Positions 1 through 38,565 of a stretch of DNA of 38,565 nucleotides are shown in pieces (positions within the stretch are counted from its first letter, which is position 1; each line of letters starts with the position of its first letter). The stretch is from contig JAQXZB010000031.1 of the NCBI GenBank assembly GCA_029226975.1, forward strand, positions 1-38,565, given 5' to 3'. The stretch is from Clostridiales bacterium (lineage in GTDB: Bacteria; Bacillota; Clostridia; UBA1381). The notes below the pieces were generated by a model. It saw only the letters and a program-made list of their open reading frames with translations. It had not been told where the DNA came from and ran no database searches. The position numbers and the translations under genes were made by a program.

Positions 1-8
1 GATTTATT

Positions 9-770
9 ATGTTAAAGATTGTTACGTTTAATTTGCGTTGCTTATGGGACGGTGACGGCATTAACAGCTTTATGCACAGAGTAGGACTGATTTATGAGAA
101 AATTAATTCCGAAAAACCGGATTTGATTGCATTTCAGGAGATGACAGACAAGCATCTGGCAGTCCTCGAAAGGCTTATGACAGAATATGAATTTATCGGC
201 GGAGCGCGCAATGCCGATTATGGCGGCGAGGGTGTATACACAGCAATAAGAAAGGAGTCAATAAAGCTGATTGGTTTTGACTTCTTCTGGCTTAGCCCCA
301 CGCCGTATATTCCCGGTACACGATTTGAGGAACAGAGCCCATGCCCCAGGGTATGCGCAAGTCTTAAGATTTTTCACATCAAGTCGGGGAAAGCGTTCAG
401 GTTTGTCAATACGCATCTTGATCATATTCCGAATGAAGCGGTACGTATTGTTGAAATAAAACAACTTATGGAGTATATCAATGACAAGAATGCGCAAGAC
501 GGGATGCCGACACTGCTTGTCGGTGATTTTAATGCGCTGCCCTCAGAACCTGCTGTTGGGCTTTGCACCGAATATATGAAGGATGTGACAAATAATATCA
601 GTGTTACGTTCCATGATTTCGGAAGAGCAGAGATGAAAATTGATTATGTCTTTGTATCGGAAGAGCTGGAGAAGGCTGTTGTTCGTGCCGAAGCATGGAA
701 GGATGAAAGAAACGGAATATATCTTTCCGATCATTATCCGATATGCGTTGAATTGGATATAAAAAAATAA
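9..770 (+). CDS. Endonuclease/exonuclease/phosphatase-family hydrolase
   Basis: This is a complete 253-residue protein of the EEP (DNase I-like) superfamily, metal-dependent phosphodiesterases that cleave nucleic acids, phosphoinositides or related phosphoesters. The diagnostic blocks are present in the normal order: TFNLR near residue 6, the metal-binding Glu in AFQE (about residue 44), NTHLDH, GDFNA, IDYVF, and SDHYP close to the C-terminus. There is no signal peptide or membrane segment, so it should be cytoplasmic. The start lies 9 bases from the window edge, so its promoter and upstream neighbours cannot be seen. The substrate cannot be deduced. Many small Firmicutes EEP proteins of this length are annotated only to superfamily level. 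Downstream it is followed by a short repeat and then a convergent minus-strand pair. Confidence 0.9.
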   Translation: MLKIVTFNLRCLWDGDGINSFMHRVGLIYEKINSEKPDLIAFQEMTDKHLAVLERLMTEYEFIGGARNADYGGEGVYTAIRKESIKLIGFDFFWLSPTPYIPGTRFEEQSPCPRVCASLKIFHIKSGKAFRFVNTHLDHIPNEAVRIVEIKQLMEYINDKNAQDGMPTLLVGDFNALPSEPAVGLCTEYMKDVTNNISVTFHDFGRAEMKIDYVFVSEELEKAVVRAEAWKDERNGIYLSDHYPICVELDIKK

Positions 771-840
771 TCCTGTTGATCTTTGCTGGATATAAATTTG
801 GGCTAAATACGTTGAAACGGTAATCTGAGGCTGAATGTTG

Positions 841-890
841 TTAAAAATCTTTGAAAATTCGGTTGCTAATCCAGCCAACTTGTGGTATAC
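841..890 (+). repeat. 50-bp repeat, copy 1 (promoter-bearing)
   Basis: This segment matches 8381-8430 at 45 of 50 positions by direct alignment. It contains a promoter-like pair, TTGCTA (863-868) and TATACC (886-891), with a 17-base spacer. At the second copy the repeat drives an AAA-ATPase gene. Here no such gene follows, so it looks like a solo 5' end left behind by that gene family (inference). Confidence 0.75.
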
Positions 891-967
891 CAAGTAATTA
901 GTGGGGGCTATCGGCTCGCGCCGTTGCTTGATAAGTTCGATTTATGTCAATCAGCAATATTATAGTG

Positions 968-996
968 TAAAAATGGGCACGCCCTCAAGGGCGTGC
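968..996 (-). terminator. Rho-independent terminator of the minus-strand pair
   Basis: A perfect 8-bp stem (GCACGCCC / GGGCGTGC, 977-984 and 989-996) has a 4-base loop. Read on the minus strand it is followed after two C and one A by a T run (969-973 are A on the plus strand). It lies just past the stop of the minus-strand gene ending at 1019. Confidence 0.75.
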
Positions 997-1018
997 AGGG
1001 TAGATGCGGAATTTCAGG

Positions 1019-1738
1019 TCAAGGCGATTGTTCTCTGCCATTTGTTCGTTTGGGCGCGTGGGTAATCCATGCTTTGGCTTCCCACTCGAGCGGAATTTCA
1101 GGGGGATCTTTCTTGCTTACATATTCCCTTAAACTGCTTTGAAATTTTTTGTAGCTTTCGAAATCCCATTTGCTCCACGGAATTACTTTATCGGAATTGT
1201 AGCTTTTTTCTCTTTTGGCGTTGGGCTTCAACGGCAAATATACCTCTTTATTTTCCCATACAGCCTCAATGATAACACTGTCTGCCGGCACGTGCAGTTT
1301 GTTTTCGCAGTCTTTAAAGCTTTCGCCCAAAAGACCTAAAAGCCACATATATTTAATTGTCATATTAAGCCATTTTTGTGCTTGGCCGTAAGTAAAACTG
1401 TTTGGACTTAATGTGTCGCCTGAATTCATTTTGTTTATTATTCCTTCACATGAATCACAATGCCACTTGTCAAAATCCGCGTTAATATCTTTTTTGCTGA
1501 CTTCGCCAGCGATATAGTCCTCTACCGATTCAATGAGATTTTTCTTTTCTGTGGCGTTAAGCTGCTTTGCGGACTGTGAGAATTTTACCGTGCGAGCCAA
1601 ATCGCGATATGCTACGTGTGTGCATTTTTTAATAATAATATCGTATTTGTCGCGTTTTCCTATGTCACCGTATGAAAATCCAAAATAGCTATACATCAAA
1701 AACTCTTTAGCGAACCGATTTAATTCAAATCTCTCCAT
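1019..1738 (-). CDS. Unrecognised conserved-looking 239-residue protein
   Basis: This is a 239-residue soluble protein that I cannot assign to a named family. It is Lys- and aromatic-rich, without signal peptide or membrane segments. A central block (about residues 115-135) has the pattern YGQAQKWLNMTIKYMW, followed by a small segment with HVPADSVII and later PWSKWD..ESYKKFQ, which looks like conserved core sequence rather than a random open frame. A Cys pair (HCDSC) lies near residue 93. The start at 1738 is supported by AAGGAGAG upstream on the minus strand. It is downstream of the 162-residue gene (60 bases apart) and ends at a clear terminator, so the two probably form one transcript. A stress or defence role is possible from this layout, but there is no motif that shows it. 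Confidence 0.7.
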   Translation of the reverse strand: MERFELNRFAKEFLMYSYFGFSYGDIGKRDKYDIIIKKCTHVAYRDLARTVKFSQSAKQLNATEKKNLIESVEDYIAGEVSKKDINADFDKWHCDSCEGIINKMNSGDTLSPNSFTYGQAQKWLNMTIKYMWLLGLLGESFKDCENKLHVPADSVIIEAVWENKEVYLPLKPNAKREKSYNSDKVIPWSKWDFESYKKFQSSLREYVSKKDPPEIPLEWEAKAWITHAPKRTNGREQSP

Positions 1739-1798
1739 TTTTGCACTCTCCTTATTTTTTATATCCGACTTAACTTTATCTGCAATTTCTTGCCGATT

Positions 1799-2287
1799 TT
1801 ACAATCTGTTGTCCAACTCTTCATCCTCATCATATACATTTGTAAAGTAATAATCGCATAAATTGTTGAATTCTTCTTCAAAATTATCAATGTATACGGT
1901 CGGAGAAGTTCCGCAATGAAACCCGTCATACTGCGGGAGCCTTATCCACCCATCATAAAACTTCATATTATCATAAAATTGGTTCGGATAAACGATACTT
2001 TGGCACAATCCCTTTACAAAGCATACGCAAGCGTCAAACTGTGAACACGCGGTTTCGTCCGGATAACAGTTTAACCGTGTTATCGGAGTCATAAGTCCGA
2101 GAAGCTCTGTATCTCGTAATGATATTCTTTCGTCGTCCGGCTCTGCGGAAGAAAAATAACGCCACGTTTGCGTAAACAAGGCTTTAAATTCTTCCAAATC
2201 AATTCTGTTGTCATAAAACAGATTTTCGTTAAACTCCTCCCAGTGCTCAATAAGTTCATTAAGAGTATCATTTCTGTTTGTATTCAT
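1799..2287 (-). CDS. Unrecognised acidic 162-residue protein
   Basis: This is a strongly acidic, soluble protein rich in Asp, Glu and aromatic residues. It has a run of acidic residues at the C-terminus (DEDEEL) and four scattered Cys. I do not recognise the family. The start at 2287 is preceded on the minus strand by GGGAG at a workable distance, and a good promoter lies 70-100 bases upstream. It is the first gene of a two-gene minus-strand unit with the 239-residue gene. Its acidity and its position in front of a basic partner would be compatible with a pair whose products bind each other, but that is only inference. Confidence 0.6.
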   Translation of the reverse strand: MNTNRNDTLNELIEHWEEFNENLFYDNRIDLEEFKALFTQTWRYFSSAEPDDERISLRDTELLGLMTPITRLNCYPDETACSQFDACVCFVKGLCQSIVYPNQFYDNMKFYDGWIRLPQYDGFHCGTSPTVYIDNFEEEFNNLCDYYFTNVYDEDEELDNRL

Positions 2288-2357
2288 ACTTTATCAACTC
2301 CCGGTTATAAATATTGCATTTCATAAAAACGTATTCTGCTCCGCTATTGATAATTTT

Positions 2358-2386
2358 AGTATAGCATATGTGTCTAATTTTTTCAA
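2358..2386 (-). promoter_or_regulatory. Sigma-A promoter of the minus-strand pair
   Basis: On the minus strand TTGAAA (complement of 2381-2386) and TATACT (complement of 2358-2363) are separated by exactly 17 bases, upstream of the gene starting at 2287. Confidence 0.7.
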
Positions 2387-2446
2387 TAGTGAATTTTTTT
2401 ACATGGCATAAAATATTCAATAAATTTGCATATTACAAAGTCAAAA

Positions 2447-2481
2447 ATTGTCTTGACAATGGCCATAAAAAGTGGTATATT
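2447..2481 (+). promoter_or_regulatory. GH127 promoter with overlapping palindromic operator
   Basis: TTGACA (2453-2458) and TATATT (2476-2481) have a 17-base spacer, close to the sigma-A consensus. The -35 box lies inside a perfect 14-bp palindrome, ATTGTC-TT-GACAAT (2447-2460), which is a natural place for a repressor to block polymerase. The Shine-Dalgarno GGAGG at 2502-2506 and the ATG at 2514 follow. Confidence 0.8.
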
Positions 2482-2513
2482 AATACATAGATACTATATT
2501 TGGAGGTAAAATT

Positions 2514-4466
2514 ATGCTTGACATTTATTCACAAAACACCGCAAATTATCCGAGATTGAAAACAGATGCCATGTTCGATGATTTTGGACGTGAGTCCTCA
2601 TTTGACGGGTTTGTTGACAGATATATACGATATATAGAGGATTTTCAGCTGCTCGATGAAGAATTGTGGGCAAGGTTTGTCCGGCAGTTTAATGAGGATG
2701 CTGACTTTGACGCCGGCTGGCGCGGAGAGTATTGGGGAAAAATGATGCGCGGGGCGGCGATGACTTACGCATACACAAAAAATCCAAAGCTTTATGATGT
2801 TATGGCAAAAACCGTAAATGACATGATCGAAAGCGCAGACGAGGACGGTAGAATAAGCAGCTACGGACGAGGGCATGAATTTGACGGCTGGGATATGTGG
2901 TCAAGGAAATATGTAATGCTCGGTATGCAGTACTTTATGGAGGTTTGCCAAGACAAATGCCTTAATGATAAAATCATAGAGAGCATGAAAAAGCAGGCTG
3001 ATTACATAATCGCAAGGATTGGTGATGAAGAGGGCAAGCTGCCGATAACCTCTGCAACAAGGCATTGGCGAGGTCTTAATTCATCGTCAATTCTTGAGCC
3101 TATTGTGCGTCTTTATAATATCACGGGAGAAAAAAGATATTTTGACTTTGCGCAGTATATCGTTTCCTCGGGAGGAACTGATGTTGAAAACATCTTTGAA
3201 TTGGCATATGAGAATAAATTTTGTCCCTATCAGTATCCTGTAACAAAGGCATATGAAATGACATCGTGCTTTGAGGGACTTTTGGAATTTTACCGTATTA
3301 CCGGGATAGAAAAATACAAAACGGCACTTATTCATTATGCCGACCGAATACTTGAGAGCGATTTTACCGTTATAGGCTGTGCGGGCTGCACTCACGAGCT
3401 TTTTGACCATTCAACGGCAAGGCAGTCCAATACAACCAACGGGGAAATTATGCAGGAAACCTGCGTAACCGTAACACTGATGAAATTCTTCTGGCAAATG
3501 ACTTTGCTTACGGGAAATTCGCGTTATGTTGACGCATTTGAAATTTCCATGTATAATGCATATTTCGGCTCAATTAACACCGAAAAGATTGTAAAGCGCG
3601 ATGTCATAGACAACTACAGCACCGATTGCATTACAGAGGTAATGCCCTTTGACAGCTACAGTCCTCTTACTGCGGGAATAAGAGGTACGGGAATAGGCGG
3701 CTTTAAGGTGATGAGCGATAATCATTATTACGGCTGCTGTGCGTGTATAGGTTCTGCGGGTACGGGACTGATACCGAAAATGGCAATGCTTGCCGCAAAT
3801 GATGGTTATGTACTTAATCTGTTCATCAACGGCACTGTAAAGATGAATACGGGAGACGGTGCGGAATTTAATATACAGACCGATTATCCCAAAACCGGCA
3901 TTGTTAATATAACCGTCAATGCGGACGGGGAATTTACACTGTATATAAGAAATCCGCATTGGAGCGACAATACCCAAGTGACGGTCAACGGCAAAAATAT
4001 TGAAGTATGTGACGGTTACATAAAAATAAGAAAGCATTGGGTAAACGGTGACCGCGTAGAGCTTAGTCTTGATATGCAAACAAAGGTTGTGTACCCGATT
4101 GAGTATGGGCATGAGATACTGATGAATAAGGTTATTTGGGGGCATAATTACATGGTGTCTACCTATGATGAGCAGGACCCTGAAGCATTAAAACATATTG
4201 CATTTACGAGAGGTCCCATTACACTTGCCCAGGACAGCAGAAACGGTTATAATGTTGATGAGCCTGTGGATATAAAGATAGGGGATAACGGCTGTGTTGA
4301 CGTTGTTATACCAAAAGAGGATAAAGCGCAGTATCAGCATATTGCAGAGGTTGAAGTTCCGCTGACAAACGGAAAGTATATGACGCTTACTGATTATGCA
4401 TCGGCAGGAAAGCTTTGGAGCGAACAAAGTAAAATAGCGGCATGGATAAAAGTGAGTCGGCGGTGA
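2514..4466 (+). CDS. GH127-family (DUF1680-type) beta-L-arabinofuranosidase
   Basis: This 650-residue protein has the length and layout of GH127: an alpha/alpha-barrel in the first two thirds and beta-sandwich domains at the C-terminus. The zinc-thiolate site of the family (Glu-x-Cys plus Cys-Cys, known from the Bifidobacterium HypBA1 enzyme) is visible as E315-T-C317 and C408-C409. In these enzymes one of the Cys pair is the nucleophile. The region where HypBA1 has its acid/base Glu is divergent here, with candidates E295 and E311, so it may be a distant subgroup. There is no signal peptide, so it is expected in the cytoplasm acting on imported arabino-oligosaccharides. It is monocistronic: a strong promoter precedes it and a perfect-stem terminator follows. 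The substrate assignment beyond family is inference. Confidence 0.85.
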   Translation: MLDIYSQNTANYPRLKTDAMFDDFGRESSFDGFVDRYIRYIEDFQLLDEELWARFVRQFNEDADFDAGWRGEYWGKMMRGAAMTYAYTKNPKLYDVMAKTVNDMIESADEDGRISSYGRGHEFDGWDMWSRKYVMLGMQYFMEVCQDKCLNDKIIESMKKQADYIIARIGDEEGKLPITSATRHWRGLNSSSILEPIVRLYNITGEKRYFDFAQYIVSSGGTDVENIFELAYENKFCPYQYPVTKAYEMTSCFEGLLEFYRITGIEKYKTALIHYADRILESDFTVIGCAGCTHELFDHSTARQSNTTNGEIMQETCVTVTLMKFFWQMTLLTGNSRYVDAFEISMYNAYFGSINTEKIVKRDVIDNYSTDCITEVMPFDSYSPLTAGIRGTGIGGFKVMSDNHYYGCCACIGSAGTGLIPKMAMLAANDGYVLNLFINGTVKMNTGDGAEFNIQTDYPKTGIVNITVNADGEFTLYIRNPHWSDNTQVTVNGKNIEVCDGYIKIRKHWVNGDRVELSLDMQTKVVYPIEYGHEILMNKVIWGHNYMVSTYDEQDPEALKHIAFTRGPITLAQDSRNGYNVDEPVDIKIGDNGCVDVVIPKEDKAQYQHIAEVEVPLTNGKYMTLTDYASAGKLWSEQSKIAAWIKVSRR

Positions 4467-4477
4467 ATACAAAGGAC

Positions 4478-4515
4478 AAGCCTTCGGACTATATAAAATC
4501 CGAAGGCTTATTTTA
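4478..4515 (+). terminator. Terminator after GH127
   Basis: A perfect 11-bp inverted repeat (AAGCCTTCGGA / TCCGAAGGCTT, 4478-4488 and 4499-4509) with a 10-base AT-rich loop is followed by ATTTTA. It lies between the GH127 stop and the convergent AraC gene and could serve both strands. Confidence 0.85.
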
Positions 4516-4599
4516 GTGCGCATTGTTGGCGGATAAGACTTTTTTGAAAAATTTCATACGCATGAGCCGGAATTTAAGGGTATATTCAGGGAGAAAAGC

Positions 4600-5415
4600 T
4601 CACTCATTGAGACAATCATAGCGGCTGCATATTTTTTTGACATATTCTCTGGGGGTCATCTGCATTTTTCTTTTAAAGGAATAGCTGAAATATGACTGCG
4701 AGGAGAAACCGCATAAATAGGCAATTTCCGCCAATGTTTTATCGGTCGTTACAAGCAAATCGGCTGCTTTGGTTATACGTTGCTCCTCTACATATTCATG
4801 CAGCGTTTTCCCGGTAGCGGATTTAAAACAGTTATGAAAATAAACCGGACTGAAGGATACGTGGTTTGCTACCTTTTCCAGTGTGATATTTTCAGTGAGA
4901 TTGGCTTTTATAAATGACAAGGCTTTTTCTATAATTATGTCATTGTTTTTCTTGGCTTTATATTGATAGGTTTGTTTTTTTGCTGCTTCATACAGTTTAT
5001 AGACAAGCTTCAAAACAAGGCTGTTAAGCATTATTTTATCATTTTGCGGAGCTGTGCCGAAATACCGGCACAGCTCTTTGAATATATCATAATACTCTTT
5101 TGGGTCGGATACCTTAATGAAATCGGGGGCATTTATCAGTATATCATAAAGAATCCCTTCTTTTAAAATCATATGAATATAATAGCATTTAAAGGGAAGA
5201 TGTGTATGGCGGGTCTGCCCCGGCTTTGCACATATGATAAGGGTTTCGTCAATATCCGCCTTTTCGGAATTTATGTATGATATTCCGCCTTTCTCAATAG
5301 GTAGTTCTATCTCAAACATGGTTGTTTTTCTGTTTTTTGTTACGGTTTTGTTCTTTATTACGGCTTTTGAATTATAAATGCCGGCGGCAATAATTTCCGG
5401 TAAAACAATATCCAT
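4600..5415 (-). CDS. AraC-family transcriptional regulator
   Basis: This is a 271-residue regulator with an N-terminal cupin-like effector domain (about residues 1-130) and a C-terminal AraC/XylS double helix-turn-helix (about residues 165-265). The family signature is visible: the first HTH (ITLEKVANHVSFSPVYFHNCFK) and the second (LAEIAYLCGFSSQSYFSYSFK), ending in the characteristic TPREYVK. The ATG at 5415 is chosen because AGGAG (complement of 5424-5428) is 8 bases upstream. The GTG three codons earlier would touch the ribosome site. It is divergent from the metallo-hydrolase/dehydratase/SDR operon and convergent with GH127, so it is the obvious candidate to control one or both (inference). 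The effector is probably a sugar. Confidence 0.9.
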   Translation of the reverse strand: MDIVLPEIIAAGIYNSKAVIKNKTVTKNRKTTMFEIELPIEKGGISYINSEKADIDETLIICAKPGQTRHTHLPFKCYYIHMILKEGILYDILINAPDFIKVSDPKEYYDIFKELCRYFGTAPQNDKIMLNSLVLKLVYKLYEAAKKQTYQYKAKKNNDIIIEKALSFIKANLTENITLEKVANHVSFSPVYFHNCFKSATGKTLHEYVEEQRITKAADLLVTTDKTLAEIAYLCGFSSQSYFSYSFKRKMQMTPREYVKKICSRYDCLNE

Positions 5416-5480
5416 GACAGTCACTCCTGAAAAATGATAAGATTTCTAATAAAAACAGTAAAATCATTGTATCTTTTTTA

Positions 5481-5509
5481 TTGAATATATAATACACTAT
5501 ATTTATAAA
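5481..5509 (+). promoter_or_regulatory. Probable promoter of the dehydratase operon
   Basis: TTGAAT (5481-5486) and TATAAA (5504-5509) have a 17-base spacer in the divergent AraC/hydrolase interval. An alternative overlapping pair, TTGTAT with TAATAC, starts about 13 bases earlier. GGAGGAAGG sits just before the gene. Confidence 0.5.
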
Positions 5510-5536
5510 AAAGTCAATGGAGGAAGGTGAATTTTT

Positions 5537-6214
5537 TTGAAAATAACATGGCTTGGACAGGCGGGACTGCTTTTTGAATATAATAATTTTACGGTTATGG
5601 CTGATCCGTATCTATCCGACAGCGTAAGAAACATAAACCCGAAAAACTACAGACGTGTTCCGGTTAAGGAGGATTTATTTGATATGAAGCCTGATGTTAT
5701 GATTTTTACCCATAATCATCTTGACCACTACGATCCGGAAACAGTATGCAGATTTATCGGTGCAGACAGCGCGGTTACAGTGCTGGCACCGTTATCTGTC
5801 TGGGAAGAGGTGAGAAAAACAGGCGGCGATAATAATAATTATGTGCTGTTTAACCCGGGTACGTCATGGACGCAGAACGGCATTAAATTCAGTGCCGTTA
5901 AAGCCGAGCACAGTGACAGGGAGGCGATAGGCTTTATAATAGACGATGGGGAAGGGAAGCTTTACGTTACGGGGGATACGCTGTACAACGAAAGTATTTT
6001 CAGCGATATTCCCAATGATATTCATGCTTTGTTCCTGCCCGTAAACGGAGTGGGGAATAACATGAATATGGAAGATGCAAGGAGGTTTGGCGAAAGGATA
6101 AATCCGAAATTTGTAGTACCCATACATTTCGGAATGTTTGACAATCTTGATATGGATAAATTTGAATGTAAAAATAAGATTGTACCTAAAATATATGAGA
6201 GGATAGAGGTTTAA
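5537..6214 (+). CDS. UlaG-like metallo-beta-lactamase-fold hydrolase
   Basis: This 225-residue protein has the metallo-beta-lactamase fold. The metal motif HNHLDH (HxHxDH) lies near residue 60, with a second-site histidine near AEHSD, the bridging Asp in YVTGDT, and a final His in PIHFG. This arrangement and the short length fit the UlaG-like lactonase group, whose best-known member opens L-ascorbate-6-phosphate lactone. The start is a TTG with a strong GGAGGAAGG upstream; no ATG is suitably placed. It is first in a probable operon with an acid-sugar dehydratase homologue and an SDR dehydrogenase, so a sugar lactone or related ester is a reasonable substrate. That is inference from context. 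Confidence 0.85.
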   Translation: MKITWLGQAGLLFEYNNFTVMADPYLSDSVRNINPKNYRRVPVKEDLFDMKPDVMIFTHNHLDHYDPETVCRFIGADSAVTVLAPLSVWEEVRKTGGDNNNYVLFNPGTSWTQNGIKFSAVKAEHSDREAIGFIIDDGEGKLYVTGDTLYNESIFSDIPNDIHALFLPVNGVGNNMNMEDARRFGERINPKFVVPIHFGMFDNLDMDKFECKNKIVPKIYERIEV

Positions 6215-6215
6215 A

Positions 6216-6324
6216 GTTTGGAAAAAGATAAGCGGCACAGCTTACCGTCATTCGGAGCTTGAAGTACACAAAGTACGACTGCACTCCTCATAACGGCAAT
6301 CTGCTTGCTTCTCTTTTCCCAAAC
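6216..6324. repeat. 109-bp imperfect palindrome
   Basis: The interval between the hydrolase and the dehydratase genes is almost entirely one imperfect inverted repeat. Arms of about 54 bases begin GTTTGGAAAAAG on the left and end CTTTTCCCAAAC on the right. The outer 18 positions match at 16, the inner part at roughly two thirds. It could fold as a long RNA hairpin inside the transcript or be a MITE-like or REP-like DNA element. There is no T tract, so it is not a simple terminator. Confidence 0.65.
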
Positions 6325-6344
6325 GGGTTTTGTGAAAGGAGTTA

Positions 6345-7517
6345 ATGGTCATAAAAATGAAGGTTACCGATATAAAGACATTTGTCGTGGACTGTTTTAG
6401 AACAAACTGGGTGTTTGTAAAGGTCTGTACGGACGAGGGAATAGACGGTGTGGGAGAGGCCACGCTTGAATACAAGGAAAAGGCGCTTATGGGAGCGATT
6501 GAGCATATAAGAGAATATCTTGTAGGAAAAAATCCTTTCGATATAGAAAAGCATTGGCATACCATATACCGCGATGCGTATTGGAGAGGTGGTGCGGTGC
6601 TTATGTCGGCACTGTCGGCAGTGGAAACAGCCTTGTGGGATATATTGGGCAAGAGCTTAAATGTTCCCGTATATCAGCTTTTGGGCGGCAGAGCAAACGA
6701 TAAGGTGAGAATATATGTAAACGGTTGGTTTGCCGGGGCAAAAGAACCGGAGGAATTTGGCGAGAAAGCAAAAATTGCGGTTGAGCGGGGCGTAACTGCA
6801 ATGAAATGGGATCCCTTCGGAAAAAATTATCTTGACATATCAAATAAAGAGCTTGATAAGGCTCTAAGATGCGTAGCGGCAGTGCGTGAAGCAGTGGGAA
6901 ATGAAGTTGATTTGCTTATTGAGGCTCATGGCAGATTTAATATACCGACAGGCATTAAAATAGCAAAGGAGTTGGAGCAGTTTAAGCCCATGTTCCTTGA
7001 AGAGCCTGTTCCTCCGGATAATCTTGACGCGCTAAAGGCGGTAAAGGATAAATCGCCGGTTGCCATATCGGCAGGCGAAAGACTTTATACAAGATGGGAT
7101 TATAAGCGTATGTTTGACATGATGGCTGCGGACTATGTACAGCCGGATATTTCCCATGCCGGAGGAATTATGGAATTAAAGAAAATTGCAGCCGAAGCGG
7201 AGTGCAGATATATCCCGTTTGCACCGCATAATCCGTCGGGACCGGTGGCAAATGCCGCAACACTGCAGCTTGCGGCCTGCTGTCCTAATTTCTGCATACT
7301 GGAGATTATGTATTCCGATGTGGAATGGAGAAAGGATGTAACAAATGAGAATTTGGAGTATAAGGACGGATATATTACAATTCCCGATAAGCCCGGCCTG
7401 GGTATTGAAATAAACGAAGAGGAATGTTTAAAGCATCCGTACCAGGTACATACCTTAAGACATTATACCGGAGCTTTAACGGATATAAGACCGGCAAAAA
7501 CGGAATTTTACTTTTAA
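6345..7517 (+). CDS. Enolase-superfamily acid-sugar dehydratase (D-galactonate dehydratase-like)
   Basis: This 390-residue protein belongs to the mandelate racemase/muconate lactonizing subgroup of the enolase superfamily. Blocks match D-galactonate dehydratase closely in order: EAHGRF (E193, H195), FLEEPVPPDN, SAGERLYTRW, PDISHAGG and APHNPSGP. These supply three acidic Mg ligands and the His/Asp general acid-base set. The first ligand is Glu where E. coli DgoD has Asp. These enzymes remove water from aldonic acids to give 2-keto-3-deoxy sugars. The exact acid sugar cannot be read from sequence. Two starts are possible: ATG at 6345 (AAAGGAG only 3 bases away) and ATG at 6357, whose MKVTDIK opening is typical of the family. 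It is 13 bases from the SDR gene, so the two are co-transcribed. Confidence 0.88.
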   Translation: MVIKMKVTDIKTFVVDCFRTNWVFVKVCTDEGIDGVGEATLEYKEKALMGAIEHIREYLVGKNPFDIEKHWHTIYRDAYWRGGAVLMSALSAVETALWDILGKSLNVPVYQLLGGRANDKVRIYVNGWFAGAKEPEEFGEKAKIAVERGVTAMKWDPFGKNYLDISNKELDKALRCVAAVREAVGNEVDLLIEAHGRFNIPTGIKIAKELEQFKPMFLEEPVPPDNLDALKAVKDKSPVAISAGERLYTRWDYKRMFDMMAADYVQPDISHAGGIMELKKIAAEAECRYIPFAPHNPSGPVANAATLQLAACCPNFCILEIMYSDVEWRKDVTNENLEYKDGYITIPDKPGLGIEINEEECLKHPYQVHTLRHYTGALTDIRPAKTEFYF

Positions 7518-7530
7518 GGAGCTGACCCAA

Positions 7531-8328
7531 ATGAATGAAATAAAAAAAACAGTATTGGTAACGGGCGCCTGCAAAAATACGGGAGTGGCAATCGTAGAGA
7601 AATTTGCGCAAAAGGGCAGAGATATAGTTTTTACCGGAAGAAACGAAAACGAGGTTCGAGGTGCTGAAAGGATATATAATGAAAAATTCCCGAATGTGAA
7701 AATTACGGGGTATACGATAAATTCTCTGACAGATGAAAATACGGTTGATGAACAAGCGGTATATGATATGTTTGAATATCTTGACAGGCATAATATATTT
7801 ATCGAAACGGTTATATTAAATGCGGCGGATCAGGGCTTGGGAATAACGGCTTTTGAAAATCCGATTTCGGATTTTGTGCGTGTCATAAACACAAATATGG
7901 TTTGGAATTACTGTATTTCAACAGAAGCGGCAAAGAGGATGAAGGAAAAGGGCGGCGGCAATATCATTTTCATAAATTCAAATACCGCATACAGAGCAAT
8001 TCCCGACAGAATAGCATATTCGGCGTCAAAGGGCGGACAGCTCGGAATGATGAGAGCCATGGCGCGTGATTTCGGGAAATATAATATACGGGTAAATGCC
8101 ATACTGCCGGGTATGATAAAAACAGACCGCTGGGAGAAAAATCCTGAATTTTATAAAAATGTACCGTCGAAATATACGCCCTTGGGCGATGTTGCGGTAG
8201 GTGAAGATGTTGCCGATGCGGCATGGTATTTTGCGGCTCACGGGAGAAATACAACAGGTGCCGAATTGGTTGTTGACGGCGGAAATACAATTCAGCTTTA
8301 TCCGATAATCCCGCCCCAAAATCAATAA
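7531..8328 (+). CDS. Short-chain dehydrogenase/reductase (SDR)
   Basis: This is a 265-residue classical SDR. The NAD(P)-binding motif TGACKNTG is at residues 11-18, the structural LNAA block follows, the catalytic Ser is in FINSN, and YSASKGG carries the catalytic Tyr-x-x-x-Lys. The C-terminus has the usual VDGG motif. The first Gly-rich motif has Lys-Asn instead of the more common small residues but keeps the spacing. It begins 13 bases after the dehydratase with AAGGAG upstream. Together with the dehydratase it would interconvert a keto or hydroxy group of a sugar acid (inference). No cofactor preference is clear. Confidence 0.9.
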   Translation: MNEIKKTVLVTGACKNTGVAIVEKFAQKGRDIVFTGRNENEVRGAERIYNEKFPNVKITGYTINSLTDENTVDEQAVYDMFEYLDRHNIFIETVILNAADQGLGITAFENPISDFVRVINTNMVWNYCISTEAAKRMKEKGGGNIIFINSNTAYRAIPDRIAYSASKGGQLGMMRAMARDFGKYNIRVNAILPGMIKTDRWEKNPEFYKNVPSKYTPLGDVAVGEDVADAAWYFAAHGRNTTGAELVVDGGNTIQLYPIIPPQNQ

Positions 8329-8380
8329 AACAGTTTTTTGTCGGGAACAGCTGTTGAAAGTCGGCAACGTATCAGAAGGA

Positions 8381-8430
8381 TAAAAAAACTTTAAAAATTC
8401 AGTTGCTAATCCCGCCAACTTGTGGTATAC
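8381..8430 (+). repeat. 50-bp repeat, copy 2, containing the AAA-ATPase promoter
   Basis: It matches 841-890 at 45 of 50 positions. It includes TTGCTA (8403-8408), a 17-base spacer and TATACT (8426-8431), a very good sigma-A promoter about 32 bases upstream of the AAA-ATPase start. The promoter appears to travel as part of the repeat. Confidence 0.8.
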
Positions 8431-8462
8431 TTAAAGCAAGGAACTGCGGGAGGCGAGCGGAT

Positions 8463-10160
8463 ATGATTTTAAATAACGGCAAAAAGCGCATACCCATAGG
8501 CTATGAGGATTTTAAACAGCTTATGGACGGCGGATTTTATTATGTGGATAAATCGATGCTTATATACGAGCTACTCCATAACGGCGGGCAAAATAACCTT
8601 ATAACAAGACCCCGGCGTTTTGGAAAAACCTTAAATTTCAGTATGCTCAAATACTTCTTTGACATAACCGAAAAGGAAAATGCTTATCTTTTTGACAGTT
8701 TAAAAATATCGGAGCATTACGATGAGCTTGCAATGTATCGAAATACGCACCCTGTCATAACATTGTCTTTAAAATGTGCAAAACAGGGAAGTTATGCGAG
8801 GGCTTTTTATAATATAAAATATGAAATTCGAGAACAGTTTAAAAAATACAGATATGTCTGGGAAAGTGACCGAGTTGATAAGGAAGACCGCGATAATGCC
8901 GAAGCAGTTATGAAATCGGATGCGGACGAGGAGGTTATAGGGAACTCAATAAAGCTACTATGCTCATGCTTAAAGCAATATTACGGAGTAAATACAATCA
9001 TATTCATAGACGAATATGACGTACCCTTGGAGGACGCATATTCTTCGGGATATTATGATGAAATGGTGCGCTTTATCCGTTCTCTGTTCGAGTCCGCCCT
9101 AAAAACAAATCCGGCACTGGAATTTTCGGTTATAACCGGGTGTCTCAGAATATCAAAGGAAAGTATATTTACCGGTTTAAACAACCTCAAAACAAACACA
9201 ATCCTGAGCGTGAAATATTCCGAGTTTTTCGGATTTGAGGAATACGAGGTATTGGATTTACTTAGATATTACGGCTTGGAGAATAAGTTTGAGGATATAA
9301 AGAGATGGTATGACGGGTATTTGTTTGGGAATACGGAAATATACAATCCATGGAGTATAATGTATTATGCGGACGATTTAATAAGCAATCCCGATGAATT
9401 TCCAAAGGCAAACTGGATAAACACAAGCTCGAATAATATCATAAGAACATTGGTGGAGCAGTCCGATGATGAAACAAAGGAAATAGTGGAACGGCTTATT
9501 CATGACGGAAGCGTTATAACGCACTTAAAAGAAACCGTAACCTACGGGGACTTAACGGACAGCAACGAAAATATCTGGAGCTTTTTGTTCTTTACGGGTT
9601 ATTTGAAGGTACAGGAAGTAGTGCAAACCGGCGAAGAAACAGGGGATACGGCACTGTATTCTCTTGTGATACCAAACCTTGAAATTAAAAGCTGTTATAA
9701 GGATATAATTATGCAGTATTTTAACAAATACAAGCGAGAAATAAACAAGGACGAATTATATAAAGCACTTTTAAGTCGTGATGCGGCGGGCTTTGCCGCG
9801 CCCATAACAAAGCTTTTAAAGTCAAGCATAAGCTTTTACGATAACACCGAAGCCTTTTATCATGGGCTTGTGTCGGGGCTTTTGGCGGGGAATATATACT
9901 ATGAAATAAAATCAAACCGCGAAACGGGTGACGGAAGAAGCGATTTATCTTTATACCAGCGCGACAGCGCTCAAAATGCGATAATTATTGAATTTAAGGT
10001 CTGCTGCGATAATGAAAATGCCGATGAAGCGGCCAAAAGAGCCTTAAAGCAGATTAACGATATGGACTATGACGCGGAGGCAAAAAGCCGCGGATACAGA
10101 AATATCATAAAATACGGCGTTGCTTTTAACAATAAGGTATGCTTTGCGGTAACTGAATAA
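8463..10160 (+). CDS. AAA-ATPase-like protein with C-terminal PD-(D/E)XK nuclease domain (DUF1703 type)
   Basis: This is a 565-residue protein of the AAA-ATPase_like / PD-(D/E)XK (DUF1703) family, which is found in many near-identical copies in Bacteroidetes and Clostridia genomes. The N-terminus has the family opening IPIGYEDF, the YYVDKS block and a P-loop-like RPRRFGKT near residue 55. IFIDEYD is the Walker B region. The C-terminal nuclease-like core shows GRSDL followed by IIIEFK. The ATG at 8463 is chosen because GGGAGG (8448-8453) is 9 bases upstream; a longer frame from 8403 would run through the promoter. The role of the family is unknown; selfish, defensive or mobile-element-like behaviour has been suggested. 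It is an outsider between sugar genes, with its own promoter in a repeat and a 33-bp relic of its 3' end at 36041-36073. Confidence 0.88.
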   Translation: MILNNGKKRIPIGYEDFKQLMDGGFYYVDKSMLIYELLHNGGQNNLITRPRRFGKTLNFSMLKYFFDITEKENAYLFDSLKISEHYDELAMYRNTHPVITLSLKCAKQGSYARAFYNIKYEIREQFKKYRYVWESDRVDKEDRDNAEAVMKSDADEEVIGNSIKLLCSCLKQYYGVNTIIFIDEYDVPLEDAYSSGYYDEMVRFIRSLFESALKTNPALEFSVITGCLRISKESIFTGLNNLKTNTILSVKYSEFFGFEEYEVLDLLRYYGLENKFEDIKRWYDGYLFGNTEIYNPWSIMYYADDLISNPDEFPKANWINTSSNNIIRTLVEQSDDETKEIVERLIHDGSVITHLKETVTYGDLTDSNENIWSFLFFTGYLKVQEVVQTGEETGDTALYSLVIPNLEIKSCYKDIIMQYFNKYKREINKDELYKALLSRDAAGFAAPITKLLKSSISFYDNTEAFYHGLVSGLLAGNIYYEIKSNRETGDGRSDLSLYQRDSAQNAIIIEFKVCCDNENADEAAKRALKQINDMDYDAEAKSRGYRNIIKYGVAFNNKVCFAVTE

Positions 10161-10162
10161 AG
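10130..10162 (+). repeat. 33-bp exact repeat at the AAA-ATPase 3' end (copy 1)
   Basis: These 33 bases, covering the last ten codons and the stop of the AAA-ATPase gene, are identical to 36041-36073. The match stops abruptly on both sides. Confidence 0.9.
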
Positions 10163-10223
10163 AAAAGCATGATATGCAACAGAATCGAAAAACATGATGG
10201 TAAAGAAAGTGGAGGTGTTAGAG

Positions 10224-11069
10224 ATGCTTATGAATGTTCCGTTCCATATGATGACATATCAGCATCCAAACTTGATTCAGTTCGAGCATTCGCATGCGTT
10301 TTTTGAGCTTGGATATTTACGGGAGGGGAGCATTGTTCATTCCTTCGCGGACAAAAGCGTATTAGCTAAAAAAGGCGATTATTTTATCATAGATATTGGT
10401 GATATTCACAGCTATAAGTCATTAAAAAGTGATGACTTGTTGGTGATGCAGAATTGTTTGTTTTTGCCGTCTGTGATAGACAATTCCATGAGGAGCTGTG
10501 AAAGCTTTAGGGAAATGATTTCATCGCATCCCTTAAATATAGCGTGGGATTTGTTAGAGCAGAATCCAACATCCACAATTTTTCATGATGAAACAGGCGA
10601 GATTGGTATGATGCTGGATATACTTAGCAGAGAAACTAATGGAAAGGACTGTCATCCGCAGGTTTTAAAGGGATTGATTTCAACGATTTTGGTTATAACA
10701 ATGCAAAAAATTATGAAGGTCAATTCCAACAGCTCCAGCGATATTATAAATACAATTTTGAAATATGCGTCCGAGCATTATTTTGAAGATAATATTCTGA
10801 CATCCTTGTCCCGGGAAATTCACTATTCCCTGCCGTATTTAAGCAGTTTTTTTAAGAAAAAAACCGGACGCTCATTTAAAGAGCATATACAAAAGCTGCG
10901 CATTGAAGAGGCGTGTCGGCTTTTAATCAGCAGTAACTATAAAATCTGCGATATCAGCGGTCTTGTAGGCTATAAAAGTGAAACGCAGTTTCACAAGACA
11001 TTTATGGAATTTACCGGAACGACGCCGAAAAAATATCGTACGGAGAAACGGAATGAAGGGCTTTTTTGA
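10224..11069 (+). CDS. AraC-family transcriptional regulator
   Basis: This is a 281-residue regulator. The N-terminal half is a cupin effector domain (HSHAFFELGYLREG, then GDYFIIDIGDIHSY), typical of AraC proteins that sense small carbohydrates. The C-terminal half is the double HTH, with SLPYLSSFFKKKTGRSFKEH and ICDISGLVGYKSETQFHKTF, ending in TTPKKYR. The ATG at 10224 is chosen because GGAGG (10211-10215) is 8 bases upstream; the frame is open further up to 10194. It lies about 500 bases upstream of the large surface-polysaccharide gene series on the same strand, so it is the best local candidate for its activator (inference). Confidence 0.9.
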   Translation: MLMNVPFHMMTYQHPNLIQFEHSHAFFELGYLREGSIVHSFADKSVLAKKGDYFIIDIGDIHSYKSLKSDDLLVMQNCLFLPSVIDNSMRSCESFREMISSHPLNIAWDLLEQNPTSTIFHDETGEIGMMLDILSRETNGKDCHPQVLKGLISTILVITMQKIMKVNSNSSSDIINTILKYASEHYFEDNILTSLSREIHYSLPYLSSFFKKKTGRSFKEHIQKLRIEEACRLLISSNYKICDISGLVGYKSETQFHKTFMEFTGTTPKKYRTEKRNEGLF

Positions 11070-11279
11070 AAGGCTGCATTGATTCACTTTCCGCTGCACT
11101 CTGTCGGTCAAGCTATCGGGTGTGTTTTGTGTCAGGCTACCCGCGTTGCTTCTTGTTTAAATGATTGATAAGATTTTAACGGGTTAATTTCGCGTCCGTC
11201 AAACAATTCCTTTCAAAAAAAACGCCTATGACGTTTTTTGGCAGTTTGTGAATTCAAAAATAGAAATTGGATAAAATGT

Positions 11280-11311
11280 AAAGCATTATTTTGAAAGATA
11301 ATGCTTTTTTA
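11280..11311 (+). terminator. Terminator between the AraC gene and the GH-D gene
   Basis: A perfect 9-bp stem (AAGCATTAT 11281-11289 / ATAATGCTT 11298-11306) with an 8-base loop is followed by a run of T. The A run before the stem makes it potentially bidirectional. Confidence 0.8.
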
Positions 11312-11489
11312 TTGACCATTTACAAAGTTTTTTATAAGTGAAGCCTGCGTTGCTTGTTTTTATATCTTAATTCAAATCTCCTATGGTTAAAAATGGAAGC
11401 GGAGCCATAAATTGTTAATCTTCATTAAAAACATTAAGTGAGTGAGTATAAAATCAGTAAATGAGAGTGTGTTTTTTTGATTTTTTTCT

Positions 11490-11498
11490 TGTTATAAT
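11490..11498 (+). promoter_or_regulatory. Extended -10 promoter of the surface-polysaccharide series
   Basis: TGTTATAAT gives a consensus TATAAT (11493-11498) with the TGn extension. There is no good -35 at 17 bases, as expected for an extended -10 or an activator-dependent promoter. The first gene starts 67 bases downstream. Confidence 0.55.
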
Positions 11499-11565
11499 TA
11501 TGTCATCATATTAATTATATGCAGTGATTGGCGTGTAACGCGATCATGTCGGTAAGGAGAAGTGT

Positions 11566-13038
11566 ATGGTGAAGGTGAGCAAAAGCTTTATTCCGGAGAT
11601 GGCAGTAAAGTGTTATGATTATTTTTGTACTTGGCAGTCACAAGCTGACGATGCGAAAAAAAAGTACGGTGACGTCAGAGATATGAGAAATAGCATAAAC
11701 AGCGAGTTTTTGTTTTCAGAGGATGGAATTTTAAAGAATTATTTCAAGGACAACCGCGAAAATATCATTGTTGTTTTAGATGATGGATGGGATGTTCCGT
11801 ACGATGCATCGAATTATGATTTTACGGATTGTTCGGCGTTTGGTTCGTTGGAACTGAACGAAGACAGATTTCCGCAGTTTGCGGGAGAGCCGAGAGAACG
11901 ACTGAAAAAGCTGTGCGACTGCATCAAGGGCATGGGATATGGCGGAGTCGGCATTTGGGTATGCGCAAATGCAGTGGGAGAAAAAGAGGGAAATTACTTA
12001 TCAGAAGCAAAAATGCGGGAATACTGGAAAGAACGTGCCAAATGGTGCGACTATGCCGGAGTTGAATATTGGAAAGTGGATTGGGGAATATATGAGCATG
12101 ATATTGCATTTAGAAAAATGCTGACTGAAACAGTACACGAATATGCCCCTAATCTAAAGATTGAACATTCCGTCCCGCAAGATGCATGGCATTTCGGAAC
12201 AGAAAACGAAACGATTATGGATGAATATGAGGGCGTTCTTCCGATTTCGGACTACTTTCGTACATATGATGTTTTGTCAAAGCTGGAAACGGCGGTGACA
12301 CTGTATCGGATAACAGAATGTGTTCATGCGATTGAAAGCGCAAACGCAAACGAGTGTATATTAAATGTGGAGGATGAGCTTGAAATTGCGGCTGCGCTGG
12401 GGTGCAGTGCGGGAATTATGCGCCATCCCAAATGGATGCCCGAACGGGATAACAAGATACGGGCGGTTTTGAACTGGCACAAGATTGCGCCGCCGTTTCC
12501 GCTGGGGGCAACGCCGATTAAGCTGTCGAAACAAACGCTTACAGATACATATTCGTTTGAGGGCTTGCGGGAAGGTCATTGGCTGTATGAGATTGCAAAC
12601 GGAAAAACGGCGGAGGTTGTATGTCCTGCAATTATAGCAAGAAATACCGAACTGCCGGTTGTGACATCAAAAGGAGAAGCACCGTTTGTCGTGTGCTCGC
12701 TAAATCCGTGTAGCGGAGCTTATACTATTGGATTTTTGAAAAGAACCTTTGGCGGGGCAGAAAGTCGAGAGCTTTTATGCGACGCGGAGATTCAATTGAG
12801 GGATTTTAAGGCGCCGATAGGCGTATTCGGCAGATTTTCAAAGATCACTGTGCGGTTTGATGAAAGCATAAGGGGCGCAAGGCTTTATATGCAAAAACTT
12901 GACACAGAGGAGACCTTTGATATTACACATTGTGTAAATGATGTCGGAAACAGCTTTACTATAAATTGGGATGAGCTTGTTGATAACGGGATTTTAATGG
13001 AAGCAAACGGAATTTTGCTTCAATTAGAGACCGAATAA
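11566..13038 (+). CDS. Clan GH-D glycoside hydrolase (alpha-galactosidase-like, GH27/GH36 related)
   Basis: This is a 490-residue cytoplasmic-looking protein with a TIM barrel of the alpha-galactosidase clan. VVLDDGWD is the strand-1 motif, then MGYGGVGIWVCANAVG, then EYWKVDWG, in which D172 aligns with the clan's catalytic nucleophile. RTYD (R232-x-x-D235) has the RxxD form of the acid/base motif of GH27/GH36. A C-terminal beta-sandwich follows from about residue 340. It is shorter than GH36 (about 700) and lacks the GH36 N-terminal beta-supersandwich, yet its motifs differ from ordinary GH27, so it may belong to a distant family. It is the first gene of the series; AAGGAG precedes the ATG. 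The substrate is unknown; an alpha-galactoside or a related alpha- or beta-linked sugar is likely. Confidence 0.75.
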   Translation: MVKVSKSFIPEMAVKCYDYFCTWQSQADDAKKKYGDVRDMRNSINSEFLFSEDGILKNYFKDNRENIIVVLDDGWDVPYDASNYDFTDCSAFGSLELNEDRFPQFAGEPRERLKKLCDCIKGMGYGGVGIWVCANAVGEKEGNYLSEAKMREYWKERAKWCDYAGVEYWKVDWGIYEHDIAFRKMLTETVHEYAPNLKIEHSVPQDAWHFGTENETIMDEYEGVLPISDYFRTYDVLSKLETAVTLYRITECVHAIESANANECILNVEDELEIAAALGCSAGIMRHPKWMPERDNKIRAVLNWHKIAPPFPLGATPIKLSKQTLTDTYSFEGLREGHWLYEIANGKTAEVVCPAIIARNTELPVVTSKGEAPFVVCSLNPCSGAYTIGFLKRTFGGAESRELLCDAEIQLRDFKAPIGVFGRFSKITVRFDESIRGARLYMQKLDTEETFDITHCVNDVGNSFTINWDELVDNGILMEANGILLQLETE

Positions 13039-13133
13039 AATTTTTAATAAAGGAGCGAGGAAAAATGATAAAATAGGAAAAACGATGTAAGAAGAAAATG
13101 AAAAAGAAAAAATTATTAAAAAGGAGAGGAAAA

Positions 13134-15476
13134 ATGATGAAAAACAGTAGAAGAACATTCAAACAGTGGTCGGCGGCATTTCTTACCTTGTGTATGCTGG
13201 CTGCAGCAGTGCCGGTGGGTGCAACAGGGACAGAGTATATCTCACCGCAACCGGATACAGGCGTGCCTGAAGGGTCGGTAGATACAACACCGGCAACATA
13301 TAAATTTACGGTTGACGGCAAGGGCTTTGTACTGCTTGATAACGATGAATCGACTTATTATGTGACAACCACGGATGCCTATGGCGATATGGAGACGATT
13401 TCAGATAGTAATATGGATGGATTTGAAAATCCCACAGGCAAACAGATTAACTATGACGCATATAAATCCGATACGTTTTTAAACGGAGCATTTTTAACAA
13501 GCGGAAATAACTTCACTTCATCGGGCAATGACGCAACTACCTATTATAAATTGCCGCAGGGAATTATTGACAACATTGACACAACTCATGTGTGGAAGAG
13601 ATTTGTTAACGATTATAGATCCGGTAATGGAATGCAAAGCAAATACACTACGGGTGCTTCGCTGCTTTCATGGACGGACTTTACCACATATGCCGGAAAG
13701 CTTGGTGTGAGAGATGTGTTCAACGATCCCAATGTTGCATCGACTGCCGGTAAATACTATTACCTTCGTGATTCAAACGCTTGGGGCGGCGACTCAGCTG
13801 TACTGATGTTTGGTGACTACAAAGACGAGACAAAAGACCTTGTAAACGCCACTGTATACGGCAATCAATGGGTAATGAAGTACGGACTTTTAAGACCGGC
13901 ATTTTACTTGAAAAAAGACTTCTTTAAGACAACAAAAGTTGATTTGAGCACAGCCGGCGAAACCGTCAGAATGGCTATACTCAATGCCTGCACAGAAACA
14001 GAGTTATCCAAGCTTTACACTGAGGAGGAGCGTAGTACATACTTTGGGTCTAAAAGCCCCATCAAGGTCACAACTGCTGTGCGCAGCGGAGCAGAGCTTG
14101 CTGATGTGAAGCTGCTTGATACCCTGACTGCAAGCGTGAGCGAGGGTGAGGCGACTGAATATAAATGGCAGACAAGGACCAATGAAAGTGATAAGTGGAC
14201 CGAAATTGACGGTGCCACATCAAATGAGTACATTGTAAGTGCGGCACAGGCGGGCAAGCAGGTTAGCTGTGCGGCAAAGGTGGACGGCGTGTGGATTTAC
14301 GGCGAAGCGGTACAAATTCCGATGTATGAAGCTGTTGAAACGGGTGACGGCACCGCTGTGCCCGCGGGGACGATTGATACAACGGCAGCTTCGGATAAAT
14401 TCACAGTTGACGGCAAGGAGTTTGTACTGCTTGATACCTTTGATAACGACGAGTCGACCTATTATGTGACAACTACGGACGCTTACGGCGATATGCAGCT
14501 CAAAACAGATGGCAAATGGTGGACTCTTTCGGGCAAGGAAATTAACTATGACGCATATAGTGTCACCGGCTTTTTAAACGTAGACTTTTTAACAAACGGA
14601 AACAACTTCACTGAACTTGGAAACGACACAACAACCTATTACAAGCTGCCGCAGGGTATTATTGATAACATAAACCAAAACCATGTATGGTGGAGATTTG
14701 TCAATGAAACCAAAAAGGGAGAAGGCGTTAAGAGCACATATCAGGCAGGAGTTTCATTCCTTTCATGGACGGACTTTACCACATATGCCGGTAAGCTTGG
14801 CGTCAAAGACGGATGCTTTAATTCAAGTGTTGCAAATGCCGATACATACTTCCTCAGAGATACAAACAACTGGAGGGGCGATAATGCTTTGGCACTGTTT
14901 TGTACCACAGATAATCAATGTAAACATTGGGGGCAATATGTAAGGCAGTACGGACTTGTGAGACCGGCATTCTACTTAAAGAAGGACTTCTTTAAGAATA
15001 CAAAGCTTGATTTAAATGCAACGGGCGAAAATGTTTTGGCGGTTATGAGAGACAATTATTACATCGAGGATTTGCTCCATCTGTATTCTATGCAGGAGCT
15101 TTGCGAAAAGGGCTTTGACACACGCAATTACGCAATGAAGGCAAGCCTGACATATTCCGACGCGGAAAATAATCCTCTTGATAGCTTAAACAATGCGGCT
15201 AAGGTAAATGCGGCGGTTACAATCGAGAACGGAACGTCGGAGGAAAAGAGCGCTATTTTGATTTTCAGAGCGGTAGATTCCAAAAACGGGCTTTATGTTT
15301 CCACAAAGTCGGTTACAGTTGCGGCAAATGGAGAAACACCCGAGGAAATATCACTTGACGGACTCGAAAACATGACTGACGGGTGTCAGGTAAATGTATT
15401 TCTGTGGGAAAGCTTTGATACATTGAAACCTATGACGCAAAGTCTGACATATGGTCAAAGCAGCAGTGCGGAATAA
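13134..15476 (+). CDS. Secreted protein with two DUF6273-like repeats and an Ig-like domain
   Basis: This 780-residue exported protein has a signal peptide (basic RRTFKQW, hydrophobic LTLCMLAAAV, cut near VGA). It is followed by DUF6273-like repeat A1 (residues 57-305), an Ig-like module (about 306-400; WQTRTN, AAQAGKQVSC), repeat A2 (422-664), and a C-terminal beta domain ending VNVFLWESFDTLKP. The repeat has fixed landmarks: FTVDGKGFVLL, YYVTTTDAYGDM, FLNG.FLT.GNNF, YKLPQGIIDNI, LLSWTDFTTYAGKLG, a FLRD-type Trp/Gly block, and LRPAFYLKKDFF. The LLS..., LR... and RPA..L order is that of DUF6273. A1 lacks three residues (TFD) present in all other full copies. No catalytic residues or SLH domains are visible. 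AAGGAGAGG supports a start at 13134 or 13137. Function unknown; binding or structural role inferred. Confidence 0.8.
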   Translation: MMKNSRRTFKQWSAAFLTLCMLAAAVPVGATGTEYISPQPDTGVPEGSVDTTPATYKFTVDGKGFVLLDNDESTYYVTTTDAYGDMETISDSNMDGFENPTGKQINYDAYKSDTFLNGAFLTSGNNFTSSGNDATTYYKLPQGIIDNIDTTHVWKRFVNDYRSGNGMQSKYTTGASLLSWTDFTTYAGKLGVRDVFNDPNVASTAGKYYYLRDSNAWGGDSAVLMFGDYKDETKDLVNATVYGNQWVMKYGLLRPAFYLKKDFFKTTKVDLSTAGETVRMAILNACTETELSKLYTEEERSTYFGSKSPIKVTTAVRSGAELADVKLLDTLTASVSEGEATEYKWQTRTNESDKWTEIDGATSNEYIVSAAQAGKQVSCAAKVDGVWIYGEAVQIPMYEAVETGDGTAVPAGTIDTTAASDKFTVDGKEFVLLDTFDNDESTYYVTTTDAYGDMQLKTDGKWWTLSGKEINYDAYSVTGFLNVDFLTNGNNFTELGNDTTTYYKLPQGIIDNINQNHVWWRFVNETKKGEGVKSTYQAGVSFLSWTDFTTYAGKLGVKDGCFNSSVANADTYFLRDTNNWRGDNALALFCTTDNQCKHWGQYVRQYGLVRPAFYLKKDFFKNTKLDLNATGENVLAVMRDNYYIEDLLHLYSMQELCEKGFDTRNYAMKASLTYSDAENNPLDSLNNAAKVNAAVTIENGTSEEKSAILIFRAVDSKNGLYVSTKSVTVAANGETPEEISLDGLENMTDGCQVNVFLWESFDTLKPMTQSLTYGQSSSAE
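13302..14048 (+). repeat. DUF6273-like repeat A1
   Basis: This is the first of eight copies of a roughly 245-residue module in the window. It has a 9-base deletion relative to the others (LLDNDES instead of LLDTFDNDES), sitting between two GAT words. Confidence 0.75.
14397..15126 (+). repeat. DUF6273-like repeat A2
   Basis: It carries the full landmark set and belongs to a subtype with the insert KTDGKWWTLSGKE and the segment CKHWGQYVRQYG, shared with repeat C2 (and partly B1) rather than with A1. Confidence 0.75.
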
Positions 15477-15492
15477 GATTTAAAATTATTTG

Positions 15493-15525
15493 TGCGGATA
15501 GTCGTTTAAAACTCGGCTATCCGCA
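15493..15525 (+). other. Stem-loop between the two 780-residue genes
   Basis: A perfect 9-bp inverted repeat (TGCGGATAG 15493-15501 / CTATCCGCA 15517-15525) is followed by TCTAAAAAAAG, without a T run on the plus strand. It could be a partial terminator or an RNA-stability element. Confidence 0.5.
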
Positions 15526-15625
15526 TCTAAAAAAAGATTCACATACAGAGCAATCTATGACATTGGGTATGGAGTATTAAAGATGACAGAGAGCTATAAG
15601 GCTTATGAAAAAGGAGTACGAAAAA

Positions 15626-17968
15626 ATGGTAAAAAGAAGTGTTGGTACGGTTAAACGATTGTCGGCGGTATTTCTTACCTTGTGTATGCTGACTGCAGCA
15701 GTGCCGGCGGGCGCAACAGGGACAGAGTATATACCTACGGGTAATGAACTTGATTCGCCCGGCGAAACAGTGGATACGACGCCCGCCGCAGATAAATTTA
15801 CGATAGACGGCAGGGGCTTTGTACTGCTTGATACATTTGATAACGATGAATCGGCTTATTATGTAACAACGACGGATGCCTATGGCGATATGGAGACGAT
15901 TTCAGATGGTACTGAGGGTGGATTTGAAAATCCCGCAGGGAAGCAGATTGACTATGATGCATACAAATCTGATGCGTTTTTAAACGGAGACTTTTTAACA
16001 AAGGGAAATAACTTCACTTCGCTTGGCAATGATACAACGACATATTATAAACTGCCGCAGGGGATTATTGATAACATTGACAACAATCATGTGTGGAAGA
16101 GATTTGTTAACGATTATCGATCCGGTACGGGAGTGAAGGGAGAATACACGACGGGTGTTTCATTGCTTTCTTGGACGGACTTTACCACATATGCCGGTAA
16201 ACTTGGCGCCGTAGACGGATTTTTGAATTCCAATGCATCAAACGCCGATGTGTACTTTCTTCGCGATACGAACAACTGGGGCGGCGATTCTGCTTTGGCA
16301 ATGTTTTGTACCGCAGATAAAAAATGCAAACATTGGGGGCAGTATGTAAGGAAGTACGGATTTTTAAGACCGGCGTTTTACTTGAAAAAGGACTTCTTTA
16401 AGACAACAAAAATCAATCTTGCGACTATGGGTAAAAATGTCAAAGAAGCTATCCGTACAGCCTGCACAGACGATGAACTGATTGAGCTTTACGGCGTACG
16501 GGACTGTAAGACTTACTTCGGAATGGATATTGATATTGCCTACATTGAGCTTTCGCTCAGAAACGGCAAGGACATAGGAGATGCAAATATTCTGGATACG
16601 GTTATCGCGACAGCGGAAAACGCAGTTGTGGATGAGTTTTGCTGGGAAATCAGCGATGACGATGGGAGCAATTGGTATAAGGCTGAGGACGAAACAGGAA
16701 ACAGCATTATTTTAACGGCAGAATATGCCGGTAAGCTGCTCCGCTGCAGAGCAGAATCAGACGGCGAGGAGATTAGCAGTGCAATCCTGAAAGTACCCAA
16801 TCCTGAAATTGCGCAGACCCAAAGCGCCAATCTTGATGGCTTCATGGAGGAAACGCCCGATAAGTACCGGTTCACGATAGACGGCAGGGGCTTTGTGCTG
16901 CTTGATACCTTTGATAACGACAAATCGACCTATTATGTGACGACAACGGAAGCCTACGGTGATATGCAGACCCTGGCGGTAGAGAGCGGAGATTTTGAAG
17001 TTCCCACAGGGAAGCAGATTAACTATGACGCATACAAATCCGATGCATTTTTAAACGGAAGCTTTTTAACAAACGGAAACAACTTTTCTGTACTAAGCGA
17101 TGACACTAAAACCTATTACAAGCTGCCGCAGGGAATTATTGATCACATAAACAAAGACCATGTATGGTGGAGATTTGCCAATGCTGCCATGCAGAGCGAA
17201 AAAGGCGTTTTGCCTACATACAAAACAGGTGTTTCACTGCTCTCTTGGACAGATTTTATGACGTATGCGGGTAAACTTGGTGTGACGGAAGTATTTGACG
17301 ATGCCAATGTAAAATTTGACAATATCGAGAAGGCGTATTATCTCCGCGATACAAACAACTGGGGCGGCGATTCCGCATTAGCGGTTCTTTGTGCCGGGAG
17401 TAATGCGGTGGGCTGTACATTTGTAGGTGTAGGCGCTCAGAAAGCAGGACTTTTGAGACCGGCATTTTATTTGGACAAGGATTTCTTTAAGACCGTAAAA
17501 ATCGACCTTTCCCAAACAGGTGAAACGATTTTGGATATGATGCGCGAAAGCTATTGTGTTGAGGACTTGACCGAACTGTATTCGGAAGAGGAATTAACCG
17601 AAAAGGGATTTTTGCACAGATATTCCATGCGGGCGTCTTACACGCAGTGCAACGATAGCAAAGAGCTTACATCTCTTGCCGGTGTGTCAAGCCTTCAGGC
17701 AAATGTTACAATCAGAAACCGCAGCAACAGTGAAACGAATGCATTACTTTTACTGGCGGTGTACAAAGAAAACGGCAATATGATAGGAATTGCAAAGAAA
17801 GAGGTTAGATTAGAGGCGCAGAGCGATACGGAAAGCAGTGTGGCTATAGAGTCTCTTCCGGAAGGAGTTACAGATAAATATAAGGTGAGTGTAATGCTAT
17901 GGGACAACGTGCATGAAATGTACTCGTTTACCGGCAACAAACTTACATTTGATAATAAGGGCAGATAA
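15626..17968 (+). CDS. Secreted protein with two DUF6273-like repeats (paralogue of the preceding gene)
   Basis: This is a 780-residue exported paralogue of the previous gene with the same length and architecture: signal peptide nearly identical in its core (FLTLCMLTAAVPAGATGTEYI), repeat B1 (57-302), an Ig-like module (about 303-395; CWEISDDDGSNW, EYAGKLLRC), repeat B2 (413-664), and the C-terminal beta domain (KVSVMLWDNVHEMYSF). The ATG at 15626 is preferred because AAGGAG (15611-15616) is 9 bases away; an ATG at 15605 lies upstream of that site. The pair arose by tandem duplication followed by divergence, especially in the Ig module. No enzyme motif or surface anchor is visible, so it is either released or held by a neighbouring SLH protein (inference). 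Confidence 0.8.
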   Translation: MVKRSVGTVKRLSAVFLTLCMLTAAVPAGATGTEYIPTGNELDSPGETVDTTPAADKFTIDGRGFVLLDTFDNDESAYYVTTTDAYGDMETISDGTEGGFENPAGKQIDYDAYKSDAFLNGDFLTKGNNFTSLGNDTTTYYKLPQGIIDNIDNNHVWKRFVNDYRSGTGVKGEYTTGVSLLSWTDFTTYAGKLGAVDGFLNSNASNADVYFLRDTNNWGGDSALAMFCTADKKCKHWGQYVRKYGFLRPAFYLKKDFFKTTKINLATMGKNVKEAIRTACTDDELIELYGVRDCKTYFGMDIDIAYIELSLRNGKDIGDANILDTVIATAENAVVDEFCWEISDDDGSNWYKAEDETGNSIILTAEYAGKLLRCRAESDGEEISSAILKVPNPEIAQTQSANLDGFMEETPDKYRFTIDGRGFVLLDTFDNDKSTYYVTTTEAYGDMQTLAVESGDFEVPTGKQINYDAYKSDAFLNGSFLTNGNNFSVLSDDTKTYYKLPQGIIDHINKDHVWWRFANAAMQSEKGVLPTYKTGVSLLSWTDFMTYAGKLGVTEVFDDANVKFDNIEKAYYLRDTNNWGGDSALAVLCAGSNAVGCTFVGVGAQKAGLLRPAFYLDKDFFKTVKIDLSQTGETILDMMRESYCVEDLTELYSEEELTEKGFLHRYSMRASYTQCNDSKELTSLAGVSSLQANVTIRNRSNSETNALLLLAVYKENGNMIGIAKKEVRLEAQSDTESSVAIESLPEGVTDKYKVSVMLWDNVHEMYSFTGNKLTFDNKGR
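15794..16530 (+). repeat. DUF6273-like repeat B1
   Basis: The full landmark set is present: YKLPQGIIDNI, LLSWTDFTTYAGKLG, FLRDTNNWGGDSALAMF, CKHWGQYVRKYG, FLRPAFYLKKDFF. Confidence 0.75.
16862..17617 (+). repeat. DUF6273-like repeat B2
   Basis: The landmarks are all kept, with local variants (LSWTDFMTYAGKLG, FYLDKDFFKTVKIDLSQTGET). The end matches C3 better than B1, indicating that first and last repeats form position-specific subtypes. Confidence 0.75.
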
Positions 17969-18021
17969 ACAGTAATGTTTTATGTACAATGGAACGGCGT
18001 AAAGCCAAAGGAGGAAACTTG

Positions 18022-21000
18022 ATGAAACGTTATTTCCTTGCTGTTATAACAGCGTTTGCACTGATATGTAATGTTGTTCTTGCAGATGGAATACCTATGC
18101 AAGCGGTTGGATATAGTTTGGAATCGGACACTGCTGTCGGTGAATCAATTTATGAAACCGAGCTTAGTTTAGACGGTTATGCAATGGGTACGAGGGTAAC
18201 ATATACCGTATCGGATGGCACGGAGAGTGTAAACGCTGATGTTACAATCAGAAGCGAAAATTCAGAGGAAAAGAATGCTGTGCTGATTTTTAAGGCGTTA
18301 AATTCAAATGGTAGGTTTTATTTGACGACAACGCCGGTTAAAATAGGGGCAAATGGAGAAACATCTGCGGAAATTTCCCTGAACGGACTCGAAAATGCGG
18401 CTGATGGATACCGGTGGAGTCTGTACCTATGGGATGCTTTCGATACATTAAAACCATTGACAAAAAGCCTGACAATTCTTCAAAACAGCGATGCGATGGT
18501 TGATGTGTCTGTTTCTGTGCGCAGAGGGGCAGCGCTTTCGGAGGTTAAATTGCTTGATACCTTGGTTGCGGGTGTGAACACAAATATGCAAGCAGCTTAC
18601 CTGTGGCAGATCAGCCATGACGATGGAGCAAGCTGGACGGACATCGAGGGTGAAACCTCGGCGGCGCATATCGTAAGTGCGGCTGAAGCGGGTGCGAAGG
18701 TACGCTGTGCGGTCACAGAGGACGGATATATGTATGCGGCAAGCACCGCGGTACAAATTCCGAATTATGAAGTTAATGCGACGGGTGACGGGATTGCCGC
18801 ACCTGTTGGTACGGTGGATACAACGCCCGATGCGGATAAATTTACGGTTGACGGCAGAGGATTTGTACTGCTTGATACATTTGATAACGATGAATCGGCT
18901 TATTATGTGACGACAACGGATGCCTATGGTGACTTAAATGTACTTACAACCGGTGATTTTGAAAATCCCACAGGAAAGCAGATTAACTATGATTCATACA
19001 AATCCGATGCGTTCTTAAACGGAGAATTTTTAACAAACGGAAATAACTTCACTTCGCTTGGCAATGACACAACAACCTATTATAAACTGCCGCAGGTGAT
19101 TATTGATAACATTAACAAAAATCATGTGTGGAAAAGATTTGTTAACGATACTCGATTCGGTGCAGGAGTGCTGAGAGAATACAAAACGGGTGTTTCATTG
19201 CTTTCGTGGACGGATTTTACAACATATGCCGGTAAACTCGGCGTGATGGATGTATTTAATGACGTCAATACGAAAGAAGCCAATGTATACTTTCTCCGCG
19301 ATACAAATAATTGGGGCGACGATAATGCTTTAGCGCTTTTCGGCGCAGAGAAGTATGAAAAAAAGTGTGTGCATAAGGGCTGGTATGTTGAGGAGTACGG
19401 GCTTTTGCGACCGGCATTTTATCTGAAAAAGGACTTCTTTAAGAGTACAAAGCTTGATTTAAATGCAGCGGGCGAAAATGTCAGGGCAGCTATACGCAAT
19501 GCCTGCACAGATGAAGATTTATTCAGGCTTTACAATTCGGAGGAGTGTAAGAAATACTTTAACATTGAAAACCCAATCAAAGTCACAACAGCTGTGCGCA
19601 GCGGGGCAGAGCTTGCTGATGTGAAGCTGCTTGACACCTTGACTGCAAGCGTGAGCGACGGTGAGGCGACCGAATATAAATGGCAGATGCGGATGAGTGA
19701 AGGCGACAACTGGACTGACATCGAGGGTGCGACATCAAATGAGTATATTGTAAGCGCGGCGCAGGCAGGTGCGCAGGTGAGCTGTGTGGCAAAGGTGAAT
19801 GACGGGTGGATTTACAGCGAAGCTGTACAAATTCCAATGTATGAAGCTAATGCAACGGGTGCTGACGCTGCTGCACCCGAGGAAACGGTTGATACAACGG
19901 CCGGCGCAGATAAATTCACAGTTGACGGCAAGGGGTTTATACTGCTTGACATCTTTGATAACGATGCGTCAACTTATTATGTGACAACGACGGACGCTTA
20001 CGGTGATATGCAGCTGAAAACAGATGGCGAATGGTGGACGCTTTCGGGCAAGGAAATTAACTATGACGCATATAATTCCATTGCGTTTTTAAACGGAGAC
20101 TTTTTAACAGAGGGAAATAACTTTACTTCGCTTGGCAATGACACAAAAACCTATTATAAGCTGCCGCAGGGAATTATTGATAACATAAACCAAAACCATG
20201 TGTGGTGGAGATTTGTCAATGACTACAGAAAACAAGAAGGTGCTAAGAGTACATACCGGGCAGGAATTTCATTCCTTTCGTGGACAGACTTTACTACATA
20301 TGCCGGTAAACTTGGCGTCAAAGACGGATTTTTGAATTCCGGTGCGGCGAATGCCGATGTGTATTTTCTCCGCGATACGAACAACTGGGGCGGTGATACT
20401 TCTTTAGCACTGTTTTGTACCGCAGATAAACAATGTAAACATTGGGGGCAATATGTAAGGCAGTACGGACTTTTAAGACCGGCGTTTTATTTGAAAAGGG
20501 ACTTCTTTAAGACGACAAAAATCGACCTTGCGACTATGGGCGAAAATGTTAGAACAGCTATTCGTGAGGTTTGTACCGACGAGGACTTGAAAAAACTTTA
20601 CACTGAGGAAGAGTGCGAGGACTATTTCGGGATTGTGCGCCCGTTAAGCGTCAAAACAACGGTACGCAGCGGAATGCCCCTTGAAGATGTCGAGCTTCTC
20701 GACACCTTAACGGCAAGTGTGAACAAAAATGTGGCGGCAGATTACCGGTGGCAGGTTAGCCGTAACAACGGAGCAAGCTGGGCGGACATTGTCGACGAAA
20801 CTTCGACGGAGTACATTGTCAGTGCTGAGGAAGCCGGTGCGCTGGTGCGCTGTACGGCAACGGTAGCCGGGAATGCAGTCAGCGGAGAAGCGGTACAGAT
20901 TCCAAATCCCGCTATCAAGACGCCGGAACCTGTTAATCTCGATGCTTTTGCGGAAAAAACACCGGATAAGTTTCGTTTTACGGTTGAAGGTAAGGATTTT

Positions 21001-23319
21001 GTGCTGCTTGATACCTTTGATAATGACGAGTCAGCCTACTATGTGACAACTGTGGATGCCTACGGCGATATGCAAACAATTACAAACGGAGCAATTCCTG
21101 TGGGGAAGAAGATTAACTACGATGCATATAAATCCGACGAATTTTTAAACGGTGATTTTTTGACAAAGGGAAATAATTTCACTTCGCTTGGCAATGATAC
21201 AACAACCTATTACAAGCTGCCGCAGGGAATTATTGATAACATAAACAAAAATCATGTGTGGTGGAGATTTGTCAATGATTACAGGAAGCAAAATGGTGTG
21301 CAAAGCACATACAAAACGGGTGTTTCGTTGCTTTCATGGACAGATTTTTCGGCATATGCAGAGAGAATCGGACAGTTGGATGTATTTAACGATGCTAATG
21401 TTAAAAACGCCGAGGTGCTGTTCCTTCGAGATACAAACAATTGGGGAGGCAATAGTGCTGTAACGGTATTCGGAACGGGAAAGTATGAGAACAAATGTAT
21501 ATATGTTGAAAATCAGTCCGAAAACCCCTTTGGTCTTTTGCGCCCGGCATTTTACCTAAAGAAGGATTTCTTTCAGACCGTAAAACTTGACCTTTCTCAA
21601 ACCGGCGAAAGCGTTTTGGACGTTATGCGCGGAAGATATTGTATAGAAGATCTGATAGGTATTTATACGGAGCAGGAGCTGACAGAAAACGGATTTAGAC
21701 GAAAGGGAGAAACCGACGGCAATACATTGGAAATAGAATCAATTGCCGTAGGAAATGTTTTCACCGATGCGGAGGATGCCAAAATAAGAATACATTCCTC
21801 GTCACCTGCCGTTTGTTATCGTATTACGGATTATAACGGCGCGCTTGTAAAATCCGGTACCGCAAATACGGTATATGATTTTGCGGAATTGAATTTCAAC
21901 AGTCTTGATGTGGGATATTATGAGCTTTCCGTTCAAAACGGCGATACCTTTAATGACAGTGCCGAGAAAAAAATTACATCCCTTGCGATTATTCCGGAAT
22001 ATGATTTTTCGGAGGTGATGAATTCACCCTTTGGAATCAATACGCATTTTGAATTGAATTGGCTCGGATGGGATATAAAAACGATTTCACTTCTTAAAAA
22101 AGCCGGTGTAAAAAGCGTGCGTGACGGATATGAATGGAACAGCATGGAATCTGAGGTCAAGGGAGAATACAAGAACTATAATTTCTTTCCGTATGAGCAA
22201 GCAAGACTGCGACAGGCAGGTATTGACTACCTTTATGTAGCGGGCTCGCATAACAAGTTCTATGATAACGGGGCTTCACCGTATACCGACGAGGGAATAC
22301 AGGGGCTTGCGAATTACGCGAAGAAGGCGACCGAATTATACAATTATCACTACGGCGATTATAAGCTGAAATATATGGAAATGTACAATGAATGGTACAC
22401 TTCCGCCGGAGATAAGGGAGATGGTCCTGCGGACTCGTCACCCGAGAATTATATTAAAGTGTTTCAAAAGATGTATGAAACCGTTAAGACGGCATACCCG
22501 AATATGACCATGTTTTTGAATATTTATCCGCAGGAAACAAATTCCGAAGGGTTATTGAAACTTGGGGGATTGAATTACTGCGATGGATATGCAATTCATC
22601 ACTATAATTATTCGCTTAATAACGAAGACCCGGAAAATCCCGAATGCGGCCTGGGTTCGGCGATAGACAAAACGCAGGATATGATTGCAAAATATAATAC
22701 CAATAATAAGGAAATGAAATTCTGGCTCAGTGAGTTTGGCTGGCCTACGGTATCGGCACCCGACTGGGGAGTTCTGATTACAGACAAGGAACAGGCAGAG
22801 TATCTTGTAAGAGGTTTTGCGGTTGCTTTGTCCAAGGGCATGGAGCGAGTATATTGGTATAATTTTATGAACAACCGAGATCCAGAGCATATGTATGAGG
22901 ATGATTGTGAGAAGCACAAGAAAAACGGCGATTTTAATTATGGGTTGATTAGGAATGGACTTGACCAAACATACGGAGCGCATGCGCCCAAGAGAAGCTA
23001 TGTTGCTTATGCGAATATTACCAGAGAACTTGCAAACAAGAGGTTTGTAAATTTGGATAAGGCAGACGATGGAACAGGCGCGGCGTATTATTATCATTTT
23101 GAAGGCGCCGGCGGCAAGACCACGATTGCATATTATGCTGTGCTTGACGGAAGCGAGGAGAAACCTTCGAAGAACATTACCATTACAGCAAACGAAAGCG
23201 TAGTGGTGAAAAACATCGAGGGGAAAACTTTGAAAATCGCATCGGCGGGAGAGGATATTACATTAGCATTATCTTCAGCACCTATCTATATTGAGGGTGG
23301 ATACACAGTGAAACAATAA
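18022..23319 (+). CDS. Giant secreted protein: three DUF6273-like repeats fused to a clan GH-A glycosidase
   Basis: This is a 1765-residue exported protein. Domains in order: signal peptide (KRYFLAVITAFALICNVVLA); the FLWD-type beta domain (about 70-155) that ends the two upstream proteins; Ig-like module (159-250); repeat C1 (273-515); Ig-like (516-610); C2 (631-871); Ig-like (872-970); C3 (983-1228); a linker beta domain (1229-1325); a TIM barrel (about 1328-1660); and a C-terminal beta-sandwich. The barrel has clan GH-A hallmarks: MEMYNEW with acid/base candidate E1457 after Asn, and WLSEFGW with nucleophile candidate E1571. I cannot place it in a numbered GH family; it resembles GH39-like and related enzymes. 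The ATG at 18022 has AAAGGAGG just upstream. It sits 24 bases before the SLH gene in a tight series. The array presumably positions the hydrolase on a polymer or surface. Confidence 0.82.
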   Translation: MKRYFLAVITAFALICNVVLADGIPMQAVGYSLESDTAVGESIYETELSLDGYAMGTRVTYTVSDGTESVNADVTIRSENSEEKNAVLIFKALNSNGRFYLTTTPVKIGANGETSAEISLNGLENAADGYRWSLYLWDAFDTLKPLTKSLTILQNSDAMVDVSVSVRRGAALSEVKLLDTLVAGVNTNMQAAYLWQISHDDGASWTDIEGETSAAHIVSAAEAGAKVRCAVTEDGYMYAASTAVQIPNYEVNATGDGIAAPVGTVDTTPDADKFTVDGRGFVLLDTFDNDESAYYVTTTDAYGDLNVLTTGDFENPTGKQINYDSYKSDAFLNGEFLTNGNNFTSLGNDTTTYYKLPQVIIDNINKNHVWKRFVNDTRFGAGVLREYKTGVSLLSWTDFTTYAGKLGVMDVFNDVNTKEANVYFLRDTNNWGDDNALALFGAEKYEKKCVHKGWYVEEYGLLRPAFYLKKDFFKSTKLDLNAAGENVRAAIRNACTDEDLFRLYNSEECKKYFNIENPIKVTTAVRSGAELADVKLLDTLTASVSDGEATEYKWQMRMSEGDNWTDIEGATSNEYIVSAAQAGAQVSCVAKVNDGWIYSEAVQIPMYEANATGADAAAPEETVDTTAGADKFTVDGKGFILLDIFDNDASTYYVTTTDAYGDMQLKTDGEWWTLSGKEINYDAYNSIAFLNGDFLTEGNNFTSLGNDTKTYYKLPQGIIDNINQNHVWWRFVNDYRKQEGAKSTYRAGISFLSWTDFTTYAGKLGVKDGFLNSGAANADVYFLRDTNNWGGDTSLALFCTADKQCKHWGQYVRQYGLLRPAFYLKRDFFKTTKIDLATMGENVRTAIREVCTDEDLKKLYTEEECEDYFGIVRPLSVKTTVRSGMPLEDVELLDTLTASVNKNVAADYRWQVSRNNGASWADIVDETSTEYIVSAEEAGALVRCTATVAGNAVSGEAVQIPNPAIKTPEPVNLDAFAEKTPDKFRFTVEGKDFVLLDTFDNDESAYYVTTVDAYGDMQTITNGAIPVGKKINYDAYKSDEFLNGDFLTKGNNFTSLGNDTTTYYKLPQGIIDNINKNHVWWRFVNDYRKQNGVQSTYKTGVSLLSWTDFSAYAERIGQLDVFNDANVKNAEVLFLRDTNNWGGNSAVTVFGTGKYENKCIYVENQSENPFGLLRPAFYLKKDFFQTVKLDLSQTGESVLDVMRGRYCIEDLIGIYTEQELTENGFRRKGETDGNTLEIESIAVGNVFTDAEDAKIRIHSSSPAVCYRITDYNGALVKSGTANTVYDFAELNFNSLDVGYYELSVQNGDTFNDSAEKKITSLAIIPEYDFSEVMNSPFGINTHFELNWLGWDIKTISLLKKAGVKSVRDGYEWNSMESEVKGEYKNYNFFPYEQARLRQAGIDYLYVAGSHNKFYDNGASPYTDEGIQGLANYAKKATELYNYHYGDYKLKYMEMYNEWYTSAGDKGDGPADSSPENYIKVFQKMYETVKTAYPNMTMFLNIYPQETNSEGLLKLGGLNYCDGYAIHHYNYSLNNEDPENPECGLGSAIDKTQDMIAKYNTNNKEMKFWLSEFGWPTVSAPDWGVLITDKEQAEYLVRGFAVALSKGMERVYWYNFMNNRDPEHMYEDDCEKHKKNGDFNYGLIRNGLDQTYGAHAPKRSYVAYANITRELANKRFVNLDKADDGTGAAYYYHFEGAGGKTTIAYYAVLDGSEEKPSKNITITANESVVVKNIEGKTLKIASAGEDITLALSSAPIYIEGGYTVKQ
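18838..19566 (+). repeat. DUF6273-like repeat C1
   Basis: Complete copy; LPQVIIDNI replaces LPQGIIDNI, and the block before LRPAFYLKKDFF reads CVHKGWYVEEYG. Confidence 0.75.
19912..20634 (+). repeat. DUF6273-like repeat C2
   Basis: Complete copy of the A2 subtype (KTDGEWWTLSGKE, CKHWGQYVRQYG). The preceding Ig-like module is also nearly the same as the one before A2, so an Ig-plus-repeat unit has been copied as a block. Confidence 0.75.
20968..21705 (+). repeat. DUF6273-like repeat C3
   Basis: Complete copy leading into the glycosidase part. The SWTDF block is altered (SWTDFSAYAERIG) and the end (DLSQTGESVLDVMR) is of the B2 type. Confidence 0.75.
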
Positions 23320-23343
23320 GAGTAAAGTTAAGGAGGAAACTTG

Positions 23344-25044
23344 ATGAAACGGTATTTAATTGCTGTTGTGACAGTGTTCGTGTTAATATTAAACATTGGT
23401 TTTGCAGCAGAAGCATCTGTGCAAACGGTAAAATACGACACAGAAAATGAAATTCTGACTGTTAAAGGCAGTGCAGATTCAAAAATGCAGTCAATATCTT
23501 TAGAGGTGCTAAAGGGCGGAGTGACTGCCGGACAGTTTGATTTTGCCGACGCTGAAGAACGATTCAATATGCTTGTGCATGCAGATGAAACGCTGAGCGC
23601 AGATGATGGAAGCTGGCAATTCAGCTTTGGATTTCCGGCAGACTCCAAACGGCACGTCATCCGCGTTCGGACGGGAATAAACGGGGAAATTGAACAGCGC
23701 AGTATTGTTGCGGCAACGAACAGTGAGTTTGAAACTGCAATGGAGATGATGAACAGCGCCGGCTCTAATGATATTTCGGATGTACTGAAAAAATGTGCGG
23801 GAATTCTTGGCTTGGATTGTGATACACTTGAAATGCTGCCTGATAAAAATTGCGATGCAATGGCACTGAGAATATTAAACGAACGTGATAAACAGCAAAA
23901 CAAGGTATTTGCCGGATATGAGCAGCTTGAAGCGGTATTCAATGAGAACCTTGCTGTTGAATGTGTGAACGTTGCCGACGGGAGTAATATTGCGGCAGTA
24001 TTGGAAAAATACAAAGAATACTTTACATATAAAAACGGAAAATCGTATCAGATTTTTGAGGGTTTAAGTGCAGACAGTCAAAAAAATGTTTATACAAATC
24101 TCGCAAAAGCAGATTACGGCAGTCCGGCGGCAGTTGATACAGCGTTCGGATTGGAAACGGTACGGGTCAGACTTGCGGCGCTTCGCGGGTATGATGAATT
24201 GTATGATGTTCTTCCGCAATGCGCAGATGCTTTAGAGGCGAATATTTCAAAATATACGGCGCTTTCAAAGGAAAATCAGCTGAAGGCTTGCTCCGAAATC
24301 ATAACAAACCTGTTAGGAAAAGATGTTACAAAGGAATCTTTGGAAACAATCGTAAGCAGTGCCGCTGAGAAATACAGCTCTAACGGAACAACGGGCGGCG
24401 GCTCCGGTGGCGGCGGCGGAAACGGCGGAGGAACAGTGTCGACGGGCACAACATCTCAAACTCCGAATATTGATGTTGCAGCGCCAAATAAGCCGTATGG
24501 CAGTTCTTCGCTATTCAATGACATTGGAAGTGTTTCGTGGGCACAAGACAGCATCGAGGAATTGGCAAGACGCGGCGTTATCAACGGAAAGGCGGATAAA
24601 ATCTTTGCGCCGAACGATACGGTAACGAGGGAAGAATTTGTGAAGATGGTTGTGCTGGCGCTAAATATTACGGCAGAGGACACAAGCTGTGATTTTACTG
24701 ACGTAATAGATGATGCTTGGTACAAAGAGTATGTCGGCAGGGCTGTGGGAAGCGGTCTTGTGAACGGTCATGGAGACGGAACTTTTGGCGTGGGCGAGAA
24801 TATAACAAGGCAGGACATCGCAGTTATTTTGTGGAACGGTATTAAGAGTAAAGTAGGAAACGGAAGTGCGGCTGCTTTTATTGACAACGATGATGTTTCA
24901 GACTATGCAAAAGAGGCGGTAAATGCGATGCGGTATTTAAATATCATTGACGGATATGAAGATAATACATTTCGACCAAGCAACGCCGCGACGCGGGCAG
25001 AGGCGGCAAAACTTCTGTACAAAGCTGTGCAGATAGCGGAATAG
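23344..25044 (+). CDS. Secreted protein with three C-terminal SLH domains
   Basis: This 566-residue exported protein has a signal peptide (KRYLIAVVTVFVLILNIGFA), an N-terminal Ig-like beta domain (about 22-120), a mainly helical region (about 125-345), a Gly/Thr/Ser linker (about 349-368, GGGSGGGGGNGGG), and three SLH domains (about 385-566). The SLH repeats show LFNDIGSVSWAQDSIEELARRGVI, DFTDVIDDAWYKEYV and FRPSNAATRAEAAKLL. SLH domains bind pyruvylated secondary cell-wall polymer, so the protein is displayed on the envelope with its N-terminal parts outward. It could be a docking partner for the repeat proteins upstream (inference). The start is ATG 23344; its ribosome site and first residues copy those of the giant gene. 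No catalytic motif is seen. Confidence 0.88.
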   Translation: MKRYLIAVVTVFVLILNIGFAAEASVQTVKYDTENEILTVKGSADSKMQSISLEVLKGGVTAGQFDFADAEERFNMLVHADETLSADDGSWQFSFGFPADSKRHVIRVRTGINGEIEQRSIVAATNSEFETAMEMMNSAGSNDISDVLKKCAGILGLDCDTLEMLPDKNCDAMALRILNERDKQQNKVFAGYEQLEAVFNENLAVECVNVADGSNIAAVLEKYKEYFTYKNGKSYQIFEGLSADSQKNVYTNLAKADYGSPAAVDTAFGLETVRVRLAALRGYDELYDVLPQCADALEANISKYTALSKENQLKACSEIITNLLGKDVTKESLETIVSSAAEKYSSNGTTGGGSGGGGGNGGGTVSTGTTSQTPNIDVAAPNKPYGSSSLFNDIGSVSWAQDSIEELARRGVINGKADKIFAPNDTVTREEFVKMVVLALNITAEDTSCDFTDVIDDAWYKEYVGRAVGSGLVNGHGDGTFGVGENITRQDIAVILWNGIKSKVGNGSAAAFIDNDDVSDYAKEAVNAMRYLNIIDGYEDNTFRPSNAATRAEAAKLLYKAVQIAE

Positions 25045-25065
25045 ATTAGCACAGGAGGAGCAGTT

Positions 25066-27798
25066 ATGAAAAAAATCAACAAAATAGTTTCTTGCATATT
25101 AACAGTCATGTTGATTGTGACAAATTTTACAGTTGGAGTATATGCAAAAACGGAAAAAACCGTAAGTGACGACTATAGACAATATGAGGCTCGCGTTCTG
25201 CATGATTTAGGTATCATCGATACAGATATGCAAATCGAACAAAATATGTCGAGAGCGGAATTTGCGGGAGTATTTGCAAAGTTTATGAATATCAATGCAG
25301 ATACGGCAGTTAATATGGCGGATGTAGCGGATATAGAAGATGAGTATATATATGCTCCGTCAATCAGACTGATGCTGGATAGGGGATATATGTCTCTTGA
25401 CGGAAAGAAGAATTTCTTCCCCGGAAGCGCCGTTACATATGCCGATGCGGCTATGGCATTGGTTAAGGCACTCGGTTATGAACCTTATGTCAGTGCAAAA
25501 GGAATCAGTGCCTACGGATATATCGATTGTGCTATGCAGATAGACATAGAACTTGCAGGGAAAGGGGAAAAAGACTCTCTGACATACGGCGATGTAATTC
25601 ACTTGCTGTTTTCTGCACTTGAGGTCAGTATCCTTGAAGCAAGGACCTATTCTTCAGAAAAAATTGAATATACAAATCGTGCCGGAAAGACACCGCTGAG
25701 CGAATGGCATGATGTTTATGTGACAAAAGGAATTTTATATAACATTGAAAATGGTACGGCGAGCGTTACTGTCGATAAAATCGGCAAAGAAGCCGTCAGG
25801 ATAGGAGACGGGATATACAGTGTCGGACAGGTGAAAGCTGCTGAATTTTTGGGATATGCGGTTAAGGGCTATTATTACGGCGGAAACAGAACGCCGGAAA
25901 ATGAATTGGTATCGATTATTCCGCTGCGCGGCAAAAACGAAATTACAAGTATAGATGCAGAGGACATTGTAAGCTATAAAGACAATGTTTTAACCGTTAA
26001 CAACGGAAACAGAAACAAGCAGTACGATATATCTCCGGCTACCGATGTCATTTATAACGGCGAAGCGGTAAGCTACGAAAACCGAGACAAGGCACTGAAT
26101 ATCGACTGTGGAACAGTGTTGATTAATGAAGTGAATTTTGACGGTGTAGATTCGGTAGTGATTGTAACGGCCTATGAAAACTATGTGGTAGGAGCAATAG
26201 ACAAAGAAAAACAAATTGTTTACGATAAACTGGATAACAACAGAAGTCTTAGCCTGCGTGATGATAACAGCGACGTTAAGATTAAAGAAACAAACGGAAA
26301 GATTATCAATCTTGAAAATCTTAATGTTGGCGATGTTTTGACTGTTGCCGCAAGCTTGGGCTCAATGAGAATAGAAGTTATCCGAAGCAATCAAAAGATA
26401 ATCGGAAATATATCCGAAAGAGGCAAGGAAGGCACAAAAGATGAGTATATAAAGATTGATGGCATCACGTATTCTGTTGCTAAAAACTATCGTGATTCAA
26501 AGACCGAACGCCTAAATTTAAATGCACCGGTATCTGTTACTTTGGACACATGGGGAAAGGTGGCGGACATTTCCGATGTAGATATGAGCGGATATAAGAT
26601 TGGCATATTAAAGACGGTGGGGATACTGGATCATTTAAGCCCTGAGAGACTTTCTATGAGAATTTTTGACAGAGATGGAAAAATGAGGGTTTATGAATCG
26701 ATAGATCGTGTGGTAATAGACAATTATCGTACAAAAACTGCAGAAGAAGCGAAAAATGTTTTGGAATCGGTAACCGGAATATCCGTTTATCAGCCGATAC
26801 GGTATTTATTAAATTCCGAAGGTCTGGTTTCAAATATTGACACGACATATTATAATGAAGCTGCGGGCGAGTCCGAGCAGAGTCTGCGGTATATCTGGCG
26901 GTCTTATAAAGACGACTATACAACTCGCGGGTATGGAACGGATATACAGTATATGTATTGGGCGAATAAAAATTTCGGCAGAAAATTTTTTGCGGGTCAG
27001 TGGGCGACGCTCATGAAGCTGCCGAGACAAAATACTGCCGATAATAAGTTTTTTGTCACCGAGGCTGAATGGGTTAGCGGAAGGTATTATTATGTTGACG
27101 CACTGGCAGTGGGGCGTGATAATTTTTGTGCCGATGTTGTGATACAGTATTATGACGCAGCAGAGGGCAGCACCGAGGGTCAAACGCTTCGTTACGGTCT
27201 GGTGACGGAGGTTGTATATGCAATGGATGACGATGGGGGAACTGCTTATAGAATTTCGTATATTGATGGGTACGGCGGCGGTACCCGAACAGAGTTTGTC
27301 GACAGCGACTGCAGCATAACAGACGCTGCGTCTGTCAAGCCGGGCGATACTAATACCTATCAAATATCCGAAGGCGATTTTGTTCGCTTTTCAACCGGTG
27401 CCGGAGACATGATTGTTAATGCCCAAGTCATATATGATGCGGAAACCGGAATGTGGGCAAGTGATATGCCGCATATCAGAGATGACAGAACAGAAGGAAT
27501 TGTAAACTGCAACATGGAGGTTAATGAGCTGTTCCACGGATATGTACTTCAGAATGAAAATTCCTATATACGTCTTTCAGGCGAAAAGCCGGACAATGTT
27601 ACAGATTCCATTATGGATAGTGCGTATGTGTTTAAAATTACAAACGCCACAGTCTATAAATATAATTCGCGCACAGGAAAACTTGTAGCTGTAGATGCTT
27701 CGGAAATCATTCCGTTTGAATATTCATATGGCGATTGCTCTGAGGTAATTACGGGTGATTTGGGCGGCTTAACACCGTTCGTAGTAATTTATAATTGA
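25066..27798 (+). CDS. S-layer-like protein with degenerate N-terminal SLH domains
   Basis: This 910-residue exported protein has a signal peptide (KKINKIVSCILTVMLIVTNFTVGVYA), then about 170 residues with three divergent SLH repeats (MSRAEFAGVFAKFMNI, FFPGSAVTYADAAMALVKALGY, LTYGDVIHLLFSAL). The remaining 700 residues are predicted beta-rich with no enzyme motif, with alternating short segments such as GDVLTVAASLGSMRIEVI and a C-terminal half containing several Tyr/Trp-rich blocks. This layout is common in S-layer or envelope structural proteins of Clostridia. It lies 21 bases after the SLH gene and 17 bases before the SLH-hydrolase gene, so it is co-transcribed. A structural role is inferred; I cannot name a family for the large region. 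Confidence 0.8.
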   Translation: MKKINKIVSCILTVMLIVTNFTVGVYAKTEKTVSDDYRQYEARVLHDLGIIDTDMQIEQNMSRAEFAGVFAKFMNINADTAVNMADVADIEDEYIYAPSIRLMLDRGYMSLDGKKNFFPGSAVTYADAAMALVKALGYEPYVSAKGISAYGYIDCAMQIDIELAGKGEKDSLTYGDVIHLLFSALEVSILEARTYSSEKIEYTNRAGKTPLSEWHDVYVTKGILYNIENGTASVTVDKIGKEAVRIGDGIYSVGQVKAAEFLGYAVKGYYYGGNRTPENELVSIIPLRGKNEITSIDAEDIVSYKDNVLTVNNGNRNKQYDISPATDVIYNGEAVSYENRDKALNIDCGTVLINEVNFDGVDSVVIVTAYENYVVGAIDKEKQIVYDKLDNNRSLSLRDDNSDVKIKETNGKIINLENLNVGDVLTVAASLGSMRIEVIRSNQKIIGNISERGKEGTKDEYIKIDGITYSVAKNYRDSKTERLNLNAPVSVTLDTWGKVADISDVDMSGYKIGILKTVGILDHLSPERLSMRIFDRDGKMRVYESIDRVVIDNYRTKTAEEAKNVLESVTGISVYQPIRYLLNSEGLVSNIDTTYYNEAAGESEQSLRYIWRSYKDDYTTRGYGTDIQYMYWANKNFGRKFFAGQWATLMKLPRQNTADNKFFVTEAEWVSGRYYYVDALAVGRDNFCADVVIQYYDAAEGSTEGQTLRYGLVTEVVYAMDDDGGTAYRISYIDGYGGGTRTEFVDSDCSITDAASVKPGDTNTYQISEGDFVRFSTGAGDMIVNAQVIYDAETGMWASDMPHIRDDRTEGIVNCNMEVNELFHGYVLQNENSYIRLSGEKPDNVTDSIMDSAYVFKITNATVYKYNSRTGKLVAVDASEIIPFEYSYGDCSEVITGDLGGLTPFVVIYN

Positions 27799-27815
27799 GG
27801 TGAGGAGGGCTTTCT

Positions 27816-30800
27816 ATGAAGTTAAAGAAAATAACAGCGTGTATACTGGCGTCGAGCCTGATATTTGCTTCAGTTTCCGCTATTGCCTACAACGACGTGC
27901 CGGAGGATTATCCATATGGCGAAGCAATTGCATTTTTGACAGATTCGGGAGTTGTCCAGGGGGACGGAAACGGAAATTTTGCGCCAAAGGAGCTTTTGGA
28001 GCGCGCTGAGTTTGCGGTCATGTTAGATGCAGCGTTTGATATTGGCGGTGAAGAACAGCATGATTTTACTGATGTGCCGGCAGGCGCTTATTACGAAAAA
28101 GCACTGGGCAGACTGCAAAAAGCGGGTATTTTAAACGGTAAGAGCGACGGTATTTTTGCACCGAATGACAGCGTTACCCACGAAGAAGCGGTAAAGATGA
28201 TTGTGGAGGCATATGAGTATGTCACCGGTGAGAGTATGATTAGCGGCGTTGAGGTTATCCCTAAGGATTATGACAGCGTTTCGGATTGGGCGAAGACATC
28301 AATGGATAAGGCGATGGAATATCGTATACCTTTGGTTTCGGAAGCGAATACACTTTCTCCGACAGCGGCGCTGACCAGAGGCGAGGCGGCGAAACTTGTC
28401 ACGAATGCACTGCTTTGTCTCGGTGAGCCGAAGCGGCAGCAGGGCATTCAGCCTACAAAGATTATACAAAATAAATTAGGAAATGTATATTATACAACGG
28501 AACCGGCTGCATTTGAAGTATCAACGGACTACAGCTTGATTCGCTACGAGGTCCGCGACTTTTATAATACAATAGTCAAAGAAGGCTATGCAAAAGCAAG
28601 AGGCGGCAGAGCAAAATTTGATTTTACCGATTTGGGAATCGGGCATTACAGCTTCTCGGCATATAGCCCGACAGACGATGAGACAACGGAGCTTTGCAAA
28701 ACCTTTTTCTGCATTATAAATGAGTATGATTTTACGGATATTGATCCCGAAACGGCGAAATTCGGCATAAACACCCATTTGGAAAATGCATGGCAGGGTT
28801 GGGAGCATGAGCTTTTGGAACTGGCAAACATTGCGGGTGCGAGAATTTTCCGCGACGGCTCCTGGTGGGAAAATGTTGAACGAGAAAAAGGTGTATATCA
28901 CTCGGGCTTGGCAAGTAATTCTATGGAATATGCCAAAAAGTATAATATGGCAGCGTGGGATTTAACTGTACAGACGCATAGATTTTACGACGGCGGCGTG
29001 ACACCTTATACGGAGGAAGGAATTAACGGGCAGGCGAATTTTGCAAACGCTCTTGCGGATTGCTGGAACGGTAGAATGAAATGGATTGACATACTCAATG
29101 AGTTTGAGGATACAAGTTCAGGACCGGAAGGCAAGAAGCCGCAGACTTTATATAATATTGTGAAGCGCTGCTATGAGGTTGTAAAGCCAAACCATCCGGA
29201 TGTCCAAATCGGTGTTACTGCCTACGGCAGTGAATGGGACGAAGAATTTTATAAGCTCGGTGCTTTTAATTATCTTGACTATTTGGGAGTACACCGTTAT
29301 CCGAAGATGGTAATAGGTGATACACCCGGTTTAGGACCCGAAACAGATATTAAGCCGCTATACGATAAAATAAAGACCATGGTGGATAAGTATAATACAA
29401 GCGGACACAAGGTACACATTTATATGAATGAAACGGGAGGGCATACGGCTAATTTTTCCGCCGGGGTTACATATCGCGAGCAGGCGGAGTATGTGCCGCG
29501 TATCCTGGCTACGGCACTGTCGGCCGGTTTTGAGAATGTAATATGGTACTCTTTGATGAACGACGGACATGATGAGAATATCAACGAGCAGAATTTCGGA
29601 CTCATTTATTCCAGCAAAGGTAAGTACGGAGATTGGGCACCGAAAGAGGCTTACCAGGCATACTGCGTGGCAACAAGAAAACTCTCGAGAGCCGATGTGA
29701 AGGAGACCGTAACGGATGGAAATATATACCGATATGTGTTTACCACAGAGGACGGGAAGGATTTGAGCGTGCTTAATGCGCTGAACGGAGCGGATGTTGC
29801 GCTGTATACCGATGAACCGGTTAAGATTACGAATATTATGGGCAAAGAGGAAATCTATACACCGGTAAACGGGAAAATCTATCTTGAACTAAAACCTGAA
29901 CCTGTATATGTTGAAGGAACGATAAATGTAAAAGAGGAAAAGCTGCCGGTTAAGGCAGAGCTGTCAAATTTAATCGTTGATTCAACGGCGAAGCTGAGTG
30001 TTGAAGTGGACGATGACCTAAATGCAGGCGATATTACTGCAGAGTTTAACGGAGAGAGCTTCATACCGGGCGAAGAATTGTCGATTGTAACGACCAAGAA
30101 ACAAGAAAAGGCTTCGATTGTGACGGTGGTGAAGGCTGATGGCAAGCCGTTTGCAAGATTGTATGATGATGTGGAATACAGACAGCCTTATGACCTGACA
30201 GTGAAGGAAAATTTGTCTATGAAGGAAGATATGAACATTGTATGCGATCTTGATTTTACCGTACAAAACAACATGGATGAGGATATAGCCGTAAACGGCA
30301 TCCGATATCAGTTTGGCGATCGGGAAGGAACCATAGAGGTTTCGGGTGTTATTCCGGCAAAGGAAAGTCAGACATGGCAGTATTCCTTTGATAAGCTGAC
30401 GTCCGGTCTGGTTTATAACGCAAGGTTCAACCTGATTTGCGATAAATATGAATCCGAAGCTGCGGATTTTGAAGGGAATTATGACTATAATGTAATGCCG
30501 CGCGGAAAGATGGTAATAGACGGAAAGGTTGACGAGAACCTTGAAAATCTGAAAAACTGTTTGTATATCCCGCCGGAATCCATGGTGAAAGCAATATTGA
30601 TGCCGGGATCGCTGTCAAATACCGAGGACTATAATGCACAGGCATGGCTGAGCTACGATGATGATAATGTATATCTATGCGTGGACGCAACGGATGATAT
30701 ACATTCCGCACCGCAAGCAGGGAGTAACATATGGAGTAATGATGGTATTCAGTTCACATTTTATGCCGATGGATTTGGGGATCTGAAGTACCCGCCAATA

Positions 30801-31172
30801 TCGGATAAAGATGATACATCGGCAATGGGCGAGCATTTCTATTATGAATTTGGTGTGTCGCTGCTGGATTCGGGTGTGACGGAAAAGGCATGTTGGCGTG
30901 ATGTTGCAAACGGCACAGCACCAAGGAGGGACTATCCTTATAATTATGTAATAAAACGTGATGAAACAACGAAGCACACAGTATATGAACTTGCAATCCC
31001 ATGGAGTACCATATATCCTCTTACCCCGGATAAAGTTGAGGATTTGCGTATGTCTGTTGTTGTTGTCGAGAATAATATGAATGGCCGAGACGGCTGGCTT
31101 GAATGGGGCGGCGGCATTGCTTATTCGAAGGATGTGTCTTTGTTTAAACATATTCATTTATTAAAGAAGTAA
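27816..31172 (+). CDS. SLH-anchored clan GH-A glycosidase with CBM9-like C-terminus
   Basis: This is an 1118-residue surface enzyme. Signal peptide; three SLH domains (about residues 24-200; YNDVPEDYPYGEAIAFL, DFTDVPAGAYYEKAL, LTRGEAAKLV); an Ig-like segment (about 215-300); a TIM barrel (about 310-600) with ILNEFED (acid/base candidate E429) and YMNETGG (nucleophile candidate E539); beta domains; and a C-terminal module (about 895-1118) of the CBM9-like type, with MVIDGKVDENL, AWLSYDDDNVYLCVDATDD and WSNDGIQF. The barrel is homologous to that of the giant protein (FGINTHLENAWQGWE against FGINTHFELNWLGWD), so both probably attack the same or related glycans, one wall-anchored and one carrying DUF6273-like repeats. 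GGAGG lies 7 bases before the ATG. The family number and substrate are not recognisable. Confidence 0.85.
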   Translation: MKLKKITACILASSLIFASVSAIAYNDVPEDYPYGEAIAFLTDSGVVQGDGNGNFAPKELLERAEFAVMLDAAFDIGGEEQHDFTDVPAGAYYEKALGRLQKAGILNGKSDGIFAPNDSVTHEEAVKMIVEAYEYVTGESMISGVEVIPKDYDSVSDWAKTSMDKAMEYRIPLVSEANTLSPTAALTRGEAAKLVTNALLCLGEPKRQQGIQPTKIIQNKLGNVYYTTEPAAFEVSTDYSLIRYEVRDFYNTIVKEGYAKARGGRAKFDFTDLGIGHYSFSAYSPTDDETTELCKTFFCIINEYDFTDIDPETAKFGINTHLENAWQGWEHELLELANIAGARIFRDGSWWENVEREKGVYHSGLASNSMEYAKKYNMAAWDLTVQTHRFYDGGVTPYTEEGINGQANFANALADCWNGRMKWIDILNEFEDTSSGPEGKKPQTLYNIVKRCYEVVKPNHPDVQIGVTAYGSEWDEEFYKLGAFNYLDYLGVHRYPKMVIGDTPGLGPETDIKPLYDKIKTMVDKYNTSGHKVHIYMNETGGHTANFSAGVTYREQAEYVPRILATALSAGFENVIWYSLMNDGHDENINEQNFGLIYSSKGKYGDWAPKEAYQAYCVATRKLSRADVKETVTDGNIYRYVFTTEDGKDLSVLNALNGADVALYTDEPVKITNIMGKEEIYTPVNGKIYLELKPEPVYVEGTINVKEEKLPVKAELSNLIVDSTAKLSVEVDDDLNAGDITAEFNGESFIPGEELSIVTTKKQEKASIVTVVKADGKPFARLYDDVEYRQPYDLTVKENLSMKEDMNIVCDLDFTVQNNMDEDIAVNGIRYQFGDREGTIEVSGVIPAKESQTWQYSFDKLTSGLVYNARFNLICDKYESEAADFEGNYDYNVMPRGKMVIDGKVDENLENLKNCLYIPPESMVKAILMPGSLSNTEDYNAQAWLSYDDDNVYLCVDATDDIHSAPQAGSNIWSNDGIQFTFYADGFGDLKYPPISDKDDTSAMGEHFYYEFGVSLLDSGVTEKACWRDVANGTAPRRDYPYNYVIKRDETTKHTVYELAIPWSTIYPLTPDKVEDLRMSVVVVENNMNGRDGWLEWGGGIAYSKDVSLFKHIHLLKK

Positions 31173-31186
31173 GGGAGAGATGCGGT

Positions 31187-32407
31187 ATGATAAGAAAAAT
31201 TAAATGCTTTGTGTGCTTTGCGGCACTGCTCTGTATGATAGGCACATCTATACCCGTTGGCGCGGTAAAGCCGAGCACAAACAGGCATTGGCTCAAAAAT
31301 TCGCCGAAAGAGAATATATTTAGCATAGATGGAACAACGCAGGAATTTGTGCTGCTTGAAACAACTGACAGTGATACATCAACATTCTTTGTTTTTGCCA
31401 AAGATTTTTATGGCAATATGCCGTTTGATACAGGCGGAAGTCCTGTTTTTGATCCGACTAACACGAAAAATGTTGGATTTTGGCTGAATAATGGATTGCT
31501 TTCAAGTGGATTTGTCGGAGAAAATCGAAAAACTTTTAAGCTTCCGGATGGTATTATCGAGCATATTGATACTAATCACGAGTGGAAAATAGAAGCGGGC
31601 GAGAACACGCCCGCACATTCGGTCACATGCGGGGTATGCTTGCCTTCCCAGGAGGAAGTTTTAAAGCATAAGGATAAAATTGGCGTCGAAGACGGAATTA
31701 ACGATGCGGATGTGTATACCGCGCACGGTTGGATGCTCAGAGATGTTTATATCGGACCCTTGTCCTTCCGTTACAATGCTCCCGCTGAGGGATTCAATGG
31801 CTTTGGAGATATATTTTCATGGGATACAGCGGGGAAGGGAATTGCAATACGCCCGGTGTTTTATCTTGACAAAGAGTTCTTTAAAGAGGTAAAGTTGGAT
31901 CTAAATAACATTGGTGATAATGTAATCTCAATGTTTAAGAAGATGTATAGCATGGATGATCTTCAAAACATATATACCGATGAAGAATTATGGGATGTTT
32001 TCGGATATAAATCGGGAATTGTGATTACAGTTCCCGGATTTACGGATAAAAATGGGGAAAAGGCAGAAGATTTAGCTAAGCAGGATTATATAAATGTCAT
32101 TGTAGATTTAAAATCCACAATGGTTAATGCTTGTGATGTTATGCTGCTGTCGGTTCTCTATGGCTCGGATAACTGCCCGATAAGTTTTTCGCGAAAACGG
32201 TTTGGAATGAACAGCGGTGAGAATAAGACAGTTGACATTGGGATGCCTTTGGAGGAAACCTATAAGGAAAAGGGTGCGTATATTAAGGTCTATGCACTTA
32301 GATGCGGCAACCGTCTTAATGCCCTTTCCAATGCGGTCAGAATACCATTGGATGCCGAAAAGACGGCAGAGTCTGCCGAGGATAACACATATGTAGCGTT
32401 GCCGTAG
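31187..32407 (+). CDS. Secreted protein with one divergent DUF6273-like domain
   Basis: This is a 406-residue exported protein: signal peptide (KIKCFVCFAALLCMIGTSIPVGA), one DUF6273-like domain (about 40-270) and a C-terminal beta domain (about 275-390). Landmarks remain recognisable but are clearly diverged from the seven upstream copies: FSIDGTTQEFVLLE, FKLPDGIIEHID, CLPSQEEVLKHKDKIG (in place of LSWTDFTTYAGKLG), WMLRDVYIG, and IRPVFYLDKEFFKEVKLDL. The closer fit of CLPSQEEV to the usual DUF6273 pattern supports the family link. It starts 14 bases after the SLH-hydrolase gene, so it belongs to the same transcript, and is followed after 84 bases by the sugar-binding lipoprotein. Function unknown; ligand-binding accessory role inferred. 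Confidence 0.8.
   Translation: MIRKIKCFVCFAALLCMIGTSIPVGAVKPSTNRHWLKNSPKENIFSIDGTTQEFVLLETTDSDTSTFFVFAKDFYGNMPFDTGGSPVFDPTNTKNVGFWLNNGLLSSGFVGENRKTFKLPDGIIEHIDTNHEWKIEAGENTPAHSVTCGVCLPSQEEVLKHKDKIGVEDGINDADVYTAHGWMLRDVYIGPLSFRYNAPAEGFNGFGDIFSWDTAGKGIAIRPVFYLDKEFFKEVKLDLNNIGDNVISMFKKMYSMDDLQNIYTDEELWDVFGYKSGIVITVPGFTDKNGEKAEDLAKQDYINVIVDLKSTMVNACDVMLLSVLYGSDNCPISFSRKRFGMNSGENKTVDIGMPLEETYKEKGAYIKVYALRCGNRLNALSNAVRIPLDAEKTAESAEDNTYVALP
31309..32000 (+). repeat. DUF6273-like repeat F (divergent copy)
   Basis: This is the eighth copy, alone in its protein and much less similar to the others than they are to each other, so it is probably the older form. Confidence 0.65.
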
Positions 32408-32491
32408 TTGATTGAATGGTAAAATTCAAAAATATGGTTATGCAAAACAGAACAAAGCAATAATTAAAATTATAATAAAGGAGAGATCAAG

Positions 32492-33913
32492 ATGAAAATG
32501 AGGATACGGAAAACCGGGAAAAGGCTGCTTGCGATGTTTGCGGCGGTTACGATGATGACGGGGGCGCTTGCAGGTTGCGGCAACATGGCATCTGATAAGG
32601 ACGATCAGGGCAGAACTGTCATATCCATTGGAAGCTGGCCGGACAAGGAGGGAACCGAAAAGGAGACGTTGGACGCAAGAAAGGCGCGTTTTGAAGAAGC
32701 AAACAGTGATGTTGTCATAATTCCCGATACCTGGGTGTTTGACATAAAGACATTTTCTGCAAAGGCTGCGGGCGGTCAGCTTCCAACCCTATATAACACA
32801 CATTTTACCGAGGTTCCGCAGATTATGTCGGCAGGATATTCGGCAGATATTACAGATACACTTAAAAAGCACGGATTATATGATAAGTTTAATAAGCAGA
32901 TTTTGGATATCGTGTCCAAGGACGGCAGGGTTTACGCTTTTCCGTTTGCTGCATATGTGCTTGGTATGGCATATAATGTAGAAATGTTTGAAGCGGCAGG
33001 TCTGATGGAGGCTGACGGAACACCCAAACAGCCCAAAAACTGGGACGAGGTTGTGGAGTTTGCCGTAAAGATTAAGGAAGCAACAGGAAAGCCCGGTTTT
33101 ATTTTCCCGACGGCAAATAACAACGGCGGATGGATATTTACATCTCTTGCATGGTCGTTTGGCGCTAAATTTATGGAGCAGGATGCCGACGGCAAATGGA
33201 AAGCGACCTTCGACAGTCCGGAAGCAGCAGCCGCACTTCAATGGATCAAGGATTTAAAGTGGAAGTATGATGTTCTGCCGGCAAATACACTGATTGACGG
33301 AACGGAATATTACAAGGTATTCGGCACCGCAAATGCCGGTATGATGATTTCAGCGGGCGATATTCCCGGAAAGGTGACCGAATATGGTATGCAGCCCGAT
33401 GATTTAGGTATGTTTGCCATGCCTGCGGGACCCAAGCGTCATGTTACATTGTTGGGCGGTTCGGTATTTGAACTTTCAAATAAAGCGACGGAGGATCAGA
33501 TTGATGCTGCTCTGCGCTGGTTAGAGGGAGAGTATACGCCTGAGGTAACGGACGAGTTTAAAACCATTACCGAAACGGCAATGAATAATGCCATTGAAGA
33601 AAATCAGCTCATCGGTATTAAATCGTTGAATATATGGGCAAACGATACAGACTCTGTCAAATATTCCCATAAGCTGATTGAAGATAAAGCAAATGCGAAT
33701 ATAAATCATGTTAAGCTGTATAATGACTTTACAGCGGACCTTGGCGAGTGCGAGATTCAGGCAGAGGAGCCGGTTTGTGCACAGGAACTTTATGGTGTAC
33801 TGGATTCCTGTATACAGGAGGTATTGGTGAATGAAAATGCGGATTGTACTGAACTTTTGAAGAAAGCAGCATCGGATTTCCAGAAAAATTACCTCGACAA
33901 TTTGGATTATTAA
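32492..33913 (+). CDS. ABC sugar transporter substrate-binding lipoprotein (family 1)
   Basis: This 473-residue protein carries a lipoprotein signal (ALAGCGN; the Cys would be lipid-modified and anchor it to the outer face of the membrane). It has the fold pattern of extracellular solute-binding protein family 1, which captures oligosaccharides for CUT1 importers: ISIGSWPD at the start of the mature domain, AKAAGGQLPTLYNTH, VYAFPFAAYVLGMAYNVEMFEAAGL, and PKNWDEVVEFA. AAGGAGAG precedes the ATG. It lies directly upstream of two permease genes, separated from them by a strong hairpin that would let it be made in excess. The bound glycan is presumably a product of the surface hydrolases (inference). 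Confidence 0.93.
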   Translation: MKMRIRKTGKRLLAMFAAVTMMTGALAGCGNMASDKDDQGRTVISIGSWPDKEGTEKETLDARKARFEEANSDVVIIPDTWVFDIKTFSAKAAGGQLPTLYNTHFTEVPQIMSAGYSADITDTLKKHGLYDKFNKQILDIVSKDGRVYAFPFAAYVLGMAYNVEMFEAAGLMEADGTPKQPKNWDEVVEFAVKIKEATGKPGFIFPTANNNGGWIFTSLAWSFGAKFMEQDADGKWKATFDSPEAAAALQWIKDLKWKYDVLPANTLIDGTEYYKVFGTANAGMMISAGDIPGKVTEYGMQPDDLGMFAMPAGPKRHVTLLGGSVFELSNKATEDQIDAALRWLEGEYTPEVTDEFKTITETAMNNAIEENQLIGIKSLNIWANDTDSVKYSHKLIEDKANANINHVKLYNDFTADLGECEIQAEEPVCAQELYGVLDSCIQEVLVNENADCTELLKKAASDFQKNYLDNLDY

Positions 33914-33925
33914 GTTTCAATTGCG

Positions 33926-33969
33926 CTGCAGGGGCGACCAAACAGACGCCCCTGCAGAATCGCATTTTT
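33926..33969 (+). terminator. Intercistronic hairpin / attenuator between binding protein and permeases
   Basis: A perfect 11-bp GC-rich stem (CTGCAGGGGCG 33926-33936 / CGCCCCTGCAG 33947-33957) with a 10-base loop is followed, after AATCGCA, by TTTTT. The position suggests partial termination or protection of the upstream mRNA, as is known for sugar-binding-protein operons. Confidence 0.75.
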
Positions 33970-34031
33970 GTCTGCAGGATGTGGAGATAAAGAATGAGAT
34001 GTGAATACATATTTAAGGGAGGTAGTGGCAA

Positions 34032-34964
34032 ATGAAATTTTCACAGGTTGATAAAAATAATTTAGGAAAAAAGATGAAAAAAAGGTCACGGTTAAAAAAC
34101 GATTTTGATGCGTGGATATTATTTTTGCCGGCGTTTATTGTACTGTACTTGATGATATGGCGACCGACTGTGATGGGTGCGGTATGGTCTTTCTTCAAAA
34201 TGAATGCCTACACCCCCGGCGATTTCTGTGGATTTGACAATTTCAGAAAGGTTATTACACATACGCAGTTTTTGCCCACATTGTGGAATACTGTGAAGTA
34301 TGTGTTATGGTCTCTTGTGTTGGGGTATTTGCCGCCGGTTATCATTGCTGTTATAGTAAATGAAATGGTTCATTTTAAAAATTTTTTCAGAATTACAATC
34401 TATCTGCCGGCAGTTATTCCGGCGATTGCTTCAATGCTGATATGGTATTATATATACTATCCCGATCAGTCCGGACTTTTGAATATGCTTCTGGCAAAGT
34501 TTGGAATGGAACCGTTCCAGTGGCTTAACAATCCTTCGTTTACGATTCCGGGTATTATGATATATTCCACATGGCAGGGCTTTGCGGGTACAATGCTTCT
34601 CTATTATGCGTCGGTGCAGTCGGTATCGGTTGAACTGTATGAAGCTGCGTTGATGGACGGAGCAGGCGTGTGGAAACGTGCATGGCATGTAACAAGGCCG
34701 CAAATAGAAGGAATCCTCATACTAAATCTTGTACGCCAGATTATCGGCGTTTTCCAGATTATGGAGCAACCGCTTGCGATGACGGGCGGCGGACCGAACG
34801 GCGCTTCAATATCCTTGGGATACCAATTGTATCAGTACGGTTTTAACAGCGGAGGCAAGGGGACCGGGCAGGCAATGGCACTGAGTGTAATTATGTTTCT
34901 TATCCTTATAGTGTTCACCTGTTTTTACTTTTGGTTGAACAAAAAGGTGGAAGATAGATATTAA
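34032..34964 (+). CDS. ABC sugar transporter permease (CUT1, LplB/MalF-type)
   Basis: This is a 310-residue inner-membrane permease with about six transmembrane segments, beginning with WILFLPAFIVLYLMIW. The cytoplasmic EAA loop that docks the ATPase is visible as YEAALMDGAGVWKRAWHVTRPQI (about residues 200-225). GGGAGG precedes the ATG. It pairs with the next gene, 13 bases downstream, to form the heterodimeric pore. No ATPase gene is present in the window. Many Firmicutes CUT1 systems share an MsmK-type ATPase encoded elsewhere, which would apply here. Confidence 0.94.
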   Translation: MKFSQVDKNNLGKKMKKRSRLKNDFDAWILFLPAFIVLYLMIWRPTVMGAVWSFFKMNAYTPGDFCGFDNFRKVITHTQFLPTLWNTVKYVLWSLVLGYLPPVIIAVIVNEMVHFKNFFRITIYLPAVIPAIASMLIWYYIYYPDQSGLLNMLLAKFGMEPFQWLNNPSFTIPGIMIYSTWQGFAGTMLLYYASVQSVSVELYEAALMDGAGVWKRAWHVTRPQIEGILILNLVRQIIGVFQIMEQPLAMTGGGPNGASISLGYQLYQYGFNSGGKGTGQAMALSVIMFLILIVFTCFYFWLNKKVEDRY

Positions 34965-34977
34965 GGAGGGGGATACA

Positions 34978-35889
34978 ATGAAACGATTTGATAATAAGCA
35001 AACGGGGCTGCTCAGTAGCTCCGATCTTAAAGCTTTTAAGGGGAAACTGATATATTGGCTGTTTTTTGCAATTCTGCTGATAACATGTTTCATAGCGGTT
35101 TTCCCTGCAATATGGACAATACTGACAGCATTTAAAGATACGCGGGAAATTTACGATACATTCAGTTTCTTTCCGAAAGATATGTCGTTGGGAAATATCG
35201 GCCGTCGTCTGTCGGAAGCATGGAATGAGCTTCAACTGGCAAATTCATTTTTAAATACGATCGTAATGTCTCTGGGGAGTCTTGTGTCAACCATAATTGT
35301 TTGTGGATTTGGCGGGTATGTTTTGTCAAAACTTAGACCGAGAGGCTCTAAATTGATATTTCCCCTTGTGGTATGGACAATGATGATGCCGGCGCAGATG
35401 CGTATTGTGCCGAACTATATTACCATGCTTCACTTTCCGTTTGCATATGATTTTGGGGCCGGCATGAGTTTGCTTGACACATACTGGCCGATGTGGCTGA
35501 GTGCAGCCGCAAACGCATTTAACATTATATTGTTTAAAAATGCGTTTGACGGGCTTTCACAGTCATATGTGGAAGCAGCCCAGTTAGACGGCTGCGGAAA
35601 CTTCGGGATTTTCTTCCGCATTATGTTCCCTCTGGCAAAGCCTGTAATTATATATGTTGCAATCGGAACACTCAGCGCTGCATGGTCGGAATTTTTTGAA
35701 CCGATGCTGTATTTAGATAAGAATGTGGTTACGCCGCTTAAAGTATACAGGATGCAGTTAGATAATAAAATACAGATGAATATTAAATTTATGGGTCTTG
35801 TATTAGCGAGTATCCCGCAGTTTTTAATATTTATCATCTTTCAAAGACATATCTTGGGCGGTATCAATATCGGTGGCGTAAAAGGATGA
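34978..35889 (+). CDS. ABC sugar transporter permease (CUT1, LplC/MalG-type)
   Basis: This is a 303-residue second permease subunit with the usual hydrophobic N-terminal segment (LIYWLFFAILLITCFIAVF), the FxFFPKDMS opening and the EAA loop VEAAQLDGCGNFGIFFRIMFP. The length and the MMMPAQMRIVPNYI block fit the LplC/MalG group. AAGGAGGGGG precedes the ATG. It is the last intact gene of the long series; immediately beyond its stop the sequence turns into gene fragments. Confidence 0.94.
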   Translation: MKRFDNKQTGLLSSSDLKAFKGKLIYWLFFAILLITCFIAVFPAIWTILTAFKDTREIYDTFSFFPKDMSLGNIGRRLSEAWNELQLANSFLNTIVMSLGSLVSTIIVCGFGGYVLSKLRPRGSKLIFPLVVWTMMMPAQMRIVPNYITMLHFPFAYDFGAGMSLLDTYWPMWLSAAANAFNIILFKNAFDGLSQSYVEAAQLDGCGNFGIFFRIMFPLAKPVIIYVAIGTLSAAWSEFFEPMLYLDKNVVTPLKVYRMQLDNKIQMNIKFMGLVLASIPQFLIFIIFQRHILGGINIGGVKG

Positions 35890-35896
35890 GTGCGAT

Positions 35897-36046
35897 ATGA
35901 TGAGAGCAAGAATGGATGAGTATGTGGAGATATGCAGACAACTTGCCGATAAACATAACTGTATTTTTGTGGATTTTCAGAAGATGTATGAAGAGTATTG
36001 CAAAATTCGTCATTCATCCTATATAGCGTGGGACAGGGTGCAATAA
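35897..36046 (+). pseudogene. C-terminal fragment of an SGNH/GDSL esterase
   Basis: This 49-codon frame reads MRARMDEYVEICRQLADKHN, then CIFVDFQKMY and ends HSSYIAWDRVQ. It is recognisably the last part of an SGNH-hydrolase domain (rhamnogalacturonan acetylesterase-like), stopping exactly where the catalytic Asp-x-x-His block (WDRVHPN) should be. The His is replaced by a Gln codon at the join with the AAA-ATPase relic. About 150 upstream residues, including the nucleophilic Ser block, are missing. Not functional. Confidence 0.75.
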
Positions 36047-36073
36047 GGTATGCTTTGCGGTAACTGAATAAAG
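36041..36073 (+). repeat. 33-bp relic of an AAA-ATPase gene 3' end (copy 2)
   Basis: It is identical over 33 bases to the end of the AAA-ATPase gene (10130-10162), including its stop codon. It begins inside the last codons of the SGNH fragment, so the two gene ends have been joined at a CA microhomology. Confidence 0.9.
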
Positions 36074-36082
36074 TAATATTTA

Positions 36083-36127
36083 GGCGTCATGCTCTTGTAC
36101 ATTACATATGCGCAAGAGCAGGATGCC
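36083..36127 (+). other. Imperfect hairpin
   Basis: Inverted repeat of 15 bases with 13 matches (36083-36097 and 36113-36127) and a 15-base loop, without a T run. It may be a former terminator of the lost gene. Confidence 0.4.
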
Positions 36128-36144
36128 GCTGAATTCGAAGGTAA

Positions 36145-36573
36145 TACGGGGGTTTATTGAACGGATACTTTAGTTTTCGAAAAGCCCCTCTGCAAGTATA
36201 TGCGGCGGAATGTACGGAAAACAAAGAGGTGAGGGAAGGGCATACGATTGAGCCTCATATTATATCAGCATTAAAGTACATAAATAAGAATTATAAAGAA
36301 AATATATCTCTTGACGATATATCTCAGGCGGTGCATATGAGCAAGTATTATTTTTGCAGGAATTTCCATGAAGCCACAGGAGCGACGGCGCTTGAATATT
36401 TGAACAACGTGAGGTTTACGAAGGTGCATAATCTATTGATCAATACGAGTATGACGATTGATGAAATTGCGTCGGGGACGGGTTTTATGTCAGCGGTAAA
36501 TCTTACAAGAGCTTTCAAAAAAGTATACGGAATGGCTCCGCGGGAGTTCAGAAAATTAAACAGACGTGATTAA
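36145..36573 (+). pseudogene. AraC-family regulator C-terminal DNA-binding domain, N-terminus missing
   Basis: The open frame encodes an almost complete AraC/XylS double HTH (ISLDDISQAVHMSKYYFC and IDEIASGTGFMSAVNLTRAFKK, ending MAPREFRKL). It has only about 35 residues before it, so the usual 150-residue sensing domain is absent. No ATG with a ribosome site exists. A TTG at 36157 follows GGGGG at only 4 bases, and a stop lies at 36142. It is either a decayed regulator or, less likely, a small stand-alone DNA-binding protein. Its location in a fragment tract favours decay. Confidence 0.6.
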
Positions 36574-36578
36574 ATAAA

Positions 36579-36616
36579 AGGGCATTGCATACCATTTCGG
36601 GTGCGATGCCTTTTTT
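36579..36616 (+). terminator. Terminator after the AraC fragment
   Basis: GGCATTGCA (36581-36589) pairs with TGCGATGCC (36602-36610), with one G-U pair, and is followed directly by TTTTTT. Confidence 0.8.
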
Positions 36617-36730
36617 GGGGCAATTTTTGTCTGATATTGAAAAAATTACGGCAATATTTATATGGTTTTGTATCTGTATATTCTGTATAATTTTTATATA
36701 AGAATAAATTTGAATACGGAGGTATATGCC

Positions 36731-36790
36731 ATGAAAAAGCCGTATAAGGATGCGGGAACGGCATATATCAATAAAATGGAGGGACGGTAA
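36731..36790 (+). pseudogene. 19-codon peptide, possibly the start of a lost GH3 gene
   Basis: An ATG 8 bases after GGAGG (36718-36722) opens a 19-codon frame beginning MKKPYKDA and ending INKMEGR. The first eight residues resemble the usual opening of GH3 beta-glycosidases; the rest does not. It stops one base before the GH2 start. It may be a relic start fused to other sequence, or a translated leader. The evidence is weak. Confidence 0.35.
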
Positions 36791-36791
36791 A

Positions 36792-37673
36792 ATGGTGAGA
36801 TTATTTGAAACACACCATGTAAGACGGACATATGAACTTGACGGAATATCGGATTTTGAGATGGAAGGCTTTGACAAAAGCTATCAGCTTCCCGTACCCG
36901 GCTGCTGGGAGCAGCACCCGGATTTTATGCAGCACAGAGGAAAGGGGATATACAAAAGAAAGGTTTATATCAAGCAATCGGGAAACATACGCCTTGAATT
37001 TAAGGGCGTGAGCCATACGGCGGACGTGTATTTTGACGGTGAAAAAACAGCTCATCATTACAATGCATTCACTCCGTTTAATGCAATAGTAAAGAATGTT
37101 TCAGAGGGTGAGCATGAAATTATGGTTGAGGTGGATAACACCTTCGGCGAACACAGCGCGCTGCATATTCCGAATGACTATTACACCTACGGCGGAATTA
37201 CAAGACCCGTTTCGCTTGAAAGTATCCCGGATGTATACATAAAAAATGTACATTTCACGCCTTATCGCAAAAACGGAAAATGGAATGCAAAAATTGAAGT
37301 TTGCGTATGCAATCTGTCGGACAATGCTGTAAAAGTCGGCGTCAGAAGTATGCTTGATAAATACGGAATGAGCGATATTGTGCTGCTAAGCGGCAGCAGT
37401 GAAACAGCTGTTGTATTTGAGCAGGAATTTGATGATGTTAAAGCATGGTCAAATGAGATGCCGAATTTGTATATGTTAAATACCGCTCTTTTGATAGATG
37501 ACAGGGAAGTTGACGATTTAATTGAGCGTGTCGGATTCAGAACAGTAGAGGTCAGGGACGCTAAAATATACTTAAACGGTGAGCCGATTTATCTCAAGGG
37601 CTTTAAGTATCGCAGACCTAAAATAGCATATGACATTGTAAAGAAAATGTTTAAAAAATACGGAGGTAATTGA
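36792..37673 (+). pseudogene. GH2 beta-glycosidase lacking its catalytic barrel (in-frame internal deletion)
   Basis: This 293-residue frame has a good start (GGAGGG at 36778-36783, 8 bases before the ATG). Residues 1-170 are the GH2 sugar-binding jelly roll (VPGCWEQHPDF, GIYKRKVYI, YTYGGITRPV). About 175-270 form the Ig-like domain ending in the hallmark ERVGFRTVEV and IYLNGEPIYLKGF. In GH2 enzymes that motif leads straight into the TIM barrel (LKGFNRHE). Here it jumps to KYRRPKIAYDIVKKMF, which is the end of the GH2 barrel (normally EYRRPK). Some 280-300 residues, including both catalytic Glu, are gone but the frame is kept. The protein could at most bind glycan. It is 2 bases from the following truncated GH115 gene. 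Confidence 0.8.
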
Positions 37674-37675
37674 TT

Positions 37676-38203
37676 ATGAAAAGGGTAATTTCTGCTATAA
37701 TTGCATCAGCGCTGATGTTTTCATCTCTATCGTTTTTTGCTTTTGCGGATGCCCAAGCCGCTGATTTGGGAACAGTTTCCGCGGCTGTTTCGGGATATGT
37801 GAGCAGCACGGAAGGAGATATAGAAATCGCATCAAAAACAAAAACACCGAATATCTATGTTGATACGGAAAATGATTATGCAGGCGTAATTCGTGCGGCA
37901 GAGGATTTGAAATCGGATATAAAGGCGGTTACGGATGTTGCGGCAAATGTTTTTGCGGACGCTGAAAATGCCGATATTATTGTGGGAACAATAGGGAAAT
38001 CAGACGCTGTAGACGCTCTTATAGCGAAAAATAAGCTTGATGTTTCCGAAATAGAAAATCAATGGGAAGCCTTTACGGTGCAAAACATTGACGGTCGGCT
38101 TGTAATTGCCGGTGCGGATAAGCGCGGCACAATCTACGGCATATATGACCTGTCCGAAAAAATGGGTGTTTCGCCCTGGGAATGCAAATGTACCAAACAA
38201 TGA
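37676..38203 (+). pseudogene. N-terminal fragment of a secreted GH115 alpha-glucuronidase
   Basis: This 175-residue frame starts at ATG 37676 (GGAGG 9 bases upstream) with a signal peptide (KRVISAIIASALMFSSLSFFAFA). It continues with the GH115 N-terminal domain: VIRAAEDLKSDIKAVTD, ADIIVGTIGKS, LVIAGADKRGTIYGIYDLSEKMGVSPW. GH115 enzymes (removing glucuronic acid from xylan) are 800 residues or longer. Here the sequence breaks right after GVSPW, where the catalytic barrel should begin, and ends in eight unrelated residues. The DNA continues in another frame as an esterase fragment. Not functional as a hydrolase. Confidence 0.78.
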
Positions 38204-38565
38204 TTTTGTTGCGGTAACGGATTCTCAGTATCCTATACGCTTTACAGTGAGTGTTGAAAACGGCGGTTATTATAATGTAAAGGTTACTCTTGCCAATGCC
38301 AGTCAGACAGAGCCGGCAGTGGTATCGCTGTTTACGGAACGCAGACATCAGCTTTTGACAAATGCCGAAATTCCCGCAGGCGGGACCTTGGAATACGAGT
38401 TTAATGTTGACGTTGAAACATACTATTGGAACAGCACAAAGGCAGGCTTTAAAGAGGGTGACTACTTATATATTGAGTACGGTCATAATGAAACAAGCGT
38501 TGACAGCTATAAAGAAAATCTTGAAAAGTATTATACAGAGTGCTATAATAAGGGTGTAAAAATGA
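38178..38565 (+). pseudogene. Rhamnogalacturonan-acetylesterase-like SGNH fragment, runs off the window
   Basis: In the frame containing 38193, open to the window end, the sequence reads NVPNNDFVAVTD, then YYNVKVTLANASQTEPAVV and LFTERRHQLLTNAEIP. This is the beta domain that precedes the SGNH domain in a class of rhamnogalacturonan acetylesterases. After FNVDVETYYW it passes at once to EGDYLYIEYGHNE and LEKYYTECYNKGVK, the middle of the SGNH domain. The block with the nucleophilic Ser (GDS) is missing, which suggests another in-frame deletion. The start of the gene is also lost, being joined out of frame to the GH115 fragment. Confidence 0.65.

Follow-up and report, generated by a model that had tools for sequence, protein, structure and literature searches.

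What does a secreted module do that recurs eight times in one gene cluster of a Clostridiales bacterium, and to which characterized proteins is it related? The window analysed here is a whole contig of 38,565 bp from a draft genome of 2.8 Mb, the close relatives of which are gut and rumen Clostridia MAGs. Its relevant features are as follows.

10194-11069, +, AraC-type regulator, upstream (PF12833, 1.4e-19)
11566-13038, +, putative glycosidase-like protein, upstream, without family match
13098-15476, +, secreted protein with copies 2a and 2b
13287-14021, +, module copy 2a (profile E 1.3e-109; alignment)
14382-15089, +, module copy 2b (profile E 3.0e-120)
15605-17968, +, secreted protein with copies 3a and 3b
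15779-16498, +, module copy 3a, structure predicted (profile E 4.1e-122)
16850-17584, +, module copy 3b (profile E 2.0e-114)
17989-23319, +, secreted protein with Ig-like domains, three modules and a GH39-like barrel; start probably at 18022
18823-19536, +, module copy 4a (profile E 5.8e-118)
19570-19845, +, Ig-like spacer between copies 4a and 4b
about 14055-14330, 16529-16807 and 20638-20913, +, homologous spacers
19900-20604, +, module copy 4b (profile E 9.3e-122)
20959-21669, +, module copy 4c (profile E 4.2e-114)
22045-23316, +, GH39-like clan GH-A barrel, C-terminal to copies 4a-4c
23341-25044, +, surface protein with three SLH domains (PF00395, 1.9e-38), conserved neighbour in relatives too
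25066-27798, +, large secreted protein with weak SLH similarity, conserved neighbour (the SLH partner)
27816-31172, +, surface enzyme with SLH (PF00395, 1.9e-24), GH39-like barrel (5jvk, 8.2e-7) and CBM9 (PF06452, 1.6e-5)
31187-32407, +, secreted protein with module copy 8
31298-31981, +, module copy 8, divergent single copy (profile E 2.7e-73)
32492-33913, +, sugar-type ABC solute-binding lipoprotein (PF01547, 5.5e-23)
34032-34964 and 34978-35889, +, two sugar-type ABC permease genes (by sequence; homologues in module loci)

Module copies and their gene neighbourhood

The module is present 2, 2, 3 and 1 times in four secreted proteins, as a preliminary description of this DNA had stated. A genome-wide search with a profile built from the eight copies recovers exactly those eight, with E 2.7e-73 to 4e-122. 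The fixed landmarks given in that description are present in the copies, and the module length is nearer 235 residues than the 245 or so claimed there. Copies 1-7 share 57-78% protein identity among themselves; copy 8, with about 37% identity to copy 1, belongs to an older branch according to both alignment and tree. Three SLH genes (23341-31172), all devoid of the module, lie between copies 7 and 8. In the 1776-aa open reading frame of the largest protein, position 18022 rather than 17989 is the probable start.

The genes from 11.6 to 35.9 kb all run in one direction with intergenic gaps of 13-128 bp, and every terminator-like site found on the plus strand of this interval lies inside a gene, none between the operon genes. 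Thus, a single operon, as previously proposed, is likely. Promoter-like sites were no more frequent in the window than in shuffled controls. Elsewhere in the window are found GH127, N-terminal pieces of GH2 and GH67 type, and AraC regulators, a set of families consistent with the use of plant polysaccharide; from these families, glucurono- or arabinoxylan might be guessed as the substrate.

The alternation of module copies with Ig-like modules, also noted before, is borne out by structure prediction and by profile matches. Residues 49-140 of the model covering the spacer between copies 4a and 4b match Ig domains with Z up to 10.8, and Pfam IG_AIR9 is matched in homologous spacers. As the tandem Ig-module model, built from 8 sequences, reached a pLDDT of only about 30 over the module, its Ig part alone was used. 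In the largest protein the modules do lead into a clan GH-A barrel: phmmer finds the GH39 structure 5jvk (PMC6933502) of Bacteroides cellulosilyticus at E 1.5e-8, and the motifs EMYNEW and FWLSEFGWP supply the acid/base NE and the nucleophile E of the clan. While barrel and catalytic motifs are alike, the window barrel is remote in sequence from 5jvk, and the Pfam GH39 model PF01229 has no match in the window; the relative L068 scores 21.4 bits against a cut-off of 26.

Kinship and fold of the module

When the window proteins were scanned against Pfam, NCBIfam and PHROG, none of the matches to the modules exceeded a curated cut-off. The preliminary description had related them to DUF6273 (PF19789), and in the direct search this relation fails for the window copies themselves: the best score, 13.0 bits against a gathering score of 23.5, belongs to the protein with copy 8, and no other protein of the window matches PF19789 at all. 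The same search does reach close module homologues, with 40.4 bits for L060 and 26.6 bits for L064 (full proteins), and 14 of 44 members of the module family match PF19789 at E up to 0.1. In a profile-profile comparison (hhalign), the module family matches DUF6273 with 97.1% probability and a score of 75, whereas 30 column shuffles score at most 15 (probability at most 0.4%) and the reversed profile 11. Sequence depth from relatives is required for this match, since the eight window copies alone give 4.4%. The aligned region is the C-terminal half of the module, with its order LLS...LR...RPAFYL.

The structure of copy 3a was predicted with a pLDDT of 83.9 and a pTM of 0.85. Foldseek against PDB alone returned no match better than E 0.9, and it was the VIA second look that gave the top solved match, to 9qa6 (its residues 39-300; Z 12.1, 185 residues aligned). 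This structure is of the Thomasclavelia ramosa IgA protease, and its authors name the matched N-terminal domain DUF6273 (PMC12402451); in agreement, the DUF6273 profile matches residues 66-254 of the 9qa6 protein at E 7.4e-48. Next in rank is Legionella Lcl with Z 6.8, followed by snake C-type lectins, which at Z about 5 are weak alone. The best viral match in the fold comparison is again a DUF6273 protein (E 2.0e-6); the module itself was found neither by scanning viral contigs nor by tblastn against phages. The fold anticipated for these repeats, like that of C-type lectins and formylglycine-generating enzymes, is therefore what the model of one repeat predicts.

Because relatives pass the cut-off, the profiles match and the predicted fold matches 9qa6, the module belongs, on sequence and modelled structure, to a divergent branch of DUF6273 and has a C-type-lectin-like fold. 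It shares with DUF6273, including the 9qa6 domain, the fold over 185 residues, the LLS/LR/RPA order and profile similarity, and differs by window scores below the cut-off, by an N-terminal half of its own (FTVDG...YYVTTTDAYGD), by its arrays and by its occurrence on glycosidases. The statement that DUF6273 is without known function has to be corrected, as the domain is not wholly uncharacterized: in published work it appears with a C-type-lectin fold, as a target of phage diversity-generating retroelements, and solved in the IgA protease (PMC10743442, PMC11792537, PMC12402451). DUF6273 is frequent among gut Clostridia, with an occurrence in 53 of 70 genomes of the host's family. The calcium/sugar motifs EPN or QPD with WND are found in none of the window copies, and any such string in only 2 of 44 relatives; therefore, if the modules bind sugar, they would do so in a different way.

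Module loci in other Clostridia

In a survey of 393 Clostridia genomes, modules were found in 8, and searches of the family and the order added further genomes, giving 20 module loci in 12 Clostridia genomes. These loci were scored by hand, contig ends hide some neighbours, and the controls are few (10 loci with the SLH partner, that is, a homologue of the 25066-27798 protein, and without a module). Of the 20 module loci, the SLH partner is present in 17, a GH39-like barrel in 16 and genes for a sugar ABC transporter in 12. Where module and SLH partner occur together, 14 of 17 loci have a GH39-like barrel; of the 10 partner loci without a module, only 1 has one (p 0.0008). The SLH partner, found in 69 of the 393 genomes overall, is found in 8 of 8 module genomes (p 6e-7). 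The enrichment of ABC transporters (12 of 20 module loci versus 3 of 10 control loci, p 0.25) is not significant, partly because contigs end.

At least 12 proteins fuse the module to a GH39-like barrel, and 3 fuse it to SLH domains. Like carbohydrate-binding modules, it is a discrete, non-catalytic module recurrently fused to carbohydrate-active enzymes. The association with a polysaccharide hydrolase and with co-located non-enzymatic proteins, first described for this window, thus recurs in other genomes. A similar organization is known for SLH-anchored xylanases, for example Xyn10A1 and the aldouronate cluster of Paenibacillus sp. JDR-2, with SLH and CBM9 surface enzymes and ABC import of oligosaccharides; there, however, binding is by CBM4/9 and CBM9, whereas here a lectin-fold array accompanies GH39-like enzymes (PMC4765114).

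What the modules may bind

The kinship to DUF6273 raises the question of whether the array is itself rewritten by a diversity-generating retroelement in the loop before RPAFYL. Such elements are known to target DUF6273, and phage proteins with this domain are reported to have their variable segment in its C-terminal part (PMC11792537). The equivalent segment (residues 164-195 of copy 3a) varies most between the window copies, with 44% identity among copies 1-7 against 69% elsewhere. The share of adenine among the mismatches between copies, 0.55-0.68, speaks neither for nor against retroelement mutagenesis. A sliding scan shows that residues 41-60 and 141-160 behave like this loop, and that the C-terminal linker helices are divergent too. 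Between orthologues, however, the same loop is near-identical in most cases (five of six pairs have identities of 0.85-1.00, the remaining one 0.69), and in the tree copies 3a, 3b, 4c and 8 cluster with orthologues from other genomes rather than with neighbouring copies. A loop that diverges between copies and is near-fixed between most orthologues argues against rewriting; moreover, the draft genome holds no extra template copy, and its sole reverse transcriptase match is a group II intron maturase. We therefore regard a retroelement target as extremely improbable. On the sequence comparison, the loop pattern is consistent with copy-specific ligand faces kept by selection. The tentaclins and other phage targets with DUF6273 resemble the window modules in joining a C-type-lectin fold to Ig domains and in their variable C-terminal loop, but here the modules belong to a chromosomal glycan operon in which a retroelement was not found, and the loop is fixed between orthologues.

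We infer that the modules serve glycan binding or surface assembly, and the reading that we favour, with some reserve, is that they are probably non-catalytic, C-type-lectin-like substrate-binding modules of a surface glycan-utilisation operon. It is also conceivable, though rather unlikely, that they are protein-binding adaptors which join secreted enzymes and SLH proteins in the manner of cohesin and dockerin, without contacting glycan. The conserved co-location with SLH proteins, the several module proteins without an enzyme domain and the conserved helical tail past RPAFYL, a possible interface, would suit such adaptors, as would the occurrence of DUF6273 together with a dockerin in the host genome and the binding of protein by other C-type-lectin folds, an example being Bordetella Mtd with pertactin (PMC10743442). 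A face that varies from copy to copy, however, is what one would expect if the ligands differ rather than if all copies share one partner; direct fusion to GH39-like barrels lessens the need for a scaffold adaptor, and three relatives bear SLH domains of their own.

An adhesin for host mucus, immunoglobulin or other cells, lying in a nutrient operon by chance, appears improbable. The nearest solved relative does belong to an IgA protease, and phage DUF6273-Ig proteins are proposed as cell binders (PMC10743442); yet 12 genomes show the link to genes for GH39-like enzymes, CBM9 and sugar uptake, and in the experiments reported for the protease its DUF6273 domain had no significant effect on catalysis, so that IgA cleavage did not need it (PMC12402451). 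The superfold is shared with formylglycine-generating and EgtB-type enzymes, and weak matches to SenA, EgtB and CarF are seen, but Z is just 3-4, even the most conserved cysteine is shared by at most 14 of 44 members, and a single histidine is conserved. An enzyme of this type is very improbable.

If the modules bind substrate, each copy would show a fixed, copy-specific binding face formed by the loops near residues 40-60, 141-160 and 171-195. Held on Ig spacers, several copies could jointly grip plant polysaccharide at the cell surface, where the module proteins without SLH domains would also have to reside, and keep it for the GH39-like enzymes; the oligosaccharides would then be passed to the ABC transporter. 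In such a capture-and-feed mechanism, the whole array would act like an array of carbohydrate-binding modules. Going further, we tentatively consider it possible that these C-type-lectin-fold arrays of gut Clostridia, kin to a host-recognition scaffold that phages hypermutate, constitute a new CBM family for SLH-anchored, SusD-like glycan capture with a fixed specificity for each copy.

In the passages of the literature on DUF6273 that treat phage retroelement targets and the IgA protease, no link to glycosidases is found (PMC10743442, PMC11792537, PMC12402451). The present results tie a branch of DUF6273 to glycosidases, SLH proteins and sugar importers, and the question of its function becomes one of a direct binding assay. 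They suggest a new class of carbohydrate-binding module, and the module array may represent the fixed-specificity counterpart of a retroelement-diversified scaffold.

The SLH partner and its cassette

The SLH partner encoded in the window has homologues in 69 of the 393 Clostridia genomes surveyed, and these are usually adjoined by a second SLH protein.

Window 25066-27798: weak-SLH protein, 910 aa

Together with its SLH neighbour, this protein appears to form a conserved cassette at the cell surface that belongs to no named family. The window protein and its counterpart in G384, a genome of another family, share 70% identity (L040 / L127), whereas identity to other copies from the source's own family is only 26-30%. 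The likely explanation is that the cassette has moved horizontally between genomes, or else that a MAG contig was misbinned. The source genome itself contains a second cassette (L136, G000:C9), comprising an SLH pair, GH39-like/CBM9 and an ABC transporter. The modules are absent from this second cassette, which suggests that they are an accessory part.

The contig end

Two adjoining ORFs lie at the end of the window.

Window 36750-37673: truncated GH2-like ORF
Window 37670-38564: secreted protein whose N-terminal domain is of GH67 type

The GH67-type protein carries an apparent frameshift near 38200, and the state of the two ORFs may reflect sequencing error or decay.

DUF6273 beyond the window

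In another genome, DUF6273 is repeated about nine times within a single 4193-aa open frame (L074, G027:C9), which makes up a similar array of canonical domains. Proteins of roughly 700 aa with a DUF6273 domain, near the C-terminus in the one protein checked, were found in most genomes of the source family, usually one each. Two further DUF6273 proteins are encoded in the source genome.

L072, G000:C61 579-3842, minus strand: 1087-aa protein with a canonical DUF6273 domain and a type I dockerin
L073, G000:C91 1023-5600, plus strand: 1525-aa Flg_new/Big_2 protein with two canonical DUF6273 copies

The occurrence of DUF6273 on these dockerin and Flg_new/Big_2 proteins hints at a cellulosome-like role for the domain.

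Follow-up and report, generated by a model that had tools for sequence, protein, structure and literature searches.

The window, that is, the whole stretch of DNA analyzed here, is the entire contig C31 (38,565 b) of G000, a 2.80-Mb genome in 123 contigs that is 97.9% complete. Between 35,890 and 38,565, all genes are incomplete, lie on the plus strand, and are joined head to tail, as the initial annotation had noticed. The pieces are listed in Table 1 together with the flanking permease gene; domains were called from Pfam profile matches. The pieces meet at eight joins: ~35890-35894 (J1), 36041-36042 (J2), 36150-36190 (J3), 36740-36765 (J4), 37605-37606 (J5), 38184-38193 (J6), 38430-38434 (J7), and, in contig C115, ~L030:4857 (J8), the positions of J1, J3, J4, and J6 being approximate rather than resolved to the base. 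At least seven internal segments are missing, each of 0.28 to ~4.5 kb.

Table 1. Gene pieces in the tract at the right end of the window, with the flanking intact gene
Feature	Position	Strand	Basis or remark
ABC sugar-transport permease, intact, left flank of the tract	34978..35889	+	BPD_transp_1, PF00528
SGNH/GDSL esterase fragment, ~aa 145-194 of 226	35894..36042	+	weak PF13472
AAA-ATPase_like/PDDEXK_9 3' end, last ~8 codons and downstream hairpin	36041..36150	+	
AraC regulator, C-terminal DNA-binding half only	36184..36573	+	PF12833, E 3.9e-22
Intergenic stretch 3' of araC and ATGAAAAAG start	36620..36739	+	tblastx
Probable last codons of a GH28 gene	36765..36791	+	INKMEGR-stop vs IRKPEGR-stop of the G006 GH28
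GH2 N-terminal sugar-binding and immunoglobulin-like domains, 271 aa	36792..37605	+	PF02837, PF00703
GH2, last 22 codons	37605..37673	+	in-frame join at J5; TIM barrel gone between
GH115-SGNH giant gene, signal peptide and GH67N-like N-terminal domain only	37676..38184	+	PF03648
GH115-SGNH giant gene, aa ~1464-1547	38184..38431	+	out-of-frame join at J6
GH115-SGNH giant gene, aa ~1640-1684	38430..38565	+	in-frame join at J7

The permease is collinear with a paralogous locus of G000 on contig C15, where a complete SGNH gene follows it. In the window, the SGNH piece between J1 and J2 lacks its first ~430 b; its nucleotide sequence is 93% identical to an SGNH gene that is intact in G031 (L046), a genome of a different genus. 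This piece had been described as an SGNH C-terminus; it is indeed SGNH, but the last ~32 codons are gone as well. The AAA-ATPase 3' end proposed next to it is real and consists of the last codons and hairpin of a multicopy family, with 96% identity to the copy on C73 and 88% to that on C122. Members of this family, intact at 8403-10160 of the window and also found near the ends of C115, C73, C122, C8, and C42, have a conserved hairpin after the stop codon, and some stand at contig ends, giving 141-b assembly forks. The AraC piece has lost its sensor half, as first reported: ~150 N-terminal residues are missing relative to homologs of 276-279 aa that are intact in G001, G052, G006, and G016. 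Downstream of it, the stretch 36620..36739 has tblastx matches at L039:1239-1358 and L038:12467-12378, and the ATGAAAAAG start is that of the giant SGNH gene in G006. A possible GH3 start had been suggested here; among the sequences compared, no GH3 gene begins like 36731-36755, a very short stretch. GH28 is otherwise absent from the tract.

The GH2 N-terminal piece shares 74% amino acid identity with the intact 555-aa GH2 of G052. Intact GH2 genes carry PF02836, and the segment covering the TIM barrel is missing from the window; the absence of the barrel noted at the outset thus amounts to a loss of 786 b at J5, checked against more than 20 intact relatives. The first GH115 piece is 75% identical at the amino acid level to the GH115 of G006 and of G001. 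A GH115 N-terminus and an SGNH gene without its first part had been annotated as separate genes; both pieces are present, but they belong to one giant GH115-SGNH gene (2,458+ aa), which is intact in G049. The tract does not stop at the end of the window. The last 100 b of C31 are also the end of C115, where the chain of scraps goes on: at J8, part of the SGNH region runs in frame into UxaC, of which the C-terminal 40%, beginning near residue 290, is left; complete UxaB and UxaA come next, and then an AAA-ATPase gene cut by the contig end.

The comparison with close relatives that the initial annotation had proposed yielded intact versions of the cluster in G001, which belongs to the same genus as G000, and in G006, G049, and G057. 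The gene order is AraC-GH28-GH2-SGNH-GH115 in G001, AraC-SGNH-GH28-GH2-GH115 in G006, and GH2-GH115-SGNH-UxaB-UxaA in G057; in G049, a 2,479-aa GH115-SGNH frame is followed by a complete UxaC. The scraps keep the order and strand of these clusters, running collinearly through AraC-GH28-GH2-GH115 and the Uxa genes, with GH28 represented by its probable last codons only. The initial annotation had seen gene types of a polysaccharide locus; the order is that of a pectin/uronate cluster. A separate truncation occurs in G016, where a second GH2 gene (L049 13283-14215, on G016:C74) breaks off near residue 305; it neighbors an intact copy and an oppositely oriented GH2-type gene.

Parents of the junctions were inferred from relatives at 70-93% identity. 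On this basis, the losses are 579 b at J1 (vs C15), 1.3 kb (vs G001) to 5.1 kb (vs G006) at J4, ~4.5 kb at J6 (relative to G057), about 284 b at J7 (near 38432), and ~3.3 kb at J8 (vs G049). Complete catalytic domains (GH2 barrel, GH28, GH115, and the UxaC N-terminus) are absent from the tract, and most of the truncated enzymes should be inactive, since most of them lack their catalytic parts. Elsewhere in G000, the missing GH28, GH2, and GH115 parts have no close counterpart, which argues against their lying on separate binned contigs, though weakly, as contigs below ~2 kb seem to be unbinned. UxaC has a second, intact copy on C32 (L215, G000:C32:15000-18500). It first looked deleted, having 423 aa instead of the usual ~466 aa because two loops are shorter; it is a complete variant and probably the working copy of G000.

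A second locus in the family is shattered in a similar way. The cluster has a close relative in G052, a chicken-gut MAG of Ca. Ornithomonoglobus merdipullorum from the same taxonomic family as G000. In its locus L051, on G052:C72, at least seven segments are missing from inside genes: 484 b at 8414, about 960 b at 11066, 1,454 b at 11997, 764 b at 12127, 2,392-2,394 b at 12409, 346 b at 13041, and 512 b at 13220. Like the window, L051 consists of collinear scraps with several internal deletions and without decay in what is retained. Unlike the window, it lies mid-contig between intact flanking genes and has complete AraC and GH2 genes, and none of its seven breakpoints coincides with one of the window. 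The tract is 88-91% identical (82% in one short piece) to L045, the relative locus taken as its parent, vs 78% for the ClpC flank. Such shattering is confined to G000 and G052 among the ~45 family genomes that carry relatives of the giant gene; both loci are known from metagenome assemblies. The tract is more than a chance pattern: the GH2 deletion stands against more than 20 relatives, the ~93 kb of other G000 sequence that can be aligned to G001 held nothing like this series of joins, and L051 was the only further case in 537 kb of family loci. A genome-wide phenomenon in G000 was rejected, as the apparent hits in those ~93 kb were repeat proteins or weak matches.

Could the short proteins be functional in their own right, as split or carbohydrate-binding mini-proteins? 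Open frames of 307 and 220 aa do run across the GH2 and SGNH-UxaC joins, which are in frame. Yet J6 is out of frame, the AraC and SGNH pieces lack start regions, the breakpoints in G052 differ, and none of the window joins recurs in 100 relatives. The finding that would have spoken for such proteins, a relative in which they are conserved, did not emerge, and the GH2 junction is likewise missing from viral contigs. We regard functional mini-proteins as highly improbable.

The sequences at the joins bear on whether the tract exists in cells at all. The bases common to both sides number two (CA) at J2, one at J5, two at J7, four at J8, and at most seven at J6; resolved window joins share 0-4 bases and those of L051 share 0 to ~12. 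Compared with the L045 parent, three L051 joins share 5, 8, and 8 bases, the first of which could reach 12 b if synonymous differences are allowed for, and the others share 0-1. Under a simple random model, the probability of at least five common bases is 0.006 per junction and that of at least eight is 0.0002. Microhomology of 1-9 nt above chance is clear at three L051 junctions and weak in the window, with parents inferred from relatives in both cases. At J5, the left side falls in GFNRHED and the right side in VDEYRRP, both conserved across relatives, so the shared length there cannot be long. No resolved junction of the window or L051 lies at a repeat of k or more bases. Collapse of repeats in a de Bruijn graph was rejected since the joins share at most a few bases, and scaffold gaps with the N removed are disfavored by the 5-8 bases that three L051 junctions share with the parent. 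A scaffold wrongly assembled from many related loci, which the initial annotation had offered as the alternative, finds no support either: the pieces follow a single cluster order and the ABC-SGNH operon preceding it, and the joins have no k-mers in common.

A different artefact deserves more weight, namely that an intact locus received few reads, for instance, because a minority strain carries it, and that isolated pieces were welded into a collinear skeleton by chimeric molecules or by some assembly step that escaped notice. Contigs of G000 typically overlap at their ends by 141 b precisely, the value that MEGAHIT would give with k=141, from which we infer the assembler. The end of C31 at which the tract stands, in turn, shares 100 b with C115; with an overlap shorter than k, low coverage is a more probable cause of the break than a repeat. 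Both shattered genomes would then be MEGAHIT metagenome assemblies, as reported for G052 (PMC8035907). The smallest window pieces (~149, ~140-148, and ~168 b) are near a read length of 150 b, as deduced from k=141, and the scraps show no relaxed constraint. On the other hand, with only 1-2 bases shared at J5, J7, and J2, a graph with k of at least 21, or overlap merging, would need reads that span the junctions. Moreover, eight consecutive joins by random chimeras are unlikely, the L051 tract is mid-contig between intact genes, and the other long genes in the window contig are intact. We consider such an artefact a serious possibility, though probably not the correct explanation.

The retained pieces show no signature of decay. 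None of the coding pieces in the window or L051 contains a frameshift or internal stop. For L051 against L045, dN/dS is 0.107 overall (dS 0.52) and 0.03-0.07 in four of six pieces; the higher value of piece 12134-12401 is inflated, because a small in-frame length difference misphases part of the ungapped comparison. Lineage-specific counts give 27 synonymous and 36 nonsynonymous changes for the window GH2 vs 39 and 31 for its sister and 25 and 7 for L051 vs 32 and 12 for L045; thus, nonsynonymous changes do not clearly rise in the affected lineages at these two loci. At ~90 otherwise invariant GH2 sites, the window differs in one (W20S). Slow, ordinary pseudogene decay, in which random mutations pile up in a cluster no longer used, would agree with the plain disabling lesions, the redundant UxaC, and the general deletion bias of bacteria (PMC2916853), but large deletions are the only lesions present, and frameshifts, stops, and relaxed constraint are all missing. 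We therefore find slow decay improbable. The initial proposal that a large cluster shrank by repeated internal deletions captures the pattern; gradual shrinkage is unlikely, as the tract has neither small lesions nor relaxed constraint. Either the deletions are very recent, or they occurred in one episode, or they are not real.

Positions 13,262-34,166 of the window are 87-93% identical to contigs C231 and C125 of G001, vs mostly ~65-78% in other alignable G000-G001 sequence, and probably represent a recently exchanged island. This region encodes several large proteins (490-1,776 aa) without a Pfam match as well as SLH-domain proteins; five proteins encoded at 11566-27798 (490, 792, 787, 1776, and 910 aa) have no match at 1e-5. 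Together with the 93% identity of the SGNH piece to a genome of another genus and the higher identity of the L051 tract relative to its ClpC flank, this match suggests horizontally exchanged islands in both genomes.

One conceivable source of breaks is the cell's own CRISPR-Cas system. At L216 (G000:C108:31000-34406), G000 carries cas4-cas1-cas2 and an array of at least 10 repeats that is cut by the contig end; we take the repeat to be type I-C-like. Repeated cutting of the island by this system, followed by end joining, has a precedent: after Cas3 targeting, part of an island can be lost, with the ends joined at 7 nt (PMC3630108). However, the spacers read from the incomplete array match neither the cluster nor its relatives better than expected by chance, and we give this explanation hardly any credence. 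Joining of the Ku type is unlikely, as no Ku gene was found in G000, G001, G049, or G052, while the Bacillus subtilis control was recovered. Alternative end joining with 1-9 nt of microhomology, including partial island deletions, has been described in bacteria (PMC3630108).

The reading that we place first, with about an even chance of being right, is that a pectin/uronate gene island once stood here and was recently cut down to the present tract by seven or more internal deletions. The original island would have comprised the ABC transporter, SGNH, AraC, GH28, GH2, the giant GH115-SGNH gene, and UxaC-UxaB-UxaA. The deletions would be present in cells, broken or slipped DNA having been joined at little or no homology, and would be recent or stem from one episode; the loss may have been tolerated because the island was dispensable and the lineage did not need it. 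More tentatively, and in our view unlikely, a deletion-only process could repeatedly break exchanged pectin islands in this family, quickly turning them into ordered scraps without point lesions. If the deletions are real, accessory carbohydrate islands would be removed by bursts of internal deletion rather than by point mutation or excision of the whole island, twice independently in one family, which would bear on how fast exchanged gut gene clusters are lost. If they are not real, the two loci would exemplify a class of MAG error in which collinear skeletons of giant genes are annotated as short novel proteins. Comparison with relatives and contig overlaps below k would reveal such errors.

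Among the closest known systems are the intact pectin clusters that G001 (C139), G006 (C190), G057 (C31), and G049 (C160), all of the same family, carry. They share the genes, strand, and nearly the order of the window, with 65-80% amino acid identity in the retained parts, but have full frames (GH2 of ~555 aa, GH28 of ~413 aa, and GH115 of 1,595-2,479 aa) where the window has lost internal segments. The deletions described in PMC3630108 are, like those proposed for the window, large and located within an accessory island; they are joined at 1-9 nt of microhomology, a feature that is weak in the window. They are single deletions under imposed targeting, whereas the window has many in one tract and no matching spacer was found. 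Salmonella pseudogenes (PMC2916853) resemble the tract in that the genes are inactive and worn down by deletions, in a genome biased toward deletion. There, however, 346 of 378 have one lesion, and few have lost more than 20% of their length. By that standard, the tract is abnormal: its lesions are all large deletions, with two or more of them in several genes.
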